The notes under the pieces were generated by a model. It was not told the origin of the DNA. It saw nothing but the letters and a program-made list of their open reading frames with translations, and made no database searches. Shown here in pieces: positions 1 to 64,000 of a stretch of 64,000 nucleotides of DNA (position 1 is the stretch's first letter; each line of letters begins with the position of its first letter). The position numbers and the translations under genes are program-made. The stretch covers positions 124,001-188,000 of the forward strand of contig JAHQIW010006047.1 in assembly GCA_019055375.1 (NCBI GenBank), given 5' to 3'. This DNA is from Parelaphostrongylus tenuis. Lineage: Eukaryota > Nematoda > Chromadorea > Rhabditida > Metastrongylidae.

Positions 1-262
1 GAGTGCAGATTTGATGAGGGGCAGATCAGAGAACAGCCGGAGTCTCAAAAGTACTGCGATCTCATCAGAGTTCTGTTCTACTGAGTGTGACAGTCTTCCT
101 CTCAACATCGATCTCGTACTACCGGAACCACACCTGATTGCTTATTTGTTGAAACGACGAGTTCAAATCGAGATACGTGGATACTCACTTGGACGGCTCG
201 TCTTCACTGATAGTGAGAAGCCCAGCAAAGGGAAACCGTGATGGCTTAGCTGTTTTGTTCCC

Positions 263-600
263 TAGAGTTCCGAGGTGAGCCTTGCCGTAGATGCTTTCCC
301 GGGTCATCACCACATGGTTGACGGGCCTTGTAGACCAGTAGGAGATTACTACCTTGCGACTAGTAGCTACCAAACGGCGATCATTCCTGGCACGGTTTAC
401 TCTTGACTGTGCTTTCCGGGAGGAAACGTCGGACTCATTCCCAGCTTGGGTGGCCCTTTCAAAGATTGAGCCCCCACCGTAGTAGTTCGCAATCCAACAC
501 TCAGGAACCCCGCCCTGTTATGATGAAGCGATGAACCATTGGCAGATTTTGAGACCTGAGAGGCAGACGAGAGAGAAAGAGGGTGGGATGTGAGCTAATT
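263..600 (+). repeat. GC-rich interspersed repeat, copy 1
   Basis: This block aligns along its length with 1278-1600 in the same orientation. Shared landmarks in order are GCCGAGGTGAGCCT, CACCTTGCGACTA, CATTCCTG, TTTACTC, GGAACGTCG, TTGAGCC and CAGGAAC. Both copies are richer in GC than their surroundings. No coherent protein reads through both, so it is called a diverged dispersed repeat of unknown type. Confidence 0.6.
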
Positions 601-685
601 AGCTCACATCGTCAATCGATTAATCACATAAAGAACTTCATAATAGCTCACATCGTCAATCGATTAATCACATAAAGAACTTCAT
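601..685. repeat. Tandem duplication of a 41-44 bp unit
   Basis: Positions 601-641 (AGCTCACATCGTCAATCG to AACTTCAT) are repeated exactly at 645-685, giving a period of 44. Two perfect copies imply a recent local duplication. No gene is seen around it. Confidence 0.85.
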
Positions 686-894
686 TTCAACGAAATCAGC
701 GAGCTAAGATGGAGCAAGCAGAGACGAAAATTCGGCACCGGGACGGGTTCTGTGTAAAAGTAAGAGAGGTGTCACCGTGTTTGATAAGCGAGGAAATGGG
801 TTTGGGCTGTAAACATAGAGAATCGTAATGTTTTCCTGCTGATTGACTAGGAGGACACGTACATTTGAAGACCATTTACAAATCAATGAAGTAA

Positions 895-1205
895 AGATTA
901 AAGCTAAAAGCTTTAATAAAGCTCTCGGCTTCGATCAATCCCTGAGGGATGCGCCATGCATTCGACTTCAATTTTTAACTTCTTGAGGTGATTGAATGCA
1001 TATCTGGCCTTCACAATGACTCGCGGTGGCCTCCCTCTGAACCGAGTCAGTGCTGCTTATCCTCCCAGACAAGTTCGAGACCTGCCTGGTACCAATTTAC
1101 CGACCCAAGAGGGATGGATGGCTTGGTGAGCCATGAGCGCGAGATTGAACCAATGACCTCGTGTGCGACGCAGGGCACCTCTAACCACTGCGCCACATGC
1201 GCTCA
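895..1205 (-). mobile_element. tRNA-derived SINE, minus orientation
   Basis: Read on the minus strand, the element starts with a tRNA-like head: an A-box region GTGGCGCAGTGGTTAGAGGTG near 1205-1180 and a B-box-like GGTTCAAT near 1148. A conserved body containing ACCGAGTCA follows. The tail is GGTGATTG then GAATGCATGGCGCATCCC and GAGAGCTTTA near 918-960. The same architecture recurs at 14690-14995, 33865-34145 and in several older copies. It is a non-coding Pol III-type retroelement. Confidence 0.75.
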
Positions 1206-1277
1206 AAGTAGAGATCAAAGAAGTAGAAATAGAGAAACAAAATGAAATGAAAAGAAAAAAAGTCGAGTAGAAGCGCC

Positions 1278-1600
1278 GAGGTGAGCCTAGCCGGGGTTTG
1301 CCGCCACGTCGCACCACTCCACCACTCAGCAGAGCAGTCATCGGCTCTTGTGGATCAGAAGGAGCTTGTCACCTTGCGACTACTAGCCGCCAACCAAGAC
1401 GGCGTGCATTCCTGACCTGCTTTACTCCGAGGTGGGTTTTCCGGGGTGGGGGGAGGAACGGAACGTCGCACTGCTTCTCAGCTTGCGTGACCCTGCTGGA
1501 GGGTTGAGCCACCGTTGTGTCTTTGCAGTCTGACACCCACCCAGGAACACCTCCGTCAGCCACGACGAGACGCTAAACCATTCAGAAGGGGTTCGGCTAA
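1278..1600 (+). repeat. GC-rich interspersed repeat, copy 2
   Basis: This is the second copy of the block at 263-600, in the same orientation and about 1 kb downstream, separated by the SINE at 895-1205. It carries extra G-rich sequence near 1440-1455 that copy 1 lacks. Open frames in this block are not conserved in copy 1 and are not called as genes. Confidence 0.6.
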
Positions 1601-1756
1601 CTAGAATTTGAACTGGCTGGACGGTAGAGGACAACTCGTCCACTCGGATCGACGACCCGCCCCCATCAATCTGCTGGGGATGCTCGATATTTGCAAGATT
1701 GGAGGGTAGGGGGTCGGGTTTATGACCCTTACGATTCACCCTTCTCTGCGTGTCCT

Positions 1757-1806
1757 TTATTTATTTATTTATTTGTTTATCTACTTATTTGTTTATTTGT
1801 TTACTT
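1757..1806. repeat. TTTA/TTTG microsatellite
   Basis: This is an imperfect run of four-base units (TTTA, TTTG, CTTA). The open frame reading through it is a low-complexity artefact. Confidence 0.8.
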
Positions 1807-1819
1807 GTCGCAAGTGTTA

Positions 1820-1893
1820 GGGGGGGTGGGTTATCGAACCAGCCGCATCGCCTATCACCTTGTCGTCTGATCCACTGCGCTACCCTGCTCTTT
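1820..1893 (-). mobile_element. tRNA-like SINE head, minus strand
   Basis: On the minus strand this reads GCAGGGTAGCGCAGTGGATC, an A-box-like start, followed by a B-box-like GGTTCGATAACCC. The 3' end runs into a G-rich tract and then the TTTA repeat, as expected for an old tRNA-derived insertion. It is not called a functional tRNA because the arms do not pair well. Confidence 0.45.
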
Positions 1894-2068
1894 CTTCTCA
1901 TTTTTGTTCTCTACGTATCTCTGTTATATAGCCTCTTTTCCTACCATTACTTAGTTCAAACCATTAATTTCCGAAATTTCTCACCAATCGCCATATTAGA
2001 ATTCTTTTTGTCTGACCGCCTCTTGACTCTTGTTTGACCGGTTGGTGATATGATGTTACATTATACCT

Positions 2069-2243
2069 AGTGATGTAGAGTGGTGTGCAGAAACGTTTGC
2101 GTCAGCTGGAGCTCGAACCCGCATTTCACTCTATCCGAGAGCGTGCACTGGACCGTTGCACTACCGACGCTCCCGGATGGAGTGAGATGTGGGTTCGAAT
2201 CCCAACTGACGCAAACGTTTTTGCACACCACTCTACATCATTG
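2069..2243. repeat. tRNA-like foldback hairpin, GCGTC family
   Basis: The left arm (about 2072-2146) and right arm (about 2168-2241) are inverted copies of each other around a loop of about 20 bases. Each arm ends in a tRNA-like 3' half: on the + strand GGGTTCGAATCCC, CTGACGC, then the trailer ACGTTTTTGCACACCACTC. The 5' arm carries the reverse complement. The same module recurs near 8.2, 41.7, 52.8-53.3 and 57.8 kb. Confidence 0.75.
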
Positions 2244-2344
2244 GCTAAATCGCCATATCAAAGTCATATTAGCTTGTTCCATAAGTTTTGGCACTGGAGT
2301 TATGACCATCAAATTTATCAACTGGAAGTGATTAAAATTTGCAA

Positions 2345-2500
2345 GGAGTGGGCCGTGACCGAGTGGTTCTGATGCTCGTCGCGGCGCGCGTGAAGTCGAG
2401 TTCTATTCCCCAACGCTCTCCAGCAGTCAACACCGAACGCCTATGGAACACCGCGGCCAGGCTATCCTCGAGATTGCAGCGAGATGTGCAAATCGATGGC
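2345..2500 (+). mobile_element. Ser-tRNA-derived SINE, plus orientation
   Basis: The start GGCCGTGACCGAGTGGTT resembles the D-arm of tRNA-Ser (GGCCGAGTGGTT). A body follows that ends in a GCTATCCTCGAGATTGCAG tail. The same tail and head are found reversed at 3590-3715, 22390-22525 and 47415-47555. It is a dispersed non-coding element. Confidence 0.6.
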
Positions 2501-2569
2501 TAGAAGTACTGGGTCACACAAAATAATAAGAAATTGTGATCACGACTTGTGTAAATAAATTAAATAATA

Positions 2570-3380
2570 AGAGTTAAAACTGCGCGGTTTTGGTGCCGTT
2601 CGAATGCGCATTTTCTTGCGAATTTTCCAGTATTCAACATGCCTATACTTGCTTTGAGATAGAGCTGTCTTGGGAACAAATTCGCTCGCTATTTATGCAC
2701 GAATGGCGCATAGGCGAAAATGCGAGTGAGGCTGCGCGCAAGATTAATGGATCTTCCTGTGGACGGCCCGAGCGCGACTGATCCTCCAGACTGTCCTCTC
2801 CGGCTAACCGGTCAACCGGCGTACTTCCGTGGACCCATGCGCGCGCCTAACGACTCCACCCTTGTGCCCCGATTAGCCGCCGATCAAAGCTAGTTCTCGT
2901 TGCAAGACGCGCAGCTAAGGTTGGGAATGATTCATTGCGGTTGTGCCGGCATATTGACTGCTGTTTCTTGATATCGTGTGTGCAAATGTTGTGTCAATAT
3001 CAAGAAACAGCAGACATTACGCCGGTTCAGACCACACGTGAATCATTTTGAAACTTAACTGCGAGTCTTGCAGCGAAAAGTAGCTATGGTCAGCGGCTAA
3101 TCAAGGCAGAGGTGAACCAATTAGAACGCCCATGGGTCCACGGAATTCAACTGGTTTGATTCCGCGAGCCACTTCCTAGCCGTCTTTACTGCAACCGTAT
3201 CATCGCTTTAAGATCCGCCATTCGTGCATGAGTTGCTATCGAATTTCTTCTAAAGACAGCTCCATCTCAAAGCAAATACAGGCAAGTTGTATACTAAAAT
3301 GTTCACGGGAAAATGCGCTGTCGAACGACATCAAATCATGCAATCTTGAGTACTTTTTTTCTAGAAATTTGACGATTTAG
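2570..3380. mobile_element. Palindromic mariner-derived foldback element
   Basis: The whole block is an inverted repeat centred near 2985. The outer arms (about 2590-2760 and 3180-3350) pair, as do the inner arms, where GATATTGACACAACATTTGC-like sequence faces its complement near 2950-3030. Each outer arm encodes the start of a mariner transposase in opposite orientation. On + the residues EQIRSLFMHEWRIGENASEA are readable near 2668-2728. It is a non-autonomous foldback built from a transposase N-terminus, with no intact gene. Confidence 0.65.
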
Positions 3381-3589
3381 CGCCAGCGCTTATTAAACGA
3401 GCTAATGTAATCCCTCCTGTTTGTTTTATCAGATCCGTCATTGAGCTGCGATTTCTGTGGTAGCTGACTGCTTCATAAGAAATCATTCAGGTATGTTGTC
3501 TTTGCTGTCCAACATGCTTTATCACTTTCTTTGACCCATCAAAAAAAAACGCTTATCGTAAAATACTGAGTCGAGCACGTCTCCTTGCA

Positions 3590-3715
3590 GTCTCGAGAAT
3601 AGCCAGACTGGGACGCTCCTCATTGATCGCCGGACGGAGAGTGTTGGAGCGGTGCGGGATCAACCCCTCGTTGAGCCGCGCCGGGCATCACTAGCCACTC
3701 GGCCACAGGCCTCTA
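3590..3715 (-). mobile_element. Ser-tRNA-derived SINE, minus orientation
   Basis: GCAGTCTCGAGAATAGCC near 3588 and GCCACTCGGCCACAGGCC at the far end are the reverse complement of the tail and head of the element at 2345-2500. Confidence 0.55.
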
Positions 3716-3999
3716 TCATTACTATGAATCGAAGACCAAATGATACAGTGTGCATTTTCAGCGATGCTATTGAGGTTGTGCGGCCGTCGTCAGTTTGAGG
3801 GACATCATCGTCTTCTCCAGGCAAAACGTCGACTTGCATCGCACTCGGAACCGGATGCCCATATCGAGAGGAAGCCTGACATGTACAGGTCGGTGTGGAA
3901 TCCAGCCGCTGTTCTCTATATCAGTCCTTATCGCTCTTTACCTTTACTTATACTATTTACTGAGTTTTCGACGCGTCTGGAGCAGTGCTCAGAGGTGCC

Positions 4000-4245
4000 T
4001 GCGACACACACGTTGACGGTTCGATTCTTTGCCAAGGCTCACCACGTCTTCTATCCCTCCCGGGTCGATGAATTGGTACCAGACTTGTTCAGGAGAATAG
4101 TAGCATTGATTTAATGCATCGACGTCACCGCGAGCCCTTGTGAAGGCCAGATATGCATTCAGTCACCTCCGACGATGCTACGAATGGAGTGGAATGCACG
4201 TCGCATCCCTTAGGGATTGATCAACTCCCGAGAGCTTCGTCCTTT
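4000..4245 (+). mobile_element. Diverged tRNA-derived SINE, plus orientation
   Basis: GAGGTGCC, GGTTCGATTC and GGTACCAGACTTG are followed by the tail ATGCATTCAGTCACCTCC, GGAATGCACGTCGCATCCC and GGGATTGATCAA. This matches the order of blocks in the SINE at 33865-34145. Confidence 0.65.
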
Positions 4246-4629
4246 CTTGTCCTTTTGATGATGTATCCTATCAACTATTTATTCCTTATCTTTACCTTTA
4301 TTTTTAGTCCTTCTCTTTCCGCCCTTTCCTTGGGCTCAGCAGGCTTCATCTATCCGGGCTCGCGAAAATTGCTAAAGACTCTTTGGGATGTGTTCGGAGG
4401 TCTCTACAATCCACACGGGAACGTTCTCTCTTAATACTCGCCCAGACAGTCTACTCGACCAGCCTGCTTGAGTGACTTTCGTAGAGTAGACAACATTCTT
4501 CAGCTAACAACCAGATCCAAACCTTGAGGTTAAAAGACTCTATTTTTTCTGTAATGAGCTATTTGTCATAATTATTGGAAATACTTAAGCGCTACTTTTT
4601 GTGGGTATTTTGCTAATATGCGACTTACT

Positions 4630-5515
4630 TTCTTTTTGAAGATTTTCCTAAATTGCGTAGTATGTTGTAAAAAAATGAGTACTTATAAGTTCCACGGCGG
4701 CAATTTTTTAAGCCGATCTCTTTCGCTGCACAGGAACTTTTCATGGGACTGTTAGTAATCACTTGAAAGCTTGAATCTCTTCCTACAACTTCCCTTAGCT
4801 GTTTTTTTAAAACACCCTTTTGTAACGCAGTAGCATCCAGCATAGGATTAAGAAGTGTATTTGTCTTAAGCGTTTTAAACCACATGTATAAATCGCTGGA
4901 AGCGCGATAGGCATAGCAGCGCGTAGAGAATCTTTCGTAGTGTTAGAATCTGCGTTCTTATCTGAAGTTTTTGTCGATGCTATGAAAAAAGTCCCCAATT
5001 GAATAACAATATTTCAAATGCGATCGATCGCCCTATACCTCCCCCTCCGTGAGTTGGCCGGTAAACAAAGTTGCCCGAAAAATTCATAGCTGAGTGAAAT
5101 GTGGAGGTAAGCTGCAGAGACGACTTGTTAGCAAGCTGATCGTCCGATCTATTGCGTATCTCCATAGTGGTCAATAATACTATGCGTTGAAACGGCGGCA
5201 ACTATTGTTATTTTATTGAGGATTTTTACACCACATCGACTGGAACTTTAGATAAAAACGCATGATTTTGATACTACGAAAATTCTCTGCATGCTGATAT
5301 GTTTTTCGCGCTTCCGTCGATTTATATTCGTGGTAAAAATGAAGGCGAAAGGCGAGTGAGAAATAAAATTTTATTGTGGATGCCACAGCGTTACAAAAGG
5401 GTGTTATGAAGAAACTATGACGTAGAGTTGTAGCCAGAGATTTAAGCTTTCAAATGATTACTATCACTCCTATGAAAAGTTCTCGTCCAGTGAATAAGAT
5501 CGGTCTAAAGATTTG
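4630..5515. mobile_element. Foldback element, copy 1 (arms about 150 bp)
   Basis: Reverse-complementing 4705-4885 gives a sequence that aligns with 5370-5500. The shared blocks are TTACAAAAGGGTGTT, AGAGATT, AAGCTTTCAA, GATTACTA and CCTATGAAAAGTTC-like sequence. The same arm sequence occurs as an inverted pair at 17290-18130, so this is a dispersed foldback family. No transposase is seen between the arms. Confidence 0.6.
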
Positions 5516-5654
5516 TCGCTTTCTAATATACAAGTACCAATAAAAGTTGTGTCGTATTGCCTGAGAAATGATTTTTATACATGGATTACGTGCGAATATG
5601 AGCTCATCAGAATACTCGTTTTCTTGAGCATTGAACGAAATATCATTTTTATAC

Positions 5655-5845
5655 CTTTATTTCGAGTGCTTTGTTTAGAACACGCTCAATTTCAATAGAT
5701 CCTTTCATTATTTGAGCCAACTCGTCATGTGGTATGGTAAGGGCTCTTGTACAGCCCGATACCTCGTCAGCCGAGTAGAACCCGTCGTTTTCGATATTTT
5801 CATAGAAATTTGAGCGTGGTCTAAACAAAGCACTCGAAGTAAAGG
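5655..5845. mobile_element. Truncated foldback of the hammerhead superfamily
   Basis: TTCGAGTGCTTTGTTTAGAA at 5659 is inverted at 5813-5844, forming terminal repeats of about 35 bp. Inside, on the minus strand, are CTGACGA and the flank GGGCTGTAC known from the ribozyme copies at 6.0 and 10.5 kb. The stem II to GAAA segment has been lost. It looks like a decayed relative of the element at 10165-10630. Confidence 0.5.
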
Positions 5846-6018
5846 TATAATTATGATAAAAATGCCAGCCAAAGAGCAATCGAGTGCGCAACACTCTGTG
5901 TTAGGTGAAAATCTCACTCGACATAGAGTGTAAAGCGTTCGTCTTCGATGACTCTCTATAAGGAGTGTAAAGTTCCCGAGAGAACTGACTATAAAAAGAT
6001 CGACAGACGACGGGTTCT

Positions 6019-6061
6019 GCCCGACTGACGAGTCTGTAAGGACGAAACACGTGTATAGGGT
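6019..6061 (+). ncRNA. Hammerhead ribozyme-like motif (copy B1)
   Basis: The core CTGACGA (6025-6031) is followed by stem II GTCT/GGAC with loop GTAA (6032-6043), then GAAA (6044-6047). Stem III is the self-complementary ACACGTGT (6047-6054), and A6055 is the predicted cleavage nucleotide. Stem I pairs CCCGA (6020-6024) with TAGGG (6056-6060) with one G-A mismatch. A C at core position 7 is allowed in hammerheads. The match is strong in order and spacing, but activity is inferred. Confidence 0.6.
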
Positions 6062-6079
6062 TGTACAAGAGCCCTTACC

Positions 6080-6450
6080 AGACCACATGACATGTTGGCT
6101 CAACTGGAAGATATTCGTCTGCTGCTCCACTTCCACGACAAATTGGATGTCAACGAATCTGCAAGGCGTATGGTGACGAAGTTTGCGATGTTCGTACAGG
6201 TCAGCGTTGGTTCGACACATTCCGTGAAGAGGAAAACCGAACGACCGATAAGCCAAGAGAGGGACGTCCACGAGAAGTCGATGGTAGTTTGTCTTGAAGA
6301 AGATCCATCAATGAGTTATTGGATGTTGGTCGACAAGTCTCACCGCCATGGAATTTTTATGCTGCTGGATATGTGGCTAAATTGTCTTGATGTAGAAGGA
6401 AACTGCTTCGACAATCAATTTTCCCTTTGTTCAAGCCTATCGGTGTACAA
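6080..6450 (+). pseudogene. Mariner transposase N-terminus, frameshifted relic
   Basis: One frame from 6092 gives LEDIRLLLHFHDKLDVNESA, typical of the first helices of mariner transposases. Another frame then reads GQRWFDTFREEE and DKPREGRPREVDGS, the linker of the paired-type DNA-binding region. A third gives YVAKLS. The catalytic domain is absent and the frame shifts repeatedly, so it is a dead fragment. Confidence 0.7.
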
Positions 6451-7029
6451 ATAAGCTACCTTCTATTCTTTGAGAATACTACCGAACTTTTTCAACAGCC
6501 TAGCGATGCCCTCGAAATACTGGTTTTTATTTACGATCTCTCAGCTTAGTAGTGTTTGAGGCATAGGTCGTTATCAAAAGAAACATGCCAAAATGCTGTG
6601 TATGGTCGATCAATGTATGTAAATCTTGAAGACATCTTGTTTAGCCGCTCGAGATTTGTGGTAATACCTTAGAATTCTATGGATAAGAACGATCTGTGCT
6701 GGAAAATAGGCACTTTTTCCAGATTTTGATATGCCTATTTTACTCTCTTTTCTCTTTTGGATTTTTCGTAAGTCTTGCACTGGGGTTCGCGTGTTTGCCC
6801 GTTCTCATTTTTTTCTAATCATACTGTTCTTATCTATGGAACTTTAGGGTAGTTGATGTTGTAGCGGTCGTAGTAATAGCAGTTTGGTGGCCGACGGTTC
6901 GACCACTCCACCTTCTACAGGGCCTGGACGAAGTTTGTATTCGATATTTTGAATGGGTTGGTGGATTATCGATATCTCTACTAACCGCTTAGGTGAGGTT
7001 ATAAGCTCGAACGAAGAAGATGCCATATC

Positions 7030-7165
7030 TCGCGTGATAGTGGCGCATCATCCTTCACTTTCATGTTTGGATTTTTAGCGTGTATATATTTTGGCATTTA
7101 TATAAACGTTAAAAATCCAAAAATGAACCGGAAAGGCAAATGCGTCACTGTCACGCAGAAGATGG
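7030..7165. repeat. Short palindrome, MITE-like hairpin
   Basis: TTTGGATTTTTAGCGT (near 7069) faces ACGTTAAAAATCCAAA (near 7105). The pairing continues outward through GATAGTGGCGCAT against ATGCGTCACTGTC. Arms of about 55-60 bp surround a small AT-rich centre. Confidence 0.65.
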
Positions 7166-7384
7166 CGTATTTTTTCCGTCTGATCTTTTGACCTAAATTA
7201 GACGATATGTAAAGGCATCAATGGTCCACCGAGTCATTCAAATATTCGGATACACTTGTCTCCAGGCTCTGAAGAAGGCGGAATACCCGAAACGTTGATG
7301 TAAATTTTCATGGGAGTCGGTCTTTTGGATTATAAGTAGGCTATCATTCTAGAAGAAAATAGAAAGTTCGCTAAAACTCTAAAG

Positions 7385-7625
7385 GAAAAGCTTTCGGCGT
7401 TGATAAATCCCTGAATGAGGCACCATACATTCGACTTCATCAAAAATTGTTTGAGGTAATTGAATGCATACCTGGCCTTTACAATAATTCGCGTGGAACT
7501 ACCGATCTATCAAGTCACTACTGTGATCCTCCTAGACACATTTAGTATCAGTTTTCCGACCTCGGAGCAATATAATGCTAGGTGACGCAGAACACCTCAA
7601 ATGACTGCACCACCCCTTGAAGGAG
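7385..7625 (-). mobile_element. Diverged tRNA-derived SINE, minus orientation
   Basis: On the + strand the block order is AAAGCTTTCGGCGTTGAT, CCATACATTCGACTTCA, GAGGTAATTGAATGCATACC, CCTCCTAGACA and GCAGAACACCTC. This is the reverse complement of the SINE tail, body and head. It lies just upstream of the first visible complex I exon. Confidence 0.65.
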
Positions 7626-7692
7626 GAAGTTTGTCTTGAAAAATGTGATGCATAACGTTTTTGTGCTGTTTTTGTTACCAACTGCATTTCAG

Positions 7693-10600
7693 ACCGGGAT
7701 CCGATTCGTATGCGTATGACAACCCATGGCCAAAACTCAACGGTGGTCGACTTGATTGGATGTTTGGAGATGGTTGGAGGCGCCCATTGGCAAAAGATCA
7801 AGGAGCGAAAATGGTAAGTTGTGATCCAGTGCGACCATGTGGTTATTCTATTTTAGTGTTATCATTCCTCATACCTTTCTGCTCACTGGAAAGAACTCTG
7901 CATTTCCTAATATTTTTCCTTTTTTTAGCGCAGAGAATGGATTTGGTTCGGAAGGGTCGCGCATGATGAACACAAAGATTGGGTTAACTTTCATCAGGTA
8001 AGTTTAAATTGTCTATACTAGCACATACGCTATTGAAGTTTTCGTTCGCTGTCAAGATTATAAAGGAACTTAGCTTAGGAATTGGGTTGACTATTTTTGT
8101 GATCTAGTCCTAGCAAATACAGGTTACCCTAAGAGTTTAGTGTTATACTCAATATGTGGAGTACTGTGCAAAAACGTTTGCGTCAGCCGCGATTCGAACC
8201 CAGATCTCACTCTTTCCGGGAGCGTATGCTAACCATTGCACTACCGACGCTCGTTTTGCACATCACTCTTATTTAGCATACGCTCCCGGAAAGAGTGAGA
8301 TCTGGGTTCGAATCGCGGCTGACGCAAACGTTTTTGCACAGTGCTCCACATATTGGGTATAGTATAACATCATACCACTGCAAGTGGCAGTCAAAATAGA
8401 AAGAACCTAGACAGTTTAGTGTTAGCTAATTAAGAAACCAGTCTGATGTTCGTACTAGTGAAGATACCTCAGTTCAAAATTCACAGCATTTTTTTTTCAA
8501 CTGGATGGAATAATATGTTTAACGTATTGCGAGGATTTCTTATGGTTTGCCCGTGTTGGCTTCTATAATGATATGTATGAAGGGTTTGTATGTTTTTGAA
8601 GAAGCCTCCCTACTTCTATACCTTTTTCTTTCCGGAGAACTTATTACAGGCAGTAGTAGAATGTTAGATACTGGCCGTCTTTTGTTCTATACTTTCTAGG
8701 ATAAGAAGTGGGTAATCTTTCTAGGCATCCTAGGAACAGATATATGCACTATAGCTTAATTTCGTTTGATGCCAGTGTACTATATGCCTACTGCATCAAA
8801 ACCGCTAGAGGTTCGTTGTTGACACCTTTGATAGTTCATATCGAAGAAATAGTGGTCAAGAGCGGTGATCTTGGTGGTGTAGCGGTAGCTCACACCATCG
8901 GTATGGTGAAACGCGAGTTCGACTCCCAGCTGAAGTCAAAGGTTTCACATACCACTCAACATGTTTGGGTATGTATTAGTTCTCCAATTTGGTTTCCGAA
9001 CTTTATCCAGAAAATAAAAATTTTTTCAACAAAAACACATTTTTCTTTCGTCCATTTTGTGCAGGTTTTCTTGCGCGTCGTGCAGTATATTTTTGCACAT
9101 ACTCGTCCAGCAATGTAACCGTCGCGGGAAGTCATTCGGAACTTACTGCTTCACTAGTTTCAATTGGGTTGACAACATCAATCGTGCAAAAGACCACCAA
9201 GTTGTGGGTAGAACTACGGCGTATGAATGGCTTACAAAGTTCGCAGTTTAGATACTGATTTGGCCGATCAACCAAGATCTCTTACAGTCAAACAAATCCA
9301 CGTTACCGCCGTCGCCAAGGAATTTTGCTCCAAGACAATGCAAAGCCACACGTTGCCAAGAAAATAGGGAACAAGTTGACCGATTTGGGCTAGGAGCACT
9401 TGGATCATCCGCCATATGCGCCAGATCTGTCGCCGTCCGATTTCTTTCTCTTCACATCATTGGAGCGCTGGTTGGACAAGAAGTTGCGAGACATCAATCG
9501 TGTGCGTCGAGATTTGACTAGTCGGTTTGCATCGAAGAATAATGAGATTTATGAGAGCGGAATCGATTTGTTGCCGGAGCGTCGGCAGAGTTGCATCCAG
9601 GCAGGCAGATGGAGAATACTTCAGTTAATGTTATTTGGTACTCTTGAATACTTGGAAAAATAATTTTTGACTTTTGGATCAAGTTCGGAAACTTAGTTGG
9701 AGACTTAATAAATTAAAAATTTGTACCTAAGAGAATTGAGTGGTGAGCAAAAACGCGGCCTCAGGCGGGAATCGAACCTGCGCTTCATCCTATCCGGGTA
9801 CGCGTGCTCTACCACTACACCACTGAGGCAGATTTGCCCGACCACTCATTCTTCAACATCTCAATGTTAGCTATCAGCCACCAACCTTTGACAGGTTTGG
9901 TCGGGTATGCGATTTCGCTTTATAAACCCAGTTGAGCTGACAGCTATTCTAATTACTAATACTTGGAATTAATAGTATTTCAATGCATTTCGCATTGATA
10001 TGATGTTTTCTATATACCTAAGAGAATTGAGCGGTGAGAAAAAACGCGGGTTCGATTCCCGCCTGAGGCCGCGTTTTTGCTCACCACTCAGTTCTCTTAG
10101 GTATATAGAAAACATCATAACAATGCGAAACGCATTAAAATACTATTAATTCCAAAGTTTATTTCGAGTGTTTTCTCAAGATCACGCTCAAATTTCAATA
10201 TATCTGACAATTATTGTTTGAGCCAACATGACAAGTGGTGTGTTATGGGTTTTTCTACAGCTCGCTACACGTGTTTCCGCCTTGACAGCCTCGTCGATCG
10301 GGTGGGCACTTCGTCTTCAGCCAATCCTCTCGAGGCGCTCCAGTCCCCCATTTAGAGTAGGCGACAACGAATGATTTACACTGTCGTCAAGTGAAATAAA
10401 TCACTAGATTGGCGGTTTTGTACAATCAATTGTTCTTGAATAGTATTTTTCATGAAGAACCTGCCCGACTGACGAGATTGTCAAGGCCGAAAAACGTGTA
10501 CCGGGCTGTACAACAGTCCCCATAACAGACCACATGACATGTTGGCTCAAATGAAATTTGAGCGCGGTCTTAAGAAAACATTCGAAACATACCGTGTTAT

Positions 10601-12270
10601 ATTCACAAAATGCCAGCCAAAATATTTATTGTCAAGTTGCTTTTGCTATATTTTGAGCATGTCGGTGAATTTGTTTTCTGGACTTATATTTAAAATGAAA
10701 AAAAAGACTCAATGAGAGCCTTTTTTCTCATGAACACATCGGGAGAAAACTTTGATAATAAGGTGTTTTATGAATAAGCCCTTATAACGTCTGTTGTGAT
10801 GTGTATAACTTTTTTTCACAAAAAAAGCTTTTCAGGGCGCATTTCTAGTATTCACCATGTTAACCACGTGGGTGACCTGCTGGATCATGTTTGCTCGTCC
10901 TGATTGGTCAGTAAATTTACTAATTTCCATTTTTGCTGTTTTTAACCTCACAAGACTGCGTTCTTGAAAATTTGAAGCTCTTTAGACATTGTGAAGTTCC
11001 ACTGTGTTCTTGTGTATGCTGCAGTACACATGACTGACAAAAATTTTCCGAAATTCGGTGTGGATTCCTGGGTTTTTACTTTTCTCTGAATGTGTATTTC
11101 TACTGCTAAATTTTCTGTAAAAAAAAAAACTAAACGCTCTACGTACACCTTTCTTGCTGTTTGATCTGTTTGAGTTTCGTAACTTACTTGATTGCTTCAA
11201 TAGGAAGTTATTGCTTCTTCTTCATTGTGCGTTGTTGCCATGCAAAGTTGTATTTTACTGACACATGCAAGACTGTTTCAGAAGTTATCTGATTTTCTGC
11301 GACATAACGTGGTGGATTGGTTATATACGGAGCATTGTAGCATAGCCATTAGTGATGCAGTGAATCAGAGGTGATAAGCAAGGCGTTGGTTTGGTCCCCT
11401 TCCCGACATTCTCTTGCACTCAGTAAAATGAGATCCAGGAACACTATAGCTTGGATACTTCCAGAATTGCAAGAAGAAACGTCTCGATCAGCATCCACAG
11501 AGAAAACGAAGCCCTCGAGCAGCAGCTAATGCAACACGTGAACTCTCTGAAGACCTTTGTGGAGAATTAATGCGATGAGAATTTTAGACGTGCTGGGATC
11601 CACACAGTAAAATGTGGCAACGACTCGTGAAAAGTATTTATGAAAAGTAGTATTTATGTTAATTATCGCGGTCCGAGTAAGGCGTTGTTACTTCCGTGAT
11701 AGAGCCTTTGGGCTATCAGTTGCTAAGAAATTCCCGTAACCACCTATTATACTCATTGCACTTTGCTTTTATAGTGGAATAGTGACTAGTTTTGTCAAGA
11801 TTTAGAAATGTATCGATTCCTTATTAGCCAGCTACCCATTTCACCGTGGTATTTTTCACTATTGGAGATTTACGAAATCACTGCAGCAAATTTTTATTTT
11901 AAGACTTCACAAATCAAGAGCGAACATAGAAAACAAAGCTAGTAAAGACCAGTCATTTAAGTAATCAATATTCTGAGAACGGAAATTTTGAGAAAATGTT
12001 AATATGACTAACTTTTATTGAATTATTCTAGGCCAATGGGTCGCGAATGGGCACTCCGTGAAGCACACTTGGAAATTGCTCGTCGAGAGAAGGCTGGACT
12101 CCCCCTCATCAGTCCTGACCTGGTTCCAAGGTTCATTTATGGAAAGAAAACTTTGACCAACAGCTTAAACAACTTGATCTCCAGATGAATTGAGGTTCTA
12201 TTTTAGGGAGCGAGTTTTAGCAAGTCTGCCTACGGATGAAGAACTACGCGACTTTGACGTCCTTATTTAA
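7693..12270 (+). CDS. NADH dehydrogenase 1 beta subcomplex subunit 11 (NDUFB11-like), 5' exon missing
   Basis: This encodes an accessory subunit of mitochondrial complex I in the inner membrane. Exons are 7693-7813, 7929-7997, 10836-10906, 12032-12130 and 12207-12270, with intron phases 0, 0, 2 and 2. The first exon opens with one base of a split codon, so an upstream exon with the start and targeting peptide is unseen. Landmarks are DSYAYDNPWP early, one membrane helix in exon 3 (GAFLVFTMLTTWVTCWIMF), then RPDWPMGREWALREA and EKAGLP. These fit the family pattern LPDY, then EW, then RREA, then GLP. The end is LPTDEELRDFDVLI and stop. About 140 residues are visible, against about 150 for the mammalian protein. 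The 2.8-kb intron 7998-10835 is filled with mariner and tRNA-like elements. An AATAAA lies at 12457. NDUFB11 is the best fit. Confidence 0.82.
8153..8352. repeat. tRNA-like foldback hairpin, arms about 79 bp
   Basis: The left arm (8154-8232) and right arm (8274-8352) are nearly identical inverted copies around a 41-base loop. The right arm on + reads ACGCTCCCGGAAAGAGTGAG, GGGTTCGAATC and CTGACGC, then the trailer AAACGTTTTTGCACAGTGCTC. It lies in an intron of the NDUFB11-like gene. The near-perfect arms suggest recent formation or gene conversion. Confidence 0.8.
8868..8962 (+). mobile_element. tRNA-like module (GCCTC family), diverged
   Basis: TTGGTGGTGTAGCGGTAGCTC supplies an A-box-like D-arm and CGAGTTCGACTCCCAGC a T-arm. 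It ends in a trailer resembling GTTTCACATACCACTCAA. It is an older copy of the family best seen at 9762-9831 and 54455-54535. Confidence 0.55.
9050..9663 (+). pseudogene. Mariner transposase relic with catalytic region
   Basis: Near 9110-9250 the residues NRAKDHQVVGRTTAYEWL recall a mariner helix-turn-helix. From about 9325 the frame reads LLQDNAKPHVAKKIGNK, meets a stop (TAG), then continues EHLDHPPYAPDLSPSDFFLF, KKLRDIN and LLPERRQSCI. HPPYAPDLSPSDFFLF is the signature around the third catalytic aspartate (D34D) of mariner. In-frame stops, a missing middle and frame changes make it inactive. Confidence 0.8.
9725..9850 (-). mobile_element. tRNA-like module (GCCTC family), well preserved
   Basis: Read on minus from 9831 to about 9760, a 7-bp acceptor stem pairs GCCTCAG with CTGAGGC. 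GGTGTAGTGGTAGAGC forms a D-arm and GGTTCGATTCCCGC a T-arm. The anticodon region (GTACCCGGATAGGATG) does not form a normal 7-base loop, so it is not called a tRNA gene. Outside the acceptor stem, GAGTGGTC and its partner near the AATTGAGTGGTGAGCAAAAA flank extend the helix. Confidence 0.65.
9955..10160. repeat. Palindromic element with tRNA-like T-arm at its centre
   Basis: The arm AATAGTATTTCAATGCATTT with GATGTTTTCTATATACCTAA and AGAGAATTGAG (9968-10037) is inverted at 10083-10157. The centre retains GGTTCGATTCCCGCCTGAGG and the trailer CGCGTTTTTGCTCACCACTC. The same arm occurs singly at 54665-54735 and diverged at 40010-40070. It marks a longer MITE-like element that carries the tRNA-like module. 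Confidence 0.7.
10165..10630. mobile_element. Inverted-repeat element of the hammerhead superfamily (copy B2)
   Basis: The left arm begins TTATTTCGAGTGTTTTCTCA and runs through CACGCTCAAATTTCA, GTTTGAGCC and ACAGCTCGCTACACGTG. The right arm (about 10460-10585) is its inverted partner, ending GAGCGCGGTCTTAAGAAAAC and ATTCGAAAC. Both arms contain a hammerhead-like core, the right one on + (10463-10506) and the left one on - (decayed). The elements at 5.66-5.85 and 6.0-6.1 kb are relatives. Confidence 0.6.
10463..10506 (+). ncRNA. Hammerhead ribozyme-like motif (copy B2)
   Basis: The core CTGACGA (10469-10475) is followed by a weak stem II, GAAA (10489-10492), a decayed stem III and a predicted cleavage base A10500. 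Stem I pairs GCCCG (10463-10467) with CGGGC (10502-10506) perfectly. Stems II and III carry mismatches, so this copy is probably inactive. The opposite arm has the same core on the minus strand near 10270-10300 with GAAA and ACACGTGT kept. Confidence 0.45.
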
Positions 12271-13612
12271 ATATTCACAGGTTCATAGATTAAATATTGC
12301 TGAAAAGGATTGATGTAAATGTAATACGCAAAAGTTGTTCTGAAAACGCACTGTTTTAAGAGACACAATGATATGTTATAGAGAGTGTGATGACAGAAAA
12401 TTGTTTCCCCTTGTTGTGTTGTCTACTTATGGTCAACTTGGGATGTCGATTTTTTGAATAAATTCAACGGGACAGCCTTTTACCTTACTAACAAACTCGG
12501 CAGACAACGTGTGAACACAGAATATTTTGGCTCGGCGTACGCTTCCACTGGTGAATGTTTGACTGTTTGGTGACAGTTTAATTGATCATCCATCTCATGA
12601 GATTCCCGATAATAATCGAGTAATTCGAGTGGCCAACACCAGACCGAAGTCATCGGGCGGAGCAATAGAATCGTTCAGTGTCTTGAGCTTCTGAAGGTAT
12701 AGCAGGACAAGCACCGTCGACTTTTTTCATATTGTCATTAAGCCATTTAGCACGGCCGCTGATGGAATTGAGTGACTTGAGCCGCCCTACGAGCAAGAAT
12801 CGGGTCTGTATGTATGTGAATCAGTATATGTGTTAGAAGCGTTAAAGACTACGTTGGAAGTGACCTAATATAGGAAGTGCATGTTGTATGAGGGTTAATC
12901 TTCCGTTTCCAGTTAGACTATAACCTCATTTGGATAGCTGTAGTGGTTGTCGGTGAACGACTTTGGCTAAAGATGTTCATGGGCTGAACAGCGCGTAACA
13001 ACTGAATTGTCTTTGTTCGTATCCTTACTTTTAGAATATATCTTTTTTTTTTTTCAAAAATTGGCTGGAAGAAGCTATAGCAATCAGTGTATCAAATAGA
13101 ATGTGAGCCTTTGGAAAAGATAATAACGGCTTCGACGCTCACATAAGGTGCCGGATCTTGCTCAAATCTCAGCGTCCTTGCGATGAAGATAGAATAGGCA
13201 GTAAATAAGTATTAGAACGTTGTAAAATCTCCTCATATGGCGATCTATATAAGTGGCTATTGGTCTTTTCCTAAAGCGGATTTCAAGTTCAAAGATGATG
13301 GCCAAAGATTGTTGAGTTTCATAGTAACAACTAGTTAATTGTCCCTCATATTCTAAGAACCGTCGCTCATAGACGAATTTGAGTTAGTTTTATCGGTCGA
13401 AGTTTATACTACTCCGATCTTGTGTTAAATTTTTATCAAAATTGGGAACTAAGTAGGTTCTATGAAGTTGATATACACGTCATTATATGCTTGATTTATA
13501 GCTAATTTAAAAAGAAGAGTGGAAGACAATGGAAAAGAGTGTGAGTGAAGTTTTCTTCTAGGGATTGACATCAATTATTCCAGTTACTTCCATGGAATCT
13601 TGATTTTCTTAG
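12271..13612. other. Intergenic stretch, nothing recognised
   Basis: This holds the 3' end of the NDUFB11-like gene (AATAAA at 12457-12462) followed by about 1.1 kb of AT-rich sequence. Open frames here are short and lack good splice-site pairs or known motifs. Confidence 0.5.
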
Positions 13613-13755
13613 TCGACGCTGATAGAGATGAATTGTCCTTTGTATCCACACTGCGCAAACGAGATGATGAAGTACTTCGCCATAGACGTCCACCACGATT
13701 AGAATCTCTGAACAAATATACGATTGTTTCATTATCGAGAAAAAATAACTTAACA
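13613..13755 (+). CDS. Orphan exon candidate, unrecognised protein
   Basis: An open segment of 47 codons lies between a good acceptor (TTTTCTTAG) and a strong donor (GTAAGT). It starts with two bases of a split codon and ends in phase 0. It encodes a charged stretch including DADRDELSF, RKRDDEVLRH and RPPRLESLNKYTIVSL. Composition and splice sites look coding, but no family is recognised. It may belong to one + strand gene with the candidates at 15531-15668 and 16024-16122, although the joining exons were not found. Confidence 0.35.
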
Positions 13756-13989
13756 GTAAGTAGATGTTTCCTACATTTTCCTTCGCAAAGCTTCTTCAAG
13801 AGCAGCAAAATCCATGGTATTGCCACTTTTTGTGGTTAATCCTTTTGGATAGAATGTTTTGAAGTACGGAATGGCTGAATAGACCTATTTCTGCATGTGG
13901 TCAAAGAGCGACTTTTCAACAAATCTTAAGAAGCCAAATTCATCTCATATTGATGCATTCTAAAATTTCTGAGAAGCATGTTGTTTGGA

Positions 13990-14270
13990 ATGGGATTTGC
14001 AAAGAAAATGGACGCATGTAGCGCAGTGGTTAGAGGTGCACCGAGGCTCACACGTGGTCGACAGTTTGAAGCCACGCCCAAGACTGATCAGGCGTCCCTC
14101 TTCGAGGTCGGGGAACCGATACCAGACTTTGGGGAAATGAGCAACACTGACTTGATTCATCGTTACGCCACCGATGGTAATGGCCAGATATGTATTCAGT
14201 CACCTTGAACGATGTTCGATGGAGTCGATTCTTGCATCCCTAAGGGACTAATTGAGAGCCTTTATGTTGC
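13990..14270 (+). mobile_element. tRNA-derived SINE, plus orientation
   Basis: ATGTAGCGCAGTGGTTAGAG and CGAGGCTCACACG mark the head. GAGGTCGGGGAACCGATACC, CAGATATGTATTCAGTCACC and CATCCCTAAGGGA mark body and tail. Its orientation is opposite to the copy at 14690-14995. Confidence 0.65.
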
Positions 14271-14689
14271 TCTAACTTTTGAAGTATTTTCCTTCTACTT
14301 CGATGGTTTGAGTCGAGTATCACTAGCAGTTGTTCCGGGAAATGTGGTTCTTCGTAGTCGCAATGAAAAGAATGGGGAGCGTTAAACTATCACGCCCTAA
14401 AAAATTCACAAGAAGATTGAATTACTGTGCACGATCGCTTTCTCAAGAGAGGGCGCGAATGAATTGGAACACAAGCCCACATCAAAAGATCTTTGGAACT
14501 GTCTCGTGTCAGCTCATCACTTCCAGAATAATTGCATTTCTTACGACTATGCATGAAGAAAATAGCTTCAACGAGGAGTGCTAATCTTTCGCTTCAATGA
14601 ATTGATAGATTAAGATTTCAAAAAAAAAATCAAAATTTGCTCTTGTCACTGAATTACCTAGGCTATAATAGATTGTCCGGTAAAGGATA

Positions 14690-14995
14690 AAGGATAAAGC
14701 TCTCGGCGTTAATCAATCCCTGAGGGATGCGCTATGCATTCGACTTCAATTTTTAACTTCGTTTGAGGTGATTGAATGCACATCTGGCCTTTACAATGAC
14801 TCGCGGAGGCCTCCCGCTGAACCGAGTCAGAGCTGCTTATCCTCCCAGACAAGTCTGAGACCTGTCTGGTACCAATTTACCGAACCCGGAGGGATGGATG
14901 GCTTGGTGAGCCATGAGCGCGAGATCAAACCAGTGATCTCGTGTGCGACGCAGGGCACCTCTAACCACTGCGCCACATGTGCTCAGATTGTCCGA
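14690..14995 (-). mobile_element. tRNA-derived SINE, minus orientation, well preserved
   Basis: This is very close to the copy at 895-1205. Shared blocks are AAAGCTCTCGGCGTTAATC, GGTGATTGAATGCA, GAACCGAGTCAGAGCTGC, TACCAATTTACCGA, GGATGGCTTGGTGAGCCATG and CACCTCTAACCACTGCGCC. The head (minus strand) ends near 14990. Confidence 0.75.
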
Positions 14996-15530
14996 TAGTT
15001 GGAATAAATGAGAGAAAGAAAGAGAAAAGTAGAGGAAAACATGAGGTACAGTTATAGTTAGAGGAATGATGAAAATAAAATGATTTGTAAACAGAGAAAC
15101 TTACTTCCTGACAGATAGACAGCTTTATAGCCCCGTTGATGTAATATGCTAGTAACAGTGTTGGCCGATTCTCCATAGATGACAAGCGTACGCTTTTCAA
15201 GTCGTGCCGTAGCCAACAGTGGGGTTTCGAAGTGATTTCGTGATAACGTGAAACGATTGAAGTATTCGGCTAGATAGATGACAGCATAAGCAAGAAAGTA
15301 AAAACCAAATTTTTTGTGAAAGTAAACGTATTTTCTTCATTTTGACAGTGAATCGTTGCTATTGAAATCATGAAGCGTTCATCATTGATTAGACTAGGAA
15401 TTATTTGCTTAGGATTTCTTGATAATAGTTAATCTCAATCCGAATTTCTGTGTAAGAAGTTCAGTTGAACTCGTTACCTTTTCTTGCTGATGTACATTGC
15501 CATTGATGACCTAAATCCCTCCTACATCAC

Positions 15531-15668
15531 AATATGCTCAACAATTCCCTAAAGCGAGGAGGACCCACTGGGCTATTCTTGTACGCCATAGGGAAAATGA
15601 AAGTGATGCTGGTACCCGCTCGAGTCTCTCGACGATCAGCGGGACGACAAGTGACCGCTGACAGGTGA
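15531..15668 (+). CDS. Orphan exon candidate with possible start codon
   Basis: An ATG at 15534 opens MLNNSLKRGGPTGLFLYAIG and continues through KMKVMLVPARVSRRS to a strong donor (CAG/GTGAGA) near 15667, ending in phase 2. A second frame through the same bases is also open and serine-rich (RENESDAGTRSSLST) but ends in a stop, so the true frame is uncertain. No family is recognised. Confidence 0.25.
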   Translation, partial: NMLNNSLKRGGPTGLFLYAIGKMKVMLVPARVSRRSAGRQVTADR

Positions 15669-16023
15669 GATTACAAAGTGGCTGGTAGGTACTGTTTTAC
15701 AGGAATTACGTCAGATGTCGGCTCCAACTAGTCCTTTTTCAATAAGTTGAATGATTTAATTACTAGTTCTAAGAACTGAAGGTGGTCTCGATGGTTTCGT
15801 GGAGAATATGTGAGCCTAAAAGAAGGTAATAGTAGTATCGAAGCCACCTCAAGTCCCAAGTTTTGCTCATGTCAGCACTCTCGTCGTTTTCAGTCCGTAC
15901 TCTTCCGTTTTAATAGAAATAAAGAGGGCAAGAATTTGGATATTGAATTATAGTCATGCTGAAGTCGCTTATAAAAACAGGCTTTCTTGAATAGGCTAGT
16001 TCTTGTTTATTTTTGACTTATAG

Positions 16024-16122
16024 GCATATTTTCGCTGAATGATCGGGACAAAGAACCGCTGTTAAAGATCGTAAAGCGTAGAAAAAATGTAGATGTTCGT
16101 TTTGAAATTGAATTAGAAAACG
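16024..16122 (+). CDS. Orphan exon candidate, unrecognised protein
   Basis: 32 codons lie between an acceptor (CTTATAG) and a donor (GTAAGA). They include IFSLNDRDKEPLLKIVKRRK and VDVRFEIELEN. The alternating charged and hydrophobic residues look like a beta-rich protein segment. It starts after two split bases and ends after one. No domain is recognised. Confidence 0.35.
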
Positions 16123-17285
16123 GTAAGAAAGCTTTCGTTACCAGCTATAATGTGCTCCTTTGCGTATTGTGACTGATCGTTTACGTCGAGAATAATGAAT
16201 TCTTCCAAAGGTGTTGGTTTTCCATTTGCTCTTAGAATCAAAACACCGAACCTGAAGTAGTAATGAATAGCTTTCAGAAGGCCACACTAACTCTTTTATC
16301 TCCTATGATCTGACTTCAATTTATTGCATAGCGTGGGCTGCCACTAGACCTCCTTTTTCTAATTGATATCTTCAGATGCCGCTAATAGATTATTGCGATA
16401 AGGCTATCAAAACAAAGCTCTGTTGACTCGGTGCAATTTGGGATTAGTCGGTAAGGTCCTGTATTGGGTAGCTCTCCTATTTACTGCATTCCAGAGCTTT
16501 CGTTTTTCTGAACAAAACTAATTATTTTTAATTTCAGTAGTAAATGTCATCATTCAAGACTCCAGTGTTCAAATCTTCACAGAACAAAGCAACAAGAAAT
16601 CTCACGAATTTATGGATATCGATAGATGAGAAGTTGTCCCCGAGTAAAAGCATTTAGACCACTAGACACGGTAAAACTGAATGACGTCAGAACATAATAA
16701 CCAGTCATGAATTTGAATGGGCTTATTGATCCATTTCGGTCTGAAATAACAAGTGAAATTCTTTGTTAATTGCTTATGTATTAGCTATTAGTTTAGCAGT
16801 CAGCTAATTAATAAGTCTTCGAGTCGCTCTACGGCACCAAAATACAATTAAGGTATAGCAAGAAATTCCAGCGGATAATAGATCTTCGTAGACCACTAAC
16901 TCGGCATGACAAGCCAGTACAAAGTACTGATTTGTCGTGCTGAACTTGTGGCGTTAACAACAGTGCAATGATAACGACGCAGATATACGAGGAATAGTGA
17001 ATTATTAGATTGTAGAAGACTAGTTGAACTGAAGGACCAGAAGGCGTGACTACAAAGCTAGTGTGGAAGTGGTGATGTTCACATATGAAATAAACTCAAA
17101 AGTTCTTTCAGCCATAAAGTTTTTGTGAGCAGGCAGATGCAAGGATACAGAGATATTCCACGATAGATTTTGCAGAGTGCTGCAACTAGTATGTGCTTTT
17201 CGATCAATGAGAAAGCGGTGCAATAGATTTTGCAGCATGTATTTCGCAAATCTGACCTCGAAAGGATAGACAACATTCGATGCCC
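16123..17285. other. Intergenic or intronic stretch, nothing recognised
   Basis: AT-rich sequence without a convincing exon, repeat or RNA gene. Confidence 0.4.
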
Positions 17286-17287
17286 TA

Positions 17288-18130
17288 TGAAGAATGGTCG
17301 TTGCTGTCAAATTCTTATAACGGTGGAAAACGTATTATCCATTATAAGGCGACAAATGAAAAACCGATCCCATTCGTTGGACAGGAACTTCTCGTACAAG
17401 TGCAGTAATCAATCGAAAGCTCAAATCTCTGACCACAGCACCGTCCCACGTGGCCGGTTTTTGAAAAAGCCTTTTTGCCGTTTTTACGGAAGTAAAACCT
17501 ATGTGTTTCACGCACGCATTTTTCTCACAAGACAGAGCTCTCTCTTCAGACTGTTAGTAATCTTTTTTCGTGGTCTTCTCGTCTTTCGTAATCTTTCGTA
17601 CAACGCGATGGGAATCAGTGATACCAACGCTTTGCTTATTTACTGAAAAGAGCGTTTTTCTGCAGTGTAATCGGGAAATTGAGATCGGGTTCCGCACATT
17701 TTGGCTTGCTTGTTTACACGCAATTCATGGTTGGGGAGTCTACTAGCCACATATTCAATTCGACAGCCGTCCACGATCGAACGATTGGCGTTTCAAAGAA
17801 AAGCGATTTTTGTCATTCAAATAAGAATTTTTTTCTCCGCTTCGAAAGGGACTCCAGATCAAACGTATGACTCTGATGCTAAAAGACTCTCTTCATACGT
17901 TCATATGCTTTTCGTTCTTCCAAAAGTAACAGTTGAATTACGCACCCGATGTGAAACATAAATTTATTTTCAATTTTGAAGCGATATAAATATGTCTTCT
18001 GAAAAAAATCGGCCATTTACTGCGCTAGCCAGAGATTTCAGGTTTTGAACGATTAATAACACTCCTATGAAAAGTTTCTATCCAGCGTATGAGATCGGCT
18101 TTCCATTTGTAGCCCTATAATGGACCAAAT
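17288..18130. mobile_element. Foldback element, copy 2 (arms about 150 bp)
   Basis: The reverse complement of 17320-17460 aligns with 17995-18125. Shared blocks are CAGAGATTT, GATTA, GAAGTTCCTGTCCA/AAAGTTTCTATCCA, GATCGG, CATTTGT and TATAATGGA. It is the same family as 4630-5515. The 500 bases between the arms hold only short open frames. Confidence 0.6.
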
Positions 18131-19535
18131 TCGAAAAAACTTCTATAAAGTTTCGATATATCAGATTGTTCACAAATTTTCGCAAGGAAAACTTGCTTGA
18201 TATCAATTTCATCATTCGTTCATTCATTATAAGTGAGCTGTGTGTTTGGCTTGTTTTCCTAGTAAAGTGTTGTCAGTAGAAAAACAACTTAACGACAGTG
18301 ACATCGGCCGAATTATTAACGCATTCAAACTAACAATTCGTGACATCATATCATCAACAGCTTGTGCAAGGATATGGTACTCCTCAGTTTGTATTCTGTC
18401 ATTGAGATCCGCAAATATGCTCGTAAAAAGAGCATGAAGAACGATTTTTTGATTGCTCAATGAGATATGTAAGTTTTCCTTAAACTGCTAATCAGCAAAG
18501 CCTGTTGATCTCTAGAGATAGAATTATAGATGTTCTTGAATGAATAATCCAGATCAACTTAGGAAGAAGTTGGATTTTGGTAGAAGATTTGTTATAGAAT
18601 GACGATGACGCGGGGAAAGGCAGGGTGTCTGATCTTCAAGACGTTTTGTAATTAATAATTGTTTGGATATAATCTTGAAGTTCAAATATTGAAGCTAACT
18701 TTTGGAATATTGAGACTGTAAGTATGAAATGGGTATTATTTTCAACTCAGCAAAATGAAAAAGCGAAAAAGCGGTGGCATTAGAAAGAAAAAGTATTTGA
18801 AAAAGCAAAGTCAAATTTTTGAAAGTGTATAATATAAAAAAGGGATAATCGCTTTAAATAGACCCAATAACAGACAGAAATCATGGCAATTCATTGATTT
18901 GAGAACAAATTTAGGAAGTATGGAGCAAAAGCAGGTTTAATTCGGAACAAACTATCGATGCTTCTGAATTCTGAAAATCTTTGGAACTAGAAAGGCTTGA
19001 ATTACCTTTGGTCGCTCAAAAGACGAGTAGATTAACTAGAAGAGAAGAGGATTACAAGCATTTTGATGGAAGAAGCGAGTGCTGGCCTGATGTTCTCCGT
19101 CTAAACCAGAGACGACTTCACCGTGTTGCTGTCGCCTTGGTAACGTTCCATAATCTGACCCAATGACACTCTGCTTTCAAGTAGAGTGACACCGTCGACG
19201 AAAATGGAGTTCCAAGCTCCGGCCTATTATGACTTCTCCAGTGGTATAAGAAAACTTTCTCCCAAAAAATTTACACGGAGAATCAATATTTATATTCAGA
19301 TTCGTGGTACAATTATGTTCACAATTGCTGGATGTTTTTCCTGCCTACTTCATGACCATAACTCCACTTTCTTGACGTCCCGGTGAAAACACATATAACA
19401 AATTATCAGGACCCAATTTTTTTATCCAGTTCTATTTCTAATGTCAGAAAATCAGAACTATAGAGCATGCGAGTTTCATCGTAATTCACTCGGCAGTTTT
19501 TCAATAACGGACATTTTTCTCAATATTCCTTTGTA
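18130..19535. other. Intergenic stretch, nothing recognised
   Basis: AT-rich sequence with short unsupported open frames on both strands. Confidence 0.4.
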
Positions 19536-19539
19536 TAGC

Positions 19540-19840
19540 AATGCATGTGGTGCAGTGGTTGGAGGTGCTCTGCGTCGCACACAAGGTCGGTGATTCGATC
19601 TCGCACTGATGGTTCTCCAAACCCTTTAAAACTCCGTGGTCCGTGAAACTGGTACCAGGCCTTCTGTGAGGATAAGCAGCGTTGACTTGCTACGTTGGTA
19701 GGTCACTGCAAGTTGTTGCAAAAGCCATATAGACATTCAATCACTTCTAACGATTCTAAAAAAGTGAAGGCGATTACATGACGCATCACTTAGGGATTGA
19801 TCAAACGCCGAGAGCTTTATCCTTCACTTTGCACTGTTCC
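19540..19840 (+). mobile_element. tRNA-derived SINE, plus orientation
   Basis: ATGTGGTGCAGTGGTTGGAG, GCGTCGCACACAAGGTC and GATTCGATCTCGCACTGATG form the head. AACTGGTACCAGGCCTTCTG and GATAAGCAGCGTTGACT form the body. CATTCAATCACTTCTA, GGGATTGATCAAA and GCCGAGAGCTTTATCC form the tail. Confidence 0.7.
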
Positions 19841-19873
19841 TGATTATTTTGTTTTATTAATTTTATACAACCC

Positions 19874-20099
19874 CTATTCACAGTTAATTGCGCTCACTTC
19901 TCGCACTTGATGCGTTTCCATGCATTCGTCTTCCACAAGGGTCTTTGAACATCTTAAGTGTTGCTTTGACTGCTGCTTGAAGATTTTGTCTTTTTTATGG
20001 ATGCCGTAGAATATTAGTCGAGTCGAATTTCCTTGCAATCTTGGATGAATTCGAGCTATTATATTCCCTAAGGCATTTGCTGATTGACTGCAAGACAGT
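19874..20099 (-). CDS. Orphan 3' exon candidate, unrecognised protein
   Basis: After an acceptor-like GTCTTGCAG on the minus strand, about 74 codons run open to a TAG. They include ANALGNIIARIHPRLQG, RLIFYGIHKKDKIF and LVEDECMETHQVREVS. The composition looks coding but no family is recognised and no upstream exon was found. It could be a relic of a mobile element. Confidence 0.3.
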
Positions 20100-21004
20100 G
20101 GAGACAGCACCTTGCTTACCTGTCTCCTGAAACACCGTATCACTAATCACTGCGTTATCCCTCCCCCATAAAATTTTGAATAAGCTTCGTTTCAGCGTAA
20201 AGGACAGAGCTATCGACTTTAAACAACCCTATGGTGACGTTTCGTGCAAATTTCTTCATTCGTAGTGTCTTAGAGATGAGTGAAATGCATAGTCAACGTA
20301 CCCAATAATATGCGAAAACTACCAATGTTTCAGCCGTGTTTTTTTGAATTCAAAACTTCTCTGCCATTAGAATGCCGAATGGGTGAAGAATTGAACCGGT
20401 AATCACGTGTATACAGCAAAGCATCTCTGACGATTGCTCTAAATGTGTCTCAGTTCCAATATATACGTCAGGCATTGCATAGACTGCAGACAACTCGTGG
20501 AAACCCTCCTGCAATCTTGGAAGCATACATGTTCGAGGAGACAAGTACTAGGGTAAAGTTCACTCAAATATATTTTGATGTACATGTCTAAAATATACTT
20601 TTTCACATAGATTTACCATACATATGCTATAGTTAACAGGTATGACTGGCAGAGAATCTTGAAGTCATCCATATTGAACTGGTTCTCGTAGGTGGCAATC
20701 TGGTTTAACTGAAGGTCGGCAAATAAACGCTATTCCCCATTACAACGTAATATCACACTGTTATCCACTTATTGATCAATCGCGGTGATCTCCATGCCGT
20801 ATGGATTTTTCTGATTGTCTAAGGAAGTGGAACTCATTGTTTAACAGAAACATATTGATCTTTCCTCTCAGTCTTTCTGTTTGTAGTCTATTTCACACAT
20901 TTTCTCACCTAAAGTTTGCAAACTAATATTCTCCCTTCGTTCTGGTTGACTTTTGCTGATTCATTAAAGACTATCTGAATATCCTTACAATCGACTCTTT
21001 TTAT

Positions 21005-21560
21005 AGACCTCGCTCAAAGCAACGTACGATCTGATAACATATTTTGAGCCTTTCATGAGATCTGTTATGGCACTTATAAAGTGCCTGACACGTCTTTTGG
21101 CATTACAGCCTCATCAGTAGCACGATGCCTTTCGGTTCAGCAAACCCCTCTAGGGTGGCGTACGCCTTACATATGAAGGAATCGAGTCTGAGTTATTTCA
21201 AATCACCGCATGTCCAGTGATAAAATCCTCCGACACTGCAGTGACTAACAGTGGACTATTCATCCTGCTGAAAAAAAAATTATACACTATTTATTCGACT
21301 ATTTTTATAGATCATTCTCAAAACCGTTGATCACTGCAGTGTCTGGGGATTCAATCACTTGACATGCGGTGATTCGGAATTATTCGGCGCCAATACCTTT
21401 ATATGTAGGGAATATGTCTCCTTACGAGGGATTGCCAAACCGAATGACACCGTTCAACTAATGAGACTGAAATTGCTGAAACCCGTGTCTAGTACTGCAT
21501 AAGTGCCAATAACAGGCCTCATGAAAGGCTCAAGATATCCTATCAGACTAGCTAGATATA
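21005..21560. mobile_element. Old inverted-repeat element of the hammerhead superfamily
   Basis: The left arm starts TTTTTATAGACCTCGCTCAA and runs through ATCTGATAACATATTTTGAG, CATGAGATCTGTTATGGCAC and CTCATCAGTAGCAC. The right arm near 21430-21550 is its inverted partner. The centre has a second nested pair (ACTGCAGTG). On minus, GTGCTA and CTGATGA (21111-21123) with stem II GGC/GCC are intact, but GAAA is lost. On + the other arm reads CTAATGAGACTG then GAAAC. It is an aged copy of the element at 62128-62887. Confidence 0.6.
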
Positions 21561-22385
21561 CTTGCATTTGCTTCTATCATTTACTCAAATAACATAGAAA
21601 AATCGAGTAGATCAAAGTAAAAAAATAGGAAAAGGAAAAAAAAGTAAATCGATTTAAATTTCATCCATGGCCAATAAAGATCAACATTATCCCGCATCAC
21701 CTCTTTGATCTGTCATCCCGTTGATCTTCGAGTGAGTCGAGCGGGCAATACTTAAACTTCCACTTATCCCTATCGCGTGCAAGAGTAGCCCGCTCAGTGA
21801 GTCTCCCTGCTGCAGAGAGTCATTGAGCGTCATATCTTTCTTCCAGGCGTCTCTTGAAGATGTCGGGTCATCGGGTCATTGGTCTTCCTGTGGTGTGCTT
21901 AACATCCCGAGGATTCCAGTCAACAATGGTTCACGTTCATCGGCTGCCGTTATAACGCATATATGTTCTACCCACTGAACTTCTTTTCGATAACGCGCCG
22001 TTAAGAATGGCGCCTACGATTTTCGACCGTTCACACAAGTCAGAACTTCGGATCCTTTCTCTCTTTGCGAGACACGGGATATCCCCAGCACGGGCCTTTG
22101 GATAGATACATGTGTTGAAACAGGAACAGTCGCTGAGTCGAAAAGTTGTGCACGCTCGTCTGCTAAAGATGTTGAAGAAAAAACAATAAAGAAAGTCGCC
22201 CTCAATCTCCTCGTACTATGATATATTGACAGAAGAGCAATAGGGTTGTCGCAAATGACTTTTTGACACATTCTTTGATCTGCCATCAGAGTGTTTTTCT
22301 TTCTAATGTGTGGATCGGATCAGTACTTCTAACATTCAATACGTATTTTCACCCTCTTTTTGAACAGCGTAGATTACTAGTAGAG
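21561..22385. other. Intergenic stretch, nothing recognised
   Basis: No exon with conserved motifs, RNA gene or clear repeat was seen. Confidence 0.35.
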
Positions 22386-22389
22386 CGAG

Positions 22390-22525
22390 TCTCTGCAATC
22401 TCAATGATAGCCTTCCTGTGGCGCTCCATAGGACGTTGTTGTTCACTGCCGGAGAGAAGTGGGAGGTGGTGGTCGGCTTCACGCGCGCCGTGACCAACAT
22501 CACAACCACTCGGCTACGGCGCCGC
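22390..22525 (-). mobile_element. Ser-tRNA-derived SINE, minus orientation
   Basis: GCAATCTCAATGATAGCC and AACCACTCGGCTACGGCGCC are the reverse complement of the tail and head of this family. CACGCGCGCCGTGACC is also shared with 2345-2500. On minus the head is GGCGCCGTAGCCGAGTGGTT. Confidence 0.65.
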
Positions 22526-22718
22526 CGTCTCAAATATTGGATTCCTCTGAATCAGTACACTTTTCCTTTACTCAAATAGATATTTCTTTGATCACTGGCA
22601 TATAGTTACATCTTGGGAAGTTGACCTTGTGCTATTTGTGATCAACTGGTTGAAATATTATTCAAAATTTCTTTCACAATGATTTTTACCTCATCCTCCT
22701 TTGATTTGAAGGGAGTTT

Positions 22719-22925
22719 TCAATGTTTTCTGAAGTATAGCTCCTTTTGGTTCCATGCAGCATCAAGTTTCGTAATTTTAAAGCTTTTTTCACTGCTCCAA
22801 TGGTTTCCTTCTTTGTCGAAGCTAACAAATTTAGGCGGATGTTCAGCTTCCAGGTAAAACAGTGGGATCGCTCCTTCAGTAGAAGCTCCCAACTGAGGAG
22901 TATGGCACATAATTTGTGGGCCTAG
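22719..22925 (-). CDS. Orphan 3' exon candidate, unrecognised protein
   Basis: On the minus strand after an acceptor-like ACTAG, two frames are open. One reads CHTPQLGASTEGAIPLFYLE, HPPKFVSFDKEGNHWSS and LDAAWNQKELYFRKH and stops at 22719. The other is phase-compatible with the exon candidate at 23097-23330 but is less protein-like. It may be the last exon of a minus-strand gene that includes 23097-23330. Confidence 0.3.
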   Translation of the reverse strand, partial: LGPQIMCHTPQLGASTEGAIPLFYLEAEHPPKFVSFDKEGNHWSSEKSFKITKLDAAWNQKELYFRKH

Positions 22926-23096
22926 TTAAGAAGAAAAGCCGGTACCAAAAGTCACTTTCATTCAAGGAACTAGACAAGCAATAAGTTTATTAGATATTAT
23001 GTTATAAGGACTTGGATGATGAAGTCCAAAAGCAATTTACGAGACTCGAATGATACAAGATTTTCCCCAATTAGTGCACTATTAGTCAACTAGGAA

Positions 23097-23330
23097 TCAT
23101 AAGGTTACTTGTGGCCATGCGCCGTCCATATTCCGGGGTATTACGACAATCTTTTTGAGCAGGGCTTTACTCTTGTAATCAAATATTACCACAAGCCTAA
23201 GAAATGAGTTTGTTATCGTTTCAAAATAATTCAAGATAACATCATGCTTCGCTCTGTTTATGCTGCTTATTGATGACATTTCAGATTGAGTGAATGAAAA
23301 AGCTACCTTCACTTGTACTTGTTTCCAGAA
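23097..23330 (-). CDS. Orphan exon candidate, unrecognised protein
   Basis: The minus-strand frame reads QVQVKVAFSFTQSEMSSISS, HDVILNYFETITNSFLRLV, FDYKSKALLKKIVVIP and NMDGAWPQ. It reaches a donor-like GTAACC at phase 0 near 23108. The composition is coding-like. No family is recognised and the 5' boundary is not fixed. Confidence 0.3.
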   Translation of the reverse strand, partial: FWKQVQVKVAFSFTQSEMSSISSINRAKHDVILNYFETITNSFLRLVVIFDYKSKALLKKIVVIPRNMDGAWPQVTL

Positions 23331-23499
23331 GTTTTATATTGTATGTGATAAGGTAGAAAACGGATATAGACACGACTGTTATTGCGCAGCGGTTGACCCT
23401 CTTTCTAAACCCACCACTTCTTTCATTCCACATTTCTCCTAGCTCTTACATAATATTTATATAAAGTCAGTCAAGTGATCTTTTAATCAGTCGTTCTTT

Positions 23500-23690
23500 C
23501 ACTTGACTGATAGTGATATTTCTTCAGCGCCGATTCTAGTAATAGCATATGTGAGCATGAGGGCATGCGGTACTGATGAAACGTACGAGAACGACGAAAC
23601 GCACCTATACCACTAAGATGTCATGTCACACCTCTTGAAGGCTTAAAACATTCTGTCAGACTATATAAAGTTATTATTAATTTGAAAGGA
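23500..23690 (+). mobile_element. Fragment of the hammerhead superfamily element (copy C1)
   Basis: GCGCCGATTCTAGTAATAG matches the block upstream of the ribozyme in the 62.7-kb arm (GGCGCCGATTCCTTTAGAG). Downstream of the core, CTTGAAGGCTTAAAACATTC and TGTCAGACTATATAAA match the shared tail. No inverted partner is seen nearby, so this is a single arm. Confidence 0.5.
23567..23613 (+). ncRNA. Hammerhead ribozyme-like motif (copy C1)
   Basis: CTGATGA (23573-23579) and GAAA (23596-23599) flank a stem II with CGT/ACG pairing. Stem I pairs GCGGTA (23567-23572) with TACCAC (23608-23613) at five of six positions. A23607 is the predicted cleavage base. Stem III is weak here (ACGCACCT), whereas the relative at 31.38 kb has ACGTACGT. 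Confidence 0.5.
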
Positions 23691-23699
23691 TAAAGCAAT

Positions 23700-24950
23700 C
23701 AGTGTTGACTAATCCCTTATGAATGCGCCATTCATTCATGCTCATCCTTGACCTATAGGTGAACCGAGAAGTATGCCGACTTTGTCTTTTCACACAAATT
23801 TTCGATAATAGAGCTTTGATGAAATACGTGATTACAAGAATTCAAAATGGGTATTTTCATTCATATAAATACTACAGGTTAGAAATAAAGCGTCTCTGAA
23901 GGTGACTAACTGCATATGTGGTTTTACATAGTCTTCCGGTGGTCCTGCTGATACATTAGTTCAGCGTTTTATCATCGCAACAAGTTTGGTATTAATTTGC
24001 TGGCGCTAGGGAGATGAAATGCTTCGTGAGCCCAGGGAGAGGGAACGAACTAAGGATCATATACGTAACACCTCGGCTTTTGAGCTACACGCTCGTATTA
24101 GTACAATAAAGTATAAGTTCAGTTTCCTTGTTATAGAAGGTGCGAAAAAAAAACTTCTAATGCGATAGGTTTTAATCGATAAGCTATAGGACTTGACAGT
24201 AAGCAACCAAAATGTCAGTGACAACACAATTGCAGTAGTTGAGAGCCGTACTCTGTTTAGGTTACTTCGAGAGTGATTGAAGCGTTAGTTTTTTTTTTGT
24301 CGGCTGGAATGTAGATGCAAATCGTTGTTCCTTTTTTGTTCCTTTCAAGATCTTCATTTAATGTAATTTCATCGCTTTATTTATGCAGCTAAGCAATCGC
24401 ATTACAGTTTTTCTCTTATTTGGATCGACGAATACTAGAGCAGCAAATATTAAATTTTTGCGGAGGTTACAATCGTTATATTATTCTAGTGATGCGATTC
24501 TTGCGGTTTGATGTTGTTACCCCTTTTCCATCAGAAAATATGGTAGTCTACATTCATAACTATTTGCAAAAATACATAACTACATTATGAAGTCAGGTTC
24601 AAGCTCAGAAGGTCCGTTTGTAAAATATGTTTTATCATGATATCGAGTTTTATTGAAAGTCGGTCTTTCAGATCATTACAAGAAATATTGTTATTATTGC
24701 TATTGAATCAAACGGGTTTCTAACTTATGTTCATACTAGGGTCTCCTAAAGTCATGCCCAGTGCTAGCCAAGTCTTTTGGTGTCCGCAGGGTTGGCAAAT
24801 TGATACTGGGTTTATTTGCGAGGATTAAAACACTGACTTGACAAATTGGGCTCCGTAAGTCATTGAGTAGTACGCAATCAATCACCTTTAGGAGGCTAAG
24901 ATTTTATCTGAATGATTGGATACTCCATAGATGGTTGATAATCGTGTGAT
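23700..24950. repeat. Region with three decayed SINE pieces
   Basis: A minus-oriented tail is at 23695-23755 (AAAGCAATCAGTGTTGAC). A minus-oriented decayed copy is at about 23890-24095 (CCACACGCTCG-like head, GTGAGCCCAGGGAG). A plus-oriented decayed copy is at about 24765-24930. Nothing else is recognised. Confidence 0.4.
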
Positions 24951-25421
24951 TTAGTATATTTTATTTTCTATTCATGCTGCACTTTTTGTTTAAAGTAACT
25001 AAACGTAAAACATGCTCCATCATGATCCGATACTACCTAATGATTCGCATTTTTTGTATTCTGTATATTATTCTAAATAAATGAATTTTATTTTTTATTT
25101 TCGCCTCAGTTCCTCTTTATTTACGTTCTGTTATCGATTAAAGATTAGGACGACCATACCATGTGATTCTCAAAAAATTAATGTGATGTGAAAGAGAATT
25201 CGAACATTGAAAAGAACCGACTTATGACAAAAATTCAATCGATTTTCGAATTCCTGGTTGAGGAATATCATTACCTATCTCGCAGTTCGTTGTGTAAAGT
25301 CTTTGAATAGGCAGTGTGTGTGTGTGTTCTAATCAGTGCTTCTTTGCTGATATGGTTGTATTCGCTATTGTTTCATTCCATTCATCCCGTCTATCTGTTG
25401 CCGGTTGACGAATATTTCCCA

Positions 25422-25665
25422 TCACACTACTATCATTTTGGCCAAAATGAAAGTTAGAGGGGAGAAAAAGAGGGCTGCAATAACCAGAGTTGCTAACCGA
25501 ATCTTCAACTCCTCAGACCAATAATTACTACTTGGCTGAGGAAAAAATTCCTTACCATCCGTGAAAAATGCAGACTTTATGCTTGTTTCACAACAGTATC
25601 GGTTATTGTAAATTCGTGGAAAAATTAAGAATAAATCCATGAGAAATTTCCACGGCAACGCTGAT
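25422..25665 (-). CDS. Orphan exon candidate with a membrane helix
   Basis: The minus-strand frame includes FPRIYNNRYCCETSIKS, FFPQPSSNYWSEELK and a hydrophobic helix LATLVIAALFFSPLTFILA. The end of the open frame is near a possible donor (GTGTGA). A cysteine-containing loop followed by a helix resembles the second outer loop and fifth helix of a GPCR. No other exons of such a receptor were found, so the class is left open. Confidence 0.3.
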
Positions 25666-25699
25666 TATAGTGCATCAAATTTTCATTTACTCTGAATAT

Positions 25700-26120
25700 C
25701 AAACGATCATGATGGACAGAATTGATCTTTGACTTTTGATGCGCTAATGCTGGAAGCGACAACTTTCGGCAAGAGATGCTGCGAAGGAGATCTGTGGTGT
25801 CCAAAGTGAAGGAACTACTTTCCGGCCGGTCATCGAAATTGGACGTTGGGGACCTCCAAGCAGCCTCGGATCAGTAATCGTCATCGAGCACTCGTGAATT
25901 AGGAACAAATCTTAGCGTCGTTCAAATGACGATCTGGAATCATCTCCAGCAACTTGACTTTGTCCACAAGAAGCCTCGCCAAGATTGACGCGAACTGACT
26001 GAAGATCACGCCAATTGCTGCGTTGAAGTTAAAGAGGCGTGTGAGAAGCTTTTTCATTTGAGGCCCGATGATTGACAATTGTTTCGAGCAGATGCGGAAG
26101 CTTGCAGTTCTGGCAGAAGA
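25700..26120 (+). pseudogene. Mariner transposase N-terminal relic
   Basis: Fragments in shifting frames read ARDAAKEICG, a GRPS-like linker, then WNHLQQLDFVHKKPRQD and RELTEDHAN. The last two match the mariner pattern of HLHQLGF, then VPHELTEDQ. Several stops interrupt it and the catalytic domain is missing. Confidence 0.65.
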
Positions 26121-26872
26121 TCGTGAATAATGATGGTCTTTTTATTGAAGAATAATTTGTGTTGTTTTCATTGAGCTCATGTACAAACTCCGAAATTTCA
26201 GCGGATATAAAGAAATTTTTTCAAGCTAATATCCCACCAGAACTGGCTAGATGGATTGAGAAGTGCCATCTTGATAGATTGTTAGGTTCCAGAAGTCTTT
26301 CTACAGGTGAAGTATAGATTCAGTCAAATCCAGAACACTATTAATGGAGTCCGGTGAATGGTGTGTCATGCCTTATCTATAATTCGTCGTTGCACTAAGA
26401 GAGATGACTACTTCTACTTGTTTCTTTCGTTTCTTAGCGATTCGCATCGTTTATTTTGCACAGTTCTTGACTATCGCTGCTTAGAACATCCATTACTAAT
26501 TCCCACAATTGTGAACAAAATCCTATTTTTTCCTCTTTTTGATGACTATCAAAAAGTTCTAGATTTAAGTATCCTTATAATAATTAGAAGATTTCTTAGT
26601 TCTAAAAATAAACCTACAAAAAGTTCTTCAGATTTGGCCAAATTCCATGTTTTGTGCATGTTCTTCTTGTGCCGACGACTTCTAAGCCCTAAATCTTTGA
26701 ATGAAGAAAGCTAGTTCGTTTTGGGAAAGTCTATTTTGAGTTCATGAGTTACTGTTTTGTAGAACTATAATGGAGGATTTTTTTGTCAAATGATTGAAAC
26801 TCATGTTTTTTAGTCGCTTATTGATTTTCACAACATCAGTTCATTTTTTAAAGGATTTATGGGTTTTTCTTC

Positions 26873-26882
26873 TATTTTTCAG
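26873..26882 (+). promoter_or_regulatory. Possible trans-splice acceptor for the ABCD gene
   Basis: CTATTTTTCAG ends 21 bases before the chosen ATG at 26904, with no other exon found upstream. A leader this short after TTTTTCAG is typical of spliced-leader addition in nematodes. A cis-spliced 5' UTR exon is the alternative. Confidence 0.4.
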
Positions 26883-26903
26883 GACGGGTACTCAACTGAA
26901 GTG

Positions 26904-29900
26904 ATGCACGTACAGTCGAAATTTCTACAAATAGCATTGAATCCTGAAAAACGGAAAAAGGTAAGAAAATGAAGCTATTTTTGAGTGAGTAATAGGTTAA
27001 AGATCTTATTTTATGGAAGAAAATCTTGAGGAGAAACGGAGCAGAGAAGAGTGAGTTTATTCTTGATAAAAAGCAGCACTTGGACGGTGCTCTACAGAAA
27101 GGAATACTTCATAATTAAATCATATAGCATACTTCGTTTATACTGTAATTTTGAAATACTTGATCAATGGAATGTGTCACCTTTACTCACCACTAACTCG
27201 TTCTTACCAAAAAAATCCGCCACGTTTTTCAAAATATGTCTCAAAGATGGTGTCAGCAACTTGTGTGCAAGCGTTACTCGCTACGTTTAGGCAATCTTAG
27301 CCGTTTGTCTTGGATCAGTTGGTGCTATTGTTATAAGTCACATCGCTGGAAGAAGGAGTGAGACGTCTTGTATAGCTTATTCCTTTTTTTCACATTTTTA
27401 GTCTTTTGTCTCTTATCCGGTGAATTATACTGCAGAAATTTAGATACCTCATCAAAATGCTCCTTAATATCGTCGAAAAAGAAACGAGGTGCTCTTGATC
27501 CGTTATTTCTTCGTCAGTTGCTTGTTCTACTGAAAATTATGGTACCTGGTTTATTCAGTAAGGAAGCCGGTATAATTGGTTAGTGAAAAGATTCTAGGTT
27601 TTATAATTCTTAATATATAAAGAAATCACTGATCACACACCAAATGCGCAACATAGTAGATAGATCTAAAAGTGATCCAAAAGGTTAACTCGTTGCACTA
27701 GAAGGAATATGGAGTGGGAACGACGTAGTTTGAACTGTTTAGCTCAACAAGAAGATAGTCTCTAACGAAAGTGGTGCTACTCACATGTATATGTACATAT
27801 ATATACATGCATATATATATATACATGTAAAGAAAACTCGTGGCTACCTGTATTACATACATATTTGGGTATACGCGAAACCGTAGTTATTTGGTGTACA
27901 AATTTGACTTCGCCTTTTTTTATTGCTGTAATAATAGTAAAAATAATGATAAGCAAATTTTCTCTGCATGAAATCGTCTCAGAAGCGCTCTTTATTTCAA
28001 GTTTTTGATGTAAAAATCTCACAAAACTTTGAAGATGGCGACATTTTGATCCAAAAAATGCCGTTTTTTTTATTGGCTACTTTGTAATTTGATTATTTCA
28101 TTTAAAATGGTAATATGACGGCGCAATGTCGGGTGGGTAAGGTGGGTAAGGTAAAACCTCCTAAAATCTCGCACTTCAGCTCTTTTATGACGTTTTCGAT
28201 AAAGGTATAGAGGTATATAAGATACTGTACGGGTATAAAAGTCGCCGCCTTCGAAATCCTATAGAAATTATCATATTGAATACTTTGTATATAAAAAACA
28301 AATAGATAATAGCGTTTTTAACACACTTTTGAACGAAGAATAAGAATTCGTATATCTTTGTTTTTACTTTTGTTACAGCGAAAAAAAAAACCTCAGAGTC
28401 ATATATGTACACCTAATGAGACCTCCAGAGATCATTTTCTGAGTCCCAGAAGCCGTTTTCATGCTTTTTTTTATCCTGTGAATCGAAGAATAGAACGATG
28501 GTCCTAGGGAAATAGTTCATCATGTCTTTATGATTAATGATTCCTGAATAAATAAAGGCTTTTATTGTAATGACCAGCTACGGTGTCTTTAGTTTCTCTC
28601 AAAAGAGTTGATATCTTGGGCACTGGAACGGCAATTATTCAGCAGATCAGTGAATTTTGAACGGGAATTTTATTAGATGGACAACTCACTGGTTGAGGAA
28701 GTTCACTCTCATTGACAGGCGTACTCATTACAATAATTAAACTAGTTGCCCTCACAAGGGGTGGTCACAGATTGTCATAAAAGTTAGCTAATGAATCTTT
28801 CACTTATCTGTTAGAGGATTTCTTCAAGGAACTCAACGCGGGGTACATCTCGGTTACTGGCGTGTAAGAATCGAATTCAAAAAAATGAGCTTCCTAAATG
28901 GTTCAATTTCTAAAATTTTTCTGAAGCTTTTACTTTGGTATTGTAGTTGACATTTTTAGCTATTCATTCGTTTATACTTGTGTGTCGAACGTTTTTGTCG
29001 ATTTATGTGGCCGGATTGGAAGGTCGAATTGTTAAAGCTATCGTTCAGAAGGTTAGACATTTTTTAAGTGATTTTCATACACATTAGAATCGAGTGAATG
29101 AGCATTTGACTGGATTTGCGTCGAAGACCGATAAGAAGTTCCATTATTCTTTTGTAAAAAAGGGCAGAAATATCGCCTTATTCGGTCATATTCAAATTAT
29201 TCTTCATTGAAGGTGGGCTAATTTCTGAAGTTGATCATCGCGTCACAGATTCACCAACTCTCCCTTTTTCTTATCGCTTCTAGATCGAGAAGTTGATTTG
29301 GAAGTATTTGAGAGGATAAAACATTAAACTGTAACATCTGCATGGTACCTCAACTCACTGTATAGACTAGAAGAATGGGGGATGGTGGATGACGCTCAAA
29401 GAGAGTTTCGTTGACTTCAAATGCTCCATCTTTTATCCTTTATTAATTCTCCATTATCTATTCTATCAATGAGGTGAGAAATCTGAACGATTTCAGGATG
29501 TTGTCAGATTTACAATGCAACTGACAAAGTGGTTTTTGGTGGCCCTACCAGCAACCTTTATAAATAGTATGATCAGATATTTTGAAAGCATACTAGGATT
29601 AGCGTTTCGATCTCGACTCGTACAGTACGCCTACAAGCAGTACTTTACGGTAAGTTGTTTATATAAACTCGCTCCAAAGTGCTCTAATGACGATAGTGTT
29701 GAAAAACAGGAGCAAACCTAGGTTTCGTAGTTTCAATGATTTGCTAGGTGAAATATAAAGAAAATTTTGAAAAGATATAAATATTCAACTTATTTAATTT
29801 TATTAGCTTAACTTTCAAACTTCTACATACGGCTTTCATGGCAGGGTTCAATGAAATACACCAACAAGATTGCTGAGACACGAACAAAACCTGGAACCTG

Positions 29901-32900
29901 AGATGACTTCGGACCCACTATTACTCTTTCTGGGGTTCACATGTTACGTACTGCACTAACGAGGTCTTGCTTTGTTTTTCTCTTACCAAGTTTCAATCCT
30001 AGCGGTGCTACAGCAATCATTCGTTAACGTAAATGACCCGAGAATCACAAATTGGCATTAAACCCAGTTATGGGGAGCTATAGTCGAAATAATGGCGATC
30101 TCTCAGATTCCGTGCTAGTGTACTTGGAATCCGTTGACTACGCAAAACACAATGGCTTGATATGATTCACAGTGTCCATGATTCGATTTTCGCTTTGACA
30201 AGCGATATTCATCCCATAATCGGTGAGATGACAACGCATATATGTGGGTCGTTGAAATTACTAGCCTAGTACGTAAGTTGGGCTTCTCAAATTGCTGTAA
30301 TGCGCACTAGATCTGCTTGTGGGCGATATGGAATAAAGGAGAACATTGAAAAGATTTCTTCGCCTTACAATAATATTATGCATAATTTCTAATACTTTTT
30401 CCTCATATGTTTCAGTAATCTCAGTTCAAAACGATTAGAGTGGTCACTAATTGCCAATATTTTCCCATCATAGCCTTCATCTCTAAAAATAAACATTGTT
30501 TTACTGTGTGTCTTTCTCTGCATTATGAGTTTACTGCAACAGTAACTTTCATAGAATTTTAGCATCATGAGAGAAGAGAAGAAGCAAAAACGGAAGAAAA
30601 AAGCGCGATACTCTAATTATTTAGAACAAAACATACTATGCTGTGTCGAATTTGGACAGTCGTCTACAAAATGCTGATCAATGCCTAACTGAAGATATCA
30701 CGATGTTCAGTCAAAGTGTCGCTCACCTCTATTCGCATCTTACCAAGCCAATCCTCGACGTTGTTCTTATAACGTGAGCTCATTTACCACATTTCATCAA
30801 GCAATCTCATTCTGCCAGTCATTTCACTGGTTGTTGGCGCACTTTTTGAATGGAGCTAGGTATACGAAATTCGGGCCGCAGCTTCAATCTCTACTCGCTT
30901 CATATATATGTGTCCTTCATGCCCCATCAAGGCTACATGATTTGATAAGTCACTACCTCATCTGCTTCAGGAATAAGGAGAAAGATAATTCTAGGCAACA
31001 TTTACGTTCTAAAGATTATGCAGATCAAATCGGCATTTAAGCAAATGGCATCAGCGCTTTTATGAGTCTATTACACTGTCATCTCCACATATAAGTTAAA
31101 AATGAATCTCAACTATATATATTAAGAAAATGTGCCTTTAGCTAGAAATTAGAGCACAACTAAATAAAGTTTAGCAAAAAAAAGTAGAAACAAGGGTAAT
31201 TGTAGTGGTGTGCAACGTCATGCGATACGAGTTCTGATGATTTTTGAAAGTTTAACACTAAGCTAAATTTACTCTTTTCGTTACACATTATTCTCAAAAA
31301 ACACATTATCACCTGCTGGCACCAAAACGTCTCCCCATTCCTGCTATGAATTAGGATTCAGTGTGGGGCGTGCGGCTCTGATGAAGCGCGCGTTACCGCC
31401 GCAACGTACGTAGACCCTCGGCGTAGCAACCTCAAGAAGACTTCGCACATTGTCACAGGCTCTATTAGGAAAGTTTGCTTTATGCTATAGCGATATTACT
31501 TGTAATGTTTTTAGATTCACCCTGGTATCGTACGCTACCCATCGTGGATCCATCCAAAATACTATCGCTCCGTTCATTCTCGCCACTTTTGTTGTAGTCG
31601 GTACAGCGAGTTTACTAAGAATAATCTCTCCAAGGTGAGTTTATAATCGCATCTGTTCAACGAATAGCAAAAGATGTGCGTTCTACTTAACCATACGCGG
31701 TTTTCCAAGGGTCCGGTATGAGCTCTGCAAAGATTATTCGTTTTCTGAACCTCTGTTTTGGCGACCAGAAACGGCAGCTTCTCTAACATAAATGTTTAGG
31801 AGGGCGTCGACGGGGAAAACTCCTTCATGTACATTTGAAAATGTACAAAATCTTCTTCTTGAGCGAATCTACTAACTAGTGATTTGATAGGAAATTGACT
31901 GCATTTTCAATTTTAGTCAGTACAATAAATTATAATAGGTGTGCAATTATGACTTTACCATTTTTTCCTGCTATATTAATAGTAAAATAAAATTTATACA
32001 GATTCTTCTTTCTTGTTCAAAAGCACGTTAGTAGCGTTACTTATTCATTCCTTTATTCATGCAAAATATCTCATATGGTGGTTTTTGAGCACCTCGAAAA
32101 AAAACGACTTTTGCATCCAAAAACCTCTTTTTTTCAAATTCGCTAATTTCTAATTTTGATTTTGGTAATCTCAACTGATAATCTAACGGTGCAGGGTTGG
32201 GAGAGTAGGATGGATATGGCGAAACCTCCTAAACACCTCCAACTTCAGTTTTCTTATGACGTTTTTGATCGGCGTTTGTAAAATGAACGCAAGCGTTATT
32301 ATGCAGCAAAGTTCTTGTAAAGTTTGCGTCGTTTCGGTTTTTTGATATAGTTTTCGTAATGAAGAGTTGCATGACTTTTTCATTGTTGAATTGCCCATTT
32401 TCTCGCGAACACTTTTGTATACAACTTGCCTGTGTTTCTTGAAGATGGAGCTCGCTCCAAGCTCCATTAATCTTGTGCACTACTTCACTAACAGCTTTTC
32501 CCCTACGCGCCATTCGTGCTTGAGTAGCCAGCGAATTTCTTCTCACGGTAGCTCTATCTTGAAGTAAGTACTAGAAAAGTTCCCTCTGAAAAATGCTTAC
32601 AAAGAAATGCGCATTTGACCGATCCACAAACAAGCAATTTAATTACTTTTGGTTAATAAATCTGCAAAGAAAATTAATGGCGCATTTCGGGTTCAAAATC
32701 GTCATTTTATATATAAACTCATGAACAATTAGCTTTTTTTACGCAATTTCAAGCAAAAAAGAATTTGCTTATCTTCTATTTACTATTATTACAGCAAAAA
32801 AGGCGGAGTTATGTTTGTATACTTACTAGTTGTCTGATAGTTTGAGTTGAGAAAAAGTAGAGCCAACATGACTTGTTAAACATTCATAATTCTCACATAA

Positions 32901-35900
32901 TCACTTCCGTATGATAGACTATTGTAGCTGGTAGGCAAAATAAACAATATCGCAAAACCATGTGCTATTTTTGGTAAATACAATTAGAGCTTCCTTTGTG
33001 CATCAGACATGGAGGTTTCAGTGATACATCTCATGGGAATATCACAGCACCCTGATAGGAGAGACTTGCTAGAAATGCATGAGTGAAATTCTCTTCTAAT
33101 GCTGCTTCTTCGGGATGCGTTTTCAAAGGAAGTATCTGATTTGCTTATGATTCATCCAGTCGACATATTTTTCTAGGGAATACCGGAAAAATTCCTCGGG
33201 ACTGTGTACTATGCTACTTTCGAAACCATACAATCTATGAAAATTTCCGATAATTGCACCATAAACAAGGAATCCTCGTCTGCTATCATTTATTGAAAAA
33301 AATAACAGAAAGTCCGCAAAGGCCTGAGATAAGGTGTCGTCACACCAAGCAAGAAGGAAACTGGAAACCGCATCAGCTCATATGTTAAATGGCATTGCAA
33401 ACTAGGCTCCTTACGTATCTAAGGGGACACTTGCAACGTAGTGATTAGAGATGTCGTATAGTGCCTTCATGTCTGCTTGTTTGATCCTGTGCCCAAACTC
33501 TAAAACGTGCATCCACTCACCTCTGCGATTTATGAATGAAATCAAACTCATGGTACGTGCTTGAGAGAGTTGACAAACACCGAACGCTTTATCCTCCCAA
33601 TAAAATCAAAATCTATTTGTTTCTTTGTACCTTTAATCAGATTCATACGAAAATGTTGCAATTGTAATTGTTCGTTATTCATACTACATTGATTTGTTTT
33701 TGTTAGGTTCGGTCATATGGTGGTTGAAGAGGCAAAAAGAAAGGGATATTTGCGTTACCTTCATTCAAGGGTTATCACAAATTCGGAGGAAATCGCATTT
33801 TATGGAGGTCATGATGTGGGTCATAATGTTTTTCTTTACCATTTATACATCTCCATCCTCATTTGGACGAGCGCATGTGGCGCAGTGGTTAGAGGTGCCC
33901 TGCGTCGGTAACTGGTTCGATCTCGCGCTCATGGCTCACCAAGCCATCCATCTCTCGGAGGTCGGTAAATTGGTACCAGACTGGTCTCAGACTTGTCTGG
34001 GAGGATAAGCAGCAGTGACTCGGTTCACCGGGAGGCCACCGAGGCCAGATGTGCATCCAATCACCTCAAACGAAGTTAAAAATTGAAGTCGAATGCATGG
34101 CGCATTCCTCAGGGGTTGATCAACGCCGAGAGCTTTATCCTTTTATCCTCACTTGACAATTATTCTTAAAAGAATACTGTGTATGTACATGTGTATGTGT
34201 GAGTATTTGTGTGCGTGTGTGTGCGTTTATGTCTATGTATGTGTGTATGGGTCTTATCATCCGATTGTGATTACTTACTCTACTCATTTACTCATTGTGG
34301 TCATTGTAAACATTAAGAAGACGAATACCATACAGAAAAACTTCATCCAATAATCAAATACTTCACAGTCTTAACGGAAAGTCTTACGGGTTCCAGCACA
34401 ACTGCAAGCTCTGTGATACTGCTGATTCAGGTGAAAGGAATGTAATGTTGTAACTCTACAAATAAGTTGTTACCAAGATAGAGGCGATTACTGTGCAGTG
34501 ATTTACTCTTAGCTATGTTTTTGATTGGAGATACTGAAGTCTTTATCAGCTCAAAGTTTTTACTCAACAAACATATGAAATCTAAGACATCACGAAACAA
34601 AACGAGTTACCAACAAGTCAATTTTTTTATGAGCAACTTTTTTTTATTTCTTCTGACTCTAATATTCGAGGGATACTATAGTATTATAGAGTTTTGCAAT
34701 AAATTTTTTAGGCCGAGTACAACCAGTTAAATAAGGCTTATGAAAAGTTAAAAGAGCAGACAACGCTCATTTATCGAAAGCGAATCTTCTACATCATGGT
34801 GGAACAGTTTCTAATGAAGTATGTGTGGTCCGGAACTGGAATGATTATGATTGCCTTGCCGATTTTGGCATCGGAATACTCCACGCCTGATAGTAGGTGT
34901 TTCACGTTGTAAGAGAGCTTAAACCGTGAGCGAAGCTGCTTGAAAGCTTTTGTTGCCGTTAGCTCAATCTTTATTAGTGCTGTAATATCTAGATTATAAA
35001 TCAAATGGGTTGAAAAAGAGCAACTATAGCAAGACGACGTCAGTTCAAGTTATTGAGCACTAGTGGTATTTTTTGATCGCTGTAACGAGACCCTTCATAC
35101 ACTTTGTAAAATTAAGAGTCATCTAACCAGCTCGTCTTTATGATGTACTATTTAGAAGGACTCTTCCAATGAACGAGATAGTGGGGAACATAAGGAATGA
35201 AAAGGGATAAACTAGATAAAGAAACGTCCTAAATTCTAATGCCATGAGAAAATCAGATAAAGCTGTAAAGAAACATTATATATCTATCCTTTTTGTAATT
35301 ATTTCAGAGTCTCGACGATTAGAAGACGAACCGGATGGGGGTGTTTCAGAACGCACTCGCGGATTTGCCACTGCTAAAAATTTACTGTATTCGTCTGCTG
35401 ATGCTGTGGAAAGACTTATGACGTCTTATAAGGAGGTATACATAACATTTCAATATGTAGAAAGTATGCCGCGGTACTTCGAGGTGACCCTCAGTGCAGA
35501 GCAGGTTCGATTCTGTTCCGTGAGTTAATCAAACCTCTCTCATCCCTTTGGGGTTGGCAAATGGTGCCAGATTTTTCTGAGAGGAGAAGACATTGAATTA
35601 GTGCATTAATAGGTTCCCAGAAGTCGTGGTGTAGATCAAATGTGCATTCGATCGCCTCTATAAGGATGCTACGAATGCAACCAAATGCATAACGCATCTT
35701 TAGGCGATTGACTGAAGAACCAATGCTTTAATATTCATTGGAGTCGTGAAGAAAATACTTAGTAAACCGCTTGCAATTCGGATTTTTCCGACACCATGCG
35801 TGCATCAGATTTCGTACCTCAACATGTCTTGATATTTTGTAATATTAGGCTTATAAAACCAAACATAGGTCAAAGCATAGCTGAGAGAGAGAGAGAGAGA

Positions 35901-38900
35901 GAGAGACGCACACAGAGCAAGGACCTTGTTTGGTTTCGCAGTGGATAATACATGGGCCCGCGGAAAGGTTAACTGCGGATTTGGAGCCTCCTTGTTGTTC
36001 TGAATTTTGGTCGTATTTCAGCATTGTAGTGGTTGTATTTCACACCGGATCGTGCCATGAAAACGAATAAGTAGTACATGAAAATTGGGGCATTGGCGAC
36101 TAACTAATCACGGTGTGACATTGGACCACTGAGTCACTATTGATCTAGTCATCAGTAATGTTTTCGAACGACGAACTAATTCTTAGGTCATCATTCTGTT
36201 CTTTTTTCTCTTTAGAAAAAATGCTTAACAAAAGCGTAAGTAGCTTTTTGAAAACTGTTCTAAAAAGGTATGATTACTGTACCTATGAATACAACAGCGT
36301 CTACGATATCGCAATATGTTGAAACATTATAGGCTTATAACTGTTAATCATAGATAGCGGAATTGAGCACCCAGTGAGAATTTATTACTTCTGCATTCTA
36401 AAGTCGTCTTTTGGACATTTTTTCTAATTTTCAAGACTAATTTTTATTAGTCATCTATATCTATGTAGGTGATCGAACTGGCTGGTTATACATCTCGTGT
36501 ACACGAGATGTTCAATGTATTCAAAGAAGTCAAGAACAGCGTTTACCGAAGGGCGTTAGTCAATGGAGATGAGAAAGCTAATGAACGAGGTGAACGACTC
36601 GGACTCGACACTGTTCGAATCGAAGGTCTTTTTTATCAATATTTATGAATTGACCATCTTCACATATTGTCAGAGTCATAGAATTCTTTCATATGGTTCA
36701 CTACGAACCTATCTTTCACTGAATTTTTCGCAATAACGTGTGAATGCGGCGACTATTTAAGGGCCTTGCCTTCTTCATGAATGTCATTTTTTGTGATCAA
36801 CTTCACTGCAGACATTCGCTCATCCTCATGTATGAGGAACCCATTGTTAAACACGTCTGTAAAGACCTTTAAACATTTGAAATAGAGCGCTTGATTGGCC
36901 TATTGTAGCGTCGAACCACTGACCGTTCCTATATTTGAGCCAGCATCGCCTACTACTGCGCTAATATTAGCACCGTTAGTGAGCGTGATACCTGTACCAG
37001 CTTTCTATAACGCTAATCAAGAATGGTTAGGAATGTATCAAAGTATTAATGAATGAAGACTGAAAATGTTGGCATGGATTTCGCAATTTCTTAATGCGTC
37101 TTGACTTTGCCTGTTAGGAGCCACGATAACGAATTTGAGAGGATAGAGCCGTGCTATCTCATCTTCTAGTGACGATTTTTCATTTTGTAATGAGATACTT
37201 AAGTTAGTAGGATTGGAATTGAAAGCTAAGTGAAGGACAGGAACGAGGATAACTGATGAGCTGAAAAATAATTATGTGCGCCAACGGTAATCAAATGTCC
37301 ATGGAAGATTATCTAACAGTACCTTTACGAAGGTCACGCAACTCATGATGAGGCAAATATAATGGCAAAAAAAGGTTTTTTCAATTCTAATCGAATGAAT
37401 TGTATCAAAAGTCATATATGCGGCAATTTTTTTGGATCAGTAAGATGACGTAGAAGATTTTTATCGTGACTTAATCAACTGCGAACTTCTTTGCTGTCAT
37501 CTTTGGAATTTCCCGCGAAAGTTTTCGTCGTACAAACAAAAAGCAATAAAGGTTGTATGAATACCTTACACACTTGTCCTTACTGCGTAATTCAGGAAAA
37601 GTGGTGGAATCAGTTGATGATTCGATTGTTCTTGAAAATGTTCCGATTGTCACTCCAAATGGTGACGTTGTGGTTAAGGATATGTCTATTGAGGTATTCG
37701 TCTTGTTATTTATAATTGTTGCCTATGAAAATATACAGAATTCTCCCATAGCCACATATATCAGATTAGTTTTTTTTCAAAAAGATTGTGTAGCTACTGG
37801 GATAAGAGTTAATTGTACGCACGAAGGTGAAGGTGAGGTTTCAACCCGGGTCACAGATAGGAAGCCTTTTATCCCATATTCGCTCACCTCACAGTGTGAA
37901 GGAATTCTAGAGGAATCTCCTCTATCAGCCAAATTTTGCTAGTTGTCAAGTAACCTGAGTTTTATCTCTATTACCCATTGAAGCTAATTGGAGGTCTCTG
38001 CTATAGTACAAGAAGAACATTACGCTCTTCATTTTCATACTATCTTCACCAACAAATTCATTGCCTTCGATAAGATAACGGCCAGGGATTGTTTGCTCTG
38101 CTATTTCGTATATCAAATAGTTCACTCCGCAATTATGGTCAAATTCTCCCCATGCTTTGAATTTGAGGGAAAGGGTGAATGAGAGGAATTTCAAGGCATT
38201 GTTCACGTATCTCAAAATGTATTGCATATTCCTTTATCAGAACGCGACAATTCATCATTATAGGCAAGAAATGGTTAGATACCCATTCTACGTGATCAAA
38301 TGCGAATTTTTTTTTTCCGATTCATAGTGCTTACAGATCAAACCGGGAATGCACATGTTAATCACCGGTCCAAACGGCTGTGGTAAAAGTTCGTTATTCC
38401 GTATCCTTGGCGGGTTATGGCCAGTGTACAGAGGTAGATTGGAGCGGCCACGAACAGATCGAATGTACTACATACCACAGCGACCATATATGACACTTGG
38501 TACACTACGCGATCAAGTAAGTTTATGCATAGTATGAGAATAGTGTAACTTTCTCCTCATTATTTAATGGGCTGAAATCACACTGTGAACATTTCAGCCG
38601 TGAGGATCTACAGACTTTTTTGCATACGGCTTTGACTGCTGGTTAGAAATATCATTCATCATGAATGTTGTTAAACGTTGGCCGAGTCACTTCTCTTTGA
38701 AATTTGGAATAGTCGCACTAGGGCGGTTCCATCTGAATTACAAGGAGTGAGGTCGACCCCAATAAAACTGGGACTAGTTCTCGATCCCAAAGATTTGAGA
38801 GGCTTGCTGAGTTCGGAAGGGGTAGAATCAACGCTTGAGTTTTTTAGGATGACAGCACAATTAATTGGATCTCTTTAGCCTTTCCTGTAATGGTACATTA

Positions 38901-41900
38901 TTTGGATTATATTGTAAATTGATTATAGGCTTGAATGTACATACTGGTAGACGTTTTGCTTTGATTTTCCTGTAACATGGAACTAAGAACGAGCATGTAA
39001 AATAACGCTTAGAGGTGTTTCGCACTACACATATAGTGTATCTATAGTACGGTCTAATGCATCGCTCCATTAGGGTTTCACTCATCCGCGAAAAAAAGAA
39101 GTTATCTTTCTTAATAATTATGTTGTTTGATGGCGTATATTTTTGGCATCCCTGTTTTTTATTGATCATCCCATATTTTCTCGCACTCATATTTCAATCA
39201 CGGTTTTTCTATTTCATTTCGGGTTATTGCTAAAAAGCTGTAGTATGTTGGAGAGTGTTCTACTAACTACAGGTGTATCGTACCACCGTAGTACTATCGC
39301 TCACTATCTACAACTACAGTGCCATCGGTCACCATCTAAATGAAACTGGCTACCCCAAAAGTTGTTTTGATGGACACCTCATACATTGAGCGATTACCTC
39401 ACACTGCAAAGTCGCATAGTCACATTTTGAAGAAACTGTTTTGGACCATGGCATCACATCCACCGCGTAGCCCTAATATTGCTCAATCGAACTATCATCT
39501 CTTCCGCACCCGAATCTGCGGGAGAAAAAATTTGAAAGCTACAAACAGCTCAAGAATGATCTCATCGACTTCTTTGATCTCGTGCCTCATTCTTTCTGGG
39601 GAGGGTATCCGATTTTTGCTCAACAAATGCTTGCACATAGTCGGTCATGACGTGATTCTATTGTTGATTATTTCATGTATCTGAGTAAATAACAACTAAA
39701 TTAATAAAAGTGCCGAAATGAGCAAGGAATGATACAACAATCCAGTAGTTTAACTTGTTTCTTCTTATCCTTCATGTACGGAGGTCTGAGGATTTACATG
39801 TGAATTCAATCGCTGCGCGAGAATTTCGGCCTTCTTCATTATTATTAGTCTAATATTTCATATACATCTAAGAGAATTTTAGCGGTGTATGATTGGTGTT
39901 GATGGAGCAAACGTGCCTTGGTGGTGTAGTGGTAGAGCGCGCGTCCCATGATAGGATGAAACGCGGGTTCAATTTCCGCCTGGGGACATGTTTTGTTCAC
40001 CACTCAGTTCCCTTAGGTGTATGTAAAACATAATAACACTGCGGAAAATGCAGTCAAATACTAGAAATTTCAAGCATGAGCCTAGCGAATTGCCATGAAT
40101 TCTGATAAGACTGTGCTAAAGCGTTTTCAAATAACATTCTTTTGGCGATAATACATAAATCTTTCCTGGTACTTGCCTTGAAATTATGTGGTATCTTAGA
40201 AGGGTGGTAATTGCAACATTCTAGAAATGATCCAATCTTCTAAGCTGGAAAAACAACCAGTGGTATTATCTGTTGGGAGTTTGCCCTTGAACTTGCACGT
40301 ATTGAAGATCATCTCTGCTTCCGTCCTAGCCGCACCCCTTAAATAGTTAAGCTACAGCAAATCGTTGCACAATCAATATATGATTACAATCACCTCTGCT
40401 GTGCTACGAATGGAGTGCAATTCAAGGAGCATTCGCAAGGCATTCATTAACGTCACGCTCTTAGTCCTTGCTATTATTTGATCTTTTATCCTCTATAATA
40501 GGAATTTGAGTGGCAAGGTGAAATTAAATAGTTTGAGAGAACACAAGGTCTTGTTCTTTTGTTTAAAAAACTTTCTAAAGTAGTTCCATTTTCCAGGTTC
40601 TATATCCAGACACTGCCTTTAAAATGCATCGGAAAGGTATCACCGACCTGGATTTGATACAAATCTTGAAAACTGTCCATTTGTCGCATATAGTGGACAG
40701 AGAAGGAGGTTGGGTCCTTGACGGATTGTCAAGGACAATTTTTTATTTGTTTCTTTGTGTATTTTCTAGTAAATTTACAAACACTTTACCTTTGAAGTTC
40801 GATTTTTTACGACGATTTTTTCACTAAAACGGTGAACATGTGAGAATAATTCACTGATGCTTGAAGCGCCGCTCGCAAATAATTTGACTTGAATGATGAG
40901 TGAGTTTTATTTTGCAAAAGTTTCAGGATGGAATGCGGTAAACGACTGGATGGATGTCCTTTCTGGTGGTGAGAAACAACGAATTGGCTTGGCTAGGATA
41001 TTTTATCACAGGTTTTGTTCTAGCCTTTGAATTCCGTTATAACTAGCTCGATTTTTCTTTTAGATGTATTTTAAATCTCTTTTATTATAGCCCTTGTCTT
41101 TTGGATGATTACTGCCCTGTCATCATGACTGCGGTGTGCTTCTAAGTGTCGCGAAGTGTATACAGCATCGGTGGGATTCACCCAGCATACATTCCGAGAT
41201 TGAGAATTGATTCGCCATTTTATCTTGAACTTCGGGAGCAAGTTAGCCCATGTCATGGCGAAACATGTCTATCTGACCTTGTTACGTTTTCTTCAAAATT
41301 TTAAAAAAATTGTCATCATATCATCTGGATATACTGTGCTTCTGAACAGGAGGAACCTACTGATCATCGTACATGACATCGTCACATGGGATATTGATAC
41401 CCAATTGACAGGGCAATTACTCATAGGATCACAAGTGATACGGATGATGAGTAGTTTCTTGCTTAATGCGCGCAAACCTGTAGTAGGTTAATGGCTCATC
41501 ATACTGAGCCAGTGCTTCTAGTAATAAACTGCTATTTCCAATAGAGGGTTTATCTCAACACCAGGCTGTCGGAGCCGAGAGTTCAGTATTTTTAATTGTA
41601 AGCTGAATTGGCGGTTGGTTGCTGACAGATAGATGCGTTGTCGCGTAGAAAGAGTGATGGCAAAACGGATGTCATTGACGCAACGGGTTAAAGTACGCGC
41701 TCCCAGGCAGAGTGAGATGCGTGTTTGAGTCCAGCCTAATGCGAAAGTTTTCCACGGGGCATAACTCAGTTAACTGTAAGATTATACAACGGCAAGAATC
41801 AGTGAACTACTCGAAGTCACCTTTTCTTTGAAAAGATAATAAGTTCACCTCATCTTAAGTGTGGTGAACACCGTTTTCCGCTAAGGAGCGGGACAATAGC

Positions 41901-43287
41901 TTTGATGCACGACAAGACGATTGGAGTTTTTGATGGCATTGTGTGAAATTACAGACCTCAGTATGCTCTTCTGGACGAGTGCACATCGGCTGTTTCTATT
42001 GACGTAGAGGGAAGTATCTATCAGGCAATGAAAGACTCAGGAATTACGCTTCTCACTGTCACCCATAGACCGAGTTTGTGGTATGACATCTTCCCATTAG
42101 CTAAACAGATTGAGCATGATCTTTAAAATTTACTTCTTTTTATAGGAAATTCCATACACATCTACTGCAATATGATGGAGAGGGTAGCTATCGACTAAGC
42201 GTGTTAAGCAATTCGACAATCGGTGAGCGACTGTCGCTTTCAGATGAAAAGCGCCAGATCGAAGGAAAACTCAGCGAAGTACCAGCAGATGAAGGAACGA
42301 CTAGCCGAGTTGTGCCAGGTGAGATTTTTCCACGTCTCCTATGCGTTATCTTCCTCAATCGCTCTACTCATTTCTCGAGCTATCAACAACCTCCAAAAAT
42401 AGGGTCCTTACTGCGCATACTTTCCATGACATCATCAAATGCTTGTGTGTCAACGGCAGTTTGAGAGTAATAGGAAATCTTTGTGGCTCATTTCTCAGTA
42501 GATGGTCGTAACCATACATGCAGAGGATTTCAAGAGTGTCTTTCATCCTATGCTGGACTGGAGTATCAGTGGCTCAATCAAAAGATCTGACTAGGCGCTA
42601 AACTAGAAAAGTTGCGTTCAAAATAAAAAAAATCAAATAAAGTCCTTTCCAACTTCAACAGTTCTCACTAATTTTTTGAGTGAAAACTCGGAGCGTTTTT
42701 TCTTGAGCTTTCATACTGCTAAACTTCGCTTCTTAGGGCCCGAATATAGCTCGTCTGTGTAGCTCTGATATGGGATGCTTGTGTCATTACTTTACATTAC
42801 TGTTAATTGCGTGAAAAATCGATCTTGATGATATGTTAAAAGTATTTCGAAGTCTTTCGAGAGAAACCTCCTCGTTTCCCTTTTCCGGATTGAAAGTTGG
42901 CTGCGATAAAGAAATGGATCTTAGGTTGTGGTAGTGGGATAACTCTTTTGACAGTCAAGTCATTCAGCTAAATGATAATTAGAGAAGAGGAACTATCAAT
43001 CAACATTTCAATGAAAAAGAGGTACTACAAATCGCTGCGTTGCAGCCGCACCCATGCATGCACTCTAGTAAAACAGTAGTCGTGCTAACTGATACAACGA
43101 GCTGAGCGGAAGAACTGTGTGAATGCGTAAATTTTTGAACAGGTCTTAGAGCCCATGGAGAAAAATGTGGTTTTTTTTCAGTGTAGTTTACCTACAAAAG
43201 CGTTTTTTTTTTCAGATACTTGGTGAAGATGCAGATGCTGCAGTTGTTCTGGACACCGATGCCAGTACCGATTCATCAGTAGCTTGA
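26904..43287 (+). CDS. Peroxisomal ABC half-transporter, ABCD1/2 (ALD) type
   Basis: Family role: import of very-long-chain acyl-CoA into peroxisomes, as a dimer. Exons: 26904-26960, 27291-27357, 27402-27578, 28960-29051, 29497-29649, 30625-30773, 31515-31634, 33707-33815, 34712-34892, 35308-35435, 36469-36625, 37596-37693, 38337-38516, 40597-40708, 40927-41011, 41955-42080, 42146-42318, 43216-43287. All phases agree. Landmarks in order: helix [20 protein letters not shown]; targeting-like [26 protein letters not shown] and FRSRL; EAA-like loop [22 protein letters not shown]; Walker [20 protein letters not shown]; signature LSGGEKQRI; Walker [12 protein letters not shown]-loop THRPS. Without one extra base near 42282-42289 the product is 744 residues, against 745 in human ABCD1. 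As written, the last about 35 residues shift frame. The start is the first ATG of exon 1. Nematode pmp-4 or pmp-5 is the likely counterpart. Confidence 0.93.
27785..27830. repeat. AT/GTAC-rich microsatellite
   Basis: Alternating TACATATATA-type sequence within an intron of the ABCD gene. Confidence 0.6.
27880..28430 (+). repeat. Dispersed repeat, copy 1, in ABCD intron
   Basis: This aligns with 31930-32850. Shared blocks are ATTGCTGTAATAATAGTAAA, the GATTATTTCATTT region, GGGTGGGTAAG/GGGTTGGGAGAG, AAACCTCCTAAA, CTTATGACGTTTT and the end TTACAGC followed by an A-run. The second copy carries an extra insertion. Confidence 0.5.
31372..31416 (+). ncRNA. Hammerhead ribozyme-like motif (copy C2), probably inactive
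   Basis: CTGATGA (31378-31384) is followed by stem II GCG/CGC. Next comes GCAA in place of GAAA, then the fully self-complementary stem III ACGTACGT (31404-31411) and A31412. Stem I is poor. Upstream GGGGCGTGCGG and downstream AACCTCAAGAAGAC align with copy C1. The stem II pairs differ from C1 but still match each other, which suggests past selection for the fold. It lies in the intron before the exon at 31515. Confidence 0.4.
31930..32850. repeat. Dispersed repeat, copy 2, with mariner N-terminal insertion
   Basis: The outer parts match 27880-28430. Between about 32340 and 32620 is a segment related to the outer arms of the 2570-3380 foldback. On minus it reads [19 protein letters not shown] mariner N-terminal sequence, and it shares CATTTTCTCGCGAACA and CCATTCGTGCTTGAG. 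The whole lies in an ABCD intron. Confidence 0.5.
33430..33600 (+). mobile_element. Decayed tRNA-derived SINE
   Basis: TTGCAACGTAGTGATTAGAG is a head-like A-box and CACCGAACGCTTTATCC a tail match. The middle is heavily diverged. Confidence 0.45.
33865..34145 (+). mobile_element. tRNA-derived SINE, plus orientation, best copy
   Basis: The head is GCGCATGTGGCGCAGTGGTT, AGAGGTGCCCTGCGTCGG and GGTTCGATCTCGCGC. The body is CTCACCAAGCCATCC, GGAGGTCGGTAAATTGGTAC and GACTTGTCTGGGAGGATAAG, then CGGTTCACCGGGAGGCC. The tail is GAAGTCGAATGCATGGCGCA, GGTTGATCAACGCC and GAGAGCTTTATCC. It begins within 60 bases of the exon ending at 33815. Its tail is followed by a TG-rich microsatellite. Confidence 0.8.
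34180..34252. repeat. TG-rich microsatellite
   Basis: Imperfect GTGTATG and GTGTGCG units follow the tail of the SINE at 33865-34145. Confidence 0.75.
35470..35745 (+). mobile_element. Diverged tRNA-derived SINE in ABCD intron
   Basis: Head-like GAGGTGACCCTCAGTG and GGTTCGATTCTGTTCC are followed by GGTGCCAGATTTTTCTGAGA, AAATGTGCATTCGATCGCCT, a CGCATCTTTAGG-like block and AATGCTTTAA. Block order matches the family. Confidence 0.6.
35885..35907. repeat. (GA)n microsatellite
   Basis: A pure run of alternating G and A. Confidence 0.9.
35938..36110. repeat. Dispersed repeat shared with 63530-63690
   Basis: GTGGATAATACATGGGCCCG, TTAACTGCGGATTT, CACACCG, GAAAACGAATAAG and GGGGCATTGGCG align in order with the block near the right edge of the window. 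No open frame is shared. Confidence 0.45.
39140..39690 (+). pseudogene. Mariner transposase C-terminal relic in ABCD intron
   Basis: Near 39380-39520 the frame reads [20 protein letters not shown] then [19 protein letters not shown]. This corresponds to the mariner stretch HPPYSPDLAPSDYHLFRS around the last catalytic aspartate, which is replaced here. A shifted frame then gives [15 protein letters not shown]. The catalytic residue is lost and frames break. It is the same family as 58150-58690. Confidence 0.65.
39870..40075 (+). mobile_element. tRNA-like module (GCCTC family) with flank
   Basis: GTGCCTTGGTGGTGTAGTGG, TAGAGCGCGCGTCCC and ACGCGGGTTCAATTTCCGCC are followed by the trailer GTTTTGTTCACCACTCAGTT and CCCTTAGGTGTATG. 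The flank AAACATAATAACACTGCGG resembles the arm at 10100-10125. It sits in an ABCD intron. Confidence 0.6.
40370..40500 (+). mobile_element. Decayed SINE tail in ABCD intron
   Basis: AATCACCTCTGCTGTGCTAC, GAATGGAGTGCAATTCAAGG, GCATTC and GCTCTTAGTCCTTG match the SINE tail order. The head is not clear. Confidence 0.4.
41560..41800 (+). mobile_element. Diverged tRNA-like element (GCGTC family) in ABCD intron
   Basis: GTTGTCGCGTAGAAAGAGTG, ACGCGCTCCCAGGCAGAGTG, GTGTTTGAGTCCAGCCTAAT and the trailer GCGAAAGTTTTCCAC match the order seen at 57720-57880. Confidence 0.5.
42282..42289 (+). other. Single extra base in ABCD penultimate exon
   Basis: Upstream, the frame encodes [20 protein letters not shown]. 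Downstream, the conserved [10 protein letters not shown] and the next exon ILGEDADA are read only one base over. Removing one base from CCAGCAG restores both the frame and the exact family spacing. As written, the product would end shortly after a divergent VVP. Confidence 0.85.
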
Positions 43288-43850
43288 AGTTTTTTTTCCA
43301 TCATTAAAAGTGATTCTCCTAATTGCGCTGGTCATATTATTCATCTCAGAAATTTATTGGTTGTTGGAACCTTCTGGGCCTTCTTAGATATGTTATTGTA
43401 CACAAGGATTTATATATCTTCAGACTTTTTGGAAACACTTGATCAACTCTTTCTACTTACTACTTGCATTGTGCGTGATAGCGATTTGTTCCAAAACTGT
43501 TATTGTTAATAAGCTGGCTTCATTTTCTTCGTGAGTGGCTTTCTTTTTGCCTCAAATCGTCGTTCTATAATTATTCTCTTTTCTTCATAAGATGTAAAGT
43601 GTAATATGATGATGGAGAACAATGTGACATGCATTTGATTTCATCAGTAGCTTCTTAGGGATTGTTGAACACATATAGGGTTCATGCAGTGACTCGTGAG
43701 ACTTCACAATGTGTCATATCAGTGTTTTTTTTTTATTCCTACTCACACCAAATCGAATGGAGATTTGTCAAGCCTGTAATGCGTACTTACTTGGATACTT
43801 GAGCGGCCCGTCTTTACTAGTTGTGCGGAACCTAGCATATATTACATTCG
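43288..43850. other. Downstream of the ABCD stop, nothing further recognised
   Basis: An ATTAAA at about 43303 could serve as a weak poly(A) signal. No other feature was seen. Confidence 0.4.
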
Positions 43851-44255
43851 TCCCTTTGTTTCGCTATATTCGTTCATAGCGGTGGTTTAATTTGCGCATG
43901 GCGGCTAATGCGAATGTCCTAACGTATCTGGAAAATATCGGAAGCAGCGAGTACAGCTGATTAATTTTTTTTACGAACGCGTCCGCCCAGCGTATAAGTG
44001 GTCGTCTTCGAGGACACGTACATTGTCGTGGAATCCACTCTACAGTTCCTTTCGTCCATCTGTCGTCTGTTTTTCTCAATATATGACTGGCCGGCGCATC
44101 AGTGTTTCGTTATAGATGTGTAGTCCTCTAGGTCACGAAGATAGGATCAACTTCAAAGATCTGAGCTACGCAAACCGGTCAGATGCTGCTTACGTAGACT
44201 AAATTCAGAAGGCATCGTTCAAGCACGTCCCTTTGTTTCGCTATAATCGTCCGCG
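43850..44255. repeat. Direct repeat of about 27 bp
   Basis: CGTCCCTTTGTTTCGCTATA occurs at 43850 and again at 44226, followed both times by TCGT-like sequence. It probably belongs to the retroelement fragments that follow. Confidence 0.6.
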
Positions 44256-44529
44256 AGTTATTCGTAACAATCTTGACTAGGCATGTGATGCGTAGTCGAA
44301 CTAAATTAATGGGTACCTACTTCGGAAATAAATCAATAAAAGTCTAATGAGTCTTATAAGTATTACATTAGAGACTGCGCAGCGAAATTTGATAGATGGC
44401 TAGTTCTCAGGAGGCGACCTATGTTCCTGTCACCTACAACCCTGTCATGAGACACTCTACCCATCAAAACAACAGTCTTATATACTGATTCAATCACGAG
44501 TAATAACGAGGCACTCCTCCCTACGGTTC

Positions 44530-44965
44530 ATAGTTCGATTGGTCTTGTTAATCCAAAACTCTTCCAAAATCTTTCGCACTGATATTGCATGTTCTTCTGC
44601 AAGAATGGTGACTTCGATATCAATATCTACTCCTTCATGTTTCTGTGTTTTATGTGTCCCTAGCGGCGTGTTTCGTCTATTGAGACGCTTGTCAGCCAGA
44701 TGTTCTTCTATGCGAGCATAGAGCGGCCTATCCGTTTCGCCAGTCTAGTTACTGCTACACGAGTATCTTCTTCTCTTTAGGCTAAACAGAAGAAGATACT
44801 CATTTATTCAAACTATGCCGAGGTTAATAGATAGCCGGTCCTGGGATTTATTGCTACACGCTTTGCAAGAGGTTAGGCAAACTGTACCTGCGACCATGTA
44901 ATCACCGCCTCTGCCGTTAGGACATATTTTACAATCTTTCATTATACAGAGACGGTCATATAAGC
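44530..44965 (-). pseudogene. GIY-YIG endonuclease fragment of a Penelope-like retroelement, copy 1
   Basis: On minus, pieces read MKDCKICPNGRGGDYMVAGT, CLTSCKACSN, then RPLYARIEEHLADKRLNRR, TPLGTHKTQKHEG, EVTILAEEHAISVRKILEEF and WINKTNRTMN. A cysteine pair, the YIGETGRPL-like region and the LEEFWI motif fit GIY-YIG domains at the C-terminus of Penelope-like elements. The frame is interrupted around the YIGET motif and no reverse transcriptase is present. It faces copy 2. Confidence 0.6.
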
Positions 44966-45229
44966 GATTACGATCTAATTGGAGTCTTAGAGTATTCGGT
45001 GGTATCTCAATGATAGCTACCGATTGCTCTCATCTGATCTTTTCAAACAACGTTTAATAGCTGTAGTTATCTCATTTGAAATGAACGGGAGGATAAACGG
45101 GATCTTTCTTTCATTCGAGTTTACGTTCGGTGGAGTACCGTTTCCTCTAAACCTAAGCCGAGGGTCATAAATTCCTTTCCATTAGAAGTGGCTATTTCCC
45201 GAACCAGTTTTACAAATTCTACTCTCTGT

Positions 45230-45610
45230 TCTTTTCCAGAGGCTTGGCAGTGATTGCATGGTTTTAGGTACAGTTTACCTAACCTGCTGCAAAGCGTGTA
45301 GCAATAGTAATATTGGCGAAACGGGTGGGCCGCTCTATGCCCGCATAGAAACACACCTAGCTGATAAGCATCGTAATAGATGAAACACCCCGCTAAGGGC
45401 ACATAGACCATATATAGTTGGCGGAGTAGATTTTGATATCGAAGTCACCATCCTTGCGCAGGAACAAAAAACTTTAGCGCGAAAGATTTTGGAAGGGTTT
45501 TGGATTAACCGACCAGTCCCAACTATGAACCGCAGGAAGGAATGCCTCGCTGTCACTCGTGTAATAAGACTGTTGCACTGATGGGTAGGGTGCATTACGA
45601 GCCTAGGTGA
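45230..45610 (+). pseudogene. GIY-YIG endonuclease fragment of a Penelope-like retroelement, copy 2
   Basis: On + the reading is GTVYLTCCKACSNSNIGETG, GPLYARIETHLADKHRNR, a stop, NTPLRAHRP, VDFDIEVTILAQEQKTLARK, ILEGFWINRPVPTMN and RRKECLAVTR. It is collinear with copy 1 in the opposite orientation. Only the endonuclease portion is present, with a stop inside. Confidence 0.6.
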
Positions 45611-46316
45611 TCGCCTTCCGTTGATCTCCACTTGAATCATTCAGCGGAACACATATAAAAAGCGGTGTGAATGTTGATAAATGATTTTGTGCTGGATGCG
45701 ATTGGAAGGTGAATTCTTCTAAAGAGGGAATGGAATTGTTTCACTGATTGGATTGCGGACAACTTGACCCTTCCAGGCCTCGAAGAAGGCGAACTGCCGA
45801 AACGTCAGCTGTTGAATGAAGATATTAAATGACACCTCGTGCTTGGCTTAGAGAAGTAAATTAGGAATTATTGAACATGCCGAGGTTAACAGACAGTCGG
45901 TAATGGCAATTGTTTAGAAGTTACTGATTTACTCTTTCCCTAGAGAGATTATTAGATGGTCGGTCCTGAATATTCTTAACTTTTCCAATTAGATTATCCT
46001 ACTCACCTTAGACAATTCTAATCAATCCTTTCAATACAAAATATTTGTGCAAGTTTTTCTTGCCTCAAAATAAGAAAACTTGCACTCAATGTTTTCTTTT
46101 ACGCATAGAAGATGTTAAACTTTACAGTTCGATAATCAAGATGTGGAAAATTGTTTATTGAACTAAAGAAGAAAGAGAGTTATGTCACAATTAAAAGTTG
46201 CGATTTGTCGAATACTTCTTCTATTATTGTAATGTTATCTATTCTATGGAACATTTTTTTACGTTAACGAAGTCATACAACACTTCATAGTTCGTTGTCA
46301 GCTACCGTAACATTTC

Positions 46317-46560
46317 CTACCTACGATGTGGGTGTGCCCTTCTATTTGCCTGCTGTTTGTTCTGAGCTGGGCCCCTTCGTAATATTCGATCCTGCTGTAA
46401 TTTTTGTTGGCGATTATCCAATATCGCTGTTCGTTCATCCGAAATGCGTCTCCTTAGTTGGCGATTATCCATCGTCGGTAATCGTTCATCCGATATTAGT
46501 CTCCTTGGTTGTTGAGCTGTCGGTCTCTCCACTTCCTTGGTAGTTTCTCCTGTGGTTTCG
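46317..46560 (-). other. Alternative kinase tail reading frame with 17-residue repeats
   Basis: On minus this frame reads KVDGLLSLKPEETKNHETTG onward. It contains two tandem 51-base units encoding RRLISDERLPTMDNRQL and RRRISDERTAILDNRQQ, then a basic, glutamine-rich end at 46317. The unit length is a multiple of three, and ISDER and DNRQ are kept despite third-base changes, which points to coding use. It is not in frame with the kinase exons through the acceptor at 46661, so it needs another splice or an unnoticed indel. Confidence 0.4.
46398..46500. repeat. Tandem 51-bp repeat, two units
   Basis: TTGGCGATTATCCA followed by GTTCATCCGA and GTCTCCTT is repeated once with a 51-base period. The sequence encodes the 17-residue repeat described for the minus strand. 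Confidence 0.75.
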
Positions 46561-46566
46561 TGGTTC

Positions 46567-49500
46567 TTAGTTTCCTCTGGCTTGAGTGACAACAATCCGT
46601 CGACCTTGTAACGGTGCCAAGGGTACGCGTGAATTTGGCGCCCATTCAAGAATCAGTGGCCTAAATGACTTCGATTCGTCTTATTTTGATTCTACATCAT
46701 TAAAAGCACAAATATGTTGAACAAATAGTGCAAAACAACTGTAAAGCCATGAATGTGTTGCTAGGTTAGGAAATTGTAAGGAATGTTGGTGTTTTCTGTG
46801 ACACGTACCCACTTAAGTAGGTGTCTAGTGCTTCACGAACAATTCTCCTAGCAAGACTATAATCGATTGAATCTCGAGATCTTCGAATAAGTTCGAATAT
46901 CATATGGAGATGCAGGGAAGAAATTAACGGATTGCCATTTTCAAATGTAGAATAATCTGAAAAGAAGTTTTTTAGGTTGTTCTCATTCCTCTTCATAACA
47001 GTGTTTTTAGGATTTTTTGAACCATCAGGGATTATGGGGGCCTTATGTTATTGTCCCTTGTTTGAACTCGCCCTATGTTGACTAAGCCTACATCTCTCTG
47101 AAGCCTTTAGCTCATGAGAGATTTGTTTAAAAACACTCCATTTGGAAGGAAAGCTCTGGCAAGTAGCTACACTGAGGATCTGAAATGTTATAACCAATTC
47201 CTCAAGCTGAAACCAAAGTCGCCTGCAAATTCTAAAACCTGCGCTGATGATGGATGTAAGACAGTATGCTGAACAAAAGGAATAACTTGCTCGGGACAAT
47301 ATGCAAGACCACTTTTTTAGATTTTACTTTACTGATACCTCTTCACAGTTTTTTTTTCACTGTGCGGATCCCACTTTTTCTTGCATTCAATTCGTTTTTT
47401 CGTTGGTGGGACAAGTCTTCTTGTAGTCTCGAGGATAGCCTGGTCATGGTATACACAAGGTGTACGTTGTTGGCTGCCCGAGAACGTTGGGGGGAGGGGG
47501 AGTGGTAAGAACCGCGCGCAGCGACGAGAACTATAACCACTCGGCCACGGCTCCCGTGCAAAGCTCGGTTTCATAAATATGACCTTGGATAAAATTTGAC
47601 AAATCGACCCGTCAATTGGTATATTATGATCAAGTTGGTATATTATGATCAAGCAGCGGTTGCATGCAATTCTTGACTACCTCGCCAGGCTGCCACTTTA
47701 GCTTTCTCGATTTCCTGTTCACTGGACATTTTCAACCAGGGCAAACATCCTGGTGAAAGCCTGAAATGTAATGACTTTTTCCTCTAGGTGTTTCGACTAA
47801 TCAGTGCGTCAAAGTATGCAAATGATGACAGGTGCAGTGTGTTCTGTTGATTCTCCAACATCCACAAGACTTACCTCAGTAGGTGTGTGCATTGAAGTTT
47901 TACTATTGCTTTACTATTATCCCATCAGCCAAAAAACGAGGAAGGTAACAAAAATAGTAATTAAATCAAGCATTCGTACATTTCAAGCAAAACGTAGAAC
48001 CAGGACTCAATATCGCCTTTCTCGCGAGCTACGGAACGAGTATGTGCGTCCAAGCTCCAGTATGGTAGTGTATAACCGTCGGGTGTTCCATATCTGAAAC
48101 TTTGCCATATAACATCATCATATTGTTGAAAACCAATAGCAAGGTTTTTTTTTTGCAAATCCAAAAACAGCTGTGAGAGAATACCGCTATGAACTGAATC
48201 ATAAAGAAATGAAGCACAGTCTGACTTGAGGGTGAAGTCAATATTTCGAATCTACCTGAACTCATTTATCGCCTCAGCTATCTTTGCCAGACTGCAAATG
48301 GAACACGGATGTCCCATGAAATCCTCTCTATTAATACCACACATAAAAGCACTATTTTTCTTCTATCACCTATCAAACGTTATCAAAATCTGTCCATTTG
48401 TAAAAAGACAGCGTAGTCATGTTTTTTTTTACGTATCTGAAAGGAGTAACATAGATGAATTACCTGATTTTCTTCCCTTTCTTCACCGTCTCACCGTAAT
48501 CGATGAGGAAAATTCTCGTTGACATTGGACCAGCACCAGCACACAAATTTGTCATTTTGATATCTCGATGAATATACTTCAATCCGTGAAGAAACTACAG
48601 AAGATTTTATCTAAGATGTTCGAATGTGTTGTACTTGTTTCACTAGTTTCAAACTTGATACATACGAAGAAGCGCTTGACGCTAGAATGATCTTTTCGCC
48701 ATTTATATTTCCTTTATCGTCATTTCTTTTTCGAAGATTATTTTTCTGTTTTTTTTTTTAGCTTCACATCATGCGGCTACACGTGTTGTTCTGCTCCCAG
48801 CGCCTCCTTCATTTGATTCATAACCTTGCAATCTCAATTCACGAAGACCTTTTTAATTTAATATGGTAAAATTCACTTCTTCCAAGGAATGTCTCTGATT
48901 ACTGCTCCAGTAGATTTTCCCTAGACTCTGGCGATAGCTTTATTAGAGCACCACGTTTCCTTCACAGTATCGGTCCTTCATGGTCAGTCAAATAGTACTT
49001 CCTTTTCAAAATTAGCGTCAATTTAAGTAAAAGGTGGAGAGACTTAATCTTCTGAGAAATCTCCCTTTGAAAGACGAATAATTAGAAAAAAGAAACGGAC
49101 CATTATTGCACAAAGACTCTCGTGTGCGATGAAGTAGGCTGTGGACGGTCTAAATACTCCAAATTGCTCACGGAGTTTTTTCGACATTGCGGTCCAACAG
49201 AGTCATCACTGAAATGATTCATTCTTAATAAGACAATAATCGCTGATTAGTGGTGGAAAGCAAACAAGGCTTCATTCATTTCAGCATGATACACAGCACC
49301 GATGAATGGAAGATCAGCAACTCGTCCACTATCAAGAACAGTAGGGCAATATGGACATTTATTCCTTTTCAATTCGTTCAAAATTCGTAATTCCCGCTGA
49401 AACGAAACAAAAAAATGTAAATCTCTTGTAAAATCCAGTAAACTACTCTATTACCTTGGCAGATCTCACCTATTTCTCAGATTGAAAATCAAATGACAAA

Positions 49501-50755
49501 AGAGAAAGACATTGCTCAAGTACGAGAGACTTGAGCTATATCACAGTTCGAAAGTTGCTTACTTTTTACGTGCTAACTACAGTACGTGTCTAACGAACCT
49601 TCATTCTTAACGTAATATTCACGCTGTATGGTCGGAGACTGGTTTTCATAGCAAAGAGTGTGTCCTTCTCTACCGTTTCATTGCTGTAACGATTTTTTGA
49701 TTGTCCTACACGTCTAAGTTTTGTTTGTAGAGAAATATAATTGCTTTGAACGTATGCATCAGTATCATTTTACAGAAGCATTCTAGCAATAATGTCCAGA
49801 AAAAATATCAGAAAACACTTGATTAAATTTTTTGATATCCTACTTTTCACTACCTAATGCTTTCTAGTGTTTTGTAATCACATTCTGATTCTAGCAATTT
49901 CCGGATGTCGCACTTCGTTGTAGAAATGGATTTACATCCACAGGCTAGCAGGTCATGAAAGCTTGGAAGAAATCATACATTTTTTAGAATCCAAATGCAA
50001 GGTGAAACTCGGTCAAAATGCGTGCAAGCTTTTTCATTGTTTACAGATAGGAAAATACTCCAACTACTTGTGCCGTAACACAAAATTTCAACAAAAATAA
50101 ATTGTTGCGGTCGGTAAAGTAGCAATCAAGGTGCTGTTATACTAAGTGTTTAACTTCGATCTTACGGAGAAGTATCCAACTTAACGCTACCCTATTTCGA
50201 ATCGATATAACGCCTCGCTCTAATCTGATTATCACAGTATACTGAGAATACCGTACTTGGCGCATATCTGTCTAGATATGAGATAAAGTGCTGTATATCG
50301 CCCTTCATTGTATTTTAGCTGCACTTCATAGCGGTTGAATAGACGATTTTCTTCATCTAAGCTGAAATCACGTGATTTCATTCCAATAACAACTACTACG
50401 AACGCTATATCAATAAAGTCGTTAATAGTATAAAGTAACAAAGCATTGAAAAAATATAAAATAACTACGGCCGCTTTCAGAAAACCAACTTGTCGTCAGT
50501 AATGATTAGATCTCCAGGTAGAAGATCAGTCTTTCCTCGCATGAACATATCCATTAAAGCAGCTTCTTCTCTCTGTTGTTGAAAATGAACTCATCATGTT
50601 TACACGAAATCGTTGTTATTGGAGCATCACGATACCTCCAAGCGTAATTTCCCGTCAGCTCCTGCTAAGTCTGGTCTTTCTTCTTCAAGGATTCTTCTAC
50701 TATACCAGGGAGGTTGTCGAGGAGGTTTTATAAGGGTACCAGGCATTGTCTGCAT
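46567..50755 (-). CDS. TTBK/CK1-like protein kinase, one extra base in an A6 run
   Basis: Exons in order: 50755-50636, 50572-50490, 50361-50257, 49683-49599, 49396-49300, 49208-49101, 48594-48464, 48093-47980, 47760-47681, 46956-46809, 46660-46567. Phases agree throughout. The start ATG (MQTMPGTLIKPP) follows an in-frame stop. Kinase landmarks: loose glycine loop YNEGRYTALYLIS; lysine in LFAMKTSLRP; RELRILNELK; VMTLLDRNVEKLREQF; FLHGLKYIHRDIKMTN; DFG replaced by IDYGE; RYGTPDGYTLPYWSLDAH; GDIESWFYVLLEM; CLPWLKMSSEQEIEKAK; IDYSLARRIVREAL. The catalytic HRD aspartate, the asparagine and the metal-binding aspartate of DYG are kept, so activity is possible. The order and the ESW.Y.LLEM motif fit the nematode-expanded TTBK/CK1 group. 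The exon at 49101-49208 needs one base fewer in the run 49176-49181. Predicted length is about 387 residues; the tail is uncertain. Confidence 0.88.
47415..47555 (-). mobile_element. Ser-tRNA-derived SINE, minus orientation, in kinase intron
   Basis: On minus the head reads GGAGCCGTGGCCGAGTGGTT with CTCGTCGCTGCGCGCGG. The far end reads GGCTATCCTCGAGACTACAA. G- and C-rich runs at 47488-47504 lie where a long variable arm would be. It is the best preserved copy of this family. Confidence 0.7.
49176..49181 (-). other. Frame-breaking A6 run in the kinase gene
   Basis: VMTLLDRNVEK is read up to the run and LREQFGVFRPSTAYFIAHES after it, but only if the run is five bases. Both sides match kinase subdomain V onward. 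A homopolymer length error in the assembly is the simplest explanation. Confidence 0.85.
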
Positions 50756-50783
50756 AATACGTCTTCAAGTCAACTTGAAAAAA
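50756..50783 (-). promoter_or_regulatory. Possible trans-splice acceptor for the kinase gene
   Basis: GTTTTTTCAAG on minus ends 18 bases before the ATG at 50755. No upstream exon was recognised. This would give a short leader typical of nematode spliced-leader genes. Confidence 0.35.
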
Positions 50784-51925
50784 CATCTAATTGCGACTGT
50801 GAAAAACCTGTTTTTTCGCAGCATAGACAGGTAGAACCTTTGACTTCGTCTTCTCAGATACTTCGGAGCCACTGTCGGTGGATGACAAGTCTGACTGGAA
50901 TGCATGGGCTCAAGAAAATCATTGTTGTTATCACTGTACCGAAGCTGACTCCATAGAAAAACGCTACTTTTCTGTTATCGCGGCGCGCTTTTTTTGCTAG
51001 ACAGAGGTTTTTTGAGAGAATATCAATAATAATTCGAAAGCTCAATCTTCCGCGATTGCAACATAGCACTTGGTTCATAGAACCGCGTCATTACTACGCT
51101 GTGGGAGGAGAAATAATATTGAGTTTGACCCTGGGAGCGCATTATGGCGAGTATTTTTGCTACTTATATAGAATATTCTCCGTTTCTCAGGAATTGCGAA
51201 GTTTTCTGCATTAGATTTGTTGAAGAAAATTGTTCTACCGTTATATGAGCTTAGGCTTTATTTTAATTTCATATTGTCGAGTGAACCAGCTACAAGCTTA
51301 ACCCTAAGCAACCTAAGCCTATGCACGAAAAGCACATGAATGTGCTGAGATAATCATAGAGTTGAGATGTACTAGCATCTGAGTTTTTTCTTTCAAAACA
51401 AGGAAATAATTACAATTTAAACAGCAAAGATCATGCGCCACTATTCGTGCTGCGCGACCTACCAAACCGTCCTGAAAAGTTGTAGCTCCGAGTGTGAAAT
51501 TTTTTAATGCGCAACAGCGCTTTATAAAGACATTATCAAATTTAGTTTCAGATTCACTTAGAGCTGTGCTATCGAGTCCTACTTTTGAATCTGATCAAAT
51601 GTATCTACAAGCGGTAATTGTACAAACGAAGTTCTCCGCAGTCCATGTGGAAACTGAATTTTATTTTGCTATTAAAGCTCAAAAAATGCTTTTCGGAAAA
51701 CCTACACTACTAGAATCGCCATGATTAAACTACCGACTTTGTGTAAGAGCGGCGAGAAGGTTATAACCTTAAAAGATTGAAAAATGTGTTGCAATAACAG
51801 GAAATTAGCGCAAAATTTTACTCAAATGATTAGTCATTCATAATAGATGTCAGATAAATCTGATAGAAACTGCACAGTCTCAATATAGCGTCTTTCGAAG
51901 TTCCTTCCAAAAAAAGAGAGCGTGT
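50784..51925. other. Intergenic stretch, nothing recognised
   Basis: This is upstream of the kinase. Open frames on both strands lack known motifs and paired splice sites. Confidence 0.4.
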
Positions 51926-51927
51926 AA

Positions 51928-52192
51928 ATGCACACACACATACACACATTCTTATGCACACGTACACACATACACACATGCACACATACACATACATACA
52001 CATATACACACATACACGCACACGCATGCACACATGCACACATACACACATATACACACATGAACATACAGACTTACACATACACACTTACACATGCACA
52101 CATACACACATGCACACACATACATACACATACACACATACACATACAAATACTCACACTTGCACATAAACACATACACACACACTGCATTA
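51928..52192. repeat. ACACAT-rich microsatellite
   Basis: About 265 bases of imperfect CACATA/CACACA units. Long threonine-histidine and cysteine-valine frames here on both strands are artefacts of the repeat. Confidence 0.9.
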
Positions 52193-52802
52193 TCTGCATT
52201 TGGTGTATAAATACCACTGATCATTACAATTATTTTATAGAAACTCCTTTCAGTAAAGAGTTTCGTGGTTTTAGTTATCGTGCTGAAGAATAAGTAGGAT
52301 TCAAAGATATAGGTCAAACTATGTTTTGAATTTTCTCTCAGCAGAACTTTGAGGGTTTTAAAAGACTTACTAATTAAATTTTTTCTCTTTATAATAGGTC
52401 TCAAAAATTTCTTACATCATCTTTTTCAGCCAAGCTTTTTTTGTGCTTCTTCTGAAATATAAAGGCTATAATGCAGCTAAAATTCTCTTCAGAGGAAAAG
52501 TTGCGAAGAGAATATATTTCTAGACAACTTTCATTGCTATGGAACGAACTGTGTTCATTATAATAGAATCTGTCTAATTAATTCAATAGAAAACAACAAA
52601 ATTATTGGTGAGGTGTTTGAACGAAAGCGTATTTTTTGTAAAAACACACTGATCATCAACTTTACGCCGTAACCGTCCTGTTGCTTAGTTCAAAGTTTAC
52701 TAGGAACGAGTGTGACGCTGTTATATTGACATACAGTGTGAAACCATTTCACTGGTAAAAGTTTTGGAAAGACTGTAACGCGTTCTCCAAACTCGTTAAT
52801 TT

Positions 52803-53360
52803 GAGCAGTTAGTGGAGTGCTGTGCAAAAAGATTCGCGTCAGCCGGGATTCGAACCCAGATCTCTCTTTCCGGGGGCGTATGCCAACCGTCGCGCCAGCG
52901 ACGCTCGTTTTCAACAGCACTCTTTTTACGCTACAAGGCGTTACCTGTCATCAGCCATCCGTCGACGGTCTGGAGGGGCAGCCACTATCGGCACCAAACC
53001 CACTTGTGCTGACAGGTACTGGGTATCGATAATCAATCAGAGTTCTTTTTAACTGACCACCAGCTGCGGTGGTATGATCTTGTAATATACCCGATAATGT
53101 GGAGTGCTGTGCAAAAACATTTGCGTTAGCCGGGATTCGAACCCAGATCTCACTCTTAACAAGTGGGTTTAATGCCGATAGCGGTTGCCCCGCCAAACCG
53201 TCGAACCCGGCTGTTGACAGGTAACGCCTTGTAGCGTAAAAATAGTGCTGTGCAAAACGAGCGTCGGTGGTGCAACGGTTAACATACGCTCCCGGAAAGA
53301 GTGAGATCTGGGTTCGAATCCAGGCTGACGCAAATGTTCTTGCACAGCACTCCTTATTAA
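52803..53360. mobile_element. Large inverted-repeat element with tRNA-like ends
   Basis: The left part (52803-53000) and right part (53160-53360) are inverted: GTGGAGTGCTGTGCAAAAA, the tRNA-like core, ACGCTACAAGGCGTTACCTG, CAGCC and the ACCAAACCCACTTGT block all recur as complements. Between them is a further minus module (GTGGAGTGCTGTGCAAAAAC at 53099) preceded by GACCACCAGCTGCGGTGGT. The + module at about 53262-53333 has a T-arm TCTGGGTTCGAATCCAGG, an acceptor stem GCGTCGG/CTGACGC and the trailer AAATGTTCTTGCACAGCACTC. Confidence 0.75.
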
Positions 53361-53669
53361 TGGGTATGTACAAGATTAAACCACCGCATGTGGGGTCAGA
53401 TAAAAAGAATTCTGGTAGACTATTATATAACACATGAAGTGATGATGTATTATTGAGATCAGATGGTTTGTTATTTTACAGTAGTATAGTACAAACTCAC
53501 CACCATGCCGTAACTACTAATAAGTCGTTTATTGAAATGAGACCCTCTCTTGCAACAAACACTTATATACCACTTGAGAACTATCAAAATAAAATTATCA
53601 AAATAAGTATGGAATCATTTCCACATTTTCGTATTGTCACGTAATAAACTCACAACTATCATTATTCGG

Positions 53670-54080
53670 ATATATGCCATTTTGTGAAGCCTTCTCAAAT
53701 ATCAATAATATCAGATTGGCGTAAAAGTAATTGCGGTTTCAGTAAATCTAAGTTAATCGGAATTACTATTGCAGTTTGCTTCACCATCAGAGCTACCATA
53801 GAATGGTCGACGTTGAGTTCCTGTTCAAAACCTCGTGGCCTTGAGAGGATCAGCCTCGATGATTGCTTTTAATTGGTCGTTGTCATGTTGCCATGGCTTG
53901 TCACTACGTTTCTCATATTCAAAACTCTCGTCTCCTTTACGATGATTCTTGAAACACCACTACAACATGTTCTTGAGCAGTTCCTGGGTCAAATAGGTTG
54001 TCAATGTTTCAATCTGTCCCTGTCGCTTTGTGATCCATTTTGAACACGAAGAAGAAAATCCTTGGATTCGCATTTGTCTA
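53670..54080 (-). pseudogene. Mariner transposase N-terminal relic, minus strand
   Basis: On minus, pieces read KGDESFEYEKRSDKPWQHDN, DQLKAIIEADPLKATR, then FEQELNVDHSMVALMVKQ. This is the mariner linker and second helix-turn-helix (GDESLEDEERSGRP, IIEADP, LNVDHSTV in relatives). It is interrupted by stops and has no catalytic domain. Confidence 0.7.
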
Positions 54081-54424
54081 ACGTCGTCCTTTCTATAGTC
54101 TTAAAAGAAAAATATAAAATCAACAGGAAGTCTCATAAGGACAGAAATACTCATTAAAAAATGTATTACATAACCACATCTATCTATGAATATTTCCCAA
54201 TATCAAACGGTAAATTTCGACTATGCATAAATCGAAATTTCGGCGGCACTGCCCTGAGGTATGAGAAATTCAACTTTTCATCATCACTAATCGAAGTAGT
54301 AACGACCAGCGCATGTTGCGATTAGAGGTCTCCTATAATGCCTGCATGGTCAGTGTTTTCATCGCTACGCCCGTTCACAGCGAGCTTCACATCCCTCAGG
54401 TAGATTATATGGAAGAACTGTTTT

Positions 54425-54560
54425 TATATACCTAAGAGAATTGAGTGGTGAGCAAAAACACGGCCTCAGGCGGCAATCGAACCCACGTTTCATCCTATCC
54501 GGTGACGCGTGCTCTACCACTACACCACTGAGGCACATTTGCCCGACCACTCATTCTTCA
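54425..54560 (-). mobile_element. tRNA-like module (GCCTC family), well preserved
   Basis: This is nearly identical to 9725-9850: ACCTAAGAGAATTGAGTGGT, GAGCAAAAACACGGCCTCAG, CTCTACCACTACACCACTGA and GCCCGACCACTCATTCTTC. The following 150 bases (CAACATCTCAATGTTAGCTA to AATGCATTTCGCATTGTTAT) also match 9850-10010, so the homology extends well beyond the tRNA-like part. Confidence 0.75.
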
Positions 54561-54719
54561 ACATCTCAATGTTAGCTATTAGCCACCAACCTTTGACAGG
54601 TTTGGTCGGGTATGCGATTTCGCTTCATAAACGCAGTTGAGCTGACAGCTATTCTAATTACTAATACTTGGAATAAATAGTATTTCAATGCATTTCGCAT
54701 TGTTATGATGTTTTTTACA

Positions 54720-55105
54720 CACCTAAGAGAATTGAGAAAAAAATTTTGAAAGAACTGTCTGAAAAAATTGATTTCGAAATTCCCAGTGTTTTTTTTTTTT
54801 TGCAATTTTCGCAGTCTCATGATGCTTTACACATACATAAGAAAGTTGAGTGGAGCAAAAATACAACTTCAGACGGGATTCGAACCCGCGCCTTATCCTT
54901 TCCGGGGACTCGTGCTACTACTACACCGCCGAGGTGCAGTAGCAGCCATTCATTCTTCAATATCTCTATGATAACTGTTAGCCACTAACCTGGTTGAAGT
55001 ACCAACCTGTTCAGTGCAATGGTAGCTCGCGTTCCTGGTAAGGACGAAACGCGGGTTCGTGTCCCGCCTGAGGTCTTATTCTTGCTCACCACTCAATTCT
55101 CTTAC
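54720..55105. mobile_element. Facing pair of diverged tRNA-like modules (GCCTC family)
   Basis: A minus module at about 54850-54945 (AGACGGGATTCGAACCCGCG, CTACTACACCGCCGAGGTG) faces a plus module at about 55010-55095. The plus module reads TCAGTGCAATGGTAGCTCGC, GAAACGCGGGTTCGTGTCCC and GCCTGAGGT, then CTTGCTCACCACTCAATTCT. They lie between AAGAGAATTGAG flanks. Confidence 0.65.
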
Positions 55106-55514
55106 ATAGTGACCACTAAACGGCAAACCCTTGAATGTCATCATTATGGTCAAACATGCATTCAGTCACTACTACGATGCTATGACTGGGTTCCAATGCA
55201 TGATGTTTCCTTACATAATTTTTTAGGACAGTTGCTTCCACCTTAATAATCCTATAGATGACGAAGGTAGTATCATTATTAACATTAATTGGACATCGAT
55301 ATCAGCGTGCTGTTCTCGGCTATTTTACCGTGGCAGAAGAATGAACTCGATGTTAGACTATCCACACCTGATAGATAAGTCGATATCAATTGAGTTTAGT
55401 GAGATGATATGGATTAGTTTCTTGAAAGGTTGAAGAGATTTCATTGTTGTTACAAATACTTGATTAGCTGTTTTATGCAAGACACAATTGAATACTTATC
55501 ACGGATACGTTAAA

Positions 55515-55780
55515 GATCGAGTGTAGCGCAGTGATTAAGGGTGCTTGCGATATGTGTGTGATCGCGGTTTCGATCTTCCGTTTCGGGCCTATCGAATCTT
55601 CCATTCTTGCAAAATCGGCTAGGTGATATTGAATTTGTCTAGAAGGCAAAAACACTGAGTTGACACGTCGACAGGTCACACAATGCATTCAGTCACTTCT
55701 AGAGACTTACGAATAGAGTCGAATGCACTACACATCTCTTAGGAATTGACTAATGGGAAAAGTTTCATTTTTCATCTTTT
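55515..55780 (+). mobile_element. Diverged tRNA-derived SINE, plus orientation
   Basis: GAGTGTAGCGCAGTGATTAA, GGGTGCTTGCG and GGTTTCGATCTTCCG form the head. GCATTCAGTCACTTCTAGAG, GAATGCACTACACATCTCTT and AGGAATTGACTAATGG form the tail. Confidence 0.65.
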
Positions 55781-57675
55781 ATTGTTCCTTCATATAATCT
55801 GAATCTACATGTTGAAGTTAGGATAAATGGAAATACATGGAATTGAGGACACAAAAAAAAAGGAACAGGAACAGCAATTTCTAATGCAAGTCAATAAAAG
55901 CGTATTTGTTGTAACGTGAGACTTTCGCCACTTTACCATTCGAATCTGATCTTGCCACGGTCAAAAACGTCTGATAGGCTTCATGGAACTGCAAGGCGAT
56001 GAAATATATATCAAGAAAATAAAAAAAAGCTCTATGACTTTGTCAACTAACGAATTGAGTAGTTGTCATAAAAGAGTCCGATACAAATATATACTTCCAA
56101 ACGATACTTTTCTTCTATTCATTTACGTAATAAACAGACAAACCTTAAGAAACGCGAGGCAAAAGTCTGGTTGATTCCAAAGCACATCATAATCGGCCTC
56201 CAGCGTATCTTTCATTTGTTTTAATGCCAAGTCATAAAATAGTAGGCGTTCTAGAATTTTTTTCAGTAGCGTAACATTTCTTTATTTGATTGATTATTTT
56301 TGTCATTTAGTGCAACATTTGCCCTGTTTTTTTATAGATTTCCACTTTTACGGACCTTCAGAGCCATCTTTGCTTCTCCCACTTATTGTGCCTTTATGTG
56401 TCTTTTTCAAATCTGTTTTTCGTATTTTTGCTTAGAATTATCAACTTACTGTAATATTCATGTAAATATGGCGAAATAAGCTTATTGAATAGTACAATGA
56501 CAAGAACTGCTATGATCGACGTTGTGATTATAGTCGATAAATTCATTTTGATGTATGATAGCAGCATAAGACTCCTAAACGAAGTAGACTTCGAAATATG
56601 AGTAAGCTATTTGCCTGAGCTTGTACTCGATCCGTTTTTTCATTTCCCTCATCTTATTTTTTCTCCATCTCTATAAGGATCTATTCCCGAGTGTTAAACT
56701 CAAGCGTAGGTCACCACGGAGGCCATTATTTAGCAAAGTTATATAACGTGAGAATCCAAATATGCGCCCCACCCCCGCTAAAAGTTTGGTTTTCAGCATG
56801 TCCGTCAATCTCATCCTTAAGCCCAGCTAAGGTGAAAGAATTCCAAGATAGGTGATAAGTGCTGTTGCAGTTCAAGAAAGCATTATCATGGCCTTTGAGA
56901 CATCAATGAATGAAAATTTTTCAAAAACAATTTACAAATCAATCAAACTGTGTGCTGGAGTCTGCAAGAATCTACGCAATTTTTGAAGACTAATTATTCA
57001 AATATTTGAGTACTCGAATATTCAAGAGGCTCCAGTTGAAGATGGAGGCATGTAAGATTTTGTCATTGCTGGTAATGAAGAGCACAGACAATTCATATTG
57101 ATGCCCGAAAATAGGCAAAAGAACCTGTCAAAAAAGCAAAGTGTCATTCAGATGCAAATTCGCCACAGACTATACTGTTCATAAACGCGAGCTACCAATT
57201 CTCTAATCTCTCCTTTTTGATGCCGACATCTTTTCATTAGCAAATATCTTAACAAAAATTTTCGATTGCCAGTTATTTCTGCTCAAATTTAATCGATTAT
57301 TTTTTGCACAAAAATGAGTGGAAACTAAAAATACCATTTGTTCTTGAAGAGTAAACGAATGATATCTGAAATCGCCATGGCACCACCAACAATGTTTTAA
57401 GAAATGAAACCAACTGTTGGTGATACCATATCTCATCATTGATAGAAATATCAGCTTTAAAAATTTAGTGATCACAAATTTACAAGGAATGATGATTTGA
57501 GATGGCATAACATGTTTGAGACGGGTCGTTTCGCTTTCCTTCAGATTTTTGGTAAACGTTTGATAGCTCAGATCTCCACAGTCTCAGCACTATTTGAATC
57601 TTGCTTCGTAGTGCGCTGTAGCAACAAAAACAAGAATATATTTTATCATTTGATTTATAATACCCAATATTTGTT
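55780..57675. other. Intergenic stretch, nothing recognised
   Basis: AT-rich, with short open frames only on both strands and no recognisable repeat. Confidence 0.4.
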
Positions 57676-57689
57676 AGCGTGACTGGCTT

Positions 57690-57935
57690 GAATGTCGAGA
57701 CCGACTACCCGGGCCAGGCCGTTGACGGCTGGCGGCTAACAGATAGGTGCGCTGTAGCGTAAAAAGATCGATGTGCAAAGTGGGCGTCAGTAGTGTAGCG
57801 GATAGAGCACGCATTCCCGAAAAGAGTGAGGTGCGGGTTCTAGTCCCGCCTGGCGCGAAAGTTTTGCACATCACTCTACATTAGTGGGTACATTTTATGA
57901 CATCATACCACCGCTGTAAGCGGTTCAATAAAAAG
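57690..57935 (+). mobile_element. tRNA-like element (GCGTC family) with full 5' flank
   Basis: The 5' flank GCTAACAGATAGGTGCGCTG TAGCGTAAAAAG leads into GATGTGCAAAGTGGGCGTCA. The module GTAGTGTAGCGGATAGAGC with GCGGGTTCTAGTCCCGCC follows. The trailer is GAAAGTTTTGCACATCACTC, then ACATCATACCACCGCTGTAA. It is collinear with the right half of 52803-53360, which defines the single-arm form of the element. Confidence 0.65.
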
Positions 57936-58149
57936 AATATCATCAAATTACAATTTAGCTTTGGAGCGCATTTTTTGCTCGACTAGGACTCGTGGATGCT
58001 TTCATAGAGTTTTAGTATCTCTTCGATAGCCTAAAAACAAAAAAAAACGTCCACTCAAAACTAGGTTTGATTTTTAAATAGGTCTTCAAAGAGAGAGAAA
58101 AGAAACTTATTGGATTGTTTCATAATTTCCTTCACACTGTTGCTTTATT

Positions 58150-58690
58150 CAGTTTTTCCATTCAAATCAGGTTATTACCAAGAAGTTGTGGTGTGTTCGA
58201 GAATGTTTTAGTTGCTCTAGCCACGAGATAAGATACTAGGATACCAGCAGGATACTAATGCTAGGCTACGATACTAGCAGCCAGATAGATTTGGCAGTTC
58301 GTCCAAACTCAAACCAGGCAAAACTCAACCAAACAATTAAACAAAAGTTGACTTACTACGTATTGGAGAAGCTGGGTTAGACCACGGCATTACATTCACC
58401 GTATATATAACTGTTATTGGTCCATCGGAGGATCATGTCCTCTACACGCTGAACTAGTATCTGCCGTAGGAAAAATTGATGGGCTACAACCAGCTCAAAA
58501 AAGACCTCACCAATTTGTTTGATCGATAGTCTCATTTTTGTGGGGGAAGGCATCTTGTCTTTGCCCGGCAGACGGTTGCTCACCATTGATCATTATGGCG
58601 ATTGTACTGATGATTGACAAGTTTCTCCAAACAAATCACAACTGATTCAACAAAAATGTTGAAATGAGGAAGATGTTCTGGGACAACCAA
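58150..58690 (+). pseudogene. Mariner transposase C-terminal relic
   Basis: This aligns with 39200-39690. Shared landmarks are GGTTATTACCAAGAAGTTGT/GGTTATTGCTAAAAAGCTGT, GACCACGGCATTACATTCAC/GACCATGGCATCACATCCAC, a run encoding YNQLKKDL, and GGGGGAAGGCATC/GGGGAGGGTATC. Many stops are present and nothing is functional. Confidence 0.55.
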
Positions 58691-58699
58691 ATACGTCTC

Positions 58700-60495
58700 G
58701 CACTAAAAGATACTAATACTAAGAGGATATGAACGTGTACACAAAATCGCTGTATATCAAAATATCAAAAAGTTTAGCAATTCCTAGCAAAGGAGAAAAC
58801 TTTGTTATGTACATAACGGAGATCTCTCTGTTTTGGAGGGGCATTTGGAATCGTTAAACGAAAGCGATTTTTGTTAATTTTTCAGAAAATTTTCTTCGGT
58901 TCTCGAAAAAATTTCTAAGTTTCTCGTATAGCGATTGTAGAAGAGACTTTGCTCTATTACTTAACAAGAACCAGCTATTTTCCATATTAACGCTATGAAG
59001 TCATGAAGAGCATACTATGACGTTGAAGTTACAAGCTAACTACTTCAAATGTGAAATCTAATCTTCTTTTCGCTCTTGCAGTGCTCTATGAAGACCTTTC
59101 CAAAGTTCAATCTCATAATCAACAAGAGTTATGTTAAAAAATGGCTACTGAACATTTGGTTGAAAAATTATTCATAGACTCTAGCTGAGCAAACAAAGCA
59201 AGCCAAATGTTGAAAACGTATATTTGCTGCTAGAGCGCAATGAAAAGGTTTTTCCGGAGATCACACACAGCTTTGGAATCGCGATTTCTCAAGCTGTCGA
59301 ATGATCACTTAAAGTCTAACAGGAATGCTTTCCTAAACGAAGAAAGTTTTCAATATATGTGTATCCGTACTACTGCTACACCCGTTCCAAATGGGTTGAA
59401 TCGTTCTAGATTGGAGCGCTTCTTTGTTATTGAATACAGGAAGGAAAAATAGAAGATAAAGAAGGAATAAACATTATGAAAATTATGAAAACGCAGAAAC
59501 GAGGATGATAAGGGCAGTCTGGTACGTAGAATATTAACATTCTAAAAGTTTTTCGAGGTAACGATCTCGTGTTTTCCTTCAAATCAGAAGATAATTTCGT
59601 TGATACCAACAAATGTTATTGGAAAATTTATTTCAGTATATTGATCAGCGTATTGATTACTGCTGAGTCAGCTTTCTTAACAGAATTATCAAACCTTGAA
59701 GAAAGCCGTATCTCCCAATTTGGGAACTTTCAAAGACATTACAACAGTATAAAAAAGCAAATATTTATCGATATGGAACCCATTAAAAGCGAAAACATAA
59801 ACATATGACCCGTAAAGGAATGAGACCATCCACGAGACCTGCAATGAGTTGGTTTTCAAGCAAAGATTATCTTTTATCACATTGGAATATCACTCTCATC
59901 AACATATAGACCATAGCTTCAAGAATGAACATAAAGGAATTGATGGAGTGCATTTTCCAAAAGAACGTTGAGTTATTAACTGGGTGAATCAATGTGTGGT
60001 CAAGGAATTAGAGTTAAGTCTACAACAGCAACGAATAAAGTTAGAAAAATGAGTGCATCTTCTCAGTGCAAGTTTATAAGAGATGCCTTATTCGCTAATG
60101 AGATTATAGGCGCTTTAGTGGTTTCTGATAAGGCTAAGTACTAATGGTCCTAAAAATGTCCTAGATTGCACATTAATGGAGTTTTTCAGTGAGTTCATAG
60201 CGTTTGGCGAGAGAGAGAGAAAGCAACGTAACGGTGGGCCAAATGTACAAAGAATTCCTGCATTTTTTATCCAATTTAACAATTAACGAGACATTGTTTC
60301 TTCTTTCGAATGTCATTAGTGAGGGCAATGCTCTCATATGACCGAAAAAATGGCATTTTGAATAAAATTTCGTCATCATCACGATAGTACTGTTACAGTG
60401 GTCGCAGTATCTCAGATACAGGACATCAGAGAAAAGCATCAAATGAAGGCGTCGATTTGGCCCAAGTTCACTCTCTCGACACGATACATCTATTC
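58700..60495. other. Intergenic stretch, nothing recognised
   Basis: Downstream of the GPCR gene. Short open frames on both strands lack motifs and splice-site support. Confidence 0.4.
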
Positions 60496-60501
60496 GGAAA
60501 C

Positions 60502-63201
60502 TCATAAGAGTGCTTGCTCAGTGTCCTCGTACAGTCGCATATTGTTGCTTGATTGACTTTGTATAATCATCAACTTTCCATGATCAGAGGAAAAACGGAC
60601 AACACACTGAGTTGAATTGTCAACGATCGCTTTTGCTACATCCCCTACATGTTGGCTAGTGGACCTGAAATCTAATTCATTCGTATTCTTTACAATTCCT
60701 GCTTTCAATTCATTCTTACTATTATCAATACAATTTGAACAACTTGAACACCTTGCAAACAAAGCATTAACTTATCTTTGAGAAAATTTCTCGCTGCATG
60801 AATTATTCATGGACAGCAAATTTTAGTTTACCTCGACGTTCTGGCTTCAGAATTGATATTGTTCATATTCATCATGGATATAAAACTCATGTGATTCTCG
60901 TTATCAGAATTGTCACTTTTCATCTGAAATTAGGAGTTATGTGCTCAATTCCTATGTATTGACCTAATTACTACATAATTTCATTAACTGCTTAAGAATG
61001 TAAGTGAAACACTGGAGAAAGTGATATGCTAAACATAGTTTTCAAAAAATGAAGAAGACAAATCTGTCATGGCTAATAAAACAGCCCATGAAATAAGATG
61101 TAAAAACCTGAAAAAAAAATTTTGGATCTTCACTGAATTAGGTTTACACGAATTACTGTTGGTGTAGTCATTTGAACCACAGTGCGGTGCACAAAGTTTT
61201 TGGTTCGATTCTACGCAGTGGGAGAATACAAGATGAGAATCGCATGAACCACCATCATGGATATCGACTGGAAGGCAAAAAGGGAAAGGATGACGTGTTA
61301 GCGCTGCACAGCCTGTGGACACGGAAAACCAGCCCACTTTCTCTCTAGACGTAAAGCAACTGCTGCAGGCCTTGTTGCTATTTTTCCCACTCGACGTTCT
61401 CTCTTTTCAACAAATTCGTATCAGGCGCATGTGGGAGAGTAACAACCAAGTTTGTTACTTGGATAAGTCTCCATAGTTATTGTTTAGTCATATGTGAATT
61501 CAATCACTTCTGAGAAACTAAAAATCGACTCGAATGCATAGCACATCCGTAAGGTTTTGGTCGCTGTTGCACACCATATATATAGTTGTCTCTTTATCAG
61601 TCGTTGATTACATTTTACTGTACCTGAAGTTGAGTGTTAAGTAACCCATATAAAATCCAATTAGATGAGCTGCCGAAGTACGGTAACAGATGGACGCAGT
61701 AGATTACAAACAAGAGTAATTGACTTGTTGTCGTTGGTAAGCCGACCAATGACATTACAATTGCATAAAGCACAGAAAACCTATAAGCAGAAATTTTGAC
61801 AATCATTTATGTGGCTTGTGAAAAAGAAAGCTAACAAACACGGTTCTATTGATCAGGTCATATCTATGATGATTGGAATTTGAAAAATCATTATATATTT
61901 GAACAATCTGTGAAATAAATTGAGCCATGAGCGCTTTTATAACAATCTCATCCATGCTTGTTTCTCTAAAACATGTTTTTCTTGCTTGGAAAGTGGATTA
62001 TTGAGCTTACCAGATGTTTATGAGAACAAATAAGCCGTTTAAGTTTAAGCATAGTCCTAATGCTTACAGTACTCATAAAATATCTATGCATATGTCAGTA
62101 TGGAATATCTTCAAGAGAGTGGAAAGTATATGACTTATTTTGAGCCATAGGTCTAGTGCTATATAGGCGCCTATTTCGTCCTATTGGGACTCATCAGTAC
62201 CACCCTCCCTCGGTTCCGTCGATCCCTTGAGGTTAAATAATCCTCTAAAGGAATCGGCGCCGAGTAAATTCTAATCACCCAAAGTCGGATGATGGTCTTA
62301 CCTAACTTTGTGGTGACCGGCAGTCGAGCTTACGGCTTTTAAAATGAACTATACTTCTGCTATCGACTGCTTTTTTACAGACCCGCTCAAAATGATTTAA
62401 TCTGATAAGGATATGACTTATTTATTGACTTATTTAGGATATATATCTATATCTATATATATATATCTTATTTATTAGGATATGACTTATTTATGACTTA
62501 TTTAGGCCTATATAGCACTAGACCTATGGCTCAAAATAAGTCATATCCTTATCAGATTAAATCATTTTGAGCGGGTCTGTAAAAAAGCAGTCGATAGCAG
62601 AAGTATAGTTCATTTTAAAAGCCGTAAGCTCGACTGCCGGTCACCACAAAGTCAGGTAAGACCATCATCCGACTTTGGGTGATTAGAATTTACTCGGCGC
62701 CGATTCCTTTAGAGGATTATTTAACCTCAAGGGATCGACGGAACCGAGGGAGGGTGCTACTGATGAGTCCCAATAGGACGAAATAGGCGCCTATATAGCA
62801 CTAGACCTATGGCTCAAAATAAGTCATATCCTTATCAGATTAAATCATTTCGAGCGGGTCTGTAAAAAAGCAGTCGATAGCAGAAGTAGAGTGGAAAGTG
62901 TTTGGAAAAGTTAAGAAACCACAATCTATTATCAAACTTAACAAAACTGACCAATAAGGTGTCCAACAAACAAAGTAAACAGCAGCTATCAATACCGTAT
63001 ACATGACAATTCGCCTAAGTGGTATAGAAGATTGTGGAAGCACCCTGAAGAAGATATTTTTTATGAAAAGGGATTTGAGTAATGTGAAAAGGAAAGGAAG
63101 GAGAAATTGACAACCTCTTGTGAACACAGAGCTTTCGAATCAATCTCAAATTGAAAAATACGATTAATATTAACGGTACCACGTAGCCGAGAATGAATGT
63201 T
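60502..63201 (-). CDS. Rhodopsin-family peptide GPCR, 3' half (TM5 to C-terminus)
   Basis: Exons in order: 63201-63115 (TM5), 63044-62952 (TM6), 61780-61624 (TM7), 60923-60832 and 60751-60502 (cytoplasmic tail). Phases 2, 2, 0 and 2 join cleanly. TM5 is FILGYVVPLILIVFFNLRLI. TM6 is LRRIVMYTVLIAAVYFVCWT followed by PYWFSVLYA. TM7 is LLLFVIYCVHLLPYFGSSSN followed by WILYGLLNTQLQ. CWTP in TM6 and an N..ILY end of TM7 identify a class A receptor; CWTPYW resembles peptide receptors of the GnRH/vasopressin kind. The TM7 motif NPxxY is NWILY here. The tail begins MKSDNSDNENHMSF and is rich in S, N and D. TM1-4 should lie beyond 63.3 kb, off or near the right edge. Intron 61781-62951 holds the large palindrome. 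The acceptor of the last exon (TTTGCAAG) is the weakest call. Confidence 0.8.
61150..61560 (+). mobile_element. Decayed tRNA-derived SINE pieces in GPCR intron
   Basis: GTGCGGTGCACAAAG and GGTTCGATTCTACGCAG resemble a head. GTGAATTCAATCACTTCTGA, GACTCGAATGCATAGCACAT and CCGTAAGG resemble the conserved tail. Confidence 0.5.
62156..62203 (-). ncRNA. Hammerhead ribozyme, left-arm copy (A1-left)
   Basis: This is the mirror of 62754-62801 on the opposite strand. Core CTGATGA, stem II, GAAA and the stem III palindrome are all intact. One base in stem I (position 62200) breaks a GC pair, so the stem is GTGGTA against TAGCAC. It may be weaker than the right-arm copy. Confidence 0.65.
62754..62801 (+). 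ncRNA. Hammerhead ribozyme, type I (A1-right)
   Basis: Stem I GTGCTA (62754-62759) pairs perfectly with TAGCAC (62796-62801). The core CTGATGA is at 62760-62766. Stem II GTCC/GGAC with loop CAATA is at 62767-62779. GAAA is at 62780-62783. Stem III ATAGGCGCCTAT (62783-62794) is fully self-complementary. A62795 is the predicted cleavage base. All conserved hammerhead positions are met. A very short stem III is known from metazoan retroelement hammerheads, which are thought to cut best as dimers. Confidence 0.85.
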
Positions 63202-63529
63202 CTGAAATCAAAAGTAAGTTCGAAAATGAAGGGATTTTCTGAGCTCCTAAGAATCCGTAAGAAAATCCGCTTTTTTATTAGCATTCTTTTGTTGAAACCC
63301 ATGGAAAAGTCTGCCTTTCCAGCGATTTTCTGTCAAACATCTAATCGATCGCTTGAGAGGCTCTCCGAAATGTAGAAAATGGTGAATTTTTTTATCCATA
63401 CTAAAAACACTTTACACTTGAATTTTATGAAATTTTCTCAAAGCATGGAGCCTCTAATGAGCAAAGCACGTTCAATTATCATTTACAAGAGCACACGTTC
63501 GAGTCAGTACTAGCATAAGCCTCAGTAGA

Positions 63530-63690
63530 TGGGGTGGATAGCACATGGGCACACGGAGATGGCAGCCAAAGATTTAAAGCTCATTTTAGTTCCAGGTTTA
63601 ACGTGGATTTCAACATTGATATTGTTCTGTCCCACACCGTACTAAATCACGAAAAGAAGAGTAGGCGATAATGGGAAAATAAAACATTGC
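63530..63690. repeat. Dispersed repeat shared with 35938-36110
   Basis: GTGGATAGCACATGGGCACA, TTTAACGTGGATTT, CCACACCGT, GAAAAGAAGAGTAGGCGATA and TGGGAAAAT align in order with the earlier copy. It is upstream of the visible GPCR exons. Confidence 0.45.
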
Positions 63691-64000
63691 GATTTCTACC
63701 GCAGCTTAGCACAACTGAGTTCATTGTCGATTTTTGCCTTCCAAATCTCTATCTGGATGGATGATTACTCATAGCATCTATAGGATCAAAATACTACAAA
63801 GAAAAAGAATAAGGCATGCTTTCTCTGTCCTATCAAACTGAACTTTGGATTCCTGGTTTCATTGAATTTTCCCTCTTTGACGCGGCTCATATCACTCACA
63901 GAACAAAGTTCTTAGAAAGGTAGGATCTTGTTCAGAAAAAATCGTAGACGTCTCCAAATTCAGGACTCGTCGTCATTTTTACCATGTTTTGGTCTTCGGT

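Follow-up and report, generated by a model that had tools for sequence, protein, structure and literature searches.

Near 62 kb, the window (the whole 64,000-nucleotide stretch of Parelaphostrongylus tenuis DNA analyzed here) contains two head-to-head arms of a 283-nt unit, enclosed by a 12-bp target duplication (Table 1). Once this duplication is trimmed, the short outer end of the left arm falls at U34 and the long outer end of the right arm at U92, and the loop of the tail hairpin is the location of the short end zone. The filler separating the arms holds short repeated fragments of arm sequence and is end-joining-like. The hammerhead of the right arm combines stem I (GTGCTA/TAGCAC), the core CTGATGA...GAA and stem II (GTCC/GGAC), with a predicted cut after A62795. 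The 12-bp duplication, the 283-nt period and the unequal arm ends are absent from the earlier note on this DNA, as are the Penelope remnants at 44.45–45.92 kb and 7261–7296.

Table 1. Coordinates of hammerhead and Penelope features in the window
Feature	Positions	Strand	Remarks
6-kb element, left arm	5650..5805	-	older, 319-nt family; outer end long
6-kb element, right arm	5802..6103	+	319-nt family; outer end short
6-kb right-arm hammerhead motif	6019-6061	+	stem III ACACGTGT
Penelope-type hammerhead remnant	7261..7296	+	
10-kb decayed relative, left arm	10158..10264	-	78.5% to 319-nt unit
10-kb decayed relative, right arm	10454..10619	+	hammerhead remnant ~10469-10505
21-kb element (third type), left arm	20991..21252	-	outer end long, by eye; hammerhead decayed
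21-kb element (third type), right arm	21323..21547	+	outer end short, by eye
Probable one-arm hammerhead remnant	23556..23660	+	tail decayed
Autonomous-type Penelope remnant, left arm	44453..45231	-	RT C-terminal side and GIY-YIG
Autonomous-type Penelope remnant, right arm	45250..45920	+	decayed hammerhead ~45774-45809; long-type end
62-kb element, left target duplication	62116..62127	.	AGAGTGGAAAGT, 12 bp
62-kb element, left arm	62124..62423	-	1.06 units, minus-strand reading; outer end short
62-kb left-arm hammerhead motif	62156..62203	-	single stem I mismatch (GTGGTA/TAGCAC)
Filler separating 62-kb arms	62424..62505	.	82 nt
62-kb element, right arm	62506..62892	+	1.34 units; outer end long
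Full 283-nt unit	62513..62795	+	ribozyme cut to ribozyme cut
Tail hairpin	62528..62573	+	GGCTCAAA...TTTGAGCG with AGACC/GGGTCT extension
Complete hammerhead motif, 62-kb right arm	62754..62801	+	stem III ATAGGCGCCTAT, palindromic
62-kb element, right target duplication	62888..62899	.	AGAGTGGAAAGT, 12 bp

Hammerhead loci of the window

A strict scan of the whole window, requiring a stem I run of at least 3 bp, a stem II of at least 3 bp and a wholly self-complementary stem III, passed the right-arm motif at 62 kb and no other, and gave 0 hits in 20 of 20 block-shuffled windows. Rfam Hammerhead_1 scored this motif at 29.5 bits (E 0.0034) and that of the 6-kb right arm at 27.2 bits (E 0.019), both below the gathering score of 34; at the gathering threshold, Rfam reported tRNAs only in the window and no hammerhead. 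Rfam matches to microRNAs, sited on inverted or simple repeats, were judged to be artefacts.

At least six hammerhead loci had been proposed for this DNA. With the complete copy at 62 kb, the arms at about 5.65–6.10, 10.16–10.62 and 20.99–21.55 kb stand as inverted repeats with hammerhead remnants, and these three copies are older relatives. The 23.5-kb locus is a probable remnant, retaining CTGATGA...GAAA and part of stem I at 23.57 kb next to a non-palindromic stem III. The sixth locus, at 31.38 kb, could not be confirmed: GCAA takes the place of the required GAAA, and a second arm is absent. As to the ordered tail said to be common to most copies, the hairpin GGCTCAAA...TTTGAGCG is indeed shared by the 62-, 10- and 21-kb types and occurs in altered form in the 6-kb copy, but no single fixed string runs through them. 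AACAGA is present in the 10- and 21-kb copies, CATGA in the 6-, 10- and 21-kb copies but not in the 62-kb tail, and TATCAGAT in the 62- and 21-kb copies. The best candidate for a target duplication at 21 kb (10 of 13 positions) is indistinguishable from chance, since at least 10 matches were also reached in 34 of 200 random controls. In agreement with the earlier view that these elements are non-coding, tblastn found RT or GIY-YIG coding matches in none of the hammerhead elements of the window. The spliced leader had 0 matches within the window.

Copies, ends and junctions across the genome

The hammerhead core is present in the 481-Mb genome far above chance, with 1,636 occurrences of the exact 24-nt core against 0 for the reversed control; the tail hairpin occurs 6,508 times against 14 in the control. 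A non-autonomous hammerhead family, as the earlier note had suspected, is supported, and it is one of many copies. The units of the two measured families are 283 and 319 nt long, with a GC content of 0.438 and 0.436. Within arms they repeat head to tail, and the arms themselves, which are mostly inverted, range from 0.14 to 4.4 units (at locus L009 the unit is repeated up to about four times in an arm). Most sampled copies have two arms facing each other, with outer ends that are 3' ends in the RNA sense.

To describe these ends we measured 65 loci chosen by exact core, 43 of them two-armed and 22 one-armed, using end zones that were defined after the data had been seen. Both ends lay within the zones in 35 of the 43 two-armed copies, as 33 short and long, 2 short and short and 0 long and long pairs. 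Since two loci, L020 and L021, have common flanks (>99% identical, mirror image), they were counted as one insertion; without L021, 32 of 34 copies pair a short with a long end, compared to 16.9 expected under independent ends (p 3.4e-8). The short end is found about 39 nt past the ribozyme cut, and the long end about 90 nt past it. Among 24 loci with precise ends, 23 combine a short end at 32–49 nt with a long end at 84–98 nt, and the end-to-end difference is 42–62 nt in 23 of 24, slightly above the published 30–40. A tail at one end only, a Penelope-type feature for which 30–50 nt is the expected length, is found in 32 of the 34 independent copies. At least one end falls out of the zones in 8 of the 43 two-armed copies; seven of these align poorly, with a mean identity to the unit of 79.7–82.9%, and the eighth (L042) has a mean identity of 98.8%. 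In the second family, three of four clearly two-armed copies keep the short/long rule. The outer end of the 10-kb right arm breaks it, and the layout of locus L094 departs from the usual.

Target duplications of at least 11 bp flank 25 of 35 copies, compared to 1 of 350 mismatched flank pairs. Inverted pseudo-LTR-like arms within a flanking target duplication, as in Penelope-type anatomy, are therefore present in these elements. Three one-armed loci have a 12–13-bp repeat at their ends, which suggests that one-sided insertion also seems to happen. Long inverted repeats with target duplications could also belong to a MITE, a DNA transposon, that contains a hammerhead by chance. We give this explanation almost no credence, because a TIR transposon has matching termini, whereas the left and right ends here are different positions of the unit, the arms vary widely in length and the junctions are scattered.

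The inner ends are scattered around the unit (Rayleigh p 0.49 for 33 young elements, with L020 and L021 entered separately). Run-off on a ribozyme-cut linear monomer was rejected on the same data, as there is no pile-up at the cut site: 1 of 66 inner ends lies within 3 nt of it. The arm junctions contain microhomology or filler, and none of the 43 junctions measured leaves more than 152 nt between the arms. Head-to-head arms could also arise by fold-back, in which a single cDNA primes its own second strand and leaves a snap-back palindrome. Self-priming has been proposed for rotifer Penelope elements (PMC3846280), and in one copy, L042, the junction is at the stem III palindrome. Nevertheless, fold-back is highly improbable for these elements, since the positions at which the two arms end internally seem independent of each other (within 20 nt in 4 of 33 elements, compared to 4.8 expected) and the two outer ends are at distinct, fixed sites.

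Both arms of an element mostly share subfamily variants: differences involving two common alleles account for 13 of 144 between opposite arms, compared to 652 of 1,383 between elements. We adopted this test after a nearest-relative comparison, setting each arm pair against the best match in another element, had not shown the opposite arm to be the closest relative in every case (of 28 elements, the arms were more alike in 8, less alike in 15 and tied in 5).

A minimal hammerhead

The hammerheads of these elements are minimal, that is, type I with a very short or palindromic stem III. A scan returned 28 distinct motifs in 114 instances, among which self-complementarity of stem III is a built-in selection because the scan required it. 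Within this constraint, the earlier observation that stems differ between copies while stem III stays self-complementary holds for the 12-nt ATAGGCGCCTAT, the 12-nt ACAGGCGCCTGT and the 8-nt ACACGTGT. Stems I, II and III vary among families yet remain pairable, with paired alternatives in all three. Different self-complementary stem III sequences fit the dimer-type ribozyme suggested at the outset. In folding calculations the dimer reached -45.5 kcal/mol with an intermolecular stem III, whereas the minimum free energy structure of the monomer (-14.5) was not a hammerhead, and the hammerhead fold came to -11.1. The ribozyme would probably cut as a dimer through its palindromic stem III. Minimal, possibly dimer-acting hammerheads are already known from Penelope pseudo-LTRs (PMC7761336), and Terminons, giant Penelope-related retrotransposons, contain Penelope-like minimal hammerheads too (PMC7761336).

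This architecture bears on whether the copies are canonical animal retrozymes, tandem circular-RNA elements of the non-LTR retrozyme class that are moved by LINEs. Like those described in PMC7229834, they are non-autonomous, tandem hammerhead units of a few hundred nucleotides with a GC content below 50% and duplications of more than 4 bp. In contrast, retrozymes are tandem repeats of about 150–450 bp whose type I hammerheads are canonical, with tertiary contacts between loop 1 and loop 2 (PMC7229834), whereas here the hammerhead is of the minimal Penelope kind, and the direct repeats sit inside mostly head-to-head arms. The word "inverted" is absent from the main text of PMC7229834, and that paper, in the part considered here, describes neither head-to-head arms nor a short/long end rule. 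We therefore regard a canonical retrozyme as very unlikely. The retrozyme-like family that the earlier note had envisaged lacks support in that wording: the copies are more than free-standing retrozymes, because the insertion anatomy is Penelope-like and Penelope-like elements (PLEs), with a minimal hammerhead-like motif of their own, abound in the same genome. Penelope has itself been put forward as the mover of animal retrozymes, as a strong candidate only (PMC7229834).

Penelope-like elements and a possible route of insertion

An ORF with a telomerase-like RT and GIY-YIG, which distinguishes autonomous PLEs, is absent from the hammerhead elements and present at locus L069 of the same genome (893 aa, open, with RVT_1 and GIY-YIG). 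In the window, tblastn matches to this ORF lie solely at 44.49–45.58 kb, outside the hammerhead elements. Among named sequences, the Penelope ORF has its best relatives in Necator, Ancylostoma and Haemonchus, which lends indirect support to the proposed nematode origin; no solved structure matched the ORF at E 0.01. Among 1,723 GIY-YIG candidates, all 150 scored matches passed the cut-off, and neighbors within 5 kb of these are oriented head-to-head in 20 cases, on the same strand in 2 and tail-to-tail in 0. A hammerhead-like motif lies downstream of 18 of 19 sampled GIY-YIG loci, with ACGT in 16 of the 18 motifs, and the Penelope ends are 56–70 and 102–111 nt past their own cut, about 45 nt apart. 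The autonomous PLEs of this genome thus match the hammerhead elements in layout and in the kind of end pair. At locus C4645, a Penelope copy lies between two hammerhead arms, by nested insertion or template jump; a duplication was looked for there and none was found.

Given how abundant Penelope is in this genome, with like hammerheads and ends, and that solo pseudo-LTRs are on record (PMC3846280), the copies might be fragments of pseudo-LTRs, or products of internal deletion, from ordinary autonomous Penelope rather than a separate mobile RNA-unit family. This is unlikely. The 283-nt unit has no significant match to L069, the sole Penelope locus compared (best E 0.61), the 1,636 identical cores together with tandem periods of 283 nt indicate that the unit itself was amplified, and a coding region would not fit between the arms. 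A cognate autonomous element carrying the matching hammerhead and tail was not found, which, like the lack of a match to L069, speaks against mobilization in trans by Penelope.

Head-to-head arms, a one-ended tail and duplications of about 12 bp are the insertion anatomy of PLEs. PLEs with pseudo-LTRs, namely PAc of Anolis (PMC11167929) and Penelope of A. vaga (PMC3846280), share the inverted pseudo-LTR, the target duplication, the minimal hammerhead, an optionally one-ended tail and two internal RT start sites; unlike these, the present elements lack an RT/GIY-YIG ORF and consist of a 283- or 319-nt unit with up to about four repeats per arm. From this common anatomy we infer trans-mobilization by Penelope, and we consider it likely that these hammerhead elements are non-autonomous and PLE-mobilized, with insertion by two-sided target-primed reverse transcription. 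The ribozyme would cut the element RNA, probably as a dimer, and the cut RNA would be closed to a circle or retained as a multimer. A Penelope protein may then bind the hammerhead RNA and make a staggered target cut, with each of the two target 3' ends priming reverse transcription at its own internal site of the RNA. Each cDNA would travel a variable distance round the template before host end joining unites the two into an inverted repeat.

A more specific version, to which we would give somewhat less than an even chance, has each insertion made by a Penelope dimer on one circular hammerhead RNA, with the short-site protomer on one target strand, the long-site protomer on the other, and both circling the same RNA. 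For two-sided insertion as such there is a precedent in vitro: purified Penelope enzyme from the anole cleaves both strands and extends them, using two internal RNA sites (PMC11167929). In that system, the hammerhead is dispensable for in vitro insertion and start sites are alike on both strands (PMC11167929), and these two results are points against the proposed route of insertion.

The present elements bear on the steps of Penelope insertion, the later of which are unvalidated in the relevant part of PMC11167929, and on the mover of animal hammerhead circles. Numerous short copies with fixed end pairs constitute a natural record of reaction products. These copies argue that both target strands prime, each with its own start site, and that two cDNAs are united by end joining instead of self-priming. 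As short templates (~300 nt), the elements could serve in vitro tests. If a Penelope dimer does act on one circle, the short/long rule would record in the genome how a single RNA circle is primed from two sides, and would directly link animal hammerhead circles to the Penelope machinery.

Hammerhead elements in the window and their genomic copies

With a strict scan, we could establish that a single complete hammerhead motif is present in the window (at the 62-kb locus, table), and no motif passed in any of 20 shuffled windows. This result upholds the hammerhead that the earlier note had assigned to this locus. One unit spans 283 nt between successive predicted cuts. The element contains 1.34 copies in the right arm and 1.06 in the left, on opposite strands, with AGAGTGGAAAGT on either side of the whole. 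Among the further hammerhead loci proposed at the outset, those at 6, 10 and 21 kb are indeed inverted-repeat relatives, with decayed hammerheads in the 10- and 21-kb copies. The 23.5-kb locus is a probable remnant with a single arm, and the 31.4-kb locus, which contains neither GAAA nor a second arm, is unconfirmed as a hammerhead element. Seven tRNA-family matches in the 64 kb look alike by eye and may represent a tRNA-derived repeat instead of tRNA genes.

Features located in the window
Feature	Position	Strand	Description
Complete hammerhead motif, 62-kb locus	62754-62801	+	Stem I GTGCTA/TAGCAC; core CTGATGA and GAA; stem II GTCC/GGAC; stem III a 12-nt palindrome; predicted cut after A62795; Rfam Hammerhead_1 29.5 bits, below gathering score 34
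Hammerhead match, 6-kb locus	6019-6061		Rfam Hammerhead_1 27.2 bits, below gathering score 34
Presumed mariner-like transposase N-terminus	6086-6450		Directly adjoins short end of 6-kb element
Open frames that we take to resemble seven-helix receptor exons	62843-63332	-	CWTPYW-like motif; beside 62-kb insertion
Penelope remnant	44453-45920		Autonomous type; head-to-head; RT C-terminal side, GIY-YIG, decayed hammerhead
Isolated Penelope-type hammerhead remnant	7261-7296		CTGAAGAAGGCGGAATACCCGAAACGTT
tRNA-family match	8179-8250
tRNA-family match	9757-9829
tRNA-family match	53261-53332
tRNA-family match	54462-54534
tRNA-family match	54865-54935
tRNA-family match	55013-55067
tRNA-family match	57784-57857

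The exact 24-nt core recurs throughout the assembly (481.5 Mb, 5,105 contigs), with 1,636 matches (778 + 858) versus none for the reversed pattern. The tail hairpin GGCTCAAAN{4,34}TTTGAGCG occurs 3,238 + 3,270 times, its control 10 + 4 times. By our count, the first 100 core matches listed represent 66 distinct loci. We used 64 of these (leaving out two, on contigs C241 and C279) plus the window copy, a sample of 65 that covers only a small fraction of the 1,636 matches and, by requiring an intact core, is biased to young copies. L002-L005, which overlap with L001 and L028, were removed.

Fetched DNA and window together contain 28 distinct hammerheads (114 instances) with paired stems I and II and a fully self-complementary stem III. 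The stem III sequences are ATAGGCGCCTAT, ACAGGCGCCTGT, ACACGTGT, ACGT and three variants of one or two bases; inner pairs of stem I include CTA/TAG, CGA/TCG, GTA/TAC and GCT/AGC, and stem II is found as GTCC/GGAC and GATC/GATC. Motifs with differing stems and a self-complementary stem III, as described in the earlier note, exist, but since the scan demanded paired stems and a self-complementary stem III these variants show range and not frequency. The predicted two-copy fold of the 62-kb motif (-45.5 kcal/mol) makes stem III intermolecular, and the best predicted single-copy fold (-14.5 kcal/mol) is not a hammerhead. Compared with 100 shuffles, the circular unit folds more favourably (z -4.3). 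A segment a short way downstream offers the 3' strand of stem I an alternative partner in the 6/10-kb and 21-kb types (L090-L095; 6.06, 10.5 and 21.07 kb; GGGCTGT...ACAGTCCC and GGCACTT...AAGTGCC), possibly as a switch that would oppose the hammerhead fold.

One short and one long end

At 43 of the 65 loci a minus arm precedes a plus arm; the other 22 are single-armed. Using end zones chosen after inspection of the data (short, 30-61 nt after the ribozyme cut; long, 84-109 nt), we found both ends in zones at 35 of the 43, with 33 short+long, two short+short (L012, L065) and no long+long pairs. Two of these loci, L020 and L021, are one insertion present twice on contig C179 as mirror images about 88 kb apart, with flanks more than 99% identical, owing either to inverted duplication on a large scale or to an error of assembly. 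Omitting L021 leaves 32 short+long pairs in 34, where independent ends predict 16.9 (p 3.4e-8). Of the other eight two-armed loci, seven match the unit at a mean identity of 79.7-82.9% and the eighth, L042, at 98.8%.

Flanking repeats of at least 11 bp, most commonly 12, occur at 25 of the 35 loci versus 1 of 350 mismatched flank pairs, although the 25 include an AAT repeat and some AT-rich, hence weak, cases. After trimming of duplications (24 loci), short ends lie at 32-49 and long ends at 84-98, except in L012. One-armed loci end short in 13 cases, long in six and elsewhere in three; at three of the 22 the ends bear a repeat of 12-13 bp.

The 6-kb type has a 319-nt unit, derived from L093, and was sampled outside the window at six loci (L090-L095). 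The rule is kept in the two-armed L092 (121/76), L095 (116/56, 12-bp duplication) and the window 6-kb copy (114/48), and broken by the window 10-kb copy (108/134). The one-sided L093 has a 13-bp duplication; L090 and L091 are single, and L094 is complex. In the 21-kb copy, judged by eye, the left end is long and the right end short. At C4645:44880-49400 (L096/L081/L097) a Penelope-B fragment lies between two 319-nt-type arms, its long start site abutting the body of the hammerhead element; no target duplication was found at this locus, and the arrangement is either a template jump or a nested insertion.

Arm junctions and the RNA template

Among the 33 copies that average over 90% identity (L020 and L021 both included), inner ends are scattered around the unit (Rayleigh p 0.49), and the inner coordinates of the two arms agree within 20 nt in 4 of 33 copies (4.8 expected). 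Seams show microhomology or filler, some of it similar to arm sequence. These features give the arms the appearance of distinct cDNAs fused at their ends. A fold-back origin looks unlikely, as the coordinates agree no more than expected; nor does a ribozyme-cut linear monomer look like the usual template, with only 1 of 66 inner ends within 3 nt of the cut. The arms of L009 are about four units long and therefore need a circle or multimer as template.

Identity averages 0.966 for pairs from the same arm (51 pairs), 0.959 for pairs from opposite arms (80) and 0.900 for pairs from separate elements (9,406). Counting only differences whose two alleles are each widespread in the family gives 16 of 101 within arms, 13 of 144 between arms and, over 400 random draws, 652 of 1,383 between elements. 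Such sharing fits one RNA per insertion, but two RNAs from a single subfamily as well. Against one RNA counts that in 15 of 28 elements opposite arms resemble each other less than they do the best outside match (more in eight, tied in five).

Relation to Penelope elements

Autonomous Penelope-like elements (PLEs) are present in the same genome. Of 1,723 first-look GIY-YIG (PF01541) candidates, 150 were scored and all exceeded the cut-off. Neighbours within 5 kb are oriented minus/plus in 20 cases, minus/minus and plus/plus in one each and plus/minus in none, and therefore many autonomous copies likewise stand head to head. Locus L069 has an ORF of 893 aa (RVT_1 45.2 bits, GIY-YIG 31.4 bits) beside an inverted copy (1,338 bp, 99.4%); the best named relatives of this ORF occur in Necator americanus (59% over 99%), Ancylostoma ceylanicum and Haemonchus contortus. 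CTGANGA...GAAA follows 3' of the domain in 18 of 19 sampled loci (L071-L089, except L077), with ACGT after GAA in 16 of the 18. In 13 PLE-A copies, the distance from the cut to the right end is 56-70 nt in seven and 102-111 nt in five; the end is indistinct in L074. The left end of L069 is long; the Penelope long end lies about ten codons inside the ORF. Inspection by eye shows AGTCG ahead of the long end in both Penelope types as well as in the 283-nt unit and the 21-kb type, a suggestive likeness only.

According to PMC11167929, the purified Penelope protein of the anole cuts the two strands and extends them, reverse transcription starts at two adjacent internal RNA sites matching the genomic tail, and the hammerhead is inactive without protein and dispensable for in vitro insertion. 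No difference in start sites between the strands was seen there, in contrast to the strict short/long pairing in P. tenuis. Inverted pseudo-LTRs, 8-10-bp duplications and a 31-bp tail optional at one pseudo-LTR, with self-priming proposed, are described in PMC3846280; PMC7229834 and PMC7761336 describe animal retrozymes and minimal hammerheads in Penelope pseudo-LTRs, with Penelope as candidate mover. Passages of PMC5718144 had nothing to add on this. By title and abstract start, none of the papers listed on hammerheads/retrozymes, nematodes, Nematis and Penelope insertion (12 of 53 for Penelope in nematodes) describes this family, in a literature mostly outside subscription journals.

Since the hammerhead elements contain no RT/GIY-YIG ORF, they are not autonomous Penelope elements, in agreement with the non-autonomous nature first proposed. 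The suggested retrozyme likeness holds for the non-coding hammerhead units, but with PLE-like insertion they are not simply retrozymes. We infer ribozyme activity, RNA circles and mobilisation in trans by Penelope. As far as our searches show, the non-coding 283/319-nt units arrayed head to head, the rule of one short and one long end, backed by counts, together with scattered junctions, and the link between hammerhead units and Penelope anatomy within one genome are new. The hammerhead family is real, abundant and PLE-like in its mode of insertion.
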